A stretch of DNA of 64,000 bases from Chordicoccus furentiruminis. GTDB taxonomy: Bacteria; Bacillota; Clostridia; Lachnospirales; Lachnospiraceae. Positions 1 through 64,000 of this stretch are shown here, piece after piece. Numbering within the stretch: the stretch's first letter is position 1; every line of letters starts with the position of its first letter. The translations under genes and the position numbers were made by a program. The notes beneath the pieces were generated by a model. The model did not search any database. It was not told where the DNA came from and saw only the letters and a program-made list of their open reading frames with translations. The stretch is taken from positions 434,001-498,000 of the forward strand of contig NZ_CP048829.1 in NCBI RefSeq assembly GCF_019355395.1, in the 5' to 3' direction.

Positions 1-388
1 CGCTGCAGCAGTACAGGACATGGCGGATAGCGTTCTTATCGCCGGTGAACTCGAACAGCAGAGCGAAACGCTCAAACTCATTATTCGCGTTCTCGGTCAG
101 CACACCGTTGGCGTCCTCTTCCTCGTGCAGGATGTCCTTCAGGAACTCCTCCGGGATCAGCGCCAGTTCCAGGTCACCCTCATAACCGGCGTTGTTGTTG
201 AGAACGTAGTAGACAATATCGTCGGCGTAGAAGTTTTCGTTCTCGCCTTCCGGGTCAAGGGACAGGGAAACCGCACCGGGCAGTCGCACCGGCTTGGCAT
301 AGGTTACGTTGCCGTCCTCATCGAAGGTTGCCTTGGCATAGTGACAATTCTTGAGGCCGAAACGAACCTTGTTTTTCTTCTTGCTCAT
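1..388 (-). CDS. phage major tail protein (partial, phi13-like)
   Basis: The 3' part lies outside the window; about 129 N-terminal residues are visible. The start is the ATG at 388, overlapping the preceding stop by 4 bp (ATGA coupling). The protein starts MSKKKNKVRFGLKN and continues into acidic sequence, typical of phi13-type major tail tube proteins, which polymerise into the tube of non-contractile tails. It follows the connector and head-tail joining genes in the normal siphovirus order, which supports the call. Family assignment rests on sequence style and position only. Confidence 0.75.
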   Translation of the reverse strand, partial: MSKKKNKVRFGLKNCHYAKATFDEDGNVTYAKPVRLPGAVSLSLDPEGENENFYADDIVYYVLNNNAGYEGDLELALIPEEFLKDILHEEEDANGVLTENANNEFERFALLFEFTGDKNAIRHVLYCCS

Positions 389-759
389 GGATTCTCCTCA
401 CTTTCCGGCTCCTCAGAGCCATCTTCATCCTCGTACTGAAGATCGAGCACGACCTCATAGAGGACTTCATACATCTTCTCTTCCTCGATCCAGACTTCGG
501 ATTTATGGAAGAACATCTCATGCTCCGTCAGGAGCCGCTCCACCCGCTGTTCCAGCACGGGGTCTTTGGCATCGGTGTAAAGCTCTATGTCCAGCTCATG
601 CAGCTGGTAGTACACCGTGTTGTCCGCGCCCGTGGGCAGGTTTCTCGGATAGAGGAAACAAAGAAAAGGCGGGTCCGGAGACTCACCTTCTGCAAAATGG
701 TCATAGGCGATGGGAAGCGAAAGCTCCTCCAGCACCTCGAATACTTCATTATGGGTCAT
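385..759 (-). CDS. phage head-tail joining / tail completion protein
   Basis: 124 aa with a strongly acidic C-terminus (Glu/Asp/Ser tail). It sits between an HK97 gp10-like gene and the major tail gene, the position of the tail terminator or completion protein in HK97-like siphophages. It overlaps the tail gene by an ATGA. No enzymatic motif is visible. The role is inferred mainly from gene order; the exact family is not certain. Confidence 0.6.
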   Translation of the reverse strand: MTHNEVFEVLEELSLPIAYDHFAEGESPDPPFLCFLYPRNLPTGADNTVYYQLHELDIELYTDAKDPVLEQRVERLLTEHEMFFHKSEVWIEEEKMYEVLYEVVLDLQYEDEDGSEEPESEENP

Positions 760-776
760 GGCTTTACGCTCCCTTC

Positions 777-1157
777 TCAGCCCTGCAGCGTCTTTTCGAT
801 CAGCCCTTCCAGCATCTCGATCCCCATCTCCTCAGCGGGCGCGATATGCGGAATGGCACGAACCCTTCCGCCGCCTCGTTTGGCATGCCCCTTTTCCAGC
901 AGATGCGAAAGCATATACCTGCTGGGGCTGTACACGGTCTGTTCCAGGCTCTGGCTGCTTTCTGCCGTGGTCTTGACGGCCCAGCTCTTGGCATAACGGC
1001 CTGTACGGACCGGCGCGGAGCTGTTGATCTGCTCCTTCACCGCCTTCGCGGATTTCCGGACGGCAGACTTCACACCTTGGGCACTGAGATCGGCGTACTC
1101 TTCCAGACCTTCATTGATGGCAGCCGCCATCTCGTCAATGGAAACCGATCTGCTCAT
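777..1157 (-). CDS. HK97 gp10-like head-tail protein
   Basis: About 126 aa from the ATG at 1157 (start MSRSVSIDEM), chosen because GAGAGGAGG lies directly upstream; a longer frame to 1187 lacks a better site. The features fit the HK97-gp10 family of neck/tail proteins: a basic middle (KSAVRKSAKAVKEQI) followed by APVRTGRYAKSW and a GHAKRGGG stretch. It overlaps the upstream head closure gene by 4 bp. It acts in joining the filled head to the tail. Confidence 0.8.
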   Translation of the reverse strand: MSRSVSIDEMAAAINEGLEEYADLSAQGVKSAVRKSAKAVKEQINSSAPVRTGRYAKSWAVKTTAESSQSLEQTVYSPSRYMLSHLLEKGHAKRGGGRVRAIPHIAPAEEMGIEMLEGLIEKTLQG

Positions 1158-1504
1158 GACGCGCCTCCTCTCTTCGCCAGCTTGCACACGATGCGGATGG
1201 TCTTTCTCTGGTAATTCATCATGTCCACAGACTGGATATCGTAGGAATCGCCATGGAAGGCGACCCGGTAGTGTGTGCTGTCTAAAGAAGCCAGCTCCGG
1301 GCAGTAACGAACTTCAAAGTTGATGGTCTGCTCCTCAGTCGTGGTAGCAGCCTCATTCTCCTTGTCGTACTGGTAGGTGCTGGCGTAGGTGTAGCAGGTG
1401 AAATAGTCCGTCCAGGTATTTTTGTGGTTGCCGTACTTGTCGACCACCACTTCGTTTTTCTGGACGGTCAGGCGTTCATTGAACCGGGCGATCTTTCTCT
1501 CCAT
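1154..1504 (-). CDS. phage head-tail adaptor (head closure protein)
   Basis: 116 aa. The N-terminal ERLTVQKNEVVVDKYGNHKNTW pattern (basic start, then a D-x-Y-G-N-x-x-x-x-W motif) is characteristic of SPP1 gp16 / HK97 head-tail adaptor proteins, which close the portal after packaging. It lies between the gp6-like connector and the gp10-like gene, the standard order, with ATGA overlap to the next gene. Confidence 0.85.
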   Translation of the reverse strand: MERKIARFNERLTVQKNEVVVDKYGNHKNTWTDYFTCYTYASTYQYDKENEAATTTEEQTINFEVRYCPELASLDSTHYRVAFHGDSYDIQSVDMMNYQRKTIRIVCKLAKRGGAS

Positions 1505-1505
1505 C

Positions 1506-1853
1506 TCAGAACACCCCTTCCCGCACAGAGGACAGAAGGTTCCGCAGGGTCATCACAAGGTCGTGGTGATCCGCTTCCTCCCGGTGCTCATACAGATAAC
1601 CGAGGGAATACAGCATGGCGGTACGAAGGAGAGATCGGAGCTGGAGAAGCGAGGCGTTGGAAAGCTCCTCGCCCCGGATCGCCACAGTCTCCGTCTCATC
1701 GTCCCAGAGGGTATTCCACTCTTCTGCCGTGATCCGGCCAACATCCGCCGTCAGCTTCTCTGCGCTTTGGAGGAGGCTTTCAATCAGGCCATCCTCCATG
1801 GAGCTGTCCACACGCAGGTAGGCTTTTGCTTCATCAAGTGTTATCAGGCTCAT
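1506..1853 (-). CDS. phage head-tail connector (gp6-like)
   Basis: 115 aa, starting MSLITLDEAKAYLRVD, the usual opening of gp6-like/QLRG connector proteins. The protein is mainly helical, with a middle segment (SLLQSAEKLTADVG) and a Leu-rich C-terminal helix. It forms the ring under the portal. It lies one base from the next gene and 62 bp after the capsid gene, consistent with one late operon. Confidence 0.85.
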   Translation of the reverse strand: MSLITLDEAKAYLRVDSSMEDGLIESLLQSAEKLTADVGRITAEEWNTLWDDETETVAIRGEELSNASLLQLRSLLRTAMLYSLGYLYEHREEADHHDLVMTLRNLLSSVREGVF

Positions 1854-1915
1854 CCTGTCAGCCTCCTCTCAAGAGTTAAGGAGCAGAGGAACTTCCCCTG
1901 CTCCCGTTTAGGTCA

Positions 1916-3178
1916 TCAGCCGCCGGGCTGTTCGTCCGGATCGGTCGTCGGGTCGGTGGTAGGCGTAGTGGTGGCCTTGGTACCGGCCATCTTCAGCACC
2001 TTCACGGACTCGGGCAGGATCAGGCGGCCATCCACACGCTGGGTGGTCAGGAAACCGACCTGGTCGGTGCGGGCATACAGCTCGTTCAGACGACGGAAGG
2101 TGCGGTTCTGACGGTCTGCGACCCAGTAGTTCTTGAGATCGCCGAACAGCAGGACCTTCTCACCGGCCGCGATGCCGGGCATGAAGGAGCTGGTGCGGAT
2201 CGGGCGGCCCAGAATAGTATCGGGCTTGGCCACATCCAGAGAGGGCTTCCAGATGTAGTTGTCGTTCTTGTCCTTCAGCTTCATCAGCTGCAGGAGCAGG
2301 GTCTCGTTGCAGACGAACTGCGCAGAGCGGCGGTACGGGGACTTGAGGCTGTAGTAGAGGTCGAAGATCTCATCGAAGGTCACCAGATCCTCCGCTTCAG
2401 CCGTCACACCCAGCTCAGCGCCGCCGACATCCGCAAGGATGCCCAGGGGCTTCTTGTCGCCGTCGCCGGTGAAGAAGGCACGCTCCTCGGCATTGCCCAT
2501 GCACACACCGAAACGGGCCGCGATATAGGAAGCCAGGTCGAAAGCAGAGTCGTGAAGCAGCTCGTTGCTGATCTTGATCATCGTGCCCAGCTTGTAGGCG
2601 GAGAGGGTCGTCTGACCGAACTTGGTGTTGGTCTCAGGGATCTCTTCACCCTCATCGATCCACTGCGCTTCCATGGTGTCGTTGGCGATGGGGATCTTGC
2701 GGGTGCCGGAGTTCGTGCGGATGACGGTCGCCAGCTGACGGAAGATGTTGTTCTCCTCCAGCGCCTGGATGAGCTTGCGCTCAAATTCGTCCGGCACGGT
2801 ATAGCCGCCCTCGGTGTCCTCACCCACAGACAGAGCATTGCGGACTGCGAACTGGTCACCCTGGTTGCGGATCATATTCCAGAAAGCACCGGCATACTCG
2901 TCGGTCGCGGTCGGGGCAACGTTCTCCGCCTTGCGGCTCATGGGCTTGTTGGTGACGGGATGGGTGGTCGGCTGGGAGAGCTGAGCATCGAAAGCCGCCT
3001 GATCCTCCAGACGGGCGATCTCATCACCCAGGGCCTTAACCTCACCGGCCATCTTGTTGTACTGTTCGACAGCGGAGGCCTCGACCAGACCGTTCTCACT
3101 GCGATGCTCCTCCAGGTAGGATTTTGTCTTCTCCCAGAGGTCATTGCGCTTGGTGCGCAGTTCCATAATCTTATTCAT
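1916..3178 (-). CDS. major capsid protein (HK97 fold)
   Basis: 420 aa from the ATG at 3178, which has a GAGAAAGAGGT site; the longer frame to 3232 is less likely. Residues 1 to about 110 form a charged coiled-coil delta domain that would be removed by the upstream protease. The rest shows HK97 capsid features, including GGYTVPDEFERKLIQ and, near the C-terminus, DQVGFLTTQRVDGRL. The C-terminus is Thr/Pro-rich (TTTPTTDPTTD), probably a flexible tail. It sits directly after the prohead protease and portal. Confidence 0.93.
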   Translation of the reverse strand: MNKIMELRTKRNDLWEKTKSYLEEHRSENGLVEASAVEQYNKMAGEVKALGDEIARLEDQAAFDAQLSQPTTHPVTNKPMSRKAENVAPTATDEYAGAFWNMIRNQGDQFAVRNALSVGEDTEGGYTVPDEFERKLIQALEENNIFRQLATVIRTNSGTRKIPIANDTMEAQWIDEGEEIPETNTKFGQTTLSAYKLGTMIKISNELLHDSAFDLASYIAARFGVCMGNAEERAFFTGDGDKKPLGILADVGGAELGVTAEAEDLVTFDEIFDLYYSLKSPYRRSAQFVCNETLLLQLMKLKDKNDNYIWKPSLDVAKPDTILGRPIRTSSFMPGIAAGEKVLLFGDLKNYWVADRQNRTFRRLNELYARTDQVGFLTTQRVDGRLILPESVKVLKMAGTKATTTPTTDPTTDPDEQPGG

Positions 3179-3250
3179 GCGATACCTCTTTCTCCGGAGA
3201 AACGCTCCGGTCGTCATAATGATTTGGGGCAAAAGAAAAGCCGGGGCGGA

Positions 3251-4153
3251 TCATTTCATCCACTCCAGCCTGTCTTTCAGGATTTCATACGGCACACTGC
3301 CGTCTTCGGTTTTACCGTCCATGCCGATCACAGGCACCTTAGGCTTATCGTCTTCCACAGGAGAATCAGTTACCCCTGTCTTGGCAGATTCCTGTGCCGG
3401 AGCGCCGGTTTCGGGCACTGCGGCTTCATCGGACACACCGAGACGGTTGAGGATGGTCTGTCCCATGACCTTTGTGGAGTACTGCCAAATGGCATCCGTT
3501 TCTTTGAGTTTGAAGGGCTTTTTCTGCTCTTCTTTTTCATCTCCGCCTTCCTCCTTGTCAGGCTCATCCGGATCGGAATCCGGCTTTTCTTCGGGTTCGT
3601 CCTCCTTCGGCTTGTCCGCGAACAGAATCTCATCGGCAAAGCCCAGTTCCAGCGCCTTCTTGGCGTTCAGCCAGGTCTCGTCGCTCATAAGCTTGCTGAT
3701 GCGGTTGCGGGAAAGGCCCGTCTTCGCGGCATAGGCGTTAATGATGCTCTCCTTGACCTCATTGAGGGTCGTGATCGCCTTCTCCATATCCTTGGCATTG
3801 CCCATGGCAATGGTAGAAGGGTCGTGGATCATGAGGAGCGCCGTCGGCGACATCTGCACCAGATTGCCCGCCATGGCCACCACAGACGCAGCGGATGCCG
3901 CGATGCTTGCGATCCGGACCGTCACGCTGCCGGGATAGTCACGGATCATGGTGTAAATCTCGGCCGCAGCAAATACGTTGCCGCCGGGCGAGTTGATCCA
4001 GAGGGTAATGTCACCCTCTTCCGCATAGAGTTCATCACGGAACATCTGCGGCGTGATCTCGTCACCCCAGAAGGATTCCGAATCAATCGGCCCTTCCAGG
4101 CGGAGCACTCTGCCGCCGCTGTCGTCATGAACCCAGTTCCAGAATTTCTGCAC
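3251..4153 (-). CDS. ClpP-like prohead protease
   Basis: 300 aa. The ClpP/S14 core covers about residues 15-190, with WINSPGGNVFAAAEIY, the nucleophile region IASIAASAAS (likely Ser87) and MIHDPS (His110). A long acidic/lysine-rich linker follows, then a C-terminal segment that may act as scaffold. Such enzymes cleave the delta domain of the capsid protein during maturation. It lies between portal and capsid with short gaps. Confidence 0.92.
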   Translation of the reverse strand: MQKFWNWVHDDSGGRVLRLEGPIDSESFWGDEITPQMFRDELYAEEGDITLWINSPGGNVFAAAEIYTMIRDYPGSVTVRIASIAASAASVVAMAGNLVQMSPTALLMIHDPSTIAMGNAKDMEKAITTLNEVKESIINAYAAKTGLSRNRISKLMSDETWLNAKKALELGFADEILFADKPKEDEPEEKPDSDPDEPDKEEGGDEKEEQKKPFKLKETDAIWQYSTKVMGQTILNRLGVSDEAAVPETGAPAQESAKTGVTDSPVEDDKPKVPVIGMDGKTEDGSVPYEILKDRLEWMK

Positions 4154-4158
4154 GATTC

Positions 4159-5601
4159 TTACCTCTCTTTCCGGGGCTGCTGACCCCTTCGCTGTGCCTT
4201 GCGCTGCGCATGACGCTTGGCGTGGTTTTTGCTGCCATCCTGTTCCTCCTTCTCTTCATCTGGCTGTTCTTCAGGCGGAGCGTCCTCTCCCGGTTCGTCG
4301 GATTCCTCCGCAGCCTGCTTCTCCTGCTCCGCCACCTGGTTCGCGCCATAGGCAGACCCAGCGTCCTTCAGCTTCGTGTACGAGCCGTTCAGGTAGTAGT
4401 CGTCTCCGCCCTCCTCCGCCGGGATCAGATCCATGTTCTCCAATCGGCGGATGTCGTTCGGAGACAGGAAGCCATTGGAGAATCCCACTGCGTAACCGTC
4501 CATGCGTGACTTGTAGTCGCCGCGCATGAGGCCGTCCACGTTGAACTTTGGAAAGAACTGATCCTGCTCTTCCTCGATCAGCACGTCCTTGATAAGGGCT
4601 TGTTCAATTCGCACCAGCCAAGGCATGATCGTGTGCATCACGAAGTCGATGGACTGATGCTCGATGTTGTTGAAAGTCGCCCGCTTGAGGTCCTGAACCA
4701 TGTGCGGAGGCACACGGAAGATGCGGCAGATTTCTTCCACACCGAACTCACGGGTAGAAAGGAACTGGCTATCCTCCGGAGGCAACGAAATTGGTTTATA
4801 CGCCATGCCCTCTTCAAGCACAGCAACTTTATGCGCATTGCCTGCTCCGCCGTAGGCGTTCATCCAGTTATCCCGGATCTTCTGCGGGTCTTTCAGCACA
4901 CCTGGATGCTCCAGCACACCGGCGGGCTGCGCTCCGTTCTTAAAGAAGGAGCTACCGTATTTCTCGACTGCCAGCGTCGTACCGAGAGCGTTCTTCATCA
5001 TGGCGATGGGCGAAAAGCCCACAAGCCCGTTGAAGCCAAGGCCCGGAATGTGGAGTATCTCATCCCGCTGGAAGATGATGTCCTTGTCATGCTCACCGGG
5101 GACTTCATCCGTATAGGCGTGATAGGTGTAGAACAGATCCCCGTTTTCAGCCCTGTCGATCTCCACGTTCTCCGGGAGCAGCGGATAAAGGCCGAGGATG
5201 CCGTTCTTGCCGTCTCTCACGATCTGCGCATAGGCGTTTCCCCACAGGAGAAGGTGCGTCATGATCGCCTCCCGGAACGAGAAAGACGTCATCTCCGGAT
5301 TCGCCTGCCGATACAGAATCTTATACAGCGGATGCTCGGTCGCCCGCTCCTTACCGTCTCCCTGCCCGGTGTATTTGTACAGGTGGAGCGGAAGGCTCGC
5401 CACCGTCTCCGCCAGGAGCCGGACACAGGCATAGACCGTGGAGATCTGCATGGCGCTCTTTTCATCCACACGTTCTCCACTGTTTGTCATGCCGAAAACA
5501 AAAACACCGCCCGAGTCCCGGACGTTGTCTTCAATCTGGGGCAGCTCCGGCTGGGGAGCGTCCCTCGGCTTAGAAAAGCCGATCCATTCTCTGAAGCCCA
5601 T
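4159..5601 (-). CDS. phage portal protein
   Basis: 480 aa, HK97-type portal (dodecameric vertex for DNA entry). Visible family features are the N-terminal helix region MQISTVYACVRLLAETVASLPLH, the LWGNAYAQIVRDG strand and AYGGAGNAHKVAVLEEGM. The C-terminal 70 residues are a low-complexity Glu/Lys/Arg/Gln tail. The end is 5 bp from the protease start. It is the first gene of the minus-strand structural block after the toxin-antitoxin insertion. Confidence 0.93.
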   Translation of the reverse strand: MGFREWIGFSKPRDAPQPELPQIEDNVRDSGGVFVFGMTNSGERVDEKSAMQISTVYACVRLLAETVASLPLHLYKYTGQGDGKERATEHPLYKILYRQANPEMTSFSFREAIMTHLLLWGNAYAQIVRDGKNGILGLYPLLPENVEIDRAENGDLFYTYHAYTDEVPGEHDKDIIFQRDEILHIPGLGFNGLVGFSPIAMMKNALGTTLAVEKYGSSFFKNGAQPAGVLEHPGVLKDPQKIRDNWMNAYGGAGNAHKVAVLEEGMAYKPISLPPEDSQFLSTREFGVEEICRIFRVPPHMVQDLKRATFNNIEHQSIDFVMHTIMPWLVRIEQALIKDVLIEEEQDQFFPKFNVDGLMRGDYKSRMDGYAVGFSNGFLSPNDIRRLENMDLIPAEEGGDDYYLNGSYTKLKDAGSAYGANQVAEQEKQAAEESDEPGEDAPPEEQPDEEKEEQDGSKNHAKRHAQRKAQRRGQQPRKER

Positions 5602-5639
5602 TTGAATCCTCCTCTTCTCAAAAAATTTTCTTTTCGCAC

Positions 5640-5687
5640 TTGATAATCCCCCTGTTCCCGCGTATAATAGGAGTAGGGATTCCCTAC
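5640..5687 (+). promoter_or_regulatory. promoter and palindromic operator of AbrB/PIN module
   Basis: TTGATA (5640-5645) and TATAAT (5663-5668) are separated by 17 bp. The perfect palindrome GTAGGGATTCCCTAC follows at 5673-5687, in the expected transcription start region, with a further CCTAC half-site at 5691. This is a strong sigma-A type promoter with a likely autorepressor site for the antitoxin encoded just downstream. Confidence 0.75.
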
Positions 5688-5718
5688 TTTCCTACTTTAA
5701 ATCAGGAGGTGTTCACAT

Positions 5719-5994
5719 ATGTCTGAAGCCGCATTTGTCAATGACGCAAGAGTTATGGCGAAAGGCCAAGTGACAATTCCCAAGAATGTCCGCGCTGCTC
5801 TTGGTATCGAAACAGGTGACCGCGTGACCTTTATTGTTGATGGCAACAATGTCCGCGTCGTCAATTCTGCCGTTTACGCTATGATGCGCCTACAGGAACA
5901 GATGAAGGGTGAGGCTGGAAAAGCCGGTTTCTTCACTGAGGATGACGTTGCGGAATGGATTACACAGTCCCGCAGGGAGGAAGCAGAAGAATGA
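5719..5994 (+). CDS. AbrB/MazE-type antitoxin
   Basis: 91 aa. The SpoVT/AbrB swapped-hairpin domain is seen in VMAKGQVTIPKNVRAALGIETGDRVTF (residues about 13-39). The C-terminal part (TEDDVAEWITQSRREEAEE) is an acidic helix suited to bind a toxin. AGGAGGTG lies upstream. It overlaps the PIN gene by ATGA. It is on the opposite strand to the phage late genes with its own promoter, so it is a moron-type insertion between terminase and portal. Confidence 0.9.
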   Translation: MSEAAFVNDARVMAKGQVTIPKNVRAALGIETGDRVTFIVDGNNVRVVNSAVYAMMRLQEQMKGEAGKAGFFTEDDVAEWITQSRREEAEE

Positions 5995-6395
5995 GGGTAA
6001 TGATCGATACCAACATCATCATTTCGGCTGCCCTTTTCCCTAACGGACGCGCTGCACAGGCCTTTTACAAGACGTTGATACCACCATATCAGCCTATTGT
6101 TTGCGATTATGTTGTCGATGAACTCCACAGAAAATTCCGTGAGAAATTCCCGGACAAACTGACAGAACTTGAAGCATTCCTCTACAACGCGCTCTCTATC
6201 ATCGAACTCGTTCCCACGCCGGAGGCTGAGACTGCAGCAGAAAACAAGATCAGAGACCCCAAAGACAGGCCAATTCTACGGGCTGCCTTGGACGCCCATG
6301 CTGATCTCTTCCTCACAGGCGATAAAGACTTTCTTGAATCGTCAGTTACAGATCCCAGAATCATCAGCGTTGCTGAATTTCTTGACCAGAAATAA
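5991..6395 (+). CDS. PIN-domain toxin (VapC-like)
   Basis: 134 aa from the ATG at 5991. PIN-fold RNase features are MIDTNIIISAALFPNG (first Asp), a central acidic stretch, and the DPKDRPILRAALDAHADLFLTGDKDFL block with the remaining Asp residues. Such toxins cleave RNA and are held inactive by the AbrB-like partner. Stability of the prophage or exclusion of other phages is a plausible role; this is inference. Confidence 0.9.
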   Translation: MRVMIDTNIIISAALFPNGRAAQAFYKTLIPPYQPIVCDYVVDELHRKFREKFPDKLTELEAFLYNALSIIELVPTPEAETAAENKIRDPKDRPILRAALDAHADLFLTGDKDFLESSVTDPRIISVAEFLDQK

Positions 6396-6430
6396 TTGTG
6401 AGCCATCCGGTGAGGGTGGCTCTTTTCTAA

Positions 6431-8062
6431 TCAAAATACCCAGAGCCCATGCTCCGGATCGTCATATACGCTTCCCTGCTGCTCATGGCGGATGGCTCGA
6501 TCCAGCCCCATGATCCAGGCAACAATGCCGTCGATCTTCTCCGTGCTCTTTTTCTTGCTGGGTTTGATGTTCTCCGCTGCATCGATCTCTGCGACCACGT
6601 TGCCTGCCATCCAGCGGAGCACGGGATTGCCGCCGTGGATGATCTTTCCCTCAAGCAGCAGCTTGTACAGTTCTTTCATGCCTGGACTCATATCCTTAAA
6701 ACCCATGCCGATCGGAACCATGGTGAAGCCGTCGCCCTCCAGGTCAGTGATGAGCTGAGTGGCATTCCAGCGGTCTACCCCGATTTCCTTGATATTGAAC
6801 TGGGTGTGCAGGTCGTTGATGGTTTTCCGGACAAAGTTGTAATCGACCACATTGCCCTCCGTTACATGAAACAGTCCCATCCGCTCCCACACATCATAGG
6901 GGACGTGATCCCGTCGCACCCGGAGATCCAGCGTTTCTCTTGGAAGCCAGAAATGCGGCACAACGATGTATTTATCTCCCTCATACTGCGGAGGGAACAC
7001 CATGACAAAAGCCGTGATGTCACTGGTGCTGGATAAGTCCAGTCCGCAGTAACACTCACGGCCTTTTAACCGATCTGTATCTATCGGGATGTTTCCCTGA
7101 TCGTAAATATGCTCCGGTATCCAGGCGACAGAGCTGCCGACCCACTGATCCAGTCTCAGCTGCCGAAACACGTTCTCTTCTGCCGGATTGGTGAGCGCTT
7201 CCCTGTGCGCATCCCGGACACGATCGATTTGGATCGTATAACCGAGGCTGGGATTAGCTTTGTACCAGGATTTCTCATCATTCCAGTCCTCGCCATCGTC
7301 CAGGCCATAGATCACCGGATAAAAGGACGGATCAATTCGTTTTCCTTCCAGAATGTCTTTCGCCTTCGTGTGGTATTCATAGCAGATGCTGTTTCTGTCT
7401 GTTCCTGCCGTCGTGATCAAGAAGTACAGCGGCTGTGTTCTGGCATCGCCGGAGCCCTTGGTGAGCACATCCACCAGGTTCCGGTTGGGCTGGGCATGTA
7501 GTTCATCCAGGACAAGGCCGGAAACATTCAGTCCGTGTTTGGTTCCGACCTCTGCGGAAAGCACCTGGTAGAAACCGGCGTTGCTGTAATTCACGATCCG
7601 TTTGGTCGCGCCCATGAGCTTGGAGCGTTTCAGAAGCGCTGGCGTCATTTCCACCATGCGCTTAGCAACATCAAATACGATACTTGCCTGCTGCCTGTCC
7701 GCTGCTGCGCCGTATACCTCTGCAGATGGTTCGTTATCCGCATACAAAAGATACAGGGCCACAGCCGCCGCCAGCTCACTCTTGCCATTTTTCTTTGGGA
7801 TTTCCACATACGCTGTCCGAAACTGTCTCGTGCCATCTTCCTTGACGATGCCAAAGACATCCCGGATTATCTGCTCTTGCCATGGCAGCAGCCAGAACGG
7901 TTTCCCGCTCCACCGACCCTTGGTATGGCAGAGATTCTCGATAAAGCGGACCGCTCGATCCGCCTTCGACGGATCATAGTGGGATTCCGGCAGCATGAAA
8001 CATGTCGGCTTATAGTTCTTCAGAACCGGGTAATTTGCCGGTCTCGTTTTCTCTCCCGCCAT
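6431..8062 (-). CDS. terL: terminase large subunit
   Basis: 543 aa. The N-terminal ATPase has a Walker A variant, PKKNGKSE (about residues 88-96), and Walker B, LVLDELHA. The C-terminal RNase H-like nuclease is indicated by YCGLDLSSTSDITAF and the IKEIGVDRWNA region. It packages DNA into the prohead together with TerS, whose stop overlaps its start. In most relatives the portal follows directly; here the AbrB/PIN pair intervenes. Confidence 0.95.
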   Translation of the reverse strand: MAGEKTRPANYPVLKNYKPTCFMLPESHYDPSKADRAVRFIENLCHTKGRWSGKPFWLLPWQEQIIRDVFGIVKEDGTRQFRTAYVEIPKKNGKSELAAAVALYLLYADNEPSAEVYGAAADRQQASIVFDVAKRMVEMTPALLKRSKLMGATKRIVNYSNAGFYQVLSAEVGTKHGLNVSGLVLDELHAQPNRNLVDVLTKGSGDARTQPLYFLITTAGTDRNSICYEYHTKAKDILEGKRIDPSFYPVIYGLDDGEDWNDEKSWYKANPSLGYTIQIDRVRDAHREALTNPAEENVFRQLRLDQWVGSSVAWIPEHIYDQGNIPIDTDRLKGRECYCGLDLSSTSDITAFVMVFPPQYEGDKYIVVPHFWLPRETLDLRVRRDHVPYDVWERMGLFHVTEGNVVDYNFVRKTINDLHTQFNIKEIGVDRWNATQLITDLEGDGFTMVPIGMGFKDMSPGMKELYKLLLEGKIIHGGNPVLRWMAGNVVAEIDAAENIKPSKKKSTEKIDGIVAWIMGLDRAIRHEQQGSVYDDPEHGLWVF

Positions 8063-8535
8063 CAGTTACCTCCCAGCAGCGCTTCCATATCGTCGGCCGT
8101 CGTAGCGTTATCCCCGGCACCGGCAATGATCCGTGATCTGGATGAAGGCGTCAGGCCGAACTGCTCGGCGATCTTGTTCATGATCTTGAGGTATGTCTGC
8201 GCGATGGATACCTGCGGAACTTGCTGCCAATAGCCGGATGGCGTCTTCACGATTGTGCCATGCTGTGTGATAAACTCCTCCGCCTCTTTCCATCTGGCGT
8301 AAGCCTGGCAGTAAGAGGCAAAAGCCGCCTGGTCAACCTCGGTCAGCACACCGATCTGCTCCAGCTGCTTTGACAGCCTTCGCCATTCCTTTTTTGCTTC
8401 CGGCTCCAGCCACTTGGGGCACGGAGGCGCTTTCTTTTCCGGCTTAGGTTCCGCATCATTAAGCGGACGTTTTCCGGGGTTGCCTTCCAGCTCTTTGATT
8501 GCAGTCGGCGTTGGTTTTCTTCCTCTGGTCGCCAT
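8062..8535 (-). CDS. terS: terminase small subunit (P27 family)
   Basis: 157 aa, starting MATRGRKPTPTAIKELEGNPGKRPL, the signature opening of P27-type small terminases. The middle is helical (EWRRLSKQLEQIGVLTEVD), followed by a helix with AYARWKEAEEFI. It recognises the packaging site and stimulates TerL. GAGAGGAGG precedes the ATG. No HNH gene is found upstream, although one is common in this phage group. Confidence 0.93.
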   Translation of the reverse strand: MATRGRKPTPTAIKELEGNPGKRPLNDAEPKPEKKAPPCPKWLEPEAKKEWRRLSKQLEQIGVLTEVDQAAFASYCQAYARWKEAEEFITQHGTIVKTPSGYWQQVPQVSIAQTYLKIMNKIAEQFGLTPSSRSRIIAGAGDNATTADDMEALLGGN

Positions 8536-8573
8536 GAGGCATTCCTCCTCTCTTCAAAATTGGCATAAAGAAA

Positions 8574-8600
8574 AGGCCTGCGGATTTCTCCGTAGACCCT
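8574..8600 (-). terminator. hairpin with GAAA loop and T-rich tract
   Basis: On the minus strand a GGGTCTACGGA / TCCGCAGGCC stem with a GAAA tetraloop is followed by CTTTTCTTT. It lies between the 92-aa gene and TerS, so it may attenuate early transcription before the packaging genes. The rest of 8536-8755 holds no convincing gene. Confidence 0.45.
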
Positions 8601-8755
8601 GCGTCTGTCTGTCCTGTGATGGTGGTTTCATTCGTTAGGAGTCTTCACTTGACCACCGTGCGGATTTCCCGCGCTCCCTGCGGTACGGGGTGTTCCGATG
8701 CCGCCAATTGTATCCCCATTTGTTTTGGTAAAGCGGTTTCGGCTCCGCTATGTTC

Positions 8756-9034
8756 TCAGGCCTGTGTCATTGCCCAGGCGATCGCGTGGCCGTCATCCTC
8801 AAAGGCAACCTCGCTGGCTGCTGCCAGCCCGATGGCTCCCTCGCAAGAAAGATCGTCATCAAGGTGCTCGTAAACCGCTCCGAAGTAGCTGGGCTTGTTC
8901 TTTCCGTTGTAGTAATAACCGGCCAGGAGAACCTTGCCCCCAAAGTTCAGGACCTTGCTCCAGCGGCATTCGAGGTCTTCCGGGGTGGTCGGGTTCGGCA
9001 GGCGGTATGTTCTCATCGCTTCGTTGATCGTCAT
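8756..9034 (-). CDS. phage hypothetical protein, 92 aa
   Basis: Starts at the ATG at 9034 (MTINEAMRTYRLPNP), preceded by GGAGGAGAAAG. The sequence suggests a small alpha/beta fold (GGKVLLAGYYYNGKNKP) with an Asp/Glu-rich centre. It is the gene controlled by the promoter element occupied by IS110 copy 1. Not recognised as a known family; no function can be assigned. Confidence 0.6.
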   Translation of the reverse strand: MTINEAMRTYRLPNPTTPEDLECRWSKVLNFGGKVLLAGYYYNGKNKPSYFGAVYEHLDDDLSCEGAIGLAAASEVAFEDDGHAIAWAMTQA

Positions 9035-9257
9035 GGTCTTTCTCCTCCGTTCTCGTTGGTTCATTTCCTTTTGGCATGTGTATATATACTACGAAACTAA
9101 CCCCAGCCTTTGAGGTACGTCTATATACGCTCTACAGGCAAAAACAGTCAAGAGATATTTTTAAAGACCATGTTTTACGAAAAATGGGTGCAAAAAGTTA
9201 ACCTTAACCATTTGCAAGGTTACGGTTTACCATGTAAGATAAATTTCAGAGAGATGC

Positions 9258-10508
9258 TTAAGCGGGTACAAGCTTAAATCCCAGTTTGGTGGCTTCGGAT
9301 TTCAACTTCTGCTTACGTCTCTCTTCTTGATTTTTCTTTGTTTGCTCATAATGCTCCTCGGAGTATTCCTCTCCACTCGTTAAGAGATTCCAGATAATAA
9401 CAAGCAACTTCCGTGCAACAGCGATCAATGCCTTTTTGATTCCTCTGCGTGCTTTGAGCCGGTAAAACCAGTCCCGTAAGAAGAAATTCTTGCACCGTGT
9501 AGCCGCCCACGCACATTGCACCATCACGCTTTTAATTCTTGGATTTCCCTTCGTGAGGCGTGCTGTTTTCTTCTTTTTGGCACTTTCGTTATCTCCCGGA
9601 CATAACCCAGCCCATTTGACGAGATGTCCTGCAGTTGGAAACATGGAAAGATCTGTCCCAAGTTCGGAAATAATAATCGTACTCGCACGTCTTTGAACTG
9701 CCGGAATGGTTTCAAGCAACTCTAAAGCAGGTTCGTATTTTCCAGCGTATTCGGATATGCGGTTTTCGACCTCTTCAATCTCCGAATCGCAGTTTTCTTT
9801 TACCTTTACAAGATTCTTGAGAAAAAGTCGATCGTGATCGGATAGCTGCCCGGCCACAGCAAGCTGAACATCTTCCATCTTATTCCGGAGAGTACCTTTC
9901 AAACATTCATCAACATCTGATGCCGTTAACTTTCCTTTTTCACAAAGCCTTTTTATCAACTGAATTCCGCTGACTCCGAAGATATCCGTAAGAATCGTTG
10001 AAAGTTTAAACCCGCACTGTTGCAGATATTTTTCAATCCGGTTTTTATGTCCGACCATTTCTTTTATCAGGATATCCCGGTAGCGTGTCCAGTCTCGCAG
10101 CTCTCGGATTTTTTTGGGTGGGATATAACTTGGTGCCAGGAGACCGGCCCTCAGGAGTGTTGCAATCCAGTGAGCATCTTTTATATCGGTCTTCTTGCCG
10201 GGTACATTTTTCATATGGTGCGGATTGGCGACAATGATTTTGACATTTTTCTGCTCGTCGTCATCGTAGAGAATTGATTCCAGCACGTTATAAATCGGAA
10301 ACCAATAGACTCCGGTGCTTTCCATCGCCACATGTCGACAGTTGTTCTCAATGATCCATTTCTTGAATTCATCAAGACCATTGAGCAGTGTTGGAAATTC
10401 ACGGATTTCAGGTTCTGGCTCTTCATCCAGTCTGCCTTTCAGCAGGCAGGCAACAAGAACTTCCTTGTGAACGTCCAGGCCACAACAGATGTCCAGAAGA
10501 TTTTGCAT
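9258..10508 (-). CDS. IS110 transposase (DEDD), copy 1
   Basis: 416 aa from the ATG at 10508 (MQNLLDICCGLDVHKE), chosen because GGGAGGACC precedes it; an upstream in-frame extension to 10598 has no such site. The RuvC-like DEDD domain is N-terminal (CGLDVHKE; AMESTGVYW; KKTDIKDAHWIA). The C-terminal Transposase_20 domain (ETIPAVQRRAS to RLTKGNPRIKS) includes a likely nucleophile Ser in GDNESAKKKK. IS110 enzymes recombine DNA guided by an element-encoded bridge RNA. All seven copies encode the same protein. Confidence 0.95.
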   Translation of the reverse strand: MQNLLDICCGLDVHKEVLVACLLKGRLDEEPEPEIREFPTLLNGLDEFKKWIIENNCRHVAMESTGVYWFPIYNVLESILYDDDEQKNVKIIVANPHHMKNVPGKKTDIKDAHWIATLLRAGLLAPSYIPPKKIRELRDWTRYRDILIKEMVGHKNRIEKYLQQCGFKLSTILTDIFGVSGIQLIKRLCEKGKLTASDVDECLKGTLRNKMEDVQLAVAGQLSDHDRLFLKNLVKVKENCDSEIEEVENRISEYAGKYEPALELLETIPAVQRRASTIIISELGTDLSMFPTAGHLVKWAGLCPGDNESAKKKKTARLTKGNPRIKSVMVQCAWAATRCKNFFLRDWFYRLKARRGIKKALIAVARKLLVIIWNLLTSGEEYSEEHYEQTKKNQEERRKQKLKSEATKLGFKLVPA

Positions 10509-10766
10509 AGACGGTCCTCCCTTCAAATGTGTAATTGACAGGGCGGATGTACTCCGGTGATATTGAATTATACTACGCGTGCTATTCCTGAAATGCATAG
10601 GCAGATCAGGGCGACATGTTCCTGTGCTCCAGAATACATCGAACCATGATCACTCACGATTTCTGAGAATCAGATGTATGTCGATCTTGCCCTGTATTTT
10701 CAGTATAGCGGATAAGGGCCACAGTTTCATTCCTACCTGTGAAAATCCATTTCATTGGTGATCACT
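10509..10766 (-). ncRNA. predicted IS110 bridge RNA region (copy 1; same in all copies)
   Basis: The 258 bp upstream of the transposase is the longer noncoding end, where the IS110 subgroup encodes its bridge RNA. On the minus strand a GCCCT/AGGGC stem (10689-10693 with 10715-10719) closes a 21-nt loop containing UAUACUGAAA (10698-10707). This is complementary to the minus-strand target sequence TTTCAGTATA seen at the insertion site of copies 4-6, and partly to the others. Equivalent regions are 16235-16492, 18772-19029, 23336-23593, 25040-25297, 27229-27486 and 30019-30276. RNA ends are not known. Confidence 0.55.
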
Positions 10767-10768
10767 CT

Positions 10769-10791
10769 ACTCAGGAGAAATAGCAAGTTAT
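10769..10791 (-). promoter_or_regulatory. upstream half of phage promoter element (site of IS110 copy 1)
   Basis: On the minus strand AACTTGCTATT lies 10 bp before the IS junction. The missing half, AG plus TATATATACACATGCC, is at 9072-9090 on the other side of the IS. Joined, they give a -35-like AACTTG and a -10-like TATATA with 17-bp spacing. Controls the 92-aa gene. Confidence 0.6.
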
Positions 10792-10914
10792 ATTTTCAGA
10801 TTATCCGGCCTGTTTCCAGGCATAATCTGTACAAAGATTGAAGGGTGTAATCGTGTATTTATGACGAGAAACACAGCCCCGTAAGGCTGCCTTTCCCGGT
10901 TACTTTCGTTGTCA

Positions 10915-11108
10915 TCAGGCTCTCTTGACATCCACCAGCCAGCTGGCTTCCGGATGACTCTCGCCGGTAGCCTTCTCGATGACCATGCGGTCTTCATCGA
11001 TGTAGTGCAGGCCCTTGCCGACCTTGATCAGCCGGACGTCCTCGTAGCCCTTGATGCTGGTGCGGTAAATCGTGGCCGTGCGGCTCTCGCCATCGTAGCT
11101 CTTGCCGT
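10915..11108 (-). pseudogene. 3' part of phage gene split by RIT element
   Basis: Encodes the C-terminal 60-odd residues (SYDGESRTATIYRTSIKG to ASWLVDVKRA). Joining it at the shared ACGGCAA (minus strand) to the 5' part at 14625-14761 restores one reading frame of about 110 aa with GWDGKSYDGE at the junction. Function unknown; the protein is small and belongs to the same accessory set as the neighbouring genes. Confidence 0.8.
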
Positions 11109-11133
11109 AATGTGTAGCTGAGCATTACGGAAA

Positions 11134-11159
11134 TAATGCAAAGTAAAAAATAATGTAAA
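11134..11159 (+). repeat. RIT inverted repeat, left
   Basis: TAATGCAAAGTAAAAAATAA followed by TGTAAA; its inverted partner is at 14599-14624 with two differences. Probably the recombinase binding site. Confidence 0.8.
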
Positions 11160-11245
11160 GTAAATGGCCAAAACCTTTTACTATACTTCCGACCAATTTC
11201 AGAAAACAGTCTGTTTTTAAGGGATGATTCTGTATATACTCTTTC

Positions 11246-12562
11246 TTGGGCAGGAGGCATAACTGGACATTATTTTCCTGCACCATAGAAGAAAGGGTGT
11301 TATTCATGGGCAAAATATTATCCATACGAGAGTGCGTGGATGGAATTCTGACAAGCATGGAAGATATGCATTATTCCCGTTCAACAATAAAGCATTACCA
11401 ATGCTGGTACAACAGATTCCTTGAATACTGTGATGCACATAATTACGTTGCTTATTCGGAGGCTATAAGCCTTCAGTACCTTGAAGAAGTGTTTGGTGTA
11501 ACGATTGCATCATTGGCCGACAAAGATTCTTATGATAGAAGGCATCGAGAAGCTGTCCGTTTTCAGTTGTTGCTGAGTTCCTATAGCTACAATCAAACGT
11601 TCACTCAGAGATTCCACTCTGAACATAAAAGGTTACCGGGGCATGAGTACTGGAATCGCGTTTATGATCAATATCTCCATCATCTCCAAACTCTGGACTA
11701 TAAGAGAAACACTATCAATCATAAAGAATTACTTGTTCGGACATTACTTACTACTTTCATAAGCATGGGATTGAATGATTTTTCAGAGGTTGACCAAAAT
11801 GCAGTCAACAAAGCCATTTCTGATTTTATTCATTTCCAGCCAAGTGTGATAAAGAGTCGTGTTCAAGACATGCGGCAGTTCTTCGAATACTGCTATGCAA
11901 ACAGTTTGACCCAGGACAATAAATGTGTTCTAATTCCAAATATCAACACTCCGCATGTGTATCACTTGCCGACTGACATGCCTGCCGAATCAGTAAAAAA
12001 GATGCTTGAATCCATAGATCGCGCCAATACTATGGGAAAACGTGATTATGCAATTTTGCTTCTTGCCGCGAGGTTAGGTATTCGTGCAGTCGATATTGCT
12101 AATCTGCAGCTCAATGATTTAAACTGGTCAACAAATGAAATTATTCTTAAACAGGAAAAGACTTATCATACTGTGCACCTGCCGTTGTTGAATGATGTTG
12201 GATGGGCTCTTATTGACTACATTCAGCATGGTCGCCCACAAACAGAGGATAAATATATCTTTCGCTGCATGCATGCTCCATATGGAAGACTTAAGGGTTC
12301 ACAAGCTATAGAAAGCATATTTCACAGCAGAATGAACAAGGCTGGCATTAAACTGGAAACAAAATCTCAGGCGATTGGAATACATGTTCTACGTCATGCA
12401 CTTGGTCGAGTGCTGCTGGAAAAAGAGACAGATCTTCCTGTAATCAGTCAGGTAATGGGGCATCAAAGCATTAAATCAACAGAGACTTATATCCACATCG
12501 ACATGAAGGGACTTGCCCAGTGCACTCTCAATCCGGAGGAGGTGTTCCCTTATGGCGTATGA
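11246..12562 (+). CDS. RIT tyrosine recombinase A
   Basis: 438 aa; the usual start may be the internal ATG at 11306 (MGKILSIRECVDG). The catalytic domain is in the C-terminal half: ARLGIRAVDIANLQLNDL (first Arg), HVLRHALGRVL (His-x-x-Arg), GHQSIKSTETYIHID (His and Tyr nucleophile). First gene of three; its stop overlaps the start of the second by 11 bp, so the three are translated together. Such trios mobilise RIT elements. Confidence 0.88.
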   Translation: MGRRHNWTLFSCTIEERVLFMGKILSIRECVDGILTSMEDMHYSRSTIKHYQCWYNRFLEYCDAHNYVAYSEAISLQYLEEVFGVTIASLADKDSYDRRHREAVRFQLLLSSYSYNQTFTQRFHSEHKRLPGHEYWNRVYDQYLHHLQTLDYKRNTINHKELLVRTLLTTFISMGLNDFSEVDQNAVNKAISDFIHFQPSVIKSRVQDMRQFFEYCYANSLTQDNKCVLIPNINTPHVYHLPTDMPAESVKKMLESIDRANTMGKRDYAILLLAARLGIRAVDIANLQLNDLNWSTNEIILKQEKTYHTVHLPLLNDVGWALIDYIQHGRPQTEDKYIFRCMHAPYGRLKGSQAIESIFHSRMNKAGIKLETKSQAIGIHVLRHALGRVLLEKETDLPVISQVMGHQSIKSTETYIHIDMKGLAQCTLNPEEVFPYGV

Positions 12563-13508
12563 ATATAAAAGCGTTATGGCCCCTATCATAAATGATTTGA
12601 TTACCGAAAAACGCACTATAGGATTTAAATACGAATCTGCAGAAAAAGGTCTTAAAAAGCTCGACCTATACTTTCTGGAGCATGGAATAAACGAACCTGT
12701 ACTCTCTCGCGATATTGTAGATGATTTCATAGCAAAATCCCCCAATGAAACTCTCAACAACAGGAACAAACGAATTGCTGATGTCCGGGAACTTGCAAGA
12801 TATATGAACTCGCACGGGTATACCGCTTATATATATCCAGCACTGCCAAGCCGGAACTTCAGAAGCAGCTTCGTTCCTTACATTTTTACAAACGAGGAAC
12901 TGGTTGAGTTCTTTAAGGCGGTTGATAGCGATAAAGCTGAGTCCGCCATAAAATATTCTGTCATTTTCAGGCTATTATATAGCACGGGAATGCGTGTGGG
13001 TGAAGTGCTTTCACTCAAATATGGTGATATTGATTTTGAAAACGGCACTTTTTTTATCCGACAAGGCAAGAAAAACAGAGATCGTATGATTCCCGTTGAT
13101 CGAGGAATGCTCGATATTCTCCAGCAGTACATCTGTCAGAATAGAAAAGGAATCAGTACAGATGATCATGTTTTTGTAAGCCCACATCACGATTCACTAA
13201 ATCATAACGCTGTATATGATGCTTTCCGAAAGTATCTTTGGAAAGCCGGGATACACCATGGCGGTAGAAGCAAAGGGCCTCAAGTTCATAGCTTTCGTCA
13301 TACATTCTGTGTACACAAGATGCGGAACTGGGTTCTCGAAGGCCGCAGTCTTGATGCGCTCTATCCTTATATTTGTGCTTATATGGGTCATTCTGATACA
13401 AGAAGTACGGAGTACTATACCAGGCTCACAGCGGATCTGTTTCCAGATATTAGGAATAAGTGTGAAGCTTACCTTTCCGATGCAAAGGGGGATCAGAACA
13501 ATGGCTAA
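12552..13508 (+). CDS. RIT tyrosine recombinase B
   Basis: 318 aa from the ATG at 12552 (MAYEYKSVMAPIIND), with GGAGGAGGTG upstream. Phage integrase family: N-terminal SAM-like domain, then STGMRVGEVLSLKYGD, VHSFRHTFCVHKM, and MGHSDTRSTEYYTRL with the Tyr nucleophile. Overlaps recombinase C by 8 bp. Confidence 0.9.
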   Translation: MAYEYKSVMAPIINDLITEKRTIGFKYESAEKGLKKLDLYFLEHGINEPVLSRDIVDDFIAKSPNETLNNRNKRIADVRELARYMNSHGYTAYIYPALPSRNFRSSFVPYIFTNEELVEFFKAVDSDKAESAIKYSVIFRLLYSTGMRVGEVLSLKYGDIDFENGTFFIRQGKKNRDRMIPVDRGMLDILQQYICQNRKGISTDDHVFVSPHHDSLNHNAVYDAFRKYLWKAGIHHGGRSKGPQVHSFRHTFCVHKMRNWVLEGRSLDALYPYICAYMGHSDTRSTEYYTRLTADLFPDIRNKCEAYLSDAKGDQNNG

Positions 13509-14535
13509 AAGATCTGGGAAAGATTTTGACTATTATCTGACCTCATTCTTGACAAAATATCTTGCTGGTGAGCGATGTCTAAGTACCAACACCATTAAAT
13601 CTTATCGGGACACATTTAAACTATACTTGGTTTTCATGGAAACCGTGAAAGGAATTCCACACCAGAAGTTGACGCTCAATGACTTCACGCATGATAACAT
13701 AGTTGAATACTTGGATTGGCTTGATTCTAACAAAGGCATCAAGAAGTCATCTCAGAACGTACGGCTTGCTGCTATACATTCATTCGTGAAATATGTCCAG
13801 CTTGATGATCTTGACAGATTGCTTGAATACAAAAGAATTCTGTCAATCAAAAGCAAAAAACATGCATCAAGAGAGATTCCATACTTATCGAAGGATGAAT
13901 TAAAAGCATTGTTGGATGCGCCTGACACAACTACCCCGCAAGGTCGTCGAGATAAAGTGCTATTAACTGTTCTTTATGATACTGCAGCCAGGGTGAGCGA
14001 ATTAACAAACCTCACTTTGGATGATATCAGATTATCTCAGCCTGAAACGATTGCTCTAACAGGTAAAGGGGATAAAACCCGGATCGTTCCTATTATGGGA
14101 GTAACAGTTGACCTGCTCAAAAAATATATTGAAGAAAACGACCTGGTTAACCGCCGATATACTTCGCAGCATTATCTGTTCATGAGTAACCATGGTACTC
14201 GCCTCACTCGATCTGGTGTATCATACATCCTAAATAAGTATGTTACGGCTGTCAATGATTCCGGTACAGCAGATATAAAGATTTCAGTTCATCCACATAC
14301 TCTTCGACATACCAAAGCCGTCCATCTGCTGGAAGCAGGTGTGGATTTGATTTACATTAGAGATCTTCTTGGCCATATCAGCGTTACGACCACTGAGGTG
14401 TACGCAAAAGTATCCCAGGGTAATAAGCGTGAAGCATTGGAGAAAGCCTATGAAGATATTACGAATATGGATCGGAGCAGTTGGCATGAAAACTCAGATC
14501 TAATGACGTTTTTACAGAATCTCTGTAAAGAATAA
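13501..14535 (+). CDS. RIT tyrosine recombinase C
   Basis: 344 aa from the ATG at 13501 (MAKRSGKDFDYYLTSF), preceded by AAAGGGGG; an in-frame extension to 13216 overlaps recombinase B and is not likely. XerD-like: YDTAARVSELTNLTLDDI, VHPHTLRHTKAVHLLE, LLGHISVTTTEVYAKV. It ends 89 bp before the right end of the element. Confidence 0.9.
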   Translation: MAKRSGKDFDYYLTSFLTKYLAGERCLSTNTIKSYRDTFKLYLVFMETVKGIPHQKLTLNDFTHDNIVEYLDWLDSNKGIKKSSQNVRLAAIHSFVKYVQLDDLDRLLEYKRILSIKSKKHASREIPYLSKDELKALLDAPDTTTPQGRRDKVLLTVLYDTAARVSELTNLTLDDIRLSQPETIALTGKGDKTRIVPIMGVTVDLLKKYIEENDLVNRRYTSQHYLFMSNHGTRLTRSGVSYILNKYVTAVNDSGTADIKISVHPHTLRHTKAVHLLEAGVDLIYIRDLLGHISVTTTEVYAKVSQGNKREALEKAYEDITNMDRSSWHENSDLMTFLQNLCKE

Positions 14536-14598
14536 TGTCCAGAGAAACGAGAAAAGCAAGACCGCCGTCACTGAAATACAGTGCCTGTGGTCTTTCTC

Positions 14599-14624
14599 TT
14601 TACATTATTTTTTACTGTACATTA
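14599..14624 (-). repeat. RIT inverted repeat, right
   Basis: Inverted copy of 11134-11159; it ends exactly at the 7-bp core TTGCCGT (14625-14631), so it defines the right end of the RIT element. Confidence 0.8.
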
Positions 14625-14761
14625 TTGCCGTCCCAGCCGTTGAAGGTAAAGGTGACCTTTTCCTTGGTCTTGGTGAAGAAGTTCTCGAAATCCTCGCGGG
14701 TAATCGCGGTGTTGTAGTCTTCCAGGAAAAAGTGGTTTCTCAGTTCGTAAGCGTTTATCAT
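14625..14761 (-). pseudogene. 5' part of phage gene split by RIT element
   Basis: Starts MINAYELRNHFFLEDYNT at the ATG at 14761 behind GGAGGG. It runs to FNGWDG, where the RIT element enters. The rest is at 10915-11108. The gene lies downstream of the promoter element occupied by IS110 copy 2, so it is disrupted both in promoter and in coding sequence. Confidence 0.8.
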
Positions 14762-14816
14762 GGTCTTTGCCCTCCGTAATCTTTGTCGTTTGCCTTTCGG
14801 CATGTGTATATATACT

Positions 14817-16494
14817 ACGAAACTAACCCCAGCCTTTGAGGTACGTCTATATACGCTCTACAGGCAAAAACAGTCAAGAGATATTTTTAAAGACCATGTT
14901 TTACGAAAAATGGGTGCAAAAAGTTAACCTTAACCATTTGCAAGGTTACGGTTTACCATGTAAGATAAATTTCAGAGAGATGCTTAAGCGGGTACAAGCT
15001 TAAATCCCAGTTTGGTGGCTTCGGATTTCAACTTCTGCTTACGTCTCTCTTCTTGATTTTTCTTTGTTTGCTCATAATGCTCCTCGGAGTATTCCTCTCC
15101 ACTCGTTAAGAGATTCCAGATAATAACAAGCAACTTCCGTGCAACAGCGATCAATGCCTTTTTGATTCCTCTGCGTGCTTTGAGCCGGTAAAACCAGTCC
15201 CGTAAGAAGAAATTCTTGCACCGTGTAGCCGCCCACGCACATTGCACCATCACGCTTTTAATTCTTGGATTTCCCTTCGTGAGGCGTGCTGTTTTCTTCT
15301 TTTTGGCACTTTCGTTATCTCCCGGACATAACCCAGCCCATTTGACGAGATGTCCTGCAGTTGGAAACATGGAAAGATCTGTCCCAAGTTCGGAAATAAT
15401 AATCGTACTCGCACGTCTTTGAACTGCCGGAATGGTTTCAAGCAACTCTAAAGCAGGTTCGTATTTTCCAGCGTATTCGGATATGCGGTTTTCGACCTCT
15501 TCAATCTCCGAATCGCAGTTTTCTTTTACCTTTACAAGATTCTTGAGAAAAAGTCGATCGTGATCGGATAGCTGCCCGGCCACAGCAAGCTGAACATCTT
15601 CCATCTTATTCCGGAGAGTACCTTTCAAACATTCATCAACATCTGATGCCGTTAACTTTCCTTTTTCACAAAGCCTTTTTATCAACTGAATTCCGCTGAC
15701 TCCGAAGATATCCGTAAGAATCGTTGAAAGTTTAAACCCGCACTGTTGCAGATATTTTTCAATCCGGTTTTTATGTCCGACCATTTCTTTTATCAGGATA
15801 TCCCGGTAGCGTGTCCAGTCTCGCAGCTCTCGGATTTTTTTGGGTGGGATATAACTTGGTGCCAGGAGACCGGCCCTCAGGAGTGTTGCAATCCAGTGAG
15901 CATCTTTTATATCGGTCTTCTTGCCGGGTACATTTTTCATATGGTGCGGATTGGCGACAATGATTTTGACATTTTTCTGCTCGTCGTCATCGTAGAGAAT
16001 TGATTCCAGCACGTTATAAATCGGAAACCAATAGACTCCGGTGCTTTCCATCGCCACATGTCGACAGTTGTTCTCAATGATCCATTTCTTGAATTCATCA
16101 AGACCATTGAGCAGTGTTGGAAATTCACGGATTTCAGGTTCTGGCTCTTCATCCAGTCTGCCTTTCAGCAGGCAGGCAACAAGAACTTCCTTGTGAACGT
16201 CCAGGCCACAACAGATGTCCAGAAGATTTTGCATAGACGGTCCTCCCTTCAAATGTGTAATTGACAGGGCGGATGTACTCCGGTGATATTGAATTATACT
16301 ACGCGTGCTATTCCTGAAATGCATAGGCAGATCAGGGCGACATGTTCCTGTGCTCCAGAATACATCGAACCATGATCACTCACGATTTCTGAGAATCAGA
16401 TGTATGTCGATCTTGCCCTGTATTTTCAGTATAGCGGATAAGGGCCACAGTTTCATTCCTACCTGTGAAAATCCATTTCATTGGTGATCACTCT
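14817..16494 (-). mobile_element. IS110-family element, copy 2
   Basis: Same 1678-bp unit as copy 1; CT at 14815-14816 and 16493-16494. Left flank GTGTATATATA and right flank GAACCGGAATAATAGC rejoin to a phage promoter element. Confidence 0.93.
14984..16234 (-). CDS. IS110 transposase, copy 2
   Basis: 416 aa, identical in translation to copy 1, same start context (GGGAGGACC before the ATG at 16234). Confidence 0.95.
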   Translation of the reverse strand: MQNLLDICCGLDVHKEVLVACLLKGRLDEEPEPEIREFPTLLNGLDEFKKWIIENNCRHVAMESTGVYWFPIYNVLESILYDDDEQKNVKIIVANPHHMKNVPGKKTDIKDAHWIATLLRAGLLAPSYIPPKKIRELRDWTRYRDILIKEMVGHKNRIEKYLQQCGFKLSTILTDIFGVSGIQLIKRLCEKGKLTASDVDECLKGTLRNKMEDVQLAVAGQLSDHDRLFLKNLVKVKENCDSEIEEVENRISEYAGKYEPALELLETIPAVQRRASTIIISELGTDLSMFPTAGHLVKWAGLCPGDNESAKKKKTARLTKGNPRIKSVMVQCAWAATRCKNFFLRDWFYRLKARRGIKKALIAVARKLLVIIWNLLTSGEEYSEEHYEQTKKNQEERRKQKLKSEATKLGFKLVPA

Positions 16495-16517
16495 GAACCG
16501 GAATAATAGCAAGTCAA
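16495..16517 (-). promoter_or_regulatory. upstream half of phage promoter element (IS110 copy 2)
   Basis: Minus strand reads TTGACTTGCTATTATTCCGG then TTC up to the IS; the -10-like half is at 14799-14816. Would drive the gene now split by the RIT element. Confidence 0.6.
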
Positions 16518-16618
16518 TTCTGCAGATATTCCGATCATAATGTGCACAAAGATTCCGAGGCTGACATTGTGTATATACGACCAAAGGAGCCTCCCGGCTC
16601 CATGGTGTCGGCCGCCTG

Positions 16619-16822
16619 TTACAGCCGTTCGATCTGGCAGGTCATCCCATCCACATCCACAATGCGGAAGGTGTATCCCCGCCACCGGATCTCCCGGATG
16701 CGGACGCCAGTGTAAGCGTTGCTCCGCTGCCTGTCTGAAAGCGTCTCGCCATGCGTCTGCATCCAGTCTGCGAGGTTCGTCATCAGCCTGGACTCTCGCT
16801 CCATCTTATCCGCAATGTTCAT
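16619..16822 (-). CDS. phage hypothetical protein, 67 aa
   Basis: MNIADKMERESRLMTN start with GAGGTG upstream. A helical N-terminus is followed by a beta-rich C-terminus (IREIRWRGYTFRIVDVDG). It lies 13 bp after the 154-aa gene and is co-transcribed with it. Not recognised. Confidence 0.6.
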   Translation of the reverse strand: MNIADKMERESRLMTNLADWMQTHGETLSDRQRSNAYTGVRIREIRWRGYTFRIVDVDGMTCQIERL

Positions 16823-16835
16823 CCCGGCACCTCCC

Positions 16836-17300
16836 TCAGCTCAGCTGGAAGCGGATGCCCATGATCTGCTCCTCTTTTTCTTCACCCCAGCGGGTATCCT
16901 TCTTGGTGATGGTGCAAAGGCCCAGCATCGTGCAGCCCTCGGCCGCGTAGCCGTGCAAGTCTTCCATGAGACCGGTTGACTGGTTGGTAACCACAAGGGT
17001 TTGAATGCCCGCCTTCCGGAGGGTGTCAATGAAGTCGTGGCGCTCCCGGTCCCAGGTGAAGTCGTCCATAATGACCTCGTCAGTCTCGCTGTAGCGCCAG
17101 GCTCTGTAGGCCTTGCAGGCTCCCGCGCTGATCGGGTACTGGAACTGCTCTTCTTCCTCTTTGTACCAGGCTTTCAACTCCTCGCTGTCCCAGCCTTTTT
17201 CGTCGATAATCCCCTGCTTAAGCGCCTTATGCGCTTCGTGCTTCTGTTCAAAATCGCGGGCGATGCGGTCAAGCTCTTCAAAGTAGGTGTTGGTCTTCAT
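16836..17300 (-). CDS. phage hypothetical protein, 154 aa
   Basis: Starts MKTNTYFEELDRIARDF behind GAGGAGG. The N-terminal half is strongly charged and helical (coiled-coil-like, many Glu/Lys). The C-terminal half resembles an alpha/beta unit (AGIQTLVVTNQSTGLMEDL, then MLGLCTITKKDTRWGE). First gene after the promoter occupied by IS110 copy 3. No function recognised; such genes are common in Clostridial phage accessory regions. Confidence 0.65.
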   Translation of the reverse strand: MKTNTYFEELDRIARDFEQKHEAHKALKQGIIDEKGWDSEELKAWYKEEEEQFQYPISAGACKAYRAWRYSETDEVIMDDFTWDRERHDFIDTLRKAGIQTLVVTNQSTGLMEDLHGYAAEGCTMLGLCTITKKDTRWGEEKEEQIMGIRFQLS

Positions 17301-17353
17301 GGTGGAATCCTCCTCGTTTGTTTTCTCTGCCCTTCGGCATGTACATATATACT

Positions 17354-19031
17354 ACGAAACTAACCCCAGCCTTTGAGGTACGTCTATATACGCTCTACAG
17401 GCAAAAACAGTCAAGAGATATTTTTAAAGACCATGTTTTACGAAAAATGGGTGCAAAAAGTTAACCTTAACCATTTGCAAGGTTACGGTTTACCATGTAA
17501 GATAAATTTCAGAGAGATGCTTAAGCGGGTACAAGCTTAAATCCCAGTTTGGTGGCTTCGGATTTCAACTTCTGCTTACGTCTCTCTTCTTGATTTTTCT
17601 TTGTTTGCTCATAATGCTCCTCGGAGTATTCCTCTCCACTCGTTAAGAGATTCCAGATAATAACAAGCAACTTCCGTGCAACAGCGATCAATGCCTTTTT
17701 GATTCCTCTGCGTGCTTTGAGCCGGTAAAACCAGTCCCGTAAGAAGAAATTCTTGCACCGTGTAGCCGCCCACGCACATTGCACCATCACGCTTTTAATT
17801 CTTGGATTTCCCTTCGTGAGGCGTGCTGTTTTCTTCTTTTTGGCACTTTCGTTATCTCCCGGACATAACCCAGCCCATTTGACGAGATGTCCTGCAGTTG
17901 GAAACATGGAAAGATCTGTCCCAAGTTCGGAAATAATAATCGTACTCGCACGTCTTTGAACTGCCGGAATGGTTTCAAGCAACTCTAAAGCAGGTTCGTA
18001 TTTTCCAGCGTATTCGGATATGCGGTTTTCGACCTCTTCAATCTCCGAATCGCAGTTTTCTTTTACCTTTACAAGATTCTTGAGAAAAAGTCGATCGTGA
18101 TCGGATAGCTGCCCGGCCACAGCAAGCTGAACATCTTCCATCTTATTCCGGAGAGTACCTTTCAAACATTCATCAACATCTGATGCCGTTAACTTTCCTT
18201 TTTCACAAAGCCTTTTTATCAACTGAATTCCGCTGACTCCGAAGATATCCGTAAGAATCGTTGAAAGTTTAAACCCGCACTGTTGCAGATATTTTTCAAT
18301 CCGGTTTTTATGTCCGACCATTTCTTTTATCAGGATATCCCGGTAGCGTGTCCAGTCTCGCAGCTCTCGGATTTTTTTGGGTGGGATATAACTTGGTGCC
18401 AGGAGACCGGCCCTCAGGAGTGTTGCAATCCAGTGAGCATCTTTTATATCGGTCTTCTTGCCGGGTACATTTTTCATATGGTGCGGATTGGCGACAATGA
18501 TTTTGACATTTTTCTGCTCGTCGTCATCGTAGAGAATTGATTCCAGCACGTTATAAATCGGAAACCAATAGACTCCGGTGCTTTCCATCGCCACATGTCG
18601 ACAGTTGTTCTCAATGATCCATTTCTTGAATTCATCAAGACCATTGAGCAGTGTTGGAAATTCACGGATTTCAGGTTCTGGCTCTTCATCCAGTCTGCCT
18701 TTCAGCAGGCAGGCAACAAGAACTTCCTTGTGAACGTCCAGGCCACAACAGATGTCCAGAAGATTTTGCATAGACGGTCCTCCCTTCAAATGTGTAATTG
18801 ACAGGGCGGATGTACTCCGGTGATATTGAATTATACTACGCGTGCTATTCCTGAAATGCATAGGCAGATCAGGGCGACATGTTCCTGTGCTCCAGAATAC
18901 ATCGAACCATGATCACTCACGATTTCTGAGAATCAGATGTATGTCGATCTTGCCCTGTATTTTCAGTATAGCGGATAAGGGCCACAGTTTCATTCCTACC
19001 TGTGAAAATCCATTTCATTGGTGATCACTCT
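17354..19031 (-). mobile_element. IS110-family element, copy 3
   Basis: Same 1678-bp unit; CT at 17352-17353 and 19030-19031. Left flank GTACATATATA, right flank ACTCGGGGAGAATAGC. Confidence 0.93.
17521..18771 (-). CDS. IS110 transposase, copy 3
   Basis: 416 aa, identical in translation to copy 1; ATG at 18771. Confidence 0.95.
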   Translation of the reverse strand: MQNLLDICCGLDVHKEVLVACLLKGRLDEEPEPEIREFPTLLNGLDEFKKWIIENNCRHVAMESTGVYWFPIYNVLESILYDDDEQKNVKIIVANPHHMKNVPGKKTDIKDAHWIATLLRAGLLAPSYIPPKKIRELRDWTRYRDILIKEMVGHKNRIEKYLQQCGFKLSTILTDIFGVSGIQLIKRLCEKGKLTASDVDECLKGTLRNKMEDVQLAVAGQLSDHDRLFLKNLVKVKENCDSEIEEVENRISEYAGKYEPALELLETIPAVQRRASTIIISELGTDLSMFPTAGHLVKWAGLCPGDNESAKKKKTARLTKGNPRIKSVMVQCAWAATRCKNFFLRDWFYRLKARRGIKKALIAVARKLLVIIWNLLTSGEEYSEEHYEQTKKNQEERRKQKLKSEATKLGFKLVPA

Positions 19032-19054
19032 ACTCGGGGAGAATAGCAAGTTAT
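19032..19054 (-). promoter_or_regulatory. upstream half of phage promoter element (IS110 copy 3)
   Basis: Minus strand ATAACTTGCTATTCTCCCCG then AGT before the IS; the -10-like half with TATATATGTACATGCCG is at 17337-17353. Drives the 154-aa and 67-aa genes. Confidence 0.6.
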
Positions 19055-19124
19055 ATTTTCCGGTATTCCCAGAAAATATGTGACAATCTTCACCGCCCAA
19101 ATTTGTCTACATTACGCCATGCCA

Positions 19125-19607
19125 TTAGCCTTCCCATGGGCCTTCACCACACTCCGGCCCGGCAATCGCAGCCCACTGTGTGAGCGGCATCCGTTCCATG
19201 ATTCCGGCATCCTCCAGAGCCTCCCTCATCCCATCTTCATCACAGATCATGATGCCTGCCCTGCGGCTCAGCGCATGACGGGAAGAGGCTCCGTCCATCC
19301 GGCATCCACACCTGGGGCATCTGGCGTTCTCCTTGGGCTGGCGCTTCCCGTACCATTCCAGGGTGATCTTCGCTTCATCGTCGGTCCTGACCTTATGGCA
19401 GCGATCCGCTCCGAAGGCAATCGAGAGGCCGCTTCCGCAATCCCAGGCGCACAGGATGTTCCCGGCGTCGTCCACGCCTTGGCAGGTCGCCTGGGCACCG
19501 ACCGGGATCTTGGTGTAGGGATCATCCATCTCGTCCAGGACGATACGGCAGCCGACCGGGTATTCCCGGTGCAGCCGTTCGACCGTTTCTCTGCTGGGAA
19601 AGTTCAT
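19125..19607 (-). CDS. DUF4314-domain protein with zinc-ribbon-like tail
   Basis: 160 aa. Residues 1 to about 70 match DUF4314 (FPSRETVERLHREYPVGCRI, then QATCQGVDDAGNILCAWDCG with a GSGLSI strand), a small SH3-like beta domain common in Firmicute phages and conjugative elements. A CPRCGCRM motif follows, a probable metal-binding knuckle. Last gene of the amidoligase operon, overlapping the preceding cyclotransferase gene by 4 bp. Function unknown. Confidence 0.75.
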   Translation of the reverse strand: MNFPSRETVERLHREYPVGCRIVLDEMDDPYTKIPVGAQATCQGVDDAGNILCAWDCGSGLSIAFGADRCHKVRTDDEAKITLEWYGKRQPKENARCPRCGCRMDGASSRHALSRRAGIMICDEDGMREALEDAGIMERMPLTQWAAIAGPECGEGPWEG

Positions 19608-20050
19608 CGCTCCGCCTCCTCCGCTTCCTTCATGGCAAGCTCCAGCTGATACAGGTTGAATCCGAATCGCCGGTAGCCTTCTTCCAGTGTGTCCAGGTAG
19701 CCTCTGTAAGGAACTCGGGTGTCGTGTCCCTCCTCCATCAGGTAGACCATGGCTGTGACTTCCTGCGGGTTTTTCCCGTCAAGGTCCGTCATGGTCACGG
19801 TCATATCTCGCTTATAGTAGTAGGTCGGGTACCCTTCATACAGGTCCAGGTTCTTTTCATCGAGTTCTGAGATTACCCAGATCAGGACCGGCACCACTCT
19901 GCCCGCTGCGGGCTCAATGGTCGCATGGGTCCGAAAGACCAGCTTCCAGTCCTGAATGGCTGCCATGCCGATAATCCTGGCGTCCGGACACCGGTGCGCC
20001 ATTTGCCTGACGGAAAGGTTGCTCCCGTAGGCTATGTACTTCTTACTCAT
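19604..20050 (-). CDS. gamma-glutamylcyclotransferase-like protein 1
   Basis: 148 aa from the ATG at 20050 (MSKKYIAYGSNLSVRQM), with GAGGAGG upstream. GGCT/AIG2-like fold: the YGSNL substrate loop at residues 7-11 and the YEGYPTYYYKR block carrying the likely catalytic Glu. These enzymes release 5-oxoproline from gamma-glutamyl peptides or amines. It overlaps a second, diverged paralogue and lies in the same operon as an amidoligase, the pairing predicted for phage-encoded gamma-glutamyl ligation and removal. Confidence 0.85.
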   Translation of the reverse strand: MSKKYIAYGSNLSVRQMAHRCPDARIIGMAAIQDWKLVFRTHATIEPAAGRVVPVLIWVISELDEKNLDLYEGYPTYYYKRDMTVTMTDLDGKNPQEVTAMVYLMEEGHDTRVPYRGYLDTLEEGYRRFGFNLYQLELAMKEAEEAER

Positions 20051-20600
20051 GATCGTCCTCCTCACCGTAATATTCTGCCAGCCAAAGGGCTGCTGCGTCT
20101 CTTCCGATGCTGTCCTCCATCGCCTTTTTCAGGATGCTCTTTTCAAAGCCCCATCGCTCGTATCCGCGATCCAGCAGGTCGAAGTAATCCTCGCACGGCT
20201 CTCCAAGCATCCGGTATTCATGCAGGATGTAGCCGATGCAGTTTCGCCGAAGCTTTTTCTTCCTGCCGTTCAGTCCCCACACGGGAAGCAGGAAATCCCG
20301 CTTGTAGTAATACTTGGGATATCCTTCAAACCGATCCAGCTTCAGCTCGTCCTCCGCCGTGATCCGGTAGATCACCACCGGCACACAGCCGTTGGCGTCC
20401 TGTTCGATGGTCGCATAAGCACCCGTCATGCTCTGCTTGAACAGCAGCCTGTATCCGCCGATGACTGAAGTGCCAAACACCTCGGCGCTGGGACAGCGCT
20501 TTTTCATCCTGGCCTCATCCAGGTTGCTGCCATAAGCAATGCAGAAGACCTCGTTGTCTTCCTGTCGGATCAGCTGGAAGCCTTTCCAGAAGTCATTCAT
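20043..20600 (-). CDS. gamma-glutamylcyclotransferase-like protein 2
   Basis: 185 aa. The first 14 residues precede a GGCT domain with FCIAYGSNLDEARM and FEGYPKYYYKRDFLL (catalytic Glu region). It is longer than paralogue 1, with an insert (GLNGRKKKLRRN) and extra C-terminal helices (IGRDAAALWLAEYYG). Its stop overlaps the start of paralogue 1 and its start overlaps the stop of the DpnD-like gene, so translation is coupled across all three. Confidence 0.85.
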   Translation of the reverse strand: MNDFWKGFQLIRQEDNEVFCIAYGSNLDEARMKKRCPSAEVFGTSVIGGYRLLFKQSMTGAYATIEQDANGCVPVVIYRITAEDELKLDRFEGYPKYYYKRDFLLPVWGLNGRKKKLRRNCIGYILHEYRMLGEPCEDYFDLLDRGYERWGFEKSILKKAMEDSIGRDAAALWLAEYYGEEDDHE

Positions 20601-20829
20601 CGCCGCCAGCGCCTTTGCTCTCGATGCGGCCTAAGTCCTTGTCACCCGGATCGCCGTCCGTTTCGCCCTGAACATGGAACTCCACGCCCTGGAAATCATC
20701 GGCACCTAGGGTGTACTCCGCGTTCTTCCAGGCATCGGACACGCGCCTATGGGCTTCTTGCTCAGACTCTGCACCGACGATCACGGCTTTCTGCAGGGTC
20801 TCCGTAATCAGAACCTTGTATTCTTTCAT
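20593..20829 (-). CDS. DpnD/PcfM-like small protein
   Basis: 78 aa. The first 50 residues resemble the DpnD/PcfM C-terminal domain (ITETLQKAVIVGAESEQEAHRRV, then an LGADDFQGVEF motif), found in restriction cassettes, conjugative plasmids and phages with unknown function. A Gly/Asp/Glu-rich tail follows. It lies between the amidoligase and cyclotransferase genes in one operon. Confidence 0.7.
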   Translation of the reverse strand: MKEYKVLITETLQKAVIVGAESEQEAHRRVSDAWKNAEYTLGADDFQGVEFHVQGETDGDPGDKDLGRIESKGAGGDE

Positions 20830-20895
20830 GGCCTGTCGCCTCCTTTCACTGCCTTAAGCCGGGGCTCCCCGGCGAAAGGCTTCTTGTTTTCCGGT

Positions 20896-21855
20896 TCAGC
20901 AGGCGGCCTGTCTCCAGGCTGCGTTGCCGTCCATGTTCTTCAGGAGGATCTCCCTGGCCGTCTCGAACTCGTCTCCGATGAAGCCGAGGCGGAGCATCCA
21001 GCAGCGGAAGGCGTATTTCTCGTTTTCGGTCTGCTGGGGCTTGGGGCTGGCGTAGGCGATCTCCTTGGCCAGTTCGCTCATGGCCAGGCAAAGCTGGATG
21101 TAAGCCTTCATCTCACCTGCGTGAATGCCGCCGCGCTTGCCGTCGTGCGGGTCGGAAAACTGGAAGAGGCGGAATTCAATGGTCCCCTTCGTGAAGCTCG
21201 CGTGGAGGTTCAGCATGTGGTACCGGCTGTCGTTGTAATGCTGGTTCCTGCCGTAGCTGGCGTGGTTGCCTTCGTACCAGCAATCCGCTAGGCGCTGCAT
21301 GGTCTGGGGCTTCTGGCGGTTGACCCTGGCCAGGAAGTCGGGGTTGACCACCTTGCAGTAGTGTCCGGTGCGGCCCTGATCAATCTTGATCGCCCGTCCG
21401 ATCTGGGTCTCATGTGCGGCCATGATGTTCACCAGGTTCCGCAAGGTCTTGGCGTTGTGGTCTCTGCCGTCCAGGCCTTTGAGGCCGATATGAATGTGTA
21501 CCCCGCAGCCTCTGGAGGGGCTGCTCTTCATTCCGGCGTGGCGGAGCTTCCGGAGGAGTTCCTGGAAGGTTTCCATGTCCGTGTAGGTCAGGATCGGGGT
21601 GACCAGTTCGCACTTTTCATCGTCCGGTCCGCTGATGCTCACGTCCCGCTGGAATTTCCATTCCCGGCCCTGTGCATCCCAGGCGCTCCAGGTCATGTAC
21701 CCGTTCCGGCTGGCCGTGTATTCGTAGCGGCCGGTGCCGAAGTACTCAGCAGCTACCCTGGCTGCGTTCTGGCGGGTGATGTTGTTTCCCTCAACCTCTA
21801 CTCCGAAGGTCTGGGCTTTCATGTTCTCGATCTGGCGGGCGGTTTTCTCTGTCAT
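20896..21855 (-). CDS. putative amidoligase (glutamine synthetase-like)
   Basis: 319 aa. Amidoligase family (PF12224) features: N-terminal QTFGVEVEGNNI (metal-binding Glu residues), SRGCGVHIHIGLKG, and NLHASFTKGTIEFRLFQFS with the Glu-Phe-Arg motif. It is predicted to form an amide bond to a glutamate side chain using ATP. The last about 40 residues contain YAFRxWxLRxGxxGDEF, a module also present at the C-terminus of the 313-aa protein encoded upstream. First gene of the operon; its promoter is occupied by IS110 copies 4-6. Confidence 0.87.
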   Translation of the reverse strand: MTEKTARQIENMKAQTFGVEVEGNNITRQNAARVAAEYFGTGRYEYTASRNGYMTWSAWDAQGREWKFQRDVSISGPDDEKCELVTPILTYTDMETFQELLRKLRHAGMKSSPSRGCGVHIHIGLKGLDGRDHNAKTLRNLVNIMAAHETQIGRAIKIDQGRTGHYCKVVNPDFLARVNRQKPQTMQRLADCWYEGNHASYGRNQHYNDSRYHMLNLHASFTKGTIEFRLFQFSDPHDGKRGGIHAGEMKAYIQLCLAMSELAKEIAYASPKPQQTENEKYAFRCWMLRLGFIGDEFETAREILLKNMDGNAAWRQAAC

Positions 21856-21917
21856 GGTGTTTATCTCCTTTCGGCTCTGCCGTGTGTGTTTTCCCTTTCG
21901 GTGTGTACATATATACT

Positions 21918-23595
21918 ACGAAACTAACCCCAGCCTTTGAGGTACGTCTATATACGCTCTACAGGCAAAAACAGTCAAGAGATATTTTTAAAGACCATGT
22001 TTTACGAAAAATGGGTGCAAAAAGTTAACCTTAACCATTTGCAAGGTTACGGTTTACCATGTAAGATAAATTTCAGAGAGATGCTTAAGCGGGTACAAGC
22101 TTAAATCCCAGTTTGGTGGCTTCGGATTTCAACTTCTGCTTACGTCTCTCTTCTTGATTTTTCTTTGTTTGCTCATAATGCTCCTCGGAGTATTCCTCTC
22201 CACTCGTTAAGAGATTCCAGATAATAACAAGCAACTTCCGTGCAACAGCGATCAATGCCTTTTTGATTCCTCTGCGTGCTTTGAGCCGGTAAAACCAGTC
22301 CCGTAAGAAGAAATTCTTGCACCGTGTAGCCGCCCACGCACATTGCACCATCACGCTTTTAATTCTTGGATTTCCCTTCGTGAGGCGTGCTGTTTTCTTC
22401 TTTTTGGCACTTTCGTTATCTCCCGGACATAACCCAGCCCATTTGACGAGATGTCCTGCAGTTGGAAACATGGAAAGATCTGTCCCAAGTTCGGAAATAA
22501 TAATCGTACTCGCACGTCTTTGAACTGCCGGAATGGTTTCAAGCAACTCTAAAGCAGGTTCGTATTTTCCAGCGTATTCGGATATGCGGTTTTCGACCTC
22601 TTCAATCTCCGAATCGCAGTTTTCTTTTACCTTTACAAGATTCTTGAGAAAAAGTCGATCGTGATCGGATAGCTGCCCGGCCACAGCAAGCTGAACATCT
22701 TCCATCTTATTCCGGAGAGTACCTTTCAAACATTCATCAACATCTGATGCCGTTAACTTTCCTTTTTCACAAAGCCTTTTTATCAACTGAATTCCGCTGA
22801 CTCCGAAGATATCCGTAAGAATCGTTGAAAGTTTAAACCCGCACTGTTGCAGATATTTTTCAATCCGGTTTTTATGTCCGACCATTTCTTTTATCAGGAT
22901 ATCCCGGTAGCGTGTCCAGTCTCGCAGCTCTCGGATTTTTTTGGGTGGGATATAACTTGGTGCCAGGAGACCGGCCCTCAGGAGTGTTGCAATCCAGTGA
23001 GCATCTTTTATATCGGTCTTCTTGCCGGGTACATTTTTCATATGGTGCGGATTGGCGACAATGATTTTGACATTTTTCTGCTCGTCGTCATCGTAGAGAA
23101 TTGATTCCAGCACGTTATAAATCGGAAACCAATAGACTCCGGTGCTTTCCATCGCCACATGTCGACAGTTGTTCTCAATGATCCATTTCTTGAATTCATC
23201 AAGACCATTGAGCAGTGTTGGAAATTCACGGATTTCAGGTTCTGGCTCTTCATCCAGTCTGCCTTTCAGCAGGCAGGCAACAAGAACTTCCTTGTGAACG
23301 TCCAGGCCACAACAGATGTCCAGAAGATTTTGCATAGACGGTCCTCCCTTCAAATGTGTAATTGACAGGGCGGATGTACTCCGGTGATATTGAATTATAC
23401 TACGCGTGCTATTCCTGAAATGCATAGGCAGATCAGGGCGACATGTTCCTGTGCTCCAGAATACATCGAACCATGATCACTCACGATTTCTGAGAATCAG
23501 ATGTATGTCGATCTTGCCCTGTATTTTCAGTATAGCGGATAAGGGCCACAGTTTCATTCCTACCTGTGAAAATCCATTTCATTGGTGATCACTCT
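21918..23595 (-). mobile_element. IS110-family element, copy 4
   Basis: Same 1678-bp unit; CT at 21916-21917 and 23594-23595. Its left flank is the -10-like half of the amidoligase promoter element. On the right only 26 bp separate it from copy 5. Confidence 0.93.
22085..23335 (-). CDS. IS110 transposase, copy 4
   Basis: 416 aa, identical in translation to copy 1; ATG at 23335. Confidence 0.95.
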   Translation of the reverse strand: MQNLLDICCGLDVHKEVLVACLLKGRLDEEPEPEIREFPTLLNGLDEFKKWIIENNCRHVAMESTGVYWFPIYNVLESILYDDDEQKNVKIIVANPHHMKNVPGKKTDIKDAHWIATLLRAGLLAPSYIPPKKIRELRDWTRYRDILIKEMVGHKNRIEKYLQQCGFKLSTILTDIFGVSGIQLIKRLCEKGKLTASDVDECLKGTLRNKMEDVQLAVAGQLSDHDRLFLKNLVKVKENCDSEIEEVENRISEYAGKYEPALELLETIPAVQRRASTIIISELGTDLSMFPTAGHLVKWAGLCPGDNESAKKKKTARLTKGNPRIKSVMVQCAWAATRCKNFFLRDWFYRLKARRGIKKALIAVARKLLVIIWNLLTSGEEYSEEHYEQTKKNQEERRKQKLKSEATKLGFKLVPA

Positions 23596-23621
23596 GAAAG
23601 GAGATAATAGCAAGTTATACT
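23596..23621. other. 26-bp remnant between IS110 copies 4 and 5
   Basis: GAAAGGAGATAATAGCAAGT then TATACT. Its first 23 bp equal the right flanks of copies 5 and 6 (25300-25322 and 27489-27511), so it is a truncated third copy of the same promoter flank. Confidence 0.85.
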
Positions 23622-25299
23622 ACGAAACTAACCCCAGCCTTTGAGGTACGTCTATATACGCTCTACAGGCAAAAACAGTCAAGAGATATTTTTAAAGACC
23701 ATGTTTTACGAAAAATGGGTGCAAAAAGTTAACCTTAACCATTTGCAAGGTTACGGTTTACCATGTAAGATAAATTTCAGAGAGATGCTTAAGCGGGTAC
23801 AAGCTTAAATCCCAGTTTGGTGGCTTCGGATTTCAACTTCTGCTTACGTCTCTCTTCTTGATTTTTCTTTGTTTGCTCATAATGCTCCTCGGAGTATTCC
23901 TCTCCACTCGTTAAGAGATTCCAGATAATAACAAGCAACTTCCGTGCAACAGCGATCAATGCCTTTTTGATTCCTCTGCGTGCTTTGAGCCGGTAAAACC
24001 AGTCCCGTAAGAAGAAATTCTTGCACCGTGTAGCCGCCCACGCACATTGCACCATCACGCTTTTAATTCTTGGATTTCCCTTCGTGAGGCGTGCTGTTTT
24101 CTTCTTTTTGGCACTTTCGTTATCTCCCGGACATAACCCAGCCCATTTGACGAGATGTCCTGCAGTTGGAAACATGGAAAGATCTGTCCCAAGTTCGGAA
24201 ATAATAATCGTACTCGCACGTCTTTGAACTGCCGGAATGGTTTCAAGCAACTCTAAAGCAGGTTCGTATTTTCCAGCGTATTCGGATATGCGGTTTTCGA
24301 CCTCTTCAATCTCCGAATCGCAGTTTTCTTTTACCTTTACAAGATTCTTGAGAAAAAGTCGATCGTGATCGGATAGCTGCCCGGCCACAGCAAGCTGAAC
24401 ATCTTCCATCTTATTCCGGAGAGTACCTTTCAAACATTCATCAACATCTGATGCCGTTAACTTTCCTTTTTCACAAAGCCTTTTTATCAACTGAATTCCG
24501 CTGACTCCGAAGATATCCGTAAGAATCGTTGAAAGTTTAAACCCGCACTGTTGCAGATATTTTTCAATCCGGTTTTTATGTCCGACCATTTCTTTTATCA
24601 GGATATCCCGGTAGCGTGTCCAGTCTCGCAGCTCTCGGATTTTTTTGGGTGGGATATAACTTGGTGCCAGGAGACCGGCCCTCAGGAGTGTTGCAATCCA
24701 GTGAGCATCTTTTATATCGGTCTTCTTGCCGGGTACATTTTTCATATGGTGCGGATTGGCGACAATGATTTTGACATTTTTCTGCTCGTCGTCATCGTAG
24801 AGAATTGATTCCAGCACGTTATAAATCGGAAACCAATAGACTCCGGTGCTTTCCATCGCCACATGTCGACAGTTGTTCTCAATGATCCATTTCTTGAATT
24901 CATCAAGACCATTGAGCAGTGTTGGAAATTCACGGATTTCAGGTTCTGGCTCTTCATCCAGTCTGCCTTTCAGCAGGCAGGCAACAAGAACTTCCTTGTG
25001 AACGTCCAGGCCACAACAGATGTCCAGAAGATTTTGCATAGACGGTCCTCCCTTCAAATGTGTAATTGACAGGGCGGATGTACTCCGGTGATATTGAATT
25101 ATACTACGCGTGCTATTCCTGAAATGCATAGGCAGATCAGGGCGACATGTTCCTGTGCTCCAGAATACATCGAACCATGATCACTCACGATTTCTGAGAA
25201 TCAGATGTATGTCGATCTTGCCCTGTATTTTCAGTATAGCGGATAAGGGCCACAGTTTCATTCCTACCTGTGAAAATCCATTTCATTGGTGATCACTCT
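23622..25299 (-). mobile_element. IS110-family element, copy 5
   Basis: Same 1678-bp unit; CT at 23620-23621 and 25298-25299. With the 508 bp to its right it forms a tandem duplicate of copy 6 plus 27489-27996. Confidence 0.93.
23789..25039 (-). CDS. IS110 transposase, copy 5
   Basis: 416 aa, identical in translation to copy 1; ATG at 25039. Confidence 0.95.
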   Translation of the reverse strand: MQNLLDICCGLDVHKEVLVACLLKGRLDEEPEPEIREFPTLLNGLDEFKKWIIENNCRHVAMESTGVYWFPIYNVLESILYDDDEQKNVKIIVANPHHMKNVPGKKTDIKDAHWIATLLRAGLLAPSYIPPKKIRELRDWTRYRDILIKEMVGHKNRIEKYLQQCGFKLSTILTDIFGVSGIQLIKRLCEKGKLTASDVDECLKGTLRNKMEDVQLAVAGQLSDHDRLFLKNLVKVKENCDSEIEEVENRISEYAGKYEPALELLETIPAVQRRASTIIISELGTDLSMFPTAGHLVKWAGLCPGDNESAKKKKTARLTKGNPRIKSVMVQCAWAATRCKNFFLRDWFYRLKARRGIKKALIAVARKLLVIIWNLLTSGEEYSEEHYEQTKKNQEERRKQKLKSEATKLGFKLVPA

Positions 25300-25807
25300 G
25301 AAAGGAGATAATAGCAAGTTATTTATTCAGAGAAATCGGCTATTTATCTGACAATTATCAGGGCTTATTTTGCCCCGGAAATTGGTACATTTACACCGCA
25401 TCCGGCTGGGTTTCCACTGTCGGTTCCACCGCCTGGGAAGCTGCTTTTTCTGCCCTCAGCTCCTCGCGTTTTTCCTTCTGCCGGGCTTTCCATCTCGCTT
25501 CTTCTTCCTTGGTGCGGAAAGCTGTGTGTCCGGAGAGGTTCTCCATCAGGATTTTGCGGCTGGTTTTGAACTCGTCCCCGTTCATGCCGATGCGCAGGAG
25601 CCAGATCCGGAAGGCGTATCGCTCATTGTCGTCATTGACCACCTTTGCCTGAATCCGCTTCTGTTCCAGCGCATGCTTGTTCATGAGGCAGGCGATCTGC
25701 TGGAAGGCTTTGTTCCGGTCTGCATCTTCTGTCAGAGGAAAGCCCGTGAAGCTCACTTTATCCCCTTCAAAGGAGAGTCCGGTCAGGCCACCCTGTTCCT
25801 TTACCAT
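25300..25807. repeat. 508-bp duplicated segment, copy 1
   Basis: Appears identical to 27489-27996. It contains the promoter flank and the 3' part of the 313-aa gene, ending at CTTTACCAT, where IS110 copy 6 begins (ACTACG). Created by tandem duplication of IS110 plus flank. Confidence 0.92.
25391..25807 (-). pseudogene. 3' fragment of the 313-aa phage gene
   Basis: Encodes the C-terminal 138 residues (MVKEQGGLTG to VETQPDAV) of the intact gene at 27580-28521, cut at its 5' side by IS110 copy 6. It includes the YAFRxWxLRxGxxGDEF module. There is no promoter of its own and it is probably not functional. Confidence 0.9.
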
Positions 25808-25810
25808 ACT

Positions 25811-27488
25811 ACGAAACTAACCCCAGCCTTTGAGGTACGTCTATATACGCTCTACAGGCAAAAACAGTCAAGAGATATTTTTAAAGACCATGTTTTACGA
25901 AAAATGGGTGCAAAAAGTTAACCTTAACCATTTGCAAGGTTACGGTTTACCATGTAAGATAAATTTCAGAGAGATGCTTAAGCGGGTACAAGCTTAAATC
26001 CCAGTTTGGTGGCTTCGGATTTCAACTTCTGCTTACGTCTCTCTTCTTGATTTTTCTTTGTTTGCTCATAATGCTCCTCGGAGTATTCCTCTCCACTCGT
26101 TAAGAGATTCCAGATAATAACAAGCAACTTCCGTGCAACAGCGATCAATGCCTTTTTGATTCCTCTGCGTGCTTTGAGCCGGTAAAACCAGTCCCGTAAG
26201 AAGAAATTCTTGCACCGTGTAGCCGCCCACGCACATTGCACCATCACGCTTTTAATTCTTGGATTTCCCTTCGTGAGGCGTGCTGTTTTCTTCTTTTTGG
26301 CACTTTCGTTATCTCCCGGACATAACCCAGCCCATTTGACGAGATGTCCTGCAGTTGGAAACATGGAAAGATCTGTCCCAAGTTCGGAAATAATAATCGT
26401 ACTCGCACGTCTTTGAACTGCCGGAATGGTTTCAAGCAACTCTAAAGCAGGTTCGTATTTTCCAGCGTATTCGGATATGCGGTTTTCGACCTCTTCAATC
26501 TCCGAATCGCAGTTTTCTTTTACCTTTACAAGATTCTTGAGAAAAAGTCGATCGTGATCGGATAGCTGCCCGGCCACAGCAAGCTGAACATCTTCCATCT
26601 TATTCCGGAGAGTACCTTTCAAACATTCATCAACATCTGATGCCGTTAACTTTCCTTTTTCACAAAGCCTTTTTATCAACTGAATTCCGCTGACTCCGAA
26701 GATATCCGTAAGAATCGTTGAAAGTTTAAACCCGCACTGTTGCAGATATTTTTCAATCCGGTTTTTATGTCCGACCATTTCTTTTATCAGGATATCCCGG
26801 TAGCGTGTCCAGTCTCGCAGCTCTCGGATTTTTTTGGGTGGGATATAACTTGGTGCCAGGAGACCGGCCCTCAGGAGTGTTGCAATCCAGTGAGCATCTT
26901 TTATATCGGTCTTCTTGCCGGGTACATTTTTCATATGGTGCGGATTGGCGACAATGATTTTGACATTTTTCTGCTCGTCGTCATCGTAGAGAATTGATTC
27001 CAGCACGTTATAAATCGGAAACCAATAGACTCCGGTGCTTTCCATCGCCACATGTCGACAGTTGTTCTCAATGATCCATTTCTTGAATTCATCAAGACCA
27101 TTGAGCAGTGTTGGAAATTCACGGATTTCAGGTTCTGGCTCTTCATCCAGTCTGCCTTTCAGCAGGCAGGCAACAAGAACTTCCTTGTGAACGTCCAGGC
27201 CACAACAGATGTCCAGAAGATTTTGCATAGACGGTCCTCCCTTCAAATGTGTAATTGACAGGGCGGATGTACTCCGGTGATATTGAATTATACTACGCGT
27301 GCTATTCCTGAAATGCATAGGCAGATCAGGGCGACATGTTCCTGTGCTCCAGAATACATCGAACCATGATCACTCACGATTTCTGAGAATCAGATGTATG
27401 TCGATCTTGCCCTGTATTTTCAGTATAGCGGATAAGGGCCACAGTTTCATTCCTACCTGTGAAAATCCATTTCATTGGTGATCACTCT
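25811..27488 (-). mobile_element. IS110-family element, copy 6
   Basis: Same 1678-bp unit; CT at 25809-25810 and 27487-27488. Its left flank lies inside duplicated gene sequence, not in a promoter element, so its left junction comes from the duplication/deletion event. Confidence 0.93.
25978..27228 (-). CDS. IS110 transposase, copy 6
   Basis: 416 aa, identical in translation to copy 1; ATG at 27228. Confidence 0.95.
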   Translation of the reverse strand: MQNLLDICCGLDVHKEVLVACLLKGRLDEEPEPEIREFPTLLNGLDEFKKWIIENNCRHVAMESTGVYWFPIYNVLESILYDDDEQKNVKIIVANPHHMKNVPGKKTDIKDAHWIATLLRAGLLAPSYIPPKKIRELRDWTRYRDILIKEMVGHKNRIEKYLQQCGFKLSTILTDIFGVSGIQLIKRLCEKGKLTASDVDECLKGTLRNKMEDVQLAVAGQLSDHDRLFLKNLVKVKENCDSEIEEVENRISEYAGKYEPALELLETIPAVQRRASTIIISELGTDLSMFPTAGHLVKWAGLCPGDNESAKKKKTARLTKGNPRIKSVMVQCAWAATRCKNFFLRDWFYRLKARRGIKKALIAVARKLLVIIWNLLTSGEEYSEEHYEQTKKNQEERRKQKLKSEATKLGFKLVPA

Positions 27489-27511
27489 GAAAGGAGATAA
27501 TAGCAAGTTAT
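27489..27511 (-). promoter_or_regulatory. upstream half of amidoligase promoter element (IS110 copies 4-6)
   Basis: Minus strand ATAACTTGCTATTATCTCCT then TTC before the IS. The -10-like half TATATATGTACACACCG is 5.6 kb away at 21900-21917. Repeated in part at 23596 and 25300. Confidence 0.6.
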
Positions 27512-27996
27512 TTATTCAGAGAAATCGGCTATTTATCTGACAATTATCAGGGCTTATTTTGCCCCGGAAATTGGTACATTTACACCGCATCCGGCTGGGT
27601 TTCCACTGTCGGTTCCACCGCCTGGGAAGCTGCTTTTTCTGCCCTCAGCTCCTCGCGTTTTTCCTTCTGCCGGGCTTTCCATCTCGCTTCTTCTTCCTTG
27701 GTGCGGAAAGCTGTGTGTCCGGAGAGGTTCTCCATCAGGATTTTGCGGCTGGTTTTGAACTCGTCCCCGTTCATGCCGATGCGCAGGAGCCAGATCCGGA
27801 AGGCGTATCGCTCATTGTCGTCATTGACCACCTTTGCCTGAATCCGCTTCTGTTCCAGCGCATGCTTGTTCATGAGGCAGGCGATCTGCTGGAAGGCTTT
27901 GTTCCGGTCTGCATCTTCTGTCAGAGGAAAGCCCGTGAAGCTCACTTTATCCCCTTCAAAGGAGAGTCCGGTCAGGCCACCCTGTTCCTTTACCAT
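27489..27996. repeat. 508-bp duplicated segment, copy 2 (parental)
   Basis: Parental copy of 25300-25807: here the gene continues past CTTTACCAT into GGAGATG, so this is the original arrangement. Confidence 0.92.
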
Positions 27997-28521
27997 GGAG
28001 ATGAAATCCGTCGCCGAGGTAATCACTCCAGCGTCATCGAGCGCCGTGATCAGGTCCTTGTCCACGCTGAACTGTCCGCCAGTGGATTTAGAAAGCAGCG
28101 GTCCCCGGCTGTAGATCAGGTTGACCAGTCGGCGAAGGGAATCTGCCGTGTGCCTTGCCATGGGCAGGCTGACCGTCAGCGTGTCCGCTTCCGTGTTTTC
28201 TTCTGCAGGCACCGGCTCAGTTGCTTCTGCTTCCTGTTCTTCCACAGCCGCCTCCGCTGTCGCCGCTTCGATAACGGTTTCCATTCTGTCCTCCTCCCGG
28301 ATGCCTTCCAGAATCAGGCCATCGGAGAGCAGTGTCTGGATGATTGTTTCATCCAGATCCGCCTCTTCCACAACCAGGTCGCCCCGGCGCTCTACCGTGT
28401 ACACTCCGATCTCATACGCGCATCTGGGCATAAAGGTGTAGCGCGGCTGCAGCCCGGTCAGCTCGCCGATTCGCTTCACCAACGTCTTCTTATCCTCTAC
28501 ATTCAGGCCAAATCTCATCAT
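27580..28521 (-). CDS. phage protein with amidoligase-shared C-terminal module, 313 aa
   Basis: Not recognised over its length. Residues 1-80 form an alpha/beta part (MMRFGLNVEDKKTLVKRIGE). Residues 80-115 are an Ala/Glu-rich linker. Residues 115-235 form a second domain (LTVSLPMARHTADSLRRLVN, then a helical CLMNKHALEQKR region). Near residues 240-275 comes RYAFRIWLLRIGMNGDEF, matching the amidoligase C-terminus (about 20 of 36 aligned residues identical). A Lys/Glu-rich tail ends the protein. Alone in its operon, behind the promoter occupied by IS110 copy 7. A partner or substrate of the amidoligase is possible. Confidence 0.7.
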   Translation of the reverse strand: MMRFGLNVEDKKTLVKRIGELTGLQPRYTFMPRCAYEIGVYTVERRGDLVVEEADLDETIIQTLLSDGLILEGIREEDRMETVIEAATAEAAVEEQEAEATEPVPAEENTEADTLTVSLPMARHTADSLRRLVNLIYSRGPLLSKSTGGQFSVDKDLITALDDAGVITSATDFISMVKEQGGLTGLSFEGDKVSFTGFPLTEDADRNKAFQQIACLMNKHALEQKRIQAKVVNDDNERYAFRIWLLRIGMNGDEFKTSRKILMENLSGHTAFRTKEEEARWKARQKEKREELRAEKAASQAVEPTVETQPDAV

Positions 28522-28600
28522 AATTCTTTTCCTTTCCGGAGCCTTGCTCCCATTGTGATCTCTACCATCCGTTTTCCTTCGACGGTATGGTATACATACT

Positions 28601-30278
28601 ACGAAACTAACCCCAGCCTTTGAGGTACGTCTATATACGCTCTACAGGCAAAAACAGTCAAGAGATATTTTTAAAGACCATGTTTTACGAAAAATGGGTG
28701 CAAAAAGTTAACCTTAACCATTTGCAAGGTTACGGTTTACCATGTAAGATAAATTTCAGAGAGATGCTTAAGCGGGTACAAGCTTAAATCCCAGTTTGGT
28801 GGCTTCGGATTTCAACTTCTGCTTACGTCTCTCTTCTTGATTTTTCTTTGTTTGCTCATAATGCTCCTCGGAGTATTCCTCTCCACTCGTTAAGAGATTC
28901 CAGATAATAACAAGCAACTTCCGTGCAACAGCGATCAATGCCTTTTTGATTCCTCTGCGTGCTTTGAGCCGGTAAAACCAGTCCCGTAAGAAGAAATTCT
29001 TGCACCGTGTAGCCGCCCACGCACATTGCACCATCACGCTTTTAATTCTTGGATTTCCCTTCGTGAGGCGTGCTGTTTTCTTCTTTTTGGCACTTTCGTT
29101 ATCTCCCGGACATAACCCAGCCCATTTGACGAGATGTCCTGCAGTTGGAAACATGGAAAGATCTGTCCCAAGTTCGGAAATAATAATCGTACTCGCACGT
29201 CTTTGAACTGCCGGAATGGTTTCAAGCAACTCTAAAGCAGGTTCGTATTTTCCAGCGTATTCGGATATGCGGTTTTCGACCTCTTCAATCTCCGAATCGC
29301 AGTTTTCTTTTACCTTTACAAGATTCTTGAGAAAAAGTCGATCGTGATCGGATAGCTGCCCGGCCACAGCAAGCTGAACATCTTCCATCTTATTCCGGAG
29401 AGTACCTTTCAAACATTCATCAACATCTGATGCCGTTAACTTTCCTTTTTCACAAAGCCTTTTTATCAACTGAATTCCGCTGACTCCGAAGATATCCGTA
29501 AGAATCGTTGAAAGTTTAAACCCGCACTGTTGCAGATATTTTTCAATCCGGTTTTTATGTCCGACCATTTCTTTTATCAGGATATCCCGGTAGCGTGTCC
29601 AGTCTCGCAGCTCTCGGATTTTTTTGGGTGGGATATAACTTGGTGCCAGGAGACCGGCCCTCAGGAGTGTTGCAATCCAGTGAGCATCTTTTATATCGGT
29701 CTTCTTGCCGGGTACATTTTTCATATGGTGCGGATTGGCGACAATGATTTTGACATTTTTCTGCTCGTCGTCATCGTAGAGAATTGATTCCAGCACGTTA
29801 TAAATCGGAAACCAATAGACTCCGGTGCTTTCCATCGCCACATGTCGACAGTTGTTCTCAATGATCCATTTCTTGAATTCATCAAGACCATTGAGCAGTG
29901 TTGGAAATTCACGGATTTCAGGTTCTGGCTCTTCATCCAGTCTGCCTTTCAGCAGGCAGGCAACAAGAACTTCCTTGTGAACGTCCAGGCCACAACAGAT
30001 GTCCAGAAGATTTTGCATAGACGGTCCTCCCTTCAAATGTGTAATTGACAGGGCGGATGTACTCCGGTGATATTGAATTATACTACGCGTGCTATTCCTG
30101 AAATGCATAGGCAGATCAGGGCGACATGTTCCTGTGCTCCAGAATACATCGAACCATGATCACTCACGATTTCTGAGAATCAGATGTATGTCGATCTTGC
30201 CCTGTATTTTCAGTATAGCGGATAAGGGCCACAGTTTCATTCCTACCTGTGAAAATCCATTTCATTGGTGATCACTCT
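28601..30278 (-). mobile_element. IS110-family element, copy 7
   Basis: Same 1678-bp unit; CT at 28599-28600 and 30277-30278. Left flank TATGGTATACATA, right flank GAAGCCCCAAAAAGTAAAG. Confidence 0.93.
28768..30018 (-). CDS. IS110 transposase, copy 7
   Basis: 416 aa, identical in translation to copy 1; ATG at 30018. Confidence 0.95.
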   Translation of the reverse strand: MQNLLDICCGLDVHKEVLVACLLKGRLDEEPEPEIREFPTLLNGLDEFKKWIIENNCRHVAMESTGVYWFPIYNVLESILYDDDEQKNVKIIVANPHHMKNVPGKKTDIKDAHWIATLLRAGLLAPSYIPPKKIRELRDWTRYRDILIKEMVGHKNRIEKYLQQCGFKLSTILTDIFGVSGIQLIKRLCEKGKLTASDVDECLKGTLRNKMEDVQLAVAGQLSDHDRLFLKNLVKVKENCDSEIEEVENRISEYAGKYEPALELLETIPAVQRRASTIIISELGTDLSMFPTAGHLVKWAGLCPGDNESAKKKKTARLTKGNPRIKSVMVQCAWAATRCKNFFLRDWFYRLKARRGIKKALIAVARKLLVIIWNLLTSGEEYSEEHYEQTKKNQEERRKQKLKSEATKLGFKLVPA

Positions 30279-30301
30279 GAAGCCCCAAAAAGTAAAGTCA
30301 T
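30279..30301 (-). promoter_or_regulatory. upstream half of phage promoter element (IS110 copy 7)
   Basis: The most diverged of the five: minus strand ATGACTTTACTTTTTGGGGC then TTC before the IS; the -10-like half TATGTATACC is at 28583-28600. Drives the 313-aa gene. Confidence 0.5.
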
Positions 30302-30348
30302 TTATGAGAGAATTCCCAGAAAAGTATCAGATTCGGCATAGTACACAA

Positions 30349-30561
30349 TCATCGCTTCCAGTGCCTGGTTTTCTTACGCGCATCCAGCTTTCTCTTCTCC
30401 TCCATCCAGCGCCGGATGTACTCCTCCTGATCCCGATCATCGTATTCCCGGTACAGGTCATCCCCTGCGCCAATGATGGCAGCCATACCGGCCAGGAAAG
30501 CAATCAGAAGCCCAATTATCACAAGGGCAATCACAATGGCAGCTACATGATTCATGGCCAT
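30349..30561 (-). CDS. small single-TM phage protein, 70 aa
   Basis: Residues about 5-31 form a hydrophobic membrane segment (VAAIVIALVIIGLLIAFLAG), followed by a charged, probably cytoplasmic tail rich in Asp, Glu, Arg and Lys. Last gene of the early operon that begins at 38.9 kb. Function unknown. Confidence 0.65.
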   Translation of the reverse strand: MAMNHVAAIVIALVIIGLLIAFLAGMAAIIGAGDDLYREYDDRDQEEYIRRWMEEKRKLDARKKTRHWKR

Positions 30562-30581
30562 CTCCTTCCTTGCCGGGAGGA

Positions 30582-31220
30582 TCAGGCCTCCCAGTCTGAT
30601 TTATTCCGGGGCTGCCCACACGGGCGGCTCTCCGGACAGTTGCCAGTTACGCATCCAGGGCCAGCCGCTTCAAAGAGAATCGGCGCTTCCTTCCGGCAAA
30701 GCCTCAGCATCTCATCTGCCAGATGGCGGATTTCCCATTGCGCACGGTTGCAGCAGCGAAGGCTGAAGAAGTGCCGCAGTTCCCTGGCATTCATGGTCAA
30801 CACCAGGTTGGTGGTGATCGCCTGCGGAGTCAGATACCGGACATCCTCTGCAGGGATGCCTGCTTCCACCATGCGCCGATACAGCTCCATGCTATGCCGG
30901 ATCTGCTCATCCGCCTCCTGCAGAAATTTGGACTTTGTAATGGTATCCGGAATAACGGCTTTCCAATCGTCCAGCTTGACATATCGCTGGGACTCCACGG
31001 AAAAGCTCGCCAGCCTGTGGCGGGTCAGCTGAGCCAGGGTCACCCAGCTGATGCCTTCGATCCGAAAGGTAAACACCGCATGCTCCAGTACGGACTCATG
31101 CCCGGATGCCAGGGAATGCTGCAGTGACCGATACCCATTATCTGAGGCGGTACACACAGCAGCTGCATCACAGCAGACGCCGGAGGCGGTCGGAGTAAAG
31201 GCGATCAGTTCAACCTTCAT
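30582..31220 (-). CDS. thyX: flavin-dependent thymidylate synthase ThyX
   Basis: 212 aa, the usual ThyX length. The signature RHRLASFSVESQRY (residues 67-80, RHR-x7-S class) binds dUMP and FAD; HESVLEHAVFTF precedes it. Converts dUMP to dTMP using methylenetetrahydrofolate and FADH2. The C-terminal extension is Cys-rich (GPGCVTGNC). ATGA overlap with the methyltransferase gene. With NrdD/NrdG it forms a phage dNTP-supply module suited to an anaerobic host. Confidence 0.95.
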   Translation of the reverse strand: MKVELIAFTPTASGVCCDAAAVCTASDNGYRSLQHSLASGHESVLEHAVFTFRIEGISWVTLAQLTRHRLASFSVESQRYVKLDDWKAVIPDTITKSKFLQEADEQIRHSMELYRRMVEAGIPAEDVRYLTPQAITTNLVLTMNARELRHFFSLRCCNRAQWEIRHLADEMLRLCRKEAPILFEAAGPGCVTGNCPESRPCGQPRNKSDWEA

Positions 31221-32479
31221 TCATCCACCTCCTGCGGTTCAAAGGAAGCCACCTCATCGAAGCGGAGCTTCTGGCCATCCCGGATGACAAACACGTCATC
31301 GTACTTACCGCCGTTTTCCTGAATCGCCCGTTTCACGATGACATCCACGAACTTGGGATCAAGCTCGATGCCCCGGCAGATGCGGTCCGTCTGCATGCAG
31401 GCGATCAGGGTCGAGCCGCTGCCCAGGAAGGGGTCCAGGACGATGCCGTTGGTCATAGTGCTGTTCTTAATGGGATAGCTCATAAGCGTGATCGGCTTCA
31501 TGGTCGGGTGCTCCTTGGAGGATCGCGGCTTATCATATTCCCACACGGTGGTCTGCTTCCTGTCGGAATACCACTGATGCTTGCCCTTCTGCTTCCAGCC
31601 AAAGAGGCATGGCTCATGAATCCACTGGTAAGGGCTGCGTCCCAGCACCAGGCTGTTCTTTTTCCAGATGCAGCATCCGGAGAGATAGAAGCCCGCGTCC
31701 TTGAAGGCCTTACGGAAGTTCAACCCCTCCGTATCCGCATGCCAGACATAGATGCTGCCGTCGTCAGCCAGGTTGGCGTGCATGCAGCGATACGCAGAAA
31801 GCAGGAAGTTGTAAAACTCCTGATCGCCCATGTTGTCGTTCATGATCTTCCCGGCCGTCTCTTCCACGTCCACGTTATAGGGCGGATCCGTCAGGACCAG
31901 GTTGGCTTTGTCGCCATCCATCAGGCGGGTGTAGATTTCTTCACCGGTGCTGTCGCCGCAGATCACCCGGTGTTTTCCGATCAGCCAAAGGTCACCCAGC
32001 TGGCTGAATACCGGCTGTTGCAGTTCGGAATCCACATCGAAGTCGTCCTCGTGGACCTGCTTGTCATGGAGCTTGTTAAACAGGGTGTTGATCTCAGGCG
32101 GATCAAAGCCCGTCTTGCCGAGATCAAAGTTGCTGTTCTGGATATCCTCTAGGAGTTCTGCCAGCAGGGTATCATCCCAGGCACCGGTGATCTTGTTCAG
32201 CGCAATGTTCAGCGCCTTCTCCCGGACCTTGTCGATGTCCACCACAGCACAGGGCACTTCGGTGTAGCCGAGGTCCATGGCCACCGTCAGTCGCTGATGT
32301 CCGCCAATGATCGTCATGTCGGAGTTTACGACCAGCGGATCGGCAAAGCCGAACTCCTCAATGCTGTTCTTGATCTTTTCGTACTCTTTATCCCCGGCCT
32401 TCAGCTTTTTGCGGGGATTGTATTCTGCCGGTTTGAGTACCGATACCGGCAGGACTTTCAGTTCAGCAGTCTTCTGCAT
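31217..32479 (-). CDS. ParB-domain DNA methyltransferase
   Basis: 420 aa from the ATG at 32479 (MQKTAELKVLPVSVLKP), preceded by GGAGGG. N-terminal ParB/Srx-like nuclease domain with IIGGHQRLTVAMDLG (about 57-71), a linker, then an N6-adenine or N4-cytosine methylase: NLVLTDPPYNVDVEE (DPPY near 197) and PFLGSGSTLIAC (SAM-binding, C-terminal). Common in Firmicute prophages; likely modifies phage DNA against host restriction. No cognate restriction gene is visible. Confidence 0.93.
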   Translation of the reverse strand: MQKTAELKVLPVSVLKPAEYNPRKKLKAGDKEYEKIKNSIEEFGFADPLVVNSDMTIIGGHQRLTVAMDLGYTEVPCAVVDIDKVREKALNIALNKITGAWDDTLLAELLEDIQNSNFDLGKTGFDPPEINTLFNKLHDKQVHEDDFDVDSELQQPVFSQLGDLWLIGKHRVICGDSTGEEIYTRLMDGDKANLVLTDPPYNVDVEETAGKIMNDNMGDQEFYNFLLSAYRCMHANLADDGSIYVWHADTEGLNFRKAFKDAGFYLSGCCIWKKNSLVLGRSPYQWIHEPCLFGWKQKGKHQWYSDRKQTTVWEYDKPRSSKEHPTMKPITLMSYPIKNSTMTNGIVLDPFLGSGSTLIACMQTDRICRGIELDPKFVDVIVKRAIQENGGKYDDVFVIRDGQKLRFDEVASFEPQEVDE

Positions 32480-32496
32480 CGTTCCCTCCATCTGTG

Positions 32497-32748
32497 TTAT
32501 CCGCTGTAAAATCGCATGACCTCGCACAGCGGGATAAAGAAAGAGCCGCGCGTAAAGCCCAGCTCCGTTTCCCCGGTGACTTCCATGTATTCTTCGGTCA
32601 TCGCACACCACTCCGGATTCTCTCCGTTGATGCTTGCGAGGATCTTATCCTCCGCGTAGTCGATGGCATGCACCAGCACCGCGCCGGTATTGCACAGGGA
32701 ATACACACCGATGACCGTATTAAGGTCAACCATTTTGGTTTCTGCCAT
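32497..32748 (-). CDS. phage hypothetical protein, 83 aa
   Basis: Starts at the ATG at 32748 (MAETKMVDLNTVIGVYSL) behind AAGGAGAAG; the longer frame to 32772 is less likely. Compact alpha/beta pattern with NGENPEWC and GFTRGSFFIPLCEVM. It overlaps the upstream small membrane protein gene. Not recognised. Confidence 0.6.
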   Translation of the reverse strand: MAETKMVDLNTVIGVYSLCNTGAVLVHAIDYAEDKILASINGENPEWCAMTEEYMEVTGETELGFTRGSFFIPLCEVMRFYSG

Positions 32749-32935
32749 GGGACTTCTCCTTGCGCTCTTCACGTTCCTCGATCCAGCGGATGATGAAGTC
32801 GGTCAGATGATTCAGTGCTGCAATCGACCAGTAGCAGATCATCCCCACGGTGGTGCCGGAGCCGGTGACAAGGCTCACAATAATCAGAGCCGCTTCCAAG
32901 ACGAGGATCAGGCTCTGCAGTGTTTTTCGATTCAT
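32726..32935 (-). CDS. small membrane protein, 69 aa
   Basis: A hydrophobic segment covers residues about 7-45 (SLILVLEAALIIVSLVTG and a second helix MICYWSIAALNHL), then a highly charged tail (RWIEEREERKEKSHGR). Probably two membrane helices. Between NrdG and the 83-aa gene with overlaps on both sides. Function unknown. Confidence 0.6.
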   Translation of the reverse strand: MNRKTLQSLILVLEAALIIVSLVTGSGTTVGMICYWSIAALNHLTDFIIRWIEEREERKEKSHGRNQNG

Positions 32936-33396
32936 GACTCTTTCTCCCTCAGATCAATGATCCGCTGATTCCTGCTGCCGCGAAAAGCAAGCCCGGCGTC
33001 CTTCTGCTCCAGGAGAAAAGGTCCATCCACCAGCACATCAGCCAGTGTCAGGATCTCCTTGTCCCGAAGCACCTCATAGGTGTATCCGGAGTACAGCCAG
33101 ATATCTTTATTCGGCAGCACGGCTCTCACCCGTTTCAGGAATGGGATCAGGATCGCTGCATTCTCTTCTTCTGCCGGTTCGCCGCCGAGAATGGAAAGAC
33201 CCTGTATCCACGAAGGACGCAGGGCCTTGATAATCTCATCTTCAGTTGCTCTGGTGAAGGGTCGACCGTAGTCGAAATCCCAGGTCTCCGGATTAAAGCA
33301 TCCCTTGCAATGGTTCCGGCACCCGGAAACGAACAAGGACACTCGGACACCAGGACCGTTGGCGATGTCTACCTTCTTGATCTCCGCATAATTCAT
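32932..33396 (-). CDS. nrdG: anaerobic ribonucleotide reductase activase NrdG
   Basis: 154 aa. Radical SAM protein with the cluster motif SGCRNHCKGC (Cys26, Cys30, Cys33; CxxxCxxC) and the NGPGVRVSLFVSG approach, followed by SILGGEPAEEENA (SAM-binding GGE). Generates the glycyl radical on NrdD. Two genes downstream of nrdD with one 174-aa gene between, all in the same operon. Confidence 0.95.
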   Translation of the reverse strand: MNYAEIKKVDIANGPGVRVSLFVSGCRNHCKGCFNPETWDFDYGRPFTRATEDEIIKALRPSWIQGLSILGGEPAEEENAAILIPFLKRVRAVLPNKDIWLYSGYTYEVLRDKEILTLADVLVDGPFLLEQKDAGLAFRGSRNQRIIDLREKES

Positions 33397-33398
33397 GA

Positions 33399-33920
33399 TT
33401 ACTCGTCTGTCCCATTCGCGGCAACAGGTGCAGTACAGAAATGAATACCGCGAGTCTCATCCTGGAACACCTCACGGGCGATATCCTGTGCAAGGCCGGA
33501 CCAGTTGCCATCATAATCATAAAGGTCATCATCAAAAAACTGGATTACCTCCGGCTGGAAACGGACAAAGCCGTGCGCCGTTCCCGTAGGATCCTGAGCC
33601 AGCCGAACATCCTTCACGATGGGGTTTCCCCTGAAAATGGTCTCATAAAGAGCAACGACGTCAGCGGTTCCGGTGTCGTTCTCCTCATCGTATAGGTTGA
33701 TAGCCAGGATCACATTGCCAAACTGGACACACTTGGGAAAGACGCGATCCATGGCCAGGAACTTCTCATGATCCCTGACTTCGATATCGAACAGGTAATC
33801 CGAGCTGCCATCCTCCGGCTCGACGATCTCCCCGACATGAATGGCAGGGTCGCGCTCGAACAGCGCCTTCACCTTCTTCTGGTAGGTGTACCAGGGCGCT
33901 TCCAGTATCAGTCTCTTCAT
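33399..33920 (-). CDS. phage hypothetical protein between nrdD and nrdG, 173 aa
   Basis: Starts at the ATG at 33920 (MKRLILEAPWYTYQKKV), preceded by GAGGAGG. Acidic throughout, with an N-terminal domain containing FDIEVRDHEKFLAMDRV and a C-terminal part containing QFFDDDLYDYDGNWSG. Not recognised. Its constant place between nrdD and nrdG suggests a role in early phage metabolism; that is inference from position only. Confidence 0.6.
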   Translation of the reverse strand: MKRLILEAPWYTYQKKVKALFERDPAIHVGEIVEPEDGSSDYLFDIEVRDHEKFLAMDRVFPKCVQFGNVILAINLYDEENDTGTADVVALYETIFRGNPIVKDVRLAQDPTGTAHGFVRFQPEVIQFFDDDLYDYDGNWSGLAQDIAREVFQDETRGIHFCTAPVAANGTDE

Positions 33921-33968
33921 AGGTTTTTCCTCCTCATTTTGATTCTTCAAAACGCATCTGCGGCATCT

Positions 33969-36137
33969 TTACAGATGCAGTACCCGCTCAGCAATCTCCT
34001 GCGTTCTGCCCTGGTTGAAGTAGTTGGTGCCCAGGTACCCGCAGACACGGCGACACACATTCATCCGCTTCTCGTCCCGGTTGCCGCAGTTCGGGCATTC
34101 CCAGACGAGCTTCCCATCGTCCTCCACGATCTTGATTTCGCCATCATAGCCGCAGACCTGACAGTAATCACTCTTGGTGTTCAGTTCGGCATACATGATG
34201 TTGTCGTAAATGAATCGCATGACGGCCAGCACCGCAGGAATGTTGTTCTGCATGTTGGGGACCTCCACATAGGAGATCGCGCCGCCAGGACTGAGCGCCT
34301 GAAACTCTGCCTCAAAGGAGAGCTTTGTAAAAGCGTCAATCGGTTCCGTCACATGAACGTGATAGGAATTGGTGATGTAATTCTTATCCGTCACATGCGG
34401 AATCTTACCGAAACGCTTTTGCAGACAGCGGGCGAATTTGTACGTGCTGGATTCCATCGGCGTGCCATAAAGGCTATAGCTGATGTTCTCCGCTTCACGC
34501 CACTGGGCTGTCTTCTTGTTCAGGAACTTCATAACGGCGATGCCGAAGTCATGACCGACAGGATCTGTATGGCTGACACCCTTCATCCGATATACACACT
34601 CGCAGAGCCCGGCATAACCGAGGCTGATGGTACTGTAGTTGTCATACAGCAGACGGTCGATCTTCTCGCCTTTTCCAAGACGGCTGATTGCTCCATACTG
34701 CCAGAGGATCGGAGCGACATCGGAAGGTGTCCCCAGCAGGGTCTCATGCCGGATGCGGAGCGCCTTGTGGCAAAGCTCGGTCCGCTCTTCCATGAGTTTC
34801 CAGAACTTATCCTCATCGCCTTCCGCGCTGCAGGCCACGTCCACCAGGTTGATCGTCACCGCTCCCTGATTGAAGCGGCCATAGTACTTGTGGCTGCCAT
34901 CCGGATTCAAGCCTACGGTATCCGGTGTCAAAAATGCCCGGCAGCCCATGCAGGTGTACACATCCCCGTTCTTCAGCTGCTTCATCACCTTGGCGCTGAT
35001 GTAATCCGGCACCATGCGTTTCGCTGAGCACTTGGCCGCCAGCTCGGTCAGGTAATAGTACGGCGCATCCTCGGTGATGTTGTCCTCATCCAGGACGTAG
35101 ATCAGTTTGGGGAACGCCGGGCTGACCCACACGCCGACTTCGTTCTTGATGCCCTCGTGTCGCTGCTTCAGGGTTTCTGCAATGATCAGCGCCAAATCAT
35201 CCCGCGTCTGTCCAGGCTCCACTTCATCCAAATACATAAACACAGAGACGAAAGGCGTCTGCCCGTTGGTGGTAAGGAGCGTCTGGATCTGATACTGGAT
35301 GGTCTGGATGCCGCGCTGCACTTCTTTGCGCACCCGCATCTCCGCCATACGATTGACTTCATCTTCGGTATATTCCCTGCCGATAGCCAGGAACTCGTCC
35401 TTGATCTCGCTCTTATATTTCTGGCGGCTCACATCCACAAAGGGAGCAAGGTGCGCCAGGGAGATCGTCTGCCCGCCATAGGTATTGCTGGCAACCTGGG
35501 CGATAATCTGGGTGGCGATGTTGCAGGCCGTGGAGAAGCTGTGCGGCTTCTCGATCAGGGTATCCGTGATGACCGTGCCGTTCTGGAGCATGTCCTCCAG
35601 ATTCACCAGCTCACAGTTGGAGATCGGCCCGGACACATAACCCATGTCGTGAATGTGGATGATACCCTCGTCATGAGCCTTCACCACATCCTCCGGGAAG
35701 ATGTACCTGCGGCAGATGTCCTCGGAAACTTCACTCGCCAGGTAATCCCGCATCGTGCTGTTGATGATCGGGTCCTTGTTAGCGTTCTCCTGCTTGGCTA
35801 GTTCATTGTCGTGACGGAGCAGCGCCAGGATTTTTGCATCCGTGCTGTTCTGTTTTCGCAGGAGTTCATGGCGTAGCCGGTAATCACTGTAGTGCCGGGC
35901 AAGCCTGTAATGTTCGCTCTGATCCAGCTCATCGATCACCATGTCCTGGATTTCTTCGACGCTCACACTCCGGCCAAGACCGTCGCAGCGTTTCTCAATC
36001 CGGCCAACAATAAAACCGACCTCCGTATCGGAAAGCCGGTCTGCCTCTGCCACCTCTGCATTCGCAGCTTCGATGGCGTTTTTGATTTTCCTGTAATCGA
36101 AAGGGACTTCACTTCCGTCCCGCTTGATGATTTTCAA
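33969..36137 (-). CDS. nrdD: anaerobic ribonucleoside-triphosphate reductase NrdD
   Basis: 722 aa, full length. N-terminal ATP-cone (KIIKRDGSEVPFDYRKIKNA, about 1-95) for allosteric control. The central ten-stranded barrel has the active-site region around YTCMGCRAFL. The C-terminal zinc site is CQVCGYDG ... CPNCGNRD, followed by the glycyl radical loop RRVCGYLG (Gly near 700). Reduces NTPs to dNTPs without oxygen, activated by NrdG. Overlaps the stop region of the split gene by ATGA. Confidence 0.96.
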   Translation of the reverse strand: MKIIKRDGSEVPFDYRKIKNAIEAANAEVAEADRLSDTEVGFIVGRIEKRCDGLGRSVSVEEIQDMVIDELDQSEHYRLARHYSDYRLRHELLRKQNSTDAKILALLRHDNELAKQENANKDPIINSTMRDYLASEVSEDICRRYIFPEDVVKAHDEGIIHIHDMGYVSGPISNCELVNLEDMLQNGTVITDTLIEKPHSFSTACNIATQIIAQVASNTYGGQTISLAHLAPFVDVSRQKYKSEIKDEFLAIGREYTEDEVNRMAEMRVRKEVQRGIQTIQYQIQTLLTTNGQTPFVSVFMYLDEVEPGQTRDDLALIIAETLKQRHEGIKNEVGVWVSPAFPKLIYVLDEDNITEDAPYYYLTELAAKCSAKRMVPDYISAKVMKQLKNGDVYTCMGCRAFLTPDTVGLNPDGSHKYYGRFNQGAVTINLVDVACSAEGDEDKFWKLMEERTELCHKALRIRHETLLGTPSDVAPILWQYGAISRLGKGEKIDRLLYDNYSTISLGYAGLCECVYRMKGVSHTDPVGHDFGIAVMKFLNKKTAQWREAENISYSLYGTPMESSTYKFARCLQKRFGKIPHVTDKNYITNSYHVHVTEPIDAFTKLSFEAEFQALSPGGAISYVEVPNMQNNIPAVLAVMRFIYDNIMYAELNTKSDYCQVCGYDGEIKIVEDDGKLVWECPNCGNRDEKRMNVCRRVCGYLGTNYFNQGRTQEIAERVLHL

Positions 36138-36362
36138 CTCATGTCCTCCTCCATCTGTCTCTGCGCTTCCGCAAGCAGATCAATACAATCCTTTCCCAGA
36201 TACTTTTGGCACTGCCCATTCAGGTGCTTAAACACAGCGTCCTGCTCTTCTTCGGTCGTAAGATCGATGCTGTATCTTTCCTCACAATCCAGCGAGTTGC
36301 TGTTCACGACTACGAATTCAATGCAGCTGTCCATATGGTTTTCCGCGTATCCGTTGATCCCA
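36134..36362 (-). pseudogene. 3' part of phage gene split by IS copy A
   Basis: Encodes INGYAENHMDSCIEFVVV to RQMEEDMS. Joining it to 38054-38311 after removing the IS and one copy of the CCCA duplication gives a continuous frame (DGWYDFYVGINGYAENHMD), about 160 aa. The translated product is acidic and of unknown function. Confidence 0.85.
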
Positions 36363-38053
36363 ACACTGAAGCATCATTTTTTACGTAATAGATCGACTCC
36401 GAGTGTATCCAGGATTGCTTGAGTCTTTTTCTGGATTGCGGAGATCCGGATTCCCTCTTTGTCGCCGGTGTCGACACGGTAGATATTCTTCGTCAGTTTC
36501 AGTACATCCTCCGCGGAATACCTGTCGTCCAGTTTCGTGTTCCTGACCGCGTTCAGAAGGCCGTAGTAATAGAGCAGGCTGACATGGTTCAGGAACGCCC
36601 AGCCTCGGAAGTAATCATCCGTATGGGCATGGGATGCATTTGTTGATACGCTGTTTTTCAGGTAGTCGAAGCACTGTTCGATGTCCCAGCGTTCCTTATA
36701 GTCGAGATAAATCTCCCTCGGCTCGACATCGAGGTTGCTACAGAAGGAGAAATAGCCCATGCGTACTTCATTCACGACGTCCTTCGGCCGACGTTCTTCT
36801 TCGCCATAATCTTTCTCTGCCCGCTCCACGAAGTGACCGACCAGTTCCGCCCGTCTGGAATCATCGCGAAACGTGTAGATGAAGTTACCGCGATTCCCGC
36901 TCCTGCGCTTCCGGCACCAGACGGCGCGTTTGTTGTAAGAAAAGACATTGTCCCACTTACCGTCGCTTGGATTCTGGTAGAACTCCGGCTCGACATTAAC
37001 GGTGTTTTCCTGTAGTGGAAGAATGTAACGCATGCCCGCATTCAGAAGGGCAGACACGTTCGGCTTGGAGTAGAAGCCTTTGTCCGCAATGATGATGCAG
37101 TCACTGCACCCAGCAGCGTTAACGGTATCCATGAAAGCACTCTTATCGACGATGGATCCCTGCACGACGCGGTAGAACACAGGCTTGTGGGAATCCTTTT
37201 CGAAGACATACAGAAGGCGCGCCTGAGGGTCGAGACTATGATCCGGGTTATACCCTTTCGCCGCGAGCGAATCGGCAGACTTTGTGAAGATGGAAGTCCC
37301 GTCGAAAAGGAGCGTTGTTCCCGGCATAACCTGGGATTTCATGAACGCGTCGATTCTGTCCTGTTTCGAACCAAGACCGGCAATGAACTTCCGGACGGAG
37401 CCTTCCGATATCGAGATGTCCCCGCAGATGTCGCTCATGTAGGAATCAAGGAACAGCGGCTGGATCATCTTTGCGGACGAGATCTTGTCCACAAGGCGAA
37501 TCAGGGAGAGCGTACGGATCTCACGGAATGAATCAGGAAAGTATTTCCGGAGGCTGTCGCTGAGATCCGGCGTCAGCTGCTGCAGGACTTCGTACGCGCC
37601 ATAATTCTTTACGGACGGAGCGACATCCGGCATAAGCCGCATTTCCTGCATGAGACGGAGACCATTGGTGTTCGGTATGAAGCCGTCCGCCTCGGTGATC
37701 TTGCCGATGCTCTTTCCTGTGACCTTCTGAGGCCTGCCCTTGGCGGCATCCCACTTGGAAGAAACCAGGTAAGTGTAATAATGCCCGCCGATAAAGCGGA
37801 TCTCGACTGCTCCGAACTGGGTCGGCCGTCTGCTCTTGATTGATTCAGGAATGCTCATTGAAAGTCCTTTCTATTAACGTAACTTACGTAATAATTATAC
37901 TTCTGATGAGCCGCTAAATCAAGTAAAAGTGAGGCTAAATATGTTGAAAACAGCGTATTTTCAAGGTGTCCGATGCTACCCGTAGCATGGGTGGATGCGT
38001 AAAACGGCTAATTAGCCGCATTTCTATTAACGTAAAATTTGAGGTTTCAGTGT
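36363..38053 (-). mobile_element. IS4/IS1634-like element, copy A
   Basis: 1691 bp with imperfect terminal inverted repeats starting ACACTGAAGCATCATTTTTT on the left and ACACTGAAACCTCAAATTTT on the right (minus strand), both leading to ACGT(T)AATAG. A 4-bp target duplication CCCA lies at 36359-36362 and 38054-38057. Copy B with the same length is at 57136-58826. It interrupts a phage early gene. Confidence 0.93.
36374..37858 (-). CDS. IS4-superfamily DDE transposase, copy A
   Basis: 494 aa. DDE-type features: LLFDGTSIF (first Asp), IIADKGFYSKPNVSALL (second Asp), and the C-terminal YKERWDIEQCFDYLKNS, the Y-x-x-R-W-x-x-E-x-x-F-x-x-L-K form of the third acid. The N-terminus (TQFGAVEIRFIGGHYY) and overall plan are like IS1634-type proteins. 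Family name is tentative; identical protein in copy B. Confidence 0.88.
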   Translation of the reverse strand: MSIPESIKSRRPTQFGAVEIRFIGGHYYTYLVSSKWDAAKGRPQKVTGKSIGKITEADGFIPNTNGLRLMQEMRLMPDVAPSVKNYGAYEVLQQLTPDLSDSLRKYFPDSFREIRTLSLIRLVDKISSAKMIQPLFLDSYMSDICGDISISEGSVRKFIAGLGSKQDRIDAFMKSQVMPGTTLLFDGTSIFTKSADSLAAKGYNPDHSLDPQARLLYVFEKDSHKPVFYRVVQGSIVDKSAFMDTVNAAGCSDCIIIADKGFYSKPNVSALLNAGMRYILPLQENTVNVEPEFYQNPSDGKWDNVFSYNKRAVWCRKRRSGNRGNFIYTFRDDSRRAELVGHFVERAEKDYGEEERRPKDVVNEVRMGYFSFCSNLDVEPREIYLDYKERWDIEQCFDYLKNSVSTNASHAHTDDYFRGWAFLNHVSLLYYYGLLNAVRNTKLDDRYSAEDVLKLTKNIYRVDTGDKEGIRISAIQKKTQAILDTLGVDLLRKK

Positions 38054-38311
38054 CCCAACATAGAAGTCGTACCAGCCGTCGTTATCACAGGTGTCGTCCG
38101 TGTACTCGTCCATGGGATGCATCGGCGCAAAGCCCAGATCCTTCCGGATGCGATCCGCAATCTGACTGAGACCGTTTGTCGCCATGAGCTGGAAGGTTAC
38201 AGTCGGAAAGCGGCAGGGAAAAGACACATTACACTGATCACTGCCGTACAGGACATCCGCGCCGAAATCGATGAAGATCTCGTCTCTCACAAAGCCTTCG
38301 AGCAGCGTCAT
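38054..38311 (-). pseudogene. 5' part of phage gene split by IS copy A
   Basis: Starts MTLLEGFVRDEIFIDFGADV; 86 codons up to the IS, including CDNDGWYDFYVG at the break. The ATG overlaps the DUF3310 stop. The remaining part is at 36134-36362. The gene lies directly upstream of nrdD, so the IS may have polar effects on the dNTP genes. Confidence 0.85.
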
Positions 38312-38577
38312 TTCGAGCCTTCTTTCTCCAGCAGGTCAATATAGCGATTGATGTACCACACCGCCTTCTTCAGATCGGTGATTGTCTCGTCCGGGTTTTT
38401 CTTCCCAGCACGGCTCAGATATTTCACAGCATTCCCGATATGATATGGGAAGTGTTTGCTCTCAATGTAGTCGATGGTCTCAATCCCATCCGTGTAATGG
38501 CTCGGATGATTCACGGGATCATCGATCACCGCATCCATCTTCTCTTCCAGTGTTTCCTTTGGGGTTCTCACAACCAT
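38308..38577 (-). CDS. DUF3310 family protein
   Basis: 89 aa. Motif NHPSHYTDGIETIDYIESK then GNAVKYLSRAGKKN and DLKKAVWYINRYIDLL is diagnostic for DUF3310, a small helical family (often named nucleotide kinase in phage annotation) widespread in phages. Overlaps both neighbours. Biochemical role not established; position suggests an early gene. Confidence 0.9.
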   Translation of the reverse strand: MVVRTPKETLEEKMDAVIDDPVNHPSHYTDGIETIDYIESKHFPYHIGNAVKYLSRAGKKNPDETITDLKKAVWYINRYIDLLEKEGSK

Positions 38578-38900
38578 GGATTTTCCTCCGCCTCCTCTTT
38601 ACGCATACGGTAATACTTTGTGCGACACTTACCGGAGCAGAAGCGCTTTGTTCTTCCGCGCTGTTTCCGTTCGAGCTTCTCGCCACAGATGATGCACCGG
38701 CTGTTCTGCTCGTACCAGATCGGCATGTTCAGTTTTACAAACTCACCTGCGCCGCCCAGGCCGTGGGTCTTGCAGAACAGCTGCACCTGATTCCTATTGA
38801 GTTTCAGTTCTTTTGCGATCCGCTTGTAGCCCCAGCCCTGCAGCCGGAGGGAGCGGATCAGTTCCTGGTCTTCCTGTTTCACACATCCGCCTCCCTCCAA
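38568..38900 (-). CDS. HTH and zinc-finger phage protein
   Basis: Up to 110 aa; the real start may be an internal GTG (VKQEDQELI), as GGAGGGAGG lies just before it. HTH: IRSLRLQGWGYKRIAKELKLNRNQV (about 14-38), resolvase/sigma-like. Zinc finger: CIICGEKL (C-x2-C) and FCSGKCRTKYY (C-x3-C). First gene of the prophage early operon; a DNA-binding regulator is likely. Lies next to the noncoding region at 39.1-39.7 kb. Confidence 0.75.
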   Translation of the reverse strand: MEGGGCVKQEDQELIRSLRLQGWGYKRIAKELKLNRNQVQLFCKTHGLGGAGEFVKLNMPIWYEQNSRCIICGEKLERKQRGRTKRFCSGKCRTKYYRMRKEEAEENPWL

Positions 38901-39506
38901 TCGGCAGCTTTGCGGTTTTCATGTTTTTCGCTGGTAAACCGGCCATTTCGTCACAGTTTTTATTGGTTTCCCATGCGATTTTGTGACGAAATGCCGCCAG
39001 TTCCGTTGGCATGCGGCTCAGAGCCGAAAACTGCGGAAAAGCCAAGGAAATCCGGCGCTTTTTAAGGCTCTTACCTAGGCGTTTCCCACAGGCGGGTCGC
39101 CCCGGCAAGGGGTAGGCCCCTTACAATTTCGCGGATTTTAACGCGAGAGGGGGCGGCGGTCTCCAGGAGAAAACTCTACAGAGATCCAGACCTCCCCCCA
39201 GGGGCCTCCAAATCTTTTAATTCGCACACGCATTTCTTGAGCGGGCCGACGGTCACCGTGACCAAATTCCATTGAAATTCCGACCCGCCCCCGGGGCTCT
39301 AAGTTCTAGAACGACCTTCTCCGGTAAGTTCATGATCTCTCATGGAGCGTGACAGAACTTCTAGGTCGACCTTGTTCGGAGAGATCTGAGCAGAGGACGA
39401 GTTCTTCTGAGAAGGAAGCGCACCTCCAGCTGGCGGTATTGGCGCTTACCCGGTCAGCGTATACCTTTACCGCCAATTGGCGGTGCTGAATAAGGCGTAA
39501 AAAAAT

Positions 39507-39540
39507 AAGGCGACCAAGACCAGCTGGCCTCAATCGCCTT
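39507..39540 (-). terminator. intrinsic terminator
   Basis: Stem AAGGCGA/TCGCCTT with the palindrome CCAGCTGG in its loop. On the minus strand it is followed by ATTTTTTTAC, a good rho-independent terminator. It would end a transcript entering from the right, such as one covering the small ORF at 39545-39697. Confidence 0.65.
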
Positions 39541-39544
39541 TGAA

Positions 39545-39697
39545 CTATTTTTCTATGAATCTTTGTCTGGTTGTGACAGTGTAGGCTGTACCGATGTAGT
39601 ATCGTCCGATGTGCCTACGGTGACCGCTTGCCCAGTAAACAAGCTTTCCCAGAGCGTCGGAAGACACGAAGCAGGATAGGTGTTTGCTGGGCTGCAA
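39545..39697 (-). CDS. possible small ORF, 50 aa
   Basis: TTG start; sequence includes SSDALGKLVYWASGHRRH and GRYYIGTAYTVTTRQRF, then stop 4 bp before the terminator. The composition looks coding, but there is no clear ribosome binding site and no family is recognised. It may be the end of a gene cut by the 91-bp repeat arm. Confidence 0.3.
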   Translation of the reverse strand: MQPSKHLSCFVSSDALGKLVYWASGHRRHIGRYYIGTAYTVTTRQRFIEK

Positions 39698-39741
39698 TGA
39701 TCTGATGCGTTAGTGATCACCTACGTTTCCGCCGGTGTGGG

Positions 39742-39832
39742 CAAGGAATAAGGGGTCTGCGAAATGCCGATGCCTGCTTGCCGCCCGGCGTGCCTGTTCA
39801 CCCCTGGAACCACTGCGCCTGTGGGCGGGGTG
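39742..39832 (+). repeat. 91-bp inverted repeat, left arm
   Basis: Perfect inverted match to 43919-44009, starting CAAGGAATAAGGGGTCTGCG and ending GTGGGCGGGGTG. Encloses the five-gene defence operon. G+C-rich compared with the sequence just inside. Confidence 0.92.
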
Positions 39833-39945
39833 CCCTCCTAATCAATTATATTGAAACGCGGGCACGAATCGTAAATGAATTCTTGACTGATCTCACGTGT
39901 ATCCCTAGTTCATTAAAAGTTTTCAAATCAAAAGTCCATTATATA

Positions 39946-39974
39946 TTGACTTCTAAACTGATGACGCGTATAAT
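39946..39974 (+). promoter_or_regulatory. promoter of the defence operon
   Basis: TTGACT (39946-39951), 17-bp spacer, TATAAT (39969-39974): near-consensus sigma-A promoter. AGGATAGGGAATGCCGTCCT just after the -10 box is an imperfect palindrome and may be the operator for the XRE protein encoded first in the operon. Confidence 0.75.
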
Positions 39975-40028
39975 AAAGGCGAGGATAGGGAATGCCGTCC
40001 TAGAACTGTGGACTGGAGGTGCCGGATT

Positions 40029-40403
40029 ATGATAGGAATGAATGCTACGATCAGCAATAATGTTCTTATGCTTCTGAAGCAGAACGGTAAAAAACAGAAT
40101 GATCTGGCTGAAGCTCTCGGTGTCAGCAAGCAGGTCATGAGCAACATGCTCACAGGTTCCCGTATGATCAATGCCATCGAACTGCATAATATCGCGGATT
40201 TCTTCCATGTATCTATGGAAAGCCTAATGAGGTCTCCTGTGGATACAAAGGAAATAAATGCCGTTCATGCTTTCATGGGTGAGGTGAACAGCGATTCCGC
40301 AAGGCAGAGTCTTAAGATCGCTGATGAGATGGCGGATATGGTCCTATTCTACGCTAGAATGAGATCCAACGCAGAAATGCTGGACCAGGCGTGGGAGGCG
40401 TGA
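40029..40403 (+). CDS. XRE-family transcriptional regulator
   Basis: 124 aa from the ATG at 40029, preceded by GGAGGTG. HTH_3 domain at about 8-62 (LLKQNGKKQNDLAEALGVSK, then MSNMLTGSRMINAIELHNIA). The C-terminal helical part may dimerise or be cleaved. It is followed 1 bp later by an ImmA/IrrE metallopeptidase gene, the classic repressor-plus-protease pair, so it probably represses the operon until cleaved. Confidence 0.9.
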   Translation: MIGMNATISNNVLMLLKQNGKKQNDLAEALGVSKQVMSNMLTGSRMINAIELHNIADFFHVSMESLMRSPVDTKEINAVHAFMGEVNSDSARQSLKIADEMADMVLFYARMRSNAEMLDQAWEA

Positions 40404-40404
40404 C

Positions 40405-41223
40405 ATGTTCAAAGCACTTGAAAACTCCTTGTATGTGGTAGATCGGGCTAAGTATGAACTTATCCGGCAAAGGGCAAATGCCTTTAATTCCAATTATACA
40501 GGGAGTAATATCATTCAAGACGATATTTTCCATATTATCGAAAACTATGTTCTCCAGCATGGGATGCGCCTGGAGCTTTTTCGGTATCCGCTGGGCGATG
40601 ACGATTTCTGCGCATGCACATTCATCAGAAGCGGAAGTGTCTTTGTCGTGATTAATTCAGCAATGACGGTGTCAAAGCAGATATTTGCGGCTGCCCATGA
40701 ATTCTATCATCTTTATAACTACTTTGAAGAATATGACCCGACATACCAGCAGCACGGCTCTATTCTTGATTCCGCGACGATGGATGAGGAAACGACAAAG
40801 CTAGAGGATAAGGAAGCAAATGCTTTCGCTGGTCTAATCCTGGCACCGACGCGATCACTCCAGGAACAGATGGATATTTATCACATCCGCCGGGATGCCA
40901 TCGGAATTAAAGATATCCTGATGCTGATGGAGATTTATGCGATACCTTACAAGGCAATGGTGCTTCGTCTGTTTGAGGATGAAATCATTAGCGAAGAGAA
41001 AGCCAGAGAACTTTTCCAGATCATTGAAAAGGAAATCGCCCGTCAAAGTGAACTAACCGGCCGAGCGAAGAGATGGCAACGAGCAGATAAAGAGATTGCT
41101 TTCGGCAGTCTCAATGAAAATATGGAGAGGGTATCCAGCCTAGATGCTGTTGACGAAGATCAAATCAGGCAGGATTCGGCACGGATCAAGGAAATCATGG
41201 GTATCATCTCCGGGAAAGCATAA
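40405..41223 (+). CDS. ImmA/IrrE-family metallopeptidase
   Basis: 272 aa. Zinc protease motif AAHEFYHLYNYFEEYD (HExxH), followed by a downstream DKEANAFAGLILAP helix that supplies the third ligand, as in ImmA/IrrE (COG2856) proteins. Residues 1-85 form an N-terminal domain; the last 80 are a helical charged tail. By family precedent it cleaves XRE repressors in response to a signal. Coupled closely to the XRE gene upstream and the PIN-like gene downstream. Confidence 0.9.
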   Translation: MFKALENSLYVVDRAKYELIRQRANAFNSNYTGSNIIQDDIFHIIENYVLQHGMRLELFRYPLGDDDFCACTFIRSGSVFVVINSAMTVSKQIFAAAHEFYHLYNYFEEYDPTYQQHGSILDSATMDEETTKLEDKEANAFAGLILAPTRSLQEQMDIYHIRRDAIGIKDILMLMEIYAIPYKAMVLRLFEDEIISEEKARELFQIIEKEIARQSELTGRAKRWQRADKEIAFGSLNENMERVSSLDAVDEDQIRQDSARIKEIMGIISGKA

Positions 41224-41234
41224 GGAGTGCTTCT

Positions 41235-42059
41235 ATGAGCGAACCAACCAGGAAAGCCCTTCTTGACACGGATTTCCTGTTCAAGACGCAGCTGGCGCAG
41301 AACAACCGGCGGGAACCGCTCGCTGATTTAATCATGCAGTTTGAGGAGTATGATTTCTATTGTCATGAGAAGATTCTGAACGAACTGCGTACCCACGGTT
41401 TTTCGCCCGACCCGCTTCCATGGCTTGAAGAACAGACTCGGCGTGGTAAAATCCAACAGTTTTCGGATAGTAAGATCTTGGACGAAATTGACAACATGTT
41501 CGGCACAGGAGCTCCAAAGCTTTATTACGACATGCTCAAAACGAGTTGCGACGCTTTCAAAATTCCAAGGGTAAAATCGTTTTTTGAAACGTATTATCAG
41601 CCTTTGACGGCTCTGCCGGATGATGTGGACAGGGATCGGTTTTTATCTACACTGGTAAGTTGTGATTCAGCAATTCCCAACGGAAACAGCATGGGCGAAA
41701 AGAAGTCGCTTGTCCTTGCCCAGCTGTTGCAGCTGAAATATCCAGGGAAAGTGGTGGTATTCTGCTCGGATGACGGAAAAGCACGCCAGCGCGTAGCTTA
41801 CATTGGAAATCAGATCCGCTGCCTGAGTATCCTGTCCGCATTCCAGAAACTGCAGGCGGATGGGCTTGAAAAAGAAACAGCCCGACAATACTACGATTCT
41901 CTATGCAGCTTCCTTGCCCTCCACAGTCAGAGTGCAATGAAAGTGTGGACGCATTCCACGTCCGAAAAGATCAGTGTCGATTTTCAAACACTGTTTGAGG
42001 ACATTTATGCTGGGAAATTTGAAATCAAGGGCACGGGAGACCTCCGCTATAAGGAATAA
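41235..42059 (+). CDS. PIN-like domain protein, 274 aa
   Basis: N-terminal KALLDTDFLFKTQLAQNN (first Asp residues of a PIN fold), EKILNELRTHGF (second acid), and C-terminal DSAIPNGNSMGEKKSLVLAQ plus VVVFCSDDGKARQR (third and fourth acids). This suggests a complete but diverged PIN nuclease, longer than VapC. It lies 11 bp after the metallopeptidase gene. The XRE-protease-PIN order points to a toxin or abortive-infection effector; substrate unknown. Confidence 0.7.
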   Translation: MSEPTRKALLDTDFLFKTQLAQNNRREPLADLIMQFEEYDFYCHEKILNELRTHGFSPDPLPWLEEQTRRGKIQQFSDSKILDEIDNMFGTGAPKLYYDMLKTSCDAFKIPRVKSFFETYYQPLTALPDDVDRDRFLSTLVSCDSAIPNGNSMGEKKSLVLAQLLQLKYPGKVVVFCSDDGKARQRVAYIGNQIRCLSILSAFQKLQADGLEKETARQYYDSLCSFLALHSQSAMKVWTHSTSEKISVDFQTLFEDIYAGKFEIKGTGDLRYKE

Positions 42060-42100
42060 CATCACCTGTTTTGGTATCATGATTGATAGGAGGAGTTCTG

Positions 42101-42601
42101 ATGGCTTACCATAATAAAGTATATGTTTCTATGGATGCAGATAATGATCTGCATTATTATCGACTTATGCAAGCGTGGAAACAGAACGATAACATTGGAT
42201 TCAATTTTTATGATGCGCACGATATCAACAATATATATGATAAAAGTGAAGCATCAATAAAAGCAGGACTCGAAGAACGCTTCCGGCATTCAAAAGCTTT
42301 TGTTCTTCTTGTCGGTGACCACACAAAATATCTGTACAAGTATGTTCGTTGGGAAATAGAACAAGCCATTAAGCGAAATCTACCTTGTATTGTGGTCAAC
42401 ATCAATGGGAAGAGATCCTGCGATTATGATCTTTGCCCGGCATTAATGCGCGATCATTTAGCCATTCATATCAGTTTCAATGCGCGAATACTACAGTATG
42501 CACTTGAAAACTGGCCTGATTCTGCAGTTAGGCATGAGCGAGATGGTAAAACAGGACCTTTTTACTATAAAGGAGAGGTGTATAAACAGCTTGGCCTATA
42601 A
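42101..42601 (+). CDS. thsB: Thoeris ThsB-like TIR-domain protein
   Basis: 166 aa from the ATG at 42101 behind AGGAGG. TIR-like fold of the ThsB/DUF1863 type: KVYVSMDADNDLHYYRLMQ (strand A and first helix), FNFYDAHDINNIYDKSE, KAFVLLVGDHTKYLYKYVRW, then EIEQAIKRNLPCIVVNING with a Glu at the expected catalytic place. In Thoeris, the TIR enzyme uses NAD to make a cyclic or ADP-ribose-type signal upon phage infection. Followed 1 bp later by the effector gene. Confidence 0.85.
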   Translation: MAYHNKVYVSMDADNDLHYYRLMQAWKQNDNIGFNFYDAHDINNIYDKSEASIKAGLEERFRHSKAFVLLVGDHTKYLYKYVRWEIEQAIKRNLPCIVVNINGKRSCDYDLCPALMRDHLAIHISFNARILQYALENWPDSAVRHERDGKTGPFYYKGEVYKQLGL

Positions 42602-42602
42602 A

Positions 42603-43810
42603 ATGATTATATCGGCAAAACGGCTTGGAAAACGGCTTATAAGAATTATCACTGACATATTTGCCGTGATAGGTTTTATTGTCATGCTCGCCGAGGCGGC
42701 TTCGGAAATATTCGGGTATGGTGGTTTATTTGAATTCTATAAGAACTATTTTGGATGGATTATAGGCGTTATTGTTATTGGGTGTGTATGGAAGAATTGG
42801 GATCGTCTTAAAATGACTGTCAGAATTACTGATTCCCCTGATGTGACCATATCGCTCCAGATTTGCGATGCGCTGAAAGGCAAAGATGCTGTCATCATCC
42901 CGACAAACACAACATTTGATACAAAAATGGATGATGAGTTTATAAGTGAAGGTAGCATACAAGGTCAATATCAGCTAAAGTATTTTAAAAAAGGCTGTTA
43001 GATCTGGATAAAAAGATTACAGATGGTTTGGACGGAAAGGCGTATATTACGCTCAATGATGGGAGAGACTCCAAAAATAAACGATATATGATTGGCACGG
43101 TATGTAGAATCAGTGAGAAAAACAGAAGAGCCTATTTCCTTGCCGATTCTGACATAAATGCAAAAGGAATTCCAATAGATGTTGATGCCAGCGATATCTC
43201 GATGTCATTAGTGAGCCTTTGGGATACACTAGCAATTGAGGGAAATCAAGAACCATATCGAATTCCACTATTAGGCACAGGAAAAGCTAGAGCAAAGGAT
43301 GCATCAAGAAACGAAGTCGTAAGAGAAATCATTTTGAGCTTTCTTGCAGCAACGAAGGAACATAAGATTACTGAAAGCTTAACTATCTGTATACATCCTA
43401 AAGACTTTGACAAAATAGACTGGGACGCTTTATGTGAATTCTTAAAATATGAAAGCCAATATACAAATTTAAAACCTATGTTTTCAAAACCTTCCGGAGT
43501 AGAAGAAAAAACGCCTTCTGTCGTTAAACTTAGAGATAAAGAAATAGAGGATGATACCTCTGAGTATGATCCTGATAATACTGTAGTACCTCATCTGCAG
43601 GATCTGGTTTTAACAGAAAAAGAGAAATTGATGATAACAATTCTCCAAGGGAACGAGATGAAAAAAACAGAAGTTGCTGCTGCAATGGGATTAACGATGA
43701 ACGCAACAACAAGAATTCTTAGTAAATTGCAATCAGCAGGGCTTGTCCAGTCCAAAGGAGGAGCAAGGAATTTGGTTTATTCTGCTTCTGTCAATAAGAC
43801 TGATTCATGA
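42603..43810 (+). pseudogene. thsA: type II Thoeris ThsA-like effector (TM-macro-winged helix), frameshifted
   Basis: The first frame (42603-43001; TTG at 42591 is an alternative start) encodes two membrane helices (ITDIFAVIGFIVMLAEAAS; GWIIGVIVIGCVWKNW) and the start of a macro domain (ALKGKDAVIIPTNTTFDTKM). After the A6 run at 42987-42992, the continuing frame encodes LLDLDKKITDGLDGK and the rest to 43810, with the macro core RIPLLGTGKARAKDAS. The C-terminal winged helix runs from LTEKEKLMITILQGNEMKKT to the end. One extra A restores about 403 codons. Inactive, phase-variable, or restored by slippage. Confidence 0.75.
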
Positions 43811-44164
43811 AAAGAGCAACTGATGCCTCATCTTATGCCTTGCTATAATAAAGCACAAGAAAAAGCACAAGTTGTATGCGTAATCGTGAGTTCTTTACGT
43901 AGTCTCCTCCGCTCTCGACACCCCGCCCACAGGCGCAGTGGTTCCAGGGGTGAACAGGCACGCCGGGCGGCAAGCAGGCATCGGCATTTCGCAGACCCCT
44001 TATTCCTTGTGTGTAGCGTAAAATAAAAGTACCCGGAATCGGAAACAAAATTCCCCAGTTTCAGAAGGGGAAATCCCCGAAATCGGAAAGGGACATGTTG
44101 TAGCAAACAAACCAATCATTTATCCTTTGTCTAAGCACGACCAAAGGCAAAGGAGGAAAGGAAG
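43811..44164. other. noncoding: island right end and IS21 left end
   Basis: No gene is seen. Holds the 91-bp right repeat arm (43919-44009) and the IS21 left end from 44010, with two related blocks GGAATCGGAAACAAAATTCC and GGAAATCCCCGAAATCGGAA that are likely IstA binding sites. Confidence 0.7.
43919..44009 (-). repeat. 91-bp inverted repeat, right arm
   Basis: Perfect inverted copy of 39742-39832. It stops exactly where IS21 begins, so its outer edge may have been cut by the IS21 insertion and the original repeat may have been longer. Confidence 0.92.
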
Positions 44165-45640
44165 ATGCTGACTATGTCCCAAATCAATGATATCAGAGAT
44201 TTGAGCCGAAAGGGATATGGGATTTCCAAAATATCATCCCTCACAGGAAAGGATCGCAAGACGATCCGTAAATACCTTGAACAAGACGACTTCTCACCGG
44301 AGCCGCCTGTGGCGAAATCCAGAACATCCATCGTCACGCCGTACATTGATATCATCACGGAATGGCTTGAGGAGGACCAGAAACACTGGTCCAAGCAGCG
44401 GCATACTGCCAAGCGCATCCACGAACGCCTGCAGGAGGAATACGGTTTTACCGGAAGCTATGATTCTGTCCAGAAATTCGTGCACAGAATCCGGACCGAT
44501 ATCCAAACCAAAGGAACACAAGAACTCGTCTGGGAGCCCGGCTGCGCACAGGTTGACTTCGGAGAGGCGGATTTCAATGAGGATACCGAATGCGTCCGCC
44601 GGAAATACCTTACCGTATCCTTCCCATTCAGCAACGACGGATATAACCAGGTATTTCGGGGCGAAACTGCCGAATGCGTCTGCCAGGGGCTTCAGGATAT
44701 CTTCAACTACATTGGGGGTGTCCCTTCGCTTCTTGTGTTCGACAACGCAACCGGCGTTGGCCGCAGGGTCATGGATAAGATCCATGAGACCGAGCTGTTT
44801 GCCCGGTTCCGTGCCCATTACGGGTTCCGTATCCGGTTCTGCAATCCGCATGCCGGATACGAGAAGGGCAACGTCGAGAATAAAGTAGGTACAAGCCGGC
44901 GGAACCTGTTTGTTCCTGTTCCCACATACCACGACATCGAAGAGTTCAACCGCGGCCTTCTTGGCCAGCATGCAAAGAAAGCGGCAGAAGCCCACTATAA
45001 GAAGGGCACTACGATATCAGAGCTCTTTGAAGAAGATAAGAAGCATTTCCTCCCGCTTCCGGCAAAACCGTTCAATGTATGCCGGTATGAGACCTGCAAG
45101 GCCGACGGATATGGAAAGATCTGCCTTGATGGCAGACATTTTTACTCCACCAAGCCCGAAAACCACAACCAGAAGGTCATGGTCGGCATCCGCGCCCATT
45201 ACATAGACATCCTGGAACCAAACGGCGGTCTTCTGGTCCGCCACAGGCGTCAATATGGGGAAAAACGTACCGATCTTACGGATTACAGTACATCGCTTGA
45301 GATGCTCTCAAAGAATATCGGTGCCTGGCCGAACAGCGGATTTCGGAAGGACGCACCGGAACTGATCCGGGAGTACGTTGACAGCCAGCCCCGTGCAGGG
45401 CGCAAATCCTGTATCCGGATGCTAAGCAGCCTGTCAAAACAGTACGGCTATGAGGCAGCTGTAAACGCGCTGGAGCTCGCCATCAAAGGCAACAGTGTCA
45501 ACAAGTCGGATACCGCCATTCTCGCGGCGCGTATCACCGGATACGGCATTGATACTCCGCCGGAACCCGGCCCGTCACTTGTTGTTTATGACCAGGCCTT
45601 TCTGCCCAACCAGGCCACAGACAAGGAGGCGGCATCATGA
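44165..45640 (+). CDS. istA: IS21 transposase IstA
   Basis: 491 aa. N-terminal HTH (INDIRDLSRKGYGISKISSLTGKDRKTIRKYL). Integrase core with QVDFGEADF (first Asp), LLVFDNATGVG (second Asp) and NPHAGYEKGNVENKVG (Glu). Typical IstA length. AGGAGG precedes the start; its end overlaps istB by ATGA, as usual in IS21. Confidence 0.95.
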   Translation: MLTMSQINDIRDLSRKGYGISKISSLTGKDRKTIRKYLEQDDFSPEPPVAKSRTSIVTPYIDIITEWLEEDQKHWSKQRHTAKRIHERLQEEYGFTGSYDSVQKFVHRIRTDIQTKGTQELVWEPGCAQVDFGEADFNEDTECVRRKYLTVSFPFSNDGYNQVFRGETAECVCQGLQDIFNYIGGVPSLLVFDNATGVGRRVMDKIHETELFARFRAHYGFRIRFCNPHAGYEKGNVENKVGTSRRNLFVPVPTYHDIEEFNRGLLGQHAKKAAEAHYKKGTTISELFEEDKKHFLPLPAKPFNVCRYETCKADGYGKICLDGRHFYSTKPENHNQKVMVGIRAHYIDILEPNGGLLVRHRRQYGEKRTDLTDYSTSLEMLSKNIGAWPNSGFRKDAPELIREYVDSQPRAGRKSCIRMLSSLSKQYGYEAAVNALELAIKGNSVNKSDTAILAARITGYGIDTPPEPGPSLVVYDQAFLPNQATDKEAAS

Positions 45641-46437
45641 TCACGGCAATCGCCAGAACTGAGATGGAAGAAAGCATACAAGCCTGTTGCAAGTCCCTGT
45701 TTCTTACTTCCGCGATCCCGGAGTTCATCAAGGAAGACGGCACGCCGAAGCAGATCGAATATCTTGCGGCTGCCCTCCGAAAAGAAGTTGTCCGCAGGGA
45801 CGAGAACAAGCGCGAACGTCTGGTCAAACGCGCCCGGTTCCCGGTTTATAAAACGTTCGACGGATATGAATACCGCTGTGTAAAACTTCCGCCGGCGCTA
45901 TCCAAAGAAGATCTGGAAGCTGTCCGTTTCATAGAGCATAAGCATAACCTTGTCCTTTATGGGCCCGTAGGTGTTGGCAAGACCCATATGGCGATCGCCG
46001 CCGGCGTGAATGCCTGCCGGAAAGGATACAAGGTGCGCTTTTATACAGTGACGGAACTTGTCCTGAAACTGGCAGAGGCCAGGAAGAATGGAACGCTCGA
46101 GAGGCTCCGCAGTGATCTGAACTCCCTTGATCTGCTAATTCTGGATGAGTGGGGATATGTCCCGGTAGACCGTGACGGATCCCAGCTCCTGTTCCGCGTA
46201 ATATCAGACAGTTATGAGAGCAAAAGCCTCATTCTTACTACCAATCTGGAATTCTCTAAATGGGGCAGCATATTTACTGATGACCAGATGGCCGCGGCGA
46301 TGATTGACCGTCTTGTCCATCACGGGCATCTGCTCCTCTTCGAAGGAAACAGCTACCGTATGGAGCATGCGCTGATGAAGCAGACGGCACGCCAGCCTGG
46401 AGCGGGCGTTGTCAAGGGGACAGACCGCTTGACGTGA
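45637..46437 (+). CDS. istB: IS21 helper ATPase IstB
   Basis: 266 aa. AAA+ ATPase related to DnaA/DnaC: Walker A LYGPVGVGKTHMAIA, Walker B LLILDEWGYVPVD, sensor region LILTTNLEFSKW. Helps IstA choose target DNA. Complete length. Confidence 0.95.
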   Translation: MITAIARTEMEESIQACCKSLFLTSAIPEFIKEDGTPKQIEYLAAALRKEVVRRDENKRERLVKRARFPVYKTFDGYEYRCVKLPPALSKEDLEAVRFIEHKHNLVLYGPVGVGKTHMAIAAGVNACRKGYKVRFYTVTELVLKLAEARKNGTLERLRSDLNSLDLLILDEWGYVPVDRDGSQLLFRVISDSYESKSLILTTNLEFSKWGSIFTDDQMAAAMIDRLVHHGHLLLFEGNSYRMEHALMKQTARQPGAGVVKGTDRLT

Positions 46438-46743
46438 AGCGGCCGGGCAGTCCCTGAAAAAGAGGCACAGAAAATCCTCAGCCGCGGAAAACAGTTCCAT
46501 TCTCTGCCCGACGATGGGCAGGCCTCGGCGGAACCCAGATGAGGAGAAATCATGCCACTTTCCGAAACTGAGGAATTCCCAATACGAAACTGGGGAATTT
46601 TCCTTCCGATTTTGGGGATTTCTTATTGACAAAACACATCCTTGCCCACACCGGCTATAATGAACCCATAAATTGAGACAGTAAAATGCTTGTTTCTAAG
46701 TTGGATTTCATCTACCATCAAACACAAGATAGGAGTCCAACTT
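46438..46743. other. noncoding: IS21 right end and IS3 left end
   Basis: No gene. Contains the IS21 end repeats to 46631, a 42-bp gap, then the IS3 left end with TAAGTTGGATTTC (46697-46709), matched inversely at 48019-48031. Confidence 0.7.
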
Positions 46744-47865
46744 ATGGCAAGGCAGCAACACACACCTGAGGAGAAAGCGAAGCTCGTACTGGAGGCGATC
46801 AGAGGCGAAAGAACCATTAATGAAATCGCATCCGACAACAATATCCATCCCAACATGCTTTCCAAGTGGAAGCGAGATGCCGAAAACCGGCTGTACACCC
46901 TTTTCCAGGATACCTCCGCCAAAGAGCGGAAAGCAAAGAAGGAGCAAGAGGCCGAAATTGAAGAACTTTATGCCCGGATCGGCAAGCTCACTACTCAGAA
47001 TGAGTGGTTGAAAAAAAATCTGGTTTCTGAGTTGTCTATTTCAGAGAGACGGCTGCTTGTAGATATGGAAGGCGCAGACCTTCCGATATCTATGCAGGCA
47101 GAACTCCTGGATCTTAACAGATCAGGGCTGTACTACAGACCAGTACCACCGTCGACGGATGACCTGAATATCAAACTGCACATTGACAAGATCTATACTG
47201 CTCACCCTGAATATGGATATCGGCGGATATGCTGGTGGCTTAATAATAAGGACATGATCCTCATTAATCATAAAGCCGTGCTGCGCCATATGCAGGAGAT
47301 GGGGATTCAGGCAATCTATCCACGACAGAATACGAGTAAACCGGAACCCGGCCATAAAATATACCCGTATCTACTGAAAGGCCTGAAAATCGACCATCCG
47401 AATCATGTCTGGTCTATCGATATTACCTACATCCCGGTGAAAACGGACTGGCTTTATTTGGTTGCCATAATTGACTGGTTTTCCCGCTTCGTCCTCCACT
47501 GGGAAATGGACGATAACATGGAAATCGACTTTATCCTTGATACCAGCCGAAAAGCATTGAAGATCGCCAATCCCGAGATCATGAACTCTGATCAGGGGAG
47601 CCACTTCACCAGCCCTCAGTACACCAGACTGTTTCTTGATGCTGGATCCAGGATCAGCATGGATCATCGTGGCCGTGCCTATGATAACATCTTCGTAGAG
47701 CGTCTCTGGAGAACCATCAAATATGAGGAGGTCTACGTGAAGGCTTATGAAACCCCACGTGAGGCGCGTATAGGAATTAACAGTTACATGCGGTACTATA
47801 ACCATGAACGTCCTCATTCACGGCTCGGATATCGTACACCGGAAGAGATTTACTGGGGCAGGTAA
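46744..47865 (+). CDS. IS3-family transposase, fused OrfAB
   Basis: 373 aa from the ATG at 46744 (MARQQHTPEEKAKLVLEAIR). N-terminal HTH and Leu-zipper part (OrfA-like, 1-100) runs without frameshift into the integrase core: DITYIPVKTDWLY (Asp), MNSDQGSHFTS (Asp), DNIFVERLWRTIKYEE (Glu). Most IS3 members make this fusion by -1 frameshifting; here it is encoded in one frame. Confidence 0.92.
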   Translation: MARQQHTPEEKAKLVLEAIRGERTINEIASDNNIHPNMLSKWKRDAENRLYTLFQDTSAKERKAKKEQEAEIEELYARIGKLTTQNEWLKKNLVSELSISERRLLVDMEGADLPISMQAELLDLNRSGLYYRPVPPSTDDLNIKLHIDKIYTAHPEYGYRRICWWLNNKDMILINHKAVLRHMQEMGIQAIYPRQNTSKPEPGHKIYPYLLKGLKIDHPNHVWSIDITYIPVKTDWLYLVAIIDWFSRFVLHWEMDDNMEIDFILDTSRKALKIANPEIMNSDQGSHFTSPQYTRLFLDAGSRISMDHRGRAYDNIFVERLWRTIKYEEVYVKAYETPREARIGINSYMRYYNHERPHSRLGYRTPEEIYWGR

Positions 47866-47895
47866 CTTCAAACCTATCTCTCCCTCCCCAAGAGG

Positions 47896-47979
47896 ATAAG
47901 CGTGGATATCTGAGCTGTAAAGGGTTCCTTCGGAAGCCGCAAGCGGCAAACCCTTGACAGCTCAGATACCCACACTTAT
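47896..47979 (+). repeat. long imperfect palindrome downstream of the IS3 gene
   Basis: Arms of about 31 bp (47896-47926 and 47949-47979) with three mismatches, centred on CCTTCGGAAGCCGCAAGCGG. A further outer match TCTCTCCCT (47876) / AGGGAGAGA (47990) extends it to about 120 bp. Could stop transcription from the IS or block read-through into it. Confidence 0.75.
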
Positions 47980-48047
47980 GAGTCACCTAAGGGAGAGAAA
48001 GGGTGGGTGTTTCCTCCGGAAATCCAACTTATCCTTAGATGAGTAAG

Positions 48048-49808
48048 AAAGTAGCACTACACTCATCAAAATATACTTAATGTCTTTGTTTTGCCGCTAT
48101 GTATTGCATTATTGAAAGCTATGCAGTATCATATATGTAGTTCTATCAAATACTACAAATTGCATTGGAGTACTGCATGGCCTTCATTAAAGCACAAAAA
48201 ATTGTTCGTGATGACTCCGGAAGGATCATCAGTGGTTCAGCATCTATCGTGGACGCTGTCTATGTCCGTACCGGGAACAGCGCACACAGCAGACAGCAGG
48301 TCCGTGAGAAACTTGGCAGGGTCCTGTACTTAACTGATGACCGGAAAGCGGGCATTTTTCTGTCACCGACCAGGGGACTGATCGGGTATGATGCCCGTTC
48401 GGACAGCTTTTCTTCTGTAGAAAAAGATGATCCCCGCATCAATGGAGAGACTTTGTTCCCCCAGACTGAAATCCACACTGTTTTCGGTGATGCCTATCTG
48501 CTGCTTCGTTTTTTGGAAAAATGCGGTCTGCTTTCTGTTTTACGGAGCGTTTTTCCGAAAGATGAAGCTTATGAACGCATGCTGTGCCATATCCTGCACG
48601 GCATCCTGAAGGATGGATCGAGGATCAGCTGCGACAACTTCATCCTGAAATCCTTCGCTTCTTACCTGTTTCCGGATGTACCCATTCCATCGCTGCATTC
48701 GGATACGAGATTTTTCAGCATGCTCGGAGATGACCGGGTAAAAGTATCGTTCTTTCAGACCTTTGTAGCCGCCATGCAGAAGAAAGACCCGGATTTCGGA
48801 AAAGGCTGCTATGTTGATTCAACACCGCTGCCAAACGATATAGATGACAATCCGTTTAATGCTCTTTGCTGCCATGGTGTGGACTCATCAGAGGTCATGA
48901 CCCGCCTGATCCTTGTACTGGATGAGAAGAGCGGACTTCCTGTCTGGTACGACATCATCCCCGGCAATGTCCTTGACATCAATACTGTCATGACGGTGGT
49001 AAATGATGTGGCTGACAGTCTCGGGATCGTAATTGAATCCCTTGTTCTGGATGCCGGTTATGTTTCCAGAGAACTGGTAGGCGCTTTTCATATCGGTACA
49101 GAAAAGACGATCATCGGAAGGATGCCTGCCCGGAAAGGGTATCCATATAAAACCCTTTACTGGGAGGTGAAGGACCTGATCGGCAAAGGGAAGTATGCAT
49201 TTGTCAGAAAACATCATACATACTTTGGCTTCCGCAAGGAGATCGAACTATTTGGCCAGAAAGAGTATGCCTATATATATGTAGATCAATACAATGCTCT
49301 GAAGCGTTTCAGCGACTACCTGAGCGAACATGAAGATGAGTACGCTGCTATGAAGGTGAAGGACAAGGACTGGATGACTGTAAAATATGGTTATTTCGTC
49401 CTCGTCTCCAACCTGGACCTGAATCCCAAAGAGCTGCTGACTGAATATTTCGGCCGGACAGATATCGAAGTAGTATTCAAGACCAGTAAAGAATACCTTG
49501 ATCTGCTCCCTCTTTCCAAGTGGACAGATCAAACAGTCAGAGGTAAGATCCTGCATGATATCATCAATACGATTTGCCTTCTGAAACTCCGCAAACAGCT
49601 TCTTCCTTCCGGAAGATCTGTCAGTGAGATCGTCGGCAGATGTCAGTCTCTCATGTGTTTCAGGAACAACACGGGTATTGTTACAGTGGAAACACCGTCA
49701 AAGCAGGTAAAAGAGTACTTCAGGCTGCTTCATACAGATGTACCGGCCCATATAGATTTGGGTAAGTTTACGTCAACTGTTATGACTGCAAAAATGTAGT
49801 GCTACTTT
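48048..49808 (+). mobile_element. IS4/IS1634-like element, second type
   Basis: About 1761 bp bounded by perfect 14-bp inverted repeats AAAGTAGCACTACA (48048) and TGTAGTGCTACTTT (49795-49808). No clear target duplication in the flanks. It directly abuts the IS3 remnant. Confidence 0.85.
48177..49799 (+). CDS. IS4-superfamily DDE transposase
   Basis: 540 aa from the ATG at 48177 (MAFIKAQKIVRDDSGR), which has GGAG 8 bp upstream. Features: KGCYVDSTPLPNDID (first Asp), ESLVLDAGYVSRELVG (second Asp), and YFGRTDIEVVFKTSKEYLDL (third acid region). Differs clearly from the transposase at 36.4 and 57.1 kb but has the same overall plan. Its stop lies inside the right inverted repeat. Confidence 0.88.
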   Translation: MAFIKAQKIVRDDSGRIISGSASIVDAVYVRTGNSAHSRQQVREKLGRVLYLTDDRKAGIFLSPTRGLIGYDARSDSFSSVEKDDPRINGETLFPQTEIHTVFGDAYLLLRFLEKCGLLSVLRSVFPKDEAYERMLCHILHGILKDGSRISCDNFILKSFASYLFPDVPIPSLHSDTRFFSMLGDDRVKVSFFQTFVAAMQKKDPDFGKGCYVDSTPLPNDIDDNPFNALCCHGVDSSEVMTRLILVLDEKSGLPVWYDIIPGNVLDINTVMTVVNDVADSLGIVIESLVLDAGYVSRELVGAFHIGTEKTIIGRMPARKGYPYKTLYWEVKDLIGKGKYAFVRKHHTYFGFRKEIELFGQKEYAYIYVDQYNALKRFSDYLSEHEDEYAAMKVKDKDWMTVKYGYFVLVSNLDLNPKELLTEYFGRTDIEVVFKTSKEYLDLLPLSKWTDQTVRGKILHDIINTICLLKLRKQLLPSGRSVSEIVGRCQSLMCFRNNTGIVTVETPSKQVKEYFRLLHTDVPAHIDLGKFTSTVMTAKM

Positions 49809-50312
49809 TGCTATCATTTAAGGCTTATTTTTACAAAAAATTTGTCTTGACAGAGGGGTTCACTTTAATCTCCCTCTGGCATGATTCACATTTGATTTCA
49901 CCTGTTATTATCATATCGAATTTCTCGCTTATTATTTCAACTCTCGTCAGCCGATGATCACAACTACTCCTTTTTGGGAACTCATCCTGTAGTTGTCCGT
50001 CCGAGTATCGCTTTTCCCTGATCAAATGCACCACATCTGGCACCGATCAGATTATGCCGTTCTTCTGAACCTGAATGAAAATAATAACCACAGCACTCGG
50101 ATCAGCAAAGGCTATAGATGTTATTTCGAAGGACACACCGTGTTTCCTAATGTTCTTCTGGTTCTTCTCCTCATCGTACTGTATTATCATTCAGCACCTC
50201 CGGAGTTGCACCAAAGAAATGCTCTTGTGCTGATGAACTCCTAAAGCCATATTTCAGACCCTGGGGAAGTATTTCTCTTTAATCCGCTATATGTCCTTTC
50301 GACCGGATCACG
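49809..50312. other. intergenic region without supported gene
   Basis: A minus-strand frame at 49831-50043 encodes 70 aa with a CESC motif (FDMIITGEIKCESCQREIKV), but it lacks a clear ribosome binding site and may be a gene fragment. The remainder shows nothing recognisable. Confidence 0.4.
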
Positions 50313-50590
50313 TCAATCCCTCCTGAACAAATCCCTTGTGTAGACCTTCTCTTCTACATCATCAAGCACACTATCATACCGATTCGCGATGATGGCATCT
50401 GATCCGCTCTTGAACTTTTCGATGTCGTTAACCACCAGGCTTCCGAAGAACGTTGTTCCGTCCGGTAATGTCGGCTCATAGATGATAACGGTTGCACCCT
50501 TCGCTTTCAGTCTCTTCATCACGCCCTGAATCGAACTCTGCCGGAAGTTATCGCTATTGGCTTTCATCGTCAACCGATAAACTCCGATTG
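50313..50590 (-). pseudogene. ugd: UDP-glucose 6-dehydrogenase, 3' fragment
   Basis: Encodes [20 protein letters not shown] through [14 protein letters not shown] to [15 protein letters not shown], the C-terminal UDP-binding domain of Ugd. Cut at CGATTG (50585-50590) by the recombinase/IS91-like element. Ugd oxidises UDP-glucose to UDP-glucuronate for capsule or exopolysaccharide synthesis. Confidence 0.9.
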
Positions 50591-50842
50591 AACAAAATCG
50601 CTGCGCGATGGCCTGCCTGGGCTGTGGCGCAGTTTTACGTTATTGACTAACAAAAAAGCAGTGGAAATGCTTTTCGTAATTCGGTATTGTTAAGTTACCA
50701 CACAAAACAACTGAATACGGAAAGCCCCACTGCCTATGAAAACAATAGCATTTACAGGCGTCTTCCGCAATCGGAATTATGATGCCAACGCACCTCCTGA
50801 TAGGTAGTTGTATCTGAAGACACTACTATCAAGGAGGTTTTT

Positions 50843-51691
50843 ATGTACGAAGATATTTTTACCCCGATCCGTAATGAAGCTCAAAAGCGGAACTTAAAAG
50901 AAAGTACTATCAACGCTTACTGCAATTCCGTAGACTACTTCCTGCGCACTATAAACAAAGATGTTTCTGCCCTCACAACAGATGACGTTGATGCATTCCT
51001 GACAGAAAAGCGGCTCAGCGGATTGGCGCCTCGGACTTATAATCATTATCATTCCTCAATCCGATTTTTCTATAAACGGATCCTGAAGATGAACTGGGAC
51101 GATGAAGACATTCCCAGGATGAAGCTTGACCGCTCATTGCCTACTGTTCTTTCAAGGGATGAAATACAGAGCATTATTGATCATACGCCCAACCTTAAAC
51201 ACAAAGCGATTATTGCCACCATGTATTCTTCCGGCCTGAGAGTGTCTGAAGTCGTACATCTTCATTATGACGATATATCCCGAGCTAACAGAACCATTCA
51301 TGTCCGCGAAAGCAAGAGCCGACGGGACCGATATACGATTCTTTCTGATCGCAACCTTGATTTACTGACCGAATACTGGTTTAAGTGTGGCAAGCCCAGA
51401 GACATTCTTTTCCCAAGCTCATGGACCGGAACTTATCTTGACAAGAACAGCATCAATCAGTATTTCAAGAAAAGTGCAGAAAGAGCCGGTATTACTAAAA
51501 AGGTCACCAGTCATTGCTGCCGCCACAGCTTTGCCAGTCATCTGTTTGAGGATGGTGTTGACATTAAATACATTCAGGCATTGCTTGGACATGTGGATCC
51601 AAAATCGACAGAAGTCTATATCCATGTCAGCAACAAGAGCCTTCTTGGGATCCGCAGCCCTTACGATCTGCATAAAGGCGGTGAAGCATGA
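50843..51691 (+). CDS. Xer-like tyrosine recombinase of the IS91-like element
   Basis: 282 aa; AGGAGG upstream. SAM-like N-terminus, then MYSSGLRVSEVVHLHYDD (Arg), VTSHCCRHSFASHLFEDG (His-x-x-Arg) and LLGHVDPKSTEVYIHVS (His, Tyr). Overlaps the transposase gene by ATGA. Such recombinases accompany a subset of IS91-family elements. Confidence 0.9.
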   Translation: MYEDIFTPIRNEAQKRNLKESTINAYCNSVDYFLRTINKDVSALTTDDVDAFLTEKRLSGLAPRTYNHYHSSIRFFYKRILKMNWDDEDIPRMKLDRSLPTVLSRDEIQSIIDHTPNLKHKAIIATMYSSGLRVSEVVHLHYDDISRANRTIHVRESKSRRDRYTILSDRNLDLLTEYWFKCGKPRDILFPSSWTGTYLDKNSINQYFKKSAERAGITKKVTSHCCRHSFASHLFEDGVDIKYIQALLGHVDPKSTEVYIHVSNKSLLGIRSPYDLHKGGEA

Positions 51692-52863
51692 GTACTGAAT
51701 GTACAATCCAGGATGTCTTTAACCGTTTTTACCCTGATTACGTGAAAACACATGAACTCTCTGCGGCTCAACGAAAAGTGGCTTATCATATCAGGAACTG
51801 TAAAACCGGTGCATTCGGTATCAATATCAGTGTCTGCGAAGACTGCGGCTGCATTTCGGTCCACTACAATTCCTGCCGTGACCGATGCTGTCCCATGTGC
51901 CAGGAGTTCCCAAAGGAAAAGTGGGTGGATGCCCGTCGGGAAGATGTACTGGATGCGCCATACTTCCATGTGGTCTTCACTGTCCCGGAGGAGTTGAATC
52001 CTGTCATCTACAGCAACCAGAAACTCCTGTATGATGCCCTTTATCATGCTTCATCCGATACACTGCGGGAACTGGCTTCCGACAGCAAATATCTTGGTGC
52101 TGACATTGGTTATATTTGCATCCTCCATACATGGGGGAGTGAGATGAACTTCCATCCGCATATCCATGCCGTTGTGCTGGGCGGCGGTCTCGACCCCAAA
52201 AACCAGTGGAAAGATACCGGAGAAGAGTTCTTCCTTCCCATCCGGGTTGTTTCACGCCTATTCCGCGGCAAGTATCTTGCGGAGCTGAAACACCTTTGGG
52301 AAGACGGAAAGCTTGAATTCCACGGCAGCGCAGAGTGCTTCAAAAACCACTATGCGTTCAAGGATCTGCTGGACTCCTGTTATAAAAAAGAGTGGATCCC
52401 TTACTGCAAGAAACCGTTTGATGGCGCTGAGTCCGTTATCAAATATCTCGGGAAGTATACCCACCGGATCGCGATCAGCAACTATCGTATTAAAAGCATG
52501 ACGGACAGCACTGTCACCTTTACTGCAAAAGATTACAAAAACCAGGGACAATGGAAAGAAGTCACCATCACCGGTGAAGAATTCATGCGCCGGTTTCTGA
52601 TGCATGTCCCGCCCAAAAGGTTCGTACGGATCAGGCACTATGGACTTCTTTCTTCACGGAACAAAAACCGGAAGATTACTCTTTGCCGGAATCTTCTTGG
52701 TGGTAAAAAATATCTGTCCCGATTGAAGAATCTGGATGGACCGGCAATCATCCGCCTTCTCTATAACAAGGATGTCTGTAAATGCTCGTCCTGTGGCGGA
52801 AGGATCATTCCGATAGGTGCTGATCCATCTTTGTTCCGGCCAGAGCCACATCTGCTCTGTTGA
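51688..52863 (+). CDS. IS91-family HUH transposase
   Basis: 391 aa. N-terminal zinc-binding domain (NISVCEDCGCISVHYNSC, then CCPMCQ). HUH motif FHPHIHAVVLGGG, and the tyrosine motif ESVIKYLGKYTHRIAIS. C-terminal CSSCGG zinc-like pair. IS91 enzymes move single strands by rolling circle. Confidence 0.93.
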   Translation: MSTECTIQDVFNRFYPDYVKTHELSAAQRKVAYHIRNCKTGAFGINISVCEDCGCISVHYNSCRDRCCPMCQEFPKEKWVDARREDVLDAPYFHVVFTVPEELNPVIYSNQKLLYDALYHASSDTLRELASDSKYLGADIGYICILHTWGSEMNFHPHIHAVVLGGGLDPKNQWKDTGEEFFLPIRVVSRLFRGKYLAELKHLWEDGKLEFHGSAECFKNHYAFKDLLDSCYKKEWIPYCKKPFDGAESVIKYLGKYTHRIAISNYRIKSMTDSTVTFTAKDYKNQGQWKEVTITGEEFMRRFLMHVPPKRFVRIRHYGLLSSRNKNRKITLCRNLLGGKKYLSRLKNLDGPAIIRLLYNKDVCKCSSCGGRIIPIGADPSLFRPEPHLLC

Positions 52864-53134
52864 TTTCTTAAAAATGAATACGGATTCTGTGAAGCCTTTT
52901 AAAGGCTTATTTCTGATGCGATCATCGTGGTTTTCTTGTACAAAACAGTACATTTATCAGAGGATCCATGCTACACTCTGAGCAAAAGCGGTCTGATTGA
53001 AAGTCCATATATACAGGCAACCCGGACGCGCTTTGTTCAACCAGGAAAAATCGAAATTGTTGCAAACGAAAGGGCAGTTATCGGAAAGCGCAATGCTGCT
53101 TTTTCGTTTGCACCACCTTCGATTCTTTCCTTAA

Positions 53135-53512
53135 CGATTGCAATTGGTCTTTCCTTCTCCGCATTCCACATGGAATTCTGAGAATAACCATAATAACCTG
53201 CCTTGAATAGCACCCTATCCGCAATATGATCTTTCCTTGTCCTATTACTCTCAACAATCGCCTGGATAAGATTCTCCGGGACATCCTGGAAGTTGGCAAG
53301 AAGCTGCTTTGTGTCTTTCGGAAGGCAGTAACCACCATAACCGAAGGAGGGGTTGTTGTAATGGCTTCCGATTCTCGGATTCAGGCAAACACCATCGATG
53401 ATGTCCTTAGTTTTCAATCCCTTCAGTTCTGCATAAGTGTCCAGCTCATTGAAGTAGGACACACGGAGGGCAAGATAAGTATTTGCAAAGAGTTTAACTG
53501 CTTAGCTGAGGA
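53135..53512 (-). pseudogene. ugd: UDP-glucose 6-dehydrogenase, central fragment
   Basis: Encodes [20 protein letters not shown] through the catalytic [18 protein letters not shown] (active-site Cys) to [11 protein letters not shown]. The N-terminal NAD-binding domain is missing: the fragment begins at 53512, next to the stop codon of the 320-aa gene. So ugd was truncated by deletion in addition to the element insertion. Confidence 0.9.
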
Positions 53513-54475
53513 TTAAGATAGTGCCTCTTCTATTTGTTCTGCCGTATCACCCACAACAATCTGCATATTGTCACCTTTGGTAATCACGCGGAGATAAAAG
53601 CCATGATTCTCGACTTTGAACAAATAATCCCTATCTCCCGGCGTGACCATCTTGAGAGTAAAACTTTTCTCTGGTTCATACAGCTTTTTGTTTATTGTAT
53701 CGCCAATCGCATCAGCAGTTCTTCCTATTGATTCTTGAAACAATCGAGCTTGATTACAATACATATCGTACTGACATATTGCCCTTACAGAGGTTCCGGC
53801 TGTATTCAAACCGAGGTTAGCTCCCATATATACACGACCATCTTGAAGATCTACCATCGTATTGACATTTGCCTTGCGCAGTCGCTTATAATCCTCATCA
53901 GTCACATTTTCTGTAAGCGAGACAAAGCCTTTAATTCGCCTTGTTTCCATAGTATCTGGCCAGTTATTAACAAGGATTCTTACCAGTTCTTGTTCAGTCC
54001 ACACAGATGATATATGTGGTCTAATCTGTAGGAAATACATCATATCATCGTGAACCTGATCTACATATGCGATAAGCAGGTATTCAGATCTTTCCATAAA
54101 TCTGGGATCCTTGTCGTAAACCTTGGTGCTCAGGTGGAAATGAAATAATCCCCAGTCAAAGATCATCTTGTCTTTAAATGCCACGTCCACGATTGAGCGA
54201 GACATAAACGGAAGCAGATGATCGCCCTTCTCCACAACCGTTTTGAAGTACTCATATCCTGCCTTAGCATTATCTGGAATAACAAGCTCCTTGGAAACAA
54301 GTACTTTCCTCGGTTTGGGTTCCAATAATCTAAGCTGCATATTACAGTACTGATATAGTGCTCGATCCAGATTAACGTTTTCAAAATGAGCGGTATTGAG
54401 AACGTTGTATGCCCACTGATTTAGATCTTCTCGAAGATCAAGTTCTATTGTGTATTCCGTACCTTTGTAAATCAA
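53513..54475 (-). CDS. hypothetical protein, 320 aa
   Basis: Not recognised. TTG start at 54475 (reads IYKGTEYTIELDLREDLN). Mixed alpha/beta with a Trp/Phe-rich middle (DWGLFHFHLSTKVYDKDPRF) and a C-terminal region with YLFKVENHGFYLRVITKGDN. No signal peptide or membrane segment. It abuts the ugd fragment at the deletion junction, so its own C-terminus may be altered. No function proposed. Confidence 0.55.
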   Translation of the reverse strand: MIYKGTEYTIELDLREDLNQWAYNVLNTAHFENVNLDRALYQYCNMQLRLLEPKPRKVLVSKELVIPDNAKAGYEYFKTVVEKGDHLLPFMSRSIVDVAFKDKMIFDWGLFHFHLSTKVYDKDPRFMERSEYLLIAYVDQVHDDMMYFLQIRPHISSVWTEQELVRILVNNWPDTMETRRIKGFVSLTENVTDEDYKRLRKANVNTMVDLQDGRVYMGANLGLNTAGTSVRAICQYDMYCNQARLFQESIGRTADAIGDTINKKLYEPEKSFTLKMVTPGDRDYLFKVENHGFYLRVITKGDNMQIVVGDTAEQIEEALS

Positions 54476-54568
54476 TTCGTGTCACCAACTTACATATTAC
54501 CCATTATTTTATGATATGGTCGCCAAAAGTCGTGAATTCCCGACTTAGCGATTAAACAAAGTTTTGTT

Positions 54569-56390
54569 CCTTGACAATTGAATACAGTTTATGAGTGGAT
54601 TTGTTCTTTATCTGAGATTTCCTTCCAGTGCATGGGGGATTATCTCTGTTTCCTCAGGCTGTTTCCGCCTACAACGCCCTGCATTTTTCGAGCCCTCTCT
54701 CGTGGAGCAGCAATTTTGTAAAGTTAAGGGCAAACATCTTAAGACTGAAGAACACTTTTGTCTTCAGTCTGCCTCTGACGGGCATGCTGTCTACCCGATA
54801 TTTTCTTCTCAGAACAGAGGGTACGGTCTCAACACCGTTCCGGATTCGCCCAATCAACTTCACGGTCTCGTCATCTTTTCGGCGGATGGCTTCTTCTGTA
54901 TGAGCCAGCGCACCAAGGGAAATGATGAGCACTGCTGTACGTGTTTTGATCTTTACGTTGCATTCTTTACGATGGGGGCAGTTTTCACAACAGCAGCGTG
55001 GAAAGGCTGCGCGGATTGAATTGGTCTGCCGGATATAGGAACTGCTCCTTGGCGCATGCCCTTCAGGACATTCAGCGACTGTTTGCCCATCTTCGGAAAG
55101 TTTGAACAGTGTCAGGATTTCCCGCGGCTTTCTGCCACGAAGGCCGGTGGTGAGCAGCCCGATGTTTTTCTCGGCCGCCTGAGCAGCCAGCTCCTCACTG
55201 GCATACGCGCCATCTGCAATGAGTGCCGTCGTCTCTTCGGAAGGCTCCGCGTTTTCGATGGTCTCCCTGAGATAATCCACATCACTTCGTGTGTTGCTAT
55301 CGTATTGGTAATCCGTCACAAGGGAGCCGTTCGCATCAACAGTCTCTGTGATGTTTGCCGAATAGCCGCGATGTGCTTTTCCTGCCTTCATCCGGTAGGT
55401 AGCATCAGGATCTGCAGGGTTCTGCAGGGAAGAGGAATCCATGCCATCTCCTTTCCCTTTGGGAACGATATGGCCGTCATCGTCCTTTTTCGTCTGCTCC
55501 TGGATCGCCCGCTCCAAAAGCTGATAGTCTTCGGAGTCCGCATAATCCTCGGCACATTTCGGAAGCAGAGACGCGGCGTCATCGATGACCTTCTGCAGCC
55601 GTTCCGCCTGCGGGATGTCCTGATCATGATATATAACGCGATTTCTGTCATTCGGATCCGCGTAGTGCTCCAGGCCTTCGAGCAATTCGACCTTGCCGTC
55701 CCGGTGCAGTTCTTTTACAAGGTTGGAAATGCAGGTATACAGTAGTTCCAGGCGGCCCATCTTCCGGATGTTGGACTCGATCATCATGCTGTCCATCCGT
55801 TTGATGGAAGGAGATAGTTCCATGTATTTCCGCATGCTTTCCGCCATCTCGACGAAGCACTGATGAAGAAGATCTTCTCCGGTGGTAAGCTCATAAGCGG
55901 CAAGCCTTGAGCGGAAACGGCTCAGAGTCCGCTCGCTGACAGGCTGATCTTCAAAACTGGTCGTATGAAGAACATACTGATAGCGGAAATCAAACTCGCA
56001 CGCTTCCGTGATCCCTTCATCTGTAAGAGATGTGAAGTCCTTCAGGATCAGAGCGCCAACGAAAACGTTGATCGGGGCGTTAGGCCGAGAGTTCGTCTTC
56101 TCACTGTAAAGCGGAGCAAAAATATGCTCATTGATCCGTGTAAAGACATGATCTGAAAATGCCTGTGCTCAGGATTTTTCCAACATCTGCTGCTTCCTCT
56201 TGGAAAGAAAAGCAAGCTTGTCAAAAAGGGAAATCTGCTGAGCGTAATTCGGCCCGAAGGACATATGGGCACCTCACAAATGAAAGTAGAATAGATAATT
56301 CTATTATACTATCGTGAGGGGTGAAAAACCGCATAAATACAGCAAAAAGTCGACTTTTTGCAAGTCATGAACTGTATTCAGTTGTCAAGG
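54569..56390 (-). mobile_element. IS1182-family element (inactive)
   Basis: 1822 bp with 26-bp imperfect terminal inverted repeats: CCTTGACAATTGAATACAGT at 54569 and CCTTGACAACTGAATACAGT inverted, ending at 56390. The transposase gene has an in-frame stop. Confidence 0.88.
54669..56264 (-). pseudogene. IS1182 transposase with internal TGA
   Basis: Reading from the ATG at 56264 (SFGPNYAQQISLFDKLAFL), codon 32 is TGA at 56169-56171 where a Trp codon (TGG) is likely. The frame then continues to 54669, about 530 codons. DDE features follow: GMDSSSLQNPADPDATYRMK, ETTALIADGAYASEELAAQ, and the C-terminal Cys cluster CCCENCPHRKEC. A single G-to-A change would explain the loss. Confidence 0.88.
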
Positions 56391-56540
56391 ACCAGGATTA
56401 TCAGGTACTTGCAATTGACGCCGAGATTGATACTTTTGGCGTCACAATCATTTTATCATTTGAACCCTATAACAACAACCCTGCCCCTCACCGCCGATTC
56501 CTGCTTTCTGGCACTCCTAATATCACTTTCACACACTCTC
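56265..56540. other. noncoding: IS1182 end and dprA downstream region
   Basis: IS1182 right end to 56390, including the hairpin AAAAAGTCGACTTTTT, then about 150 bp with no gene before the dprA stop. Confidence 0.6.
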
Positions 56541-57135
56541 TCAACGTTTCTCCTCAGATTGATTGATTTCCGGCAGAGCCCTCACCCGTCTCCCATACCT
56601 CTCACAAAACGCCACCGTACTCCTCGTCCCGCTGTTCCGCCCCGCATCTATCACGTACAGCTCGTCCGAAAGCGCCGCTATAATCCGATTTCGTCTCGGA
56701 AACAGATACTTTGCCGGCTTTGTCCCCGGCGCATATTCCGATACAATACAACCACTCTCAGCTATCGTATCATAGAGTGCCCTGTGCTCCGGCGGATAGC
56801 AGACCTCCGGACCGGTTCCCATCACGGCTATGGTATATCCGTTCTCCTTCAGCGCAGCCGTATGTGCATAAGCATCAATCCCCTTCGCCATACCGCTTAT
56901 AACCGCGCGATGACCAATTGCCGCCTGACGGCCAAGGTGAATGGCCCGCTCCCGGCCTTCCCTCGAGCACATTCTCGCCCCTACAATGCCTACAGATCCG
57001 GAATACTCATTAATCCTCAGATTTCCTTTTACATACAAAAGAACCGGTATGTCAGCGATCCCGGCAAAACGTTTCGGATATGCTTCATTTTCTTTTATGA
57101 TCAGACTGATCCCATATTTGTCGATTGTATTTAAT
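56541..57135 (-). pseudogene. dprA: dprA, 3' part
   Basis: Encodes NTIDKYGISLIIKENEAYPK, the Rossmann-like fold with SVGIVGARMCSREGRE and SGMAKGIDAYAHTAAL, then FPRRNRIIAALSDELYVIDA. In-frame with 58827-59123 once the IS and one TAAT are removed. The end lacks the usual C-terminal Gly-x-Asn-x-Leu-Ile region, so the gene may have been shortened before the IS arrived. Confidence 0.9.
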
Positions 57136-58826
57136 ACACTGAAGCATCATTTTTTACGTAATAGATCGACTCCGAGTGTATCCAGGATTGCTTGAGTCTT
57201 TTTCTGGATTGCGGAGATCCGGATTCCCTCTTTGTCGCCGGTGTCGACACGGTAGATATTCTTCGTCAGTTTCAGTACATCCTCCGCGGAATACCTGTCG
57301 TCCAGTTTCGTGTTCCTGACCGCGTTCAGAAGGCCGTAGTAATAGAGCAGGCTGACATGGTTCAGGAACGCCCAGCCTCGGAAGTAATCATCCGTATGGG
57401 CATGGGATGCATTTGTTGATACGCTGTTTTTCAGGTAGTCGAAGCACTGTTCGATGTCCCAGCGTTCCTTATAGTCGAGATAAATCTCCCTCGGCTCGAC
57501 ATCGAGGTTGCTACAGAAGGAGAAATAGCCCATGCGTACTTCATTCACGACGTCCTTCGGCCGACGTTCTTCTTCGCCATAATCTTTCTCTGCCCGCTCC
57601 ACGAAGTGACCGACCAGTTCCGCCCGTCTGGAATCATCGCGAAACGTGTAGATGAAGTTACCGCGATTCCCGCTCCTGCGCTTCCGGCACCAGACGGCGC
57701 GTTTGTTGTAAGAAAAGACATTGTCCCACTTACCGTCGCTTGGATTCTGGTAGAACTCCGGCTCGACATTAACGGTGTTTTCCTGTAGTGGAAGAATGTA
57801 ACGCATGCCCGCATTCAGAAGGGCAGACACGTTCGGCTTGGAGTAGAAGCCTTTGTCCGCAATGATGATGCAGTCACTGCACCCAGCAGCGTTAACGGTA
57901 TCCATGAAAGCACTCTTATCGACGATGGATCCCTGCACGACGCGGTAGAACACAGGCTTGTGGGAATCCTTTTCGAAGACATACAGAAGGCGCGCCTGAG
58001 GGTCGAGACTATGATCCGGGTTATACCCTTTCGCCGCGAGCGAATCGGCAGACTTTGTGAAGATGGAAGTCCCGTCGAAAAGGAGCGTTGTTCCCGGCAT
58101 AACCTGGGATTTCATGAACGCGTCGATTCTGTCCTGTTTCGAACCAAGACCGGCAATGAACTTCCGGACGGAGCCTTCCGATATCGAGATGTCCCCGCAG
58201 ATGTCGCTCATGTAGGAATCAAGGAACAGCGGCTGGATCATCTTTGCGGACGAGATCTTGTCCACAAGGCGAATCAGGGAGAGCGTACGGATCTCACGGA
58301 ATGAATCAGGAAAGTATTTCCGGAGGCTGTCGCTGAGATCCGGCGTCAGCTGCTGCAGGACTTCGTACGCGCCATAATTCTTTACGGACGGAGCGACATC
58401 CGGCATAAGCCGCATTTCCTGCATGAGACGGAGACCATTGGTGTTCGGTATGAAGCCGTCCGCCTCGGTGATCTTGCCGATGCTCTTTCCTGTGACCTTC
58501 TGAGGCCTGCCCTTGGCGGCATCCCACTTGGAAGAAACCAGGTAAGTGTAATAATGCCCGCCGATAAAGCGGATCTCGACTGCTCCGAACTGGGTCGGCC
58601 GTCTGCTCTTGATTGATTCAGGAATGCTCATTGAAAGTCCTTTCTATTAACGTAACTTACGTAATAATTATACTTCTGATGAGCCGCTAAATCAAGTAAA
58701 AGTGAGGCTAAATATGTTGAAAACAGCGTATTTTCAAGGTGTCCGATGCTACCCGTAGCATGGGTGGATGCGTAAAACGGCTAATTAGCCGCATTTCTAT
58801 TAACGTAAAATTTGAGGTTTCAGTGT
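57136..58826 (-). mobile_element. IS4/IS1634-like element, copy B
   Basis: Same 1691-bp element as 36363-38053, with target duplication TAAT at 57132-57135 and 58827-58830. Interrupts dprA. The two copies agree wherever compared, including the noncoding end, so the transposition was recent. Confidence 0.95.
57147..58631 (-). CDS. IS4-superfamily DDE transposase, copy B
   Basis: 494 aa, identical in translation to the protein at 36374-37858. Confidence 0.9.
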   Translation of the reverse strand: MSIPESIKSRRPTQFGAVEIRFIGGHYYTYLVSSKWDAAKGRPQKVTGKSIGKITEADGFIPNTNGLRLMQEMRLMPDVAPSVKNYGAYEVLQQLTPDLSDSLRKYFPDSFREIRTLSLIRLVDKISSAKMIQPLFLDSYMSDICGDISISEGSVRKFIAGLGSKQDRIDAFMKSQVMPGTTLLFDGTSIFTKSADSLAAKGYNPDHSLDPQARLLYVFEKDSHKPVFYRVVQGSIVDKSAFMDTVNAAGCSDCIIIADKGFYSKPNVSALLNAGMRYILPLQENTVNVEPEFYQNPSDGKWDNVFSYNKRAVWCRKRRSGNRGNFIYTFRDDSRRAELVGHFVERAEKDYGEEERRPKDVVNEVRMGYFSFCSNLDVEPREIYLDYKERWDIEQCFDYLKNSVSTNASHAHTDDYFRGWAFLNHVSLLYYYGLLNAVRNTKLDDRYSAEDVLKLTKNIYRVDTGDKEGIRISAIQKKTQAILDTLGVDLLRKK

Positions 58827-59123
58827 TAATATCTCCTCCGCCCTACTCCTAAGTTCCGGCTTCTCTCTCTGTTCCAGAAAAGCTAGGAGCTGCCTATGTG
58901 CGACCGTTGACCTCTGTGATCTGTCCATTCCAGAATTATGATCTGAGACACTACTTCGAATACTCTTTTCATTTTTGGCAAGTATCTCAGCCTGGTCCAG
59001 TTCAAAGCAGATATCTATATTTCCACACACTGAAAGCAGCAGGTTCTGTCCGACAGGACCAAGCCCGCTTATCAGCGTAAGCATTACATAACGCAATAGT
59101 TTTCTCTCATCATTCTTATTCAT
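58827..59123 (-). pseudogene. dprA: dprA, 5' part
   Basis: Starts MNKNDERKLLRYVMLTLISG at 59123, overlapping the comM stop by ATGA. It covers the N-terminal helical domain up to RAEEIL, where the IS enters. DprA loads RecA on incoming single-stranded DNA in natural transformation, so this strain is probably impaired in that step. Confidence 0.88.
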
Positions 59124-60694
59124 GTGATCGCATACATCTGGCTGCTCGACACATCCAGATCCCGGCAGTGGAGCACGCGGATGATATCCTCCCTGCGGAT
59201 CATCTCTGCTCCGTCAATATCTGCAGAAGTTCTTGCCAGTCTCAGCAGCTTATGAATTACCCTTGCACTGTAGCCGTATTTTTCACTTGCGGTTTTCAGG
59301 ATTTCCGTACATTCCGCGTCCAGTTTACAGTATTTCTGAATCATCGAACTCGTCATCTGAGCATTGCAGCTGACCTCTTTGTCATTCCGAAAGCGCTCCT
59401 GCTGAATCTTTCTTGCACGTTCCACTTTTTCCCTCAGTTCCTTCGAGGAACAGGAGCTCCTCTTTTCGCTCAGCTCAAAATAGTCCACATGGACAACACT
59501 CTTCTGAATATCGATTCGTTCCAGAATCGGTCCGGATATCTTGCTCCGATAATGCAGGATTTCATAGTCAGAGCACCTGCACCGTTTCGATGGATAATAC
59601 CCGCAGGGGCATGGATTCATTGCAGCTACAAGCATGAAATTCGCCGGATAGGAATTTGTCCCATTCACTCGTGAGATCGTTACACGTTTATCCTCCATGG
59701 GTTGGCGCAGGGCATCCAGGGTTCCCCTGGAGAATTCAGCAATTTCATCCAGAAACAACACCCCGTTATGCGCCAGTGAGACCTCCCCGGGCTGCGCATA
59801 ACTGCCGCCGCCAATCAGGGCATTGAGTGACACATTGTGATGCGGTGCACGAAACGGACGTTCCCGGATGAGACCGTCACCAGCTTCCAGAAGGCCGGAA
59901 ATACTATGGATTTTCGTCACTTCCAGCGACTCCTTCTCGGACATTTCCGGAAGAATGGTTGGTATGCGTTGTGCAATCATCGTCTTCCCGCATCCCGGTT
60001 CCCCAATCATCAGGATGTTGTGGCCGCCCGCCGCACCGAGGACAATCGCTTCGATCAGATCATCCTGCCCTCTGACATCCGAGAAGTCCAGTCCATGCCT
60101 TTCCGCCAGAGAGCCTGCAGATGCAGACTGATCTGTTCTCATGATCTGATCCTCTGATGCTGTTTCTTTGTATAAATCCAGCTTTCCCGCAAGAAACCGC
60201 ACTGTGTCCGGAAGCGTTTTGACAGGGCAGATCCGGATTCCCGAAACGGATGAAGCCTCCTCCCTGTTATCAAATGGCACAACCACTGCCTTCACACCAC
60301 ATTTCTTTGCTTCTGTAACCATAGACAGCACGCCATTGCAGGGACGGATTCTCCCGTCAAGTGCCAGCTCTCCGATAAAGGCATAATCTGCCAGATTCTT
60401 CGGGGCTATCTGGTCCGTCTGAAAGAGCAGCGCTATGGTCATTCCCAGATCAAAGTGCGAACCTCTTTTCTTTTTGTTGCCCGGTGCCAGGCTGATAATC
60501 ACTTTATCTTTTGGAATATCATAACCACAGGTTTCAATGGCAGCCTGAATGCGCTCGCCGGCCTCTTTGATCGCCTGGTCCGGAAGACCGATCACCGATA
60601 ACATCTGCTGCTGACCCTTAAGCGTAGAGACCTCGATCTCCACCATAAAGCCGTCTACTCCTGCGGTTGCCATGCTCTTCACTACAGTCGCCAT
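59120..60694 (-). CDS. comM: ComM/YifB-family AAA+ ATPase
   Basis: 524 aa. N-terminal ChlI-like domain (VGLPDQAIKEAGERIQAAIE), central AAA+ module with Walker A MIGEPGCGKTMIAQR, and HNGVLFLDEIAEFSRG as Walker B, then the Mg-chelatase C-terminal part (MNPCPCGYYPSKRCRCS). ComM is a branch-migration helicase in transformation. Directly upstream of dprA and translationally coupled, a common pair in Clostridia. Confidence 0.95.
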   Translation of the reverse strand: MATVVKSMATAGVDGFMVEIEVSTLKGQQQMLSVIGLPDQAIKEAGERIQAAIETCGYDIPKDKVIISLAPGNKKKRGSHFDLGMTIALLFQTDQIAPKNLADYAFIGELALDGRIRPCNGVLSMVTEAKKCGVKAVVVPFDNREEASSVSGIRICPVKTLPDTVRFLAGKLDLYKETASEDQIMRTDQSASAGSLAERHGLDFSDVRGQDDLIEAIVLGAAGGHNILMIGEPGCGKTMIAQRIPTILPEMSEKESLEVTKIHSISGLLEAGDGLIRERPFRAPHHNVSLNALIGGGSYAQPGEVSLAHNGVLFLDEIAEFSRGTLDALRQPMEDKRVTISRVNGTNSYPANFMLVAAMNPCPCGYYPSKRCRCSDYEILHYRSKISGPILERIDIQKSVVHVDYFELSEKRSSCSSKELREKVERARKIQQERFRNDKEVSCNAQMTSSMIQKYCKLDAECTEILKTASEKYGYSARVIHKLLRLARTSADIDGAEMIRREDIIRVLHCRDLDVSSSQMYAIT

Positions 60695-60771
60695 GGATCC
60701 CCCTCTCTGATCATGAGTTCTGCTGATGCCTTAACAATGACTATGCTTGAATATTACTTGACTTATGTCCA

Positions 60772-61404
60772 TTACCACGGAAGCCACATCTCATCTTCCT
60801 TCATATCCTTTTGAATCAGCATCTCCTGTTCCGCATGCGAAATTTTCCCCTCTACAAACATGCGATACTGCTCTCTCGGATTATTGTGAAAAGAAGCCAA
60901 CACTCGTGACGTATCTACCAGATCCCTTAGCAATTTATCAACTGTTCCCCCTTTATCCTTTTCACAATTGACAAACAATCCGTAACTGCTGTAAGCATAG
61001 GTCAGGGGCTCCCTTACCATCCTTGCCTTTACCGGATTTAAATGAATGTACCTGCTGACTTCAAGAAAATATCTGGCATCCTCAATTGTGCAAGCCGTAT
61101 ACCTTCCCTCGAATAAGTGGCCACTATATGAATACCGATGATTGAACTCCGATGCATAAAGGCTCAACAGTTTCTGCATAATTTTCCAGATCTCGTCATT
61201 GGCTGTTTCAATCAGCATGTGAAAATGGTTTGTCATCAGGCACACACTGTGCAGCTTGAACGGGAAAAGGCCTTGTACCAGTTCTATATATTCCAAAAAC
61301 GTCACATAATCATACTTTTCCTTAAAAATAGCATTTCTCCTGTTCCCCCGGCTCATCACATGATAAGTTGCTCCTGGATACCACTGTCTTTTCTTTCGTG
61401 CCAA
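60772..61404 (-). CDS. REP-associated tyrosine transposase (Y1, RAYT)
   Basis: About 210 aa; the TTG at 61404 has GGAGGTG 7 bp upstream, so it is preferred over the GTG at 61413. Y1 transposase features: GATYHVMSRGNRRNAIF, HUH motif CLMTNHFHMLIE, and GHLFEGRYTACTIED with the C-terminal RYIHLNPVKARM signature. RAYTs are single-copy chromosomal enzymes that spread REP palindromes. A REP-like palindrome is found at 62234-62246. Confidence 0.92.
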   Translation of the reverse strand: MARKKRQWYPGATYHVMSRGNRRNAIFKEKYDYVTFLEYIELVQGLFPFKLHSVCLMTNHFHMLIETANDEIWKIMQKLLSLYASEFNHRYSYSGHLFEGRYTACTIEDARYFLEVSRYIHLNPVKARMVREPLTYAYSSYGLFVNCEKDKGGTVDKLLRDLVDTSRVLASFHNNPREQYRMFVEGKISHAEQEMLIQKDMKEDEMWLPW

Positions 61405-61431
61405 TCGTTGCACCTCCGATTTGTGCCAAGC

Positions 61432-61453
61432 AATATATACTAATATACGGATT
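61432..61453 (-). promoter_or_regulatory. shared operator/promoter motif before RAYT gene
   Basis: AATATATACTAATATACGGA then TT; differs at one base from 62142-62163, the region upstream of the XRE gene. On the minus strand it includes a TATATT-like -10 box, 19 bp before the RAYT start. Confidence 0.55.
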
Positions 61454-61489
61454 TCATGATGTTTTAAGACTTAAAGTCAGGTTCGAAAA

Positions 61490-61610
61490 TCACTTCATTT
61501 TCTTCTTATTCCGAAGGTACGAAAAACCTTCTGAAGTCTGCTTTAGCAGCTGGAGTCACAATTACTTTTAATTCTTCATCCCACGAACTGCCCCAAAAGT
61601 TCGTCAATGA
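61490..61610 (-). pseudogene. ParE-like toxin remnant
   Basis: Frame SSWDEELKVIVTPAAKADFR, then a frameshift near 61515, after which SYLRNKKKMK and a stop follow. The KVIVTPAAKADFRRF start resembles RelE/ParE toxins, but only the first third remains. Partly overlaps the antitoxin-like gene, as usual for such pairs. Confidence 0.5.
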
Positions 61611-61725
61611 CCAGATCTGCTTCTTCGCCTATCCCTGCATCTGCCTGAGCAACAGAATGATCAATATGCCTCCAGAGTTGCTCTTCTGATTTAATTTCTA
61701 ATGGACCGGATAATTCATTATTCAC
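61576..61725 (-). CDS. ParD-like antitoxin (putative, 49 aa)
   Basis: GTG start at 61725 with GAGG upstream (NNELSGPLEIKSEEQLWRHI). The C-terminal ADAGIGEEADLVIDELLG resembles the toxin-binding helix of ParD/YafN-type antitoxins. It lies 30 bp after the XRE gene. Its toxin partner is degraded, so it may be an orphan. Confidence 0.5.
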   Translation of the reverse strand: MNNELSGPLEIKSEEQLWRHIDHSVAQADAGIGEEADLVIDELLGQFVG

Positions 61726-61755
61726 CAGACAACCTCGAAATTCCACTGTTGTATT

Positions 61756-62121
61756 TTATTTCTGCTCTTCTACCTTGAACTGTTCGCTTAAAGCTTCCGC
61801 ATATCCCAAAAGTCTCTGCTGCAGTCTCGCATCCAGCGAATTATAAGATGTAAGTAATCTTCCGCTGTCCGTCTCCGCATCAACGACATGCCATTTTTGA
61901 GGGTTGCCCCTAGTTCCCTGAGCCTCTATTCCAGATAACAGCCATTCCGGGGTCACATCCAGTGTTCGGCATATAATCATGATCTTTTCAGCTGTCGGAT
62001 TAGTTCTTTTCTTTCTCCAGTCACTGATTGTTGATTCCGGTATTCCGGTTTTTTGGGAAAACTCTTTCTGCGTCATCTGCGACTCTTCAAGTTTTTGAAA
62101 GATCCTGTCTCTGATCAACAT
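61756..62121 (-). CDS. XRE-family transcriptional regulator
   Basis: 121 aa. HTH_3 at about 6-62 (FQKLEESQMTQKEFSQKTGI, STISDWRKKRTNPTAEKI), then a linker and a C-terminal helix (LDARLQQRLLGYAEALSEQF). The motif at 62142-62163, 20 bp upstream, contains the promoter and probably its operator. Confidence 0.88.
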   Translation of the reverse strand: MLIRDRIFQKLEESQMTQKEFSQKTGIPESTISDWRKKRTNPTAEKIMIICRTLDVTPEWLLSGIEAQGTRGNPQKWHVVDAETDSGRLLTSYNSLDARLQQRLLGYAEALSEQFKVEEQK

Positions 62122-62141
62122 GGTGTATTACGCCCTTCCAA

Positions 62142-62163
62142 AATATATACTATTATACGGATT
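62142..62163 (-). promoter_or_regulatory. promoter/operator of XRE gene
   Basis: AATATATACTATTATACGGA then TT. Minus strand carries CGTATAATAG with a consensus TATAAT -10 box. Nearly identical copy at 61432-61453 before the RAYT gene. Confidence 0.6.
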
Positions 62164-62233
62164 ATAGGTGCAAACTAAGAATGTGTCAACCCTGTTCATG
62201 GTACTGATGTAAGAGTCGTAACATTTTCTTAAT

Positions 62234-62246
62234 GGGGTCAGGCCCC
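62234..62246. repeat. REP-like palindrome
   Basis: GGGGTCAGGCCCC followed by two copies of TATGTTCGCTC (62247-62268). The stop codon of the PARG-like gene lies at its edge, suggesting this element truncated that gene. Confidence 0.55.
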
Positions 62247-62923
62247 TATGTTCGCTCTATGTTCGCTCTACACGCTGCCACAATATGCAGGATGTGCTTC
62301 GCCCGTTTCAGATGCAGTTTATACAAATCCTCCGAGGATATTGTTGCCGGTGCGCCGTAATCGGAGTTGTATGCATTGGAGGGCCTGCGCCGAAGATTAG
62401 GGGCTGCGCAGCTAATCACATCTACTGTTACCCAGTTCTTTTCCTCCATCCGTTCTGGCCATGCTTCGTCGGTCTTACAGATCACCACGCCCGGAGAATA
62501 GATGCAGGCATCCGTGTGAAGATTATCATGCGCATCTCGGTTTTTCTGATAATAACTCTGCCATAGCCAATTCTGTGTCAGTGTAGGATACAAGGTTGAA
62601 CACCGGCAAAGGCTCTCCTCCTGAGCCGAACTACCGGTTCTCACACCACCGCCCGGATTTGTGGCTGAAGCAAAATTCAGGACTGCAATCTTCCATTCAG
62701 GATGCTCTGCATGAATCTTCATTGCTGCCTCAAAGGACTTATGCTTCGTGACGATTATTGATCCATTTGTCACTGCATCATTAGGAATATCCGGATAATC
62801 TTCCGCTTCATAAAGTTTTGTGGAAGTTCTTGCTGTCTGTACTGCTTTTGAAAGCTGTGGATTCTGCGTATAGAAACGCTGTGTATCCTCAAATACATCA
62901 ATAAGCCGTTGCCGCCTGTCCAT
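62246..62923 (-). CDS. microbial PARG-like protein (TIGR02452 type), truncated C-terminus
   Basis: 225 aa from the ATG at 62923 (MDRRQRLIDVFEDTQRF), with GAGGGAGAG upstream. Macro-type poly(ADP-ribose) glycohydrolase signature NPGGGVRTGSSAQEESLCR (GGG-x7-QEE), preceded by VLNFASATNPGG. The usual C-terminal strand with Gly-Ala-Phe-Gly-Cys-Gly is missing: the frame ends at HIVAACRANIERT in a REP-like repeat. Removal of ADP-ribose from proteins or DNA would be the family role; activity here is doubtful. Confidence 0.8.
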   Translation of the reverse strand: MDRRQRLIDVFEDTQRFYTQNPQLSKAVQTARTSTKLYEAEDYPDIPNDAVTNGSIIVTKHKSFEAAMKIHAEHPEWKIAVLNFASATNPGGGVRTGSSAQEESLCRCSTLYPTLTQNWLWQSYYQKNRDAHDNLHTDACIYSPGVVICKTDEAWPERMEEKNWVTVDVISCAAPNLRRRPSNAYNSDYGAPATISSEDLYKLHLKRAKHILHIVAACRANIERT

Positions 62924-62943
62924 TTTTGCACTCTCCCTCACAT

Positions 62944-63660
62944 TTATGCCAACATCATCACATCATGAAATAAGATTCGTAACTTGCTGTTTTGTTTCTC
63001 CGTGTGCCAGTGTCCGCAGTAGAACGCATTGTATTCGGCTGCATCTACGATTTCCTGCAGAAAGTGTTCCATCGTATTATCCACACCACTTTGATTTATG
63101 CCTGGCAGGAAGCACTCCACTGGACGCTGATCATATGGGCAAGTATGTGCCAGAATGATATCTTCGCGGTTGCCGTGGTCAAGCACTTTCTGTCGAATCA
63201 CATCCATCTCCGCCGCCGTCAGTTGTTCGTCCGAAAACCAGTGATAACCCATCTGCAGCCGATATGGCTTGTCCACGGAGTACGCGCCACCTATGGCAAG
63301 GAAATCTCGCCCGTTGATATGATACCGCGCTCCGTCCTCTGCCATAATGAAACGAGGATAGATGTCTTCCACATAGGCAATATCGCCCATCCACTGGATT
63401 GGATGATATAATTCCGCCACCTCCGGGCTTGTAGGCCGCAGTTCATGATTTCCATGGATACAAAGGATCGTGGCCGGGATCATCGCCAGTTCATCTTTAT
63501 CCCGCTGATCTCTCCAGTCACCAAAATAATTGATTCCAACGTCGCCGAGGATTATAAGGAGATCACGGTCAGTAATGCTGTGTCGTATTGATTGGGTGAT
63601 CAGGTCTCTGAAATCTGCATGCGTATCGCCAGTCAGATAAATATGTTCAAACTCCTGCAT
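62944..63660 (-). CDS. metallophosphoesterase
   Basis: 238 aa from the ATG at 63660 (MQEFEHIYLTGDTHADF), GGAGGAG upstream. Calcineurin-like motifs in order: GDTHADF, LLIILGDVGIN, CIHGNHELRP, ILAHTCP, CGHWHTE. Metal-dependent phosphoesterase of unknown substrate. Overlaps the upstream gene by 14 bp and is followed by the PARG-like gene 20 bp later, so an operon in nucleotide or ADP-ribose turnover is possible. Confidence 0.9.
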   Translation of the reverse strand: MQEFEHIYLTGDTHADFRDLITQSIRHSITDRDLLIILGDVGINYFGDWRDQRDKDELAMIPATILCIHGNHELRPTSPEVAELYHPIQWMGDIAYVEDIYPRFIMAEDGARYHINGRDFLAIGGAYSVDKPYRLQMGYHWFSDEQLTAAEMDVIRQKVLDHGNREDIILAHTCPYDQRPVECFLPGINQSGVDNTMEHFLQEIVDAAEYNAFYCGHWHTEKQNSKLRILFHDVMMLA

Positions 63661-64000
63661 AGTTCTTTTTGATCTCCTCCCAGAAATCAAGACCTTTCAG
63701 CCTATATTCCTGCTCCATATCATACAAATGACGTGCGAGAAACCTACCAATATCTTCACAGTTTTTCTGTACCTGTTCTTTGACATTTTCGGTCGCTTTC
63801 ACATAGTGCACGGTACTTCCGGTGGGCTCTTTCGTCTTGGGATCGAATCCAGCGGAGATCATAGCAACACAAAACTCGCCTTCTTCAACTACTGCATTCT
63901 TCGGTAAGGCCGCCCCTTCTTTAACTTTCAGGTAATATGGGATATTCGAGTCCGGATTCCCCGGGTCTATTTCTCCCATACGGCCAGCAAGCATGAATCT
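63647..64000 (-). CDS. hypothetical protein (partial at window end)
   Basis: At least 115 aa visible, MLAGRMGEIDPGNPDSNIPY or longer beyond the edge. Acidic, with an alpha/beta middle (EEGEFCVAMISAGFDPKTKE) and a helical C-terminus. First visible gene of the metallophosphoesterase/PARG operon. Not recognised. Confidence 0.55.
   Translation of the reverse strand, partial: RFMLAGRMGEIDPGNPDSNIPYYLKVKEGAALPKNAVVEEGEFCVAMISAGFDPKTKEPTGSTVHYVKATENVKEQVQKNCEDIGRFLARHLYDMEQEYRLKGLDFWEEIKKNYAGV

Follow-up and report, generated by a model that had tools for sequence, protein, structure and literature searches.

Insertion sequences of the IS110 family are RNA-guided and often insert in repeats. IS621 is reported to combine a bridge RNA with a CT core and a target in REP sequences (PMC11208160). 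The element described below resembles it in its recombinase domains, its long left non-coding end, its two-base core on both sides, its repetitive target and the target and donor matches in its predicted RNA, but differs from it in having an AT core, target guides in a reversed predicted order and a phage promoter-like target instead of REP sequences (PMC11208160). With the IS1111/IS110 seekRNA elements ISEc11 and ISEc21 it shares short matches to both target strands, a top-strand complement that comes first (as described for IS1111) and re-targeting between cousins; unlike in these elements, the RNA is predicted to lie on the upstream side of the recombinase gene, a placement found in IS110 types, and long subterminal inverted repeats are absent on inspection by eye (PMC11187229). 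The REP-targeting ISPsy8, ISPa11, ISPpu9 and ISPpu10 likewise show a single IS in many copies of one dispersed repeat (PMC1525189), but the repeat here is a gene-facing promoter-like phage element, so that each insertion hits regulation. Among the papers listed by searches of open-licence PubMed Central, none describes in its title or abstract opening an IS110 element that targets a phage promoter. As the target is a regulatory element shared across a phage group, the choice of guide RNA bears directly on phage gene control.

The 64,000-nucleotide stretch of the Chordicoccus furentiruminis genome analysed here (the window) contains seven identical IS110 copies of 1,673 bp at five loci, all on the minus strand: copy 1 (9088..10760, with AT cores at 9086-9087 and 10761-10762), copy 2 (14814..16486), copy 3 (17351..19023), copy 4 (21915..23587), copy 5 (23619..25291), copy 6 (25808..27480) and copy 7 (28598..30270). 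Genome-wide, nine copies occupy seven independent loci and are identical throughout their 1,673 bp; two of them, copies 5 and 6, are tandem duplicates that comprise the IS plus its right flank. The 31-nt spacer matches the right flank of copy 5 in 31/31 letters and the 516-nt spacer that of copy 6 in 516/516, and both spacers terminate in an AT core. All copies in the window have one orientation and one insertion point within the element that they interrupt; the initial annotation had recognized the constant insertion point, to which the constant orientation is now added.

All seven IS loci are members of a promoter-like element, (A/G)ACTTGCTATT-N10-AGAGTG-AT-ATAT, which is uninterrupted in related phages and which we infer from its sequence to be a promoter. 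At the homologous position, the relatives L005, L021 and L029 read AGAGTG-AT-ATAT, so the AGAGTG that adjoins the IS left end belongs to the target and the AGT in front of TATATA to the IS right end. By this comparison with the relatives' empty sites, the exchanged dinucleotide is AT, and not AG (CT) as first proposed. The motif originally joined from the flanks, including 'AGTATATA', had mixed IS and target letters; reworded for searching, it gave zero matches in the window and the genome (up to three mismatches) and in the viral collection (exact, IUPAC); it contains IS-end letters. The corrected motif did give matches. Among the genomic loci the left half is AGAGTGAT in 7/7, and the right half is ATAT in five and GTAT in two.

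Each reconstructed site in the window consists of two halves on the minus strand. At P1, the -35 side (ACTTGCTATT-N10-AGAGTG-AT; 10761..10792, by motif match and model) is separated by copy 1 from a -10/leader side (9067..9087) upstream of an Nmad4-domain gene, followed by terminase, portal, protease and capsid genes. The -10/leader sides of P2 (14793..14813) and P3 (17330..17350) were found by leader match and motif model, and their -35 sides (16487..16518 and 19024..19055) by motif model. The -10/leader side of P4 (21894..21914) lies upstream of an amidoligase gene (20896-21855), and its -35 side (27481..27512) is duplicated at 23588-23619 and 25292-25323. P7 has a -10/leader side with the right half GTAT (28577..28597, the low coordinate set by eye) upstream of a second amidoligase-like gene (27580-28521), and a degenerate -35 side (30271..30302, by motif model). 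A motif model was trained on 76 distinct sites that are uninterrupted in related viral contigs, the training scores having a minimum of 23.8 and a median of 52.5. It gave the joined sites of copies 1, 2, 3, 4-6 and 7 scores of 51.1, 59.9, 54.2, 59.3 and 26.1, in agreement with the earlier claim that these five sites are alike; the site of copy 7, with its score near the training minimum, is a degenerate member. The leader half alone gave four matches against 0.00 expected.

Related phages bear out part of this reconstruction. L005 and L029 carry the flanks of copy 4 without a break, as L005 does those of copy 7, but no contiguous empty site for copies 1 and 2 was found among the five relatives compared, and the two flanks of copy 3 map onto two different promoter copies of L005, so that this site may come from IS-IS recombination or from a difference in gene content. 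An open reading frame starts within 200 nt downstream of 74/75 distinct related sites, in the reverse direction at 8/75. The element was found in 46/79 related loci (up to four mismatches) and is thus not universal in the phage group; as a conserved promoter-like motif it could help to identify genes under common control in related phages.

The recombinase gene of copy 1 (9258..10508, minus strand) encodes 416 amino acids, its start being placed at 10508 rather than 10598 on the basis of a GGGAGG upstream of it and of the aligned ATG in the cousins L085 and L086. It contains DEDD_Tnp_IS110 (4.5e-25) and Transposase_20 (6.1e-20) domains, with 88.7 bits for PF01548 (cut-off 29) and 71.8 bits for PF02371 (cut-off 21.3). 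Further features agree with the IS110 family: the target is specific, with AGAGTGAT as the left half in 12/12 cases (seven genomic and five in viral contigs), and no target is duplicated beyond the shared core, the single AT of empty relatives becoming AT-IS-AT at occupied sites. The left non-coding end (252 nt) is longer than the right (170 nt) and holds the guide matches, as in the IS110 group (IS621-like). The IS621-like order, with the bottom-strand guide 5' of the top-strand guide, is reversed here, as IS positions 80-87 precede 106-112, and the CT core of IS621 is replaced by AT in 7/7 window copies; a CT core is not known to be a defining feature of the whole IS110 family. Since the guide-order match is of moderate significance, we file the element in the IS110 family only and leave the IS110/IS1111 group open. 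It is likely to be an IS110 element whose core is AT and whose guides stand in an unusual order.

The left non-coding end (10509..10760, minus strand) is predicted to specify a bridge/seekRNA with matches to both target halves and to its own left donor end. The left target guide GAGUGAU (IS 106-112; 10649..10655, minus strand) has the letters of the target left half plus core; in an all-position scan, a 7-mer was equalled in 12/300 shuffles and an 8-mer in 41/300, and in a separate shuffle test 144/5000 shuffles reached the match. The right target guide candidate ACAUACAU (IS 80-87; 10674..10681, minus strand), which complements the top strand AT-GTATGT, is the best of all positions and of moderate significance (8-mer equalled in 10/300 shuffles, 7-mer in 42/300). 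The scan covered four side/strand combinations, and only left-same and right-complement stood out. The left donor guide CGUAGUAU (IS 184-191; 10570..10577, minus strand) equals the IS right end plus core; this 8-mer was equalled in 9/5000 shuffles, and left target and left donor jointly in 0/5000. No right donor guide was identified in the predicted RNA. A candidate right target guide AUGUAU (IS 122-127), with wobble pairing to targets, was dropped as it falls within a helix that shows compensatory changes; it is also outranked by ACAUACAU in the all-position scan.

A fold predicted from three sequences has 12/46 pairs changed on both sides, and Rfam at gathering thresholds lists no RNA family in the window. 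In L085, the left flank is CATATGAT and the left guide has changed to AGATGAT; its donor GTAATAT is mirrored in its own predicted RNA, and the left donor guide co-changes. L086 combines the guide GAGTGAT with the flank AGAGTGAT. Judged by eye, the right guide of L085 is no better a fit to its target than the window guide, and covariation is therefore lacking on the right side (the right flank of L086 lies past the contig end).

As initially reported, no uninterrupted copy of the element was found in the window. A genome scan with the motif added two further occupied members, which hold the two IS copies outside the window, and none of the nine IS110 copies (0/9) sits at an unrelated sequence. 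All members with the right half RTAT found in this genome are occupied (7/7), but the broader claim that every copy is occupied fails for two empty variants, GAAT in the same prophage and TAAT elsewhere, and for a perfect target AGAGTGATATAT that is empty inside a cas10-like gene (1341147), whose 790-aa open reading frame contains the sole uninterrupted AGAGTGATNTAT in the genome. TAAT variants are also empty in L137 and L140, and L138 has one empty ATAT promoter copy. A strict rule admitting RTAT right halves only was abandoned, as a GAAT site in L139 is occupied (just 27 IS letters are present there, 26 of them identical). Occupancy nevertheless tracks the right half (Fisher p = 0.0017) in an exploratory table that was built after the data had been seen and that sets 12 occupied right halves against seven empty promoter copies from the genome and the IS-bearing contigs; it includes the L137 copies, 2/3 of which deviate from AGAGTG in the left half, and excludes the empty cas10-like site and a coding CAAT site (2947713). 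By comparing occupied with spared promoter variants, guide-target rules can be tested at several natural sites.

Other viral contigs carry this IS too, complete or as one end, and again within the promoter-like element. There the left flanks end in AGAGTGAT after a -35-like half in 5/5 cases (degenerate in L132), and the right flanks begin with AT followed by ATAT (two), GTAT (two) or GAAT (one), then a leader and a gene, again in 5/5. That other viral sequences, too, have the IS in this type of switch suggests a transposon specialized on a virus's gene switches.

These observations very probably reflect a recent burst of one IS110 element, guided by a bridge RNA (seekRNA) to the -10 side of a phage-regulon promoter. 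The guide would read AGAGTG-AT-RTAT, which forms this side of a promoter that recurs across one group of phages and prophages. The circular form would have recombined with each promoter copy at the AT core, always placing the recombinase gene in the direction of the phage gene and parting the -35-like box from the -10-like one wherever a well-matching copy was found in this genome. The identical copies, the empty sites in relatives, the AT core and the common target in other viral contigs are apparent on comparison of the sequences; the RNA and its pairing, transposition by a circle and the effect on transcription we infer. The earlier notion of a guided landing array is upheld in part: the IS lands specifically in a promoter-like element that phages carry in repeated copies, and its left end contains letters that match this element. 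The observations named at the outset as refuting that notion were not borne out, since relatives have contiguous flanks at copies 4 and 7 and all nine genomic IS copies lie in members of the element.

Homologous recombination or gene conversion between the repeats, in place of guided transposition, is very unlikely to have carried the IS from one promoter copy to another. The copies are alike, copies 5 and 6 are tandem duplications and the flanks of copy 3 come from two promoter copies of L005, as such a process would have it, but the repeats have, by eye, just some 40 bp in common, other viral contigs have the same IS at an identical base although their leaders differ, and the diverged sites P7 and P8 (motif-model scores 26.1 and 31.3) are occupied. 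It is more improbable still that the recombinase, unguided by RNA, simply favours promoter DNA that is AT-rich or melted: every insertion does adjoin an AT-rich -10-like box, but the exact AGAGTGAT in all 12 left halves, the empty TAAT variants in the genome, L137 and L140, the dependence of occupancy on the right half in the exploratory table and the matching letters carried by the IS itself all argue against it.

Two further processes could add to guided insertion. The IS might land at all matching sites and persist only in expendable prophage DNA, a possible but rather doubtful contribution; the one uninterrupted AGAGTGATNTAT inside the cas10-like open reading frame is what such survivor bias would leave, but a single such site in the genome gives it little room, and it would account for absence elsewhere and not for the target match. 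Insertions may also have been retained because they shut off lysis and capsid genes and so disarm a dangerous prophage. Promoters hit upstream of terminase, portal and capsid genes (P1) and of an endolysin gene (the copy near 411 kb) speak for such host-favoured disarming, which is unlikely given the outward promoter-like sequence supplied by the IS right end and the presence of the same IS in contigs classed as viral. Guided insertion into promoters is a possible route to the rewiring or disarming of prophages.

The outward promoter-like sequence (CTTGACT...AGAGCGTATATAG; 9121..9152, minus strand) has a TATATA that ends 34 nt from the IS end. Under a phage-element model permitting one shift of up to two bases, it scores far above shuffles, which keep base composition only, and above 97 host-DNA windows. 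At the same place, the cousin L085 scores -11.2, under the best host window (-0.1), so the likeness to the phage element is particular to this IS. A general sigma-70 scan, which found three sites against 3.4 expected, did not list the sequence. With such a sequence in the IS right end, the phage genes may have been re-promotered, and it may now drive them; the initial view that all these genes lost their promoter geometry holds for the original element, which is split, but may not hold once the IS right end is taken into account.

It is conceivable, if improbable, that the IS is adapted to the phage in two ways, with a guide RNA that targets the regulon promoter and a right end that carries a near-copy of that promoter. 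In the excised circle, the right-end promoter would then read into the guide RNA and recombinase, and once inserted it would read into the phage gene; the phage-regulon activator would switch on transposition just as many phage targets arise, and every insertion would supply a replacement for the promoter it breaks, so that an RNA-guided transposon would be wired into a phage gene-expression programme. In the near-copy itself the target letters are spoiled, reading AGAGCG-TATATAG versus AGAGTGATATATAG.

One IS110 element is present seven times in the window, always on the minus strand, and its copies, each 1,673 bp long and bounded by AT on either side, show no difference from one another. When the whole genome, a single contig of 3.27 Mb, was searched at the DNA level, nine full-length copies with 100% identity were the only matches; the two copies outside the window lie at ∼383.5 and ∼410.9 kb of the genome. 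The recombinase contains both IS110 domains. Its ORF is listed with a start at 10598, and an alternative start at 10508 (416 aa), located behind GGGAGG, aligns with the ATG of the cousin elements L085 and L086; use of this start leaves 252 nt of non-coding DNA 5′ of the recombinase and 170 nt on the other side.

The landing site was defined by comparison with 79 related viral loci found through the amidoligase gene adjoining copy 4. In the three closest relatives (L005, L021 and L029) the homologous place is uninterrupted and reads GACTTGCTATT-N10-AGAGTGATATATGTACA upstream of the amidoligase gene. Results of a BLAST comparison of the window with five relatives show that L005 and L029 have the flanks of copy 4 side by side, and that L005 also joins the flanks of copy 7, so that the exchanged core is AT, an empty X-AT-Y becoming X-AT-IS-AT-Y. 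The initial annotation was right that the copies interrupt a common element, but its joined letters, ‘AG + TATATA', mixed the IS end with the target, which explains why that motif matched nowhere. The flanks of copy 3 fall on two different promoter copies of L005, ∼2.9 kb apart, suggesting that IS–IS recombination or a difference in gene content acted there. Apparently guided insertion of a known-family member into a phage-regulon element is a real and well-supported case here, marked by an AT core and by an unusual class of target.

Allowing at most four mismatches, 46 of 79 related loci contain the promoter-like element, at 76 distinct sites. A further 300 nt or more of sequence was available past 94 sites; in 91 of these an ORF start (ATG-started, at least 50 aa, with a Shine-Dalgarno-like stretch) follows within 200 nt, at a median distance of 47 nt, and the opposite direction gives 10 of 94. 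These values become 74 and 8 of 75 when each distinct sequence is counted once, and 88 and 10 of 91 for sites with 300 nt on both sides. Across the family, the element pattern (at most two mismatches) has 29 occurrences in 15 of 299 genomes, and its reversed control none in every row. The spacing of the −35-like and −10-like boxes, judged by eye, is off textbook sigma-70. In related loci including L054, L061, L063 and L076, the motif is repeated at gene starts, with a maximum of five copies in one fetched locus (L054), and could define a regulon of related phages. Downstream of the split site P1 lie an Nmad4-domain gene and then terminase, portal, protease and major capsid genes; P4 precedes amidoligase with cyclotransferase genes, P7 a second amidoligase-like gene, and the element split near 411 kb an endolysin gene.

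All seven independent loci of the IS in this genome fit the element once their flanks are joined (scores of 51.1, 59.9, 54.2, 59.3 and 26.1 in the window, 51.4 in L002 and 31.3 in L001; training range of the motif model 23.8–66.9), and no copy was found at an unrelated sequence. The uninterrupted target AGAGTGATNNAT was found by genome-wide pattern search at four places. Two are promoter copies: a GAAT copy at 407656, the only empty one found in the prophage, ahead of three serine recombinase genes, and a TAAT copy of the same type at 2506144 (the element lies around 9624 of stretch L120, genome 2506124), ahead of a further amidoligase gene. The others lie inside ORFs: CAAT at 2947713 in a 718-aa ORF with no Pfam match, and ATAT at 1341147 in a 790-aa ORF with Cas10/Csm1 domains (L119:7903–10275, ∼1339.4–1341.8 kb), which holds the only uninterrupted perfect target of the genome, AGAGTGATATAT. 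The proposal that all copies are occupied thus stands for promoter copies with an RTAT right half (seven of seven found in the genome; R, A or G) but fails for the empty GAAT and TAAT copies. The motif model was run on the window and on stretches L003, L004 and L119–L123, with pattern searches elsewhere in the genome, so that degenerate members there may be missed. The Cas10/Csm1 domains are as in type III CRISPR systems. The serine recombinase genes are large and adjacent (L122:5855–9589, ∼403.9–407.6 kb), each with Resolvase and Recombinase domains.

Each end of the IS, used to scan a viral collection, gave five stretches, from two metagenomes. The left flanks, five in all, share the terminal letters AGAGTGAT, the −35-like half being clear in four and degenerate in L132, as at copy 7; all five right flanks start with AT, followed by ATAT (two), GTAT (two) or GAAT (one), then a leader and a gene. 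Both ends are present in L134, and L139 contains only 27 IS letters, 26 of them identical. A left and a right contig from the same sample may flank a single insertion, and the further sites number at least five (four distinct left flanks of one sample plus L134), or six counting L139. L137 has an occupied ATAT site together with three empty copies of TAAT type, two of which differ from AGAGTG; a TAAT copy in L140 is empty as well. An empty ATAT copy in L138 runs against the RTAT-occupied pattern.

Candidate guides were sought in the 252-nt left end of the IS. Among core-anchored matches to the left target halves, of which there are twelve, GAGTGAT (IS 106–112) ranks first (reached by 12 of 300 shuffles); for the right halves, also twelve, the best complement is ACATACAT (IS 80–87; 10 of 300). 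The IS right end plus core, the left donor, is repeated as CGTAGTAT at IS 184–191 (9 of 5,000 shuffles); no shuffle of 5,000 gave the left target and left donor matches jointly. L085 (76% protein identity) has the left flank CATATGAT and AGATGAT at the guide place, and its donor GTAATAT is repeated in its predicted RNA. Covariation with the target on the right side is absent in this element; L086 combines flank AGAGTGAT with guide GAGTGAT. In L089, a more distant element, the letters of its own right end recur at that place (by eye). A consensus fold, from three sequences only, has 46 pairs, 12 of them changed on both sides. In the predicted RNA the top-strand complement likely precedes the bottom-strand complement, an order that may be unusual: PMC11187229 and PMC11208160 describe it for IS1111, and an RNA upstream of the recombinase, as predicted here, for IS110 types. 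The site at ∼383.5 kb, AGAGTG-AT-GTATGT, fits the predicted guides best by eye; below it lies a 762-aa ORF with HTH and PRiA4_ORF3 domains (L121:4958–7246).

The insertions separate the −35-like from the −10-like box, and the statement of the initial annotation that all the genes lost their promoter geometry is true of the original element. However, the IS right end carries CTTGACT...AGAGCGTATATAGACGTACC, directed outward to the phage gene; its TATATA stops 34 nt short of the end of the IS. With one base deleted, this sequence scores 21.6 in the phage model (best of 100 tail shuffles, 0.2; best of 97 host-DNA windows, −0.1); it is absent from a general sigma-70 scan. At the same place L085 has a TTGACT...TATATG pair with little likeness to the phage element (score −11.2). 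According to PMC11208160, IS110 circles form a promoter reading into the left end; the outward promoter-like sequence could serve the phage gene as well, and the genes behind the insertions may now be silent, expressed as before or constitutive.

Copies 4 and 5 are separated by 31 nt (23588–23618) and copies 5 and 6 by 516 nt (25292–25807). The 31-nt spacer exactly repeats what follows copy 5 and the 516-nt spacer what follows copy 6, and each terminates in AT where the IS ends. The longer spacer thereby holds a second 3′ part of the amidoligase-like gene, visible as an ORF fragment of 138 aa. Since there are two events and both breakpoints are exactly IS end plus core, these tandem duplications of the IS and its right flank suggest either that the recombinase linked the right IS end to AT sites close by, or that transient insertions in the vicinity underwent recombination between sister chromosomes. 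Between P1 and P2 lie three adjacent tyrosine recombinase genes (11246–14535, plus strand), each with a Phage_integrase domain, which we take to resemble a recombinase-in-trio element. The region is dense in mobile elements: DDE transposase genes of 494 aa and equal Pfam score occur twice (36374–37858 and 57147–58631, minus strand), and there are further transposases of rve, DDE and IS91-like Y2 types between 46 and 56 kb.
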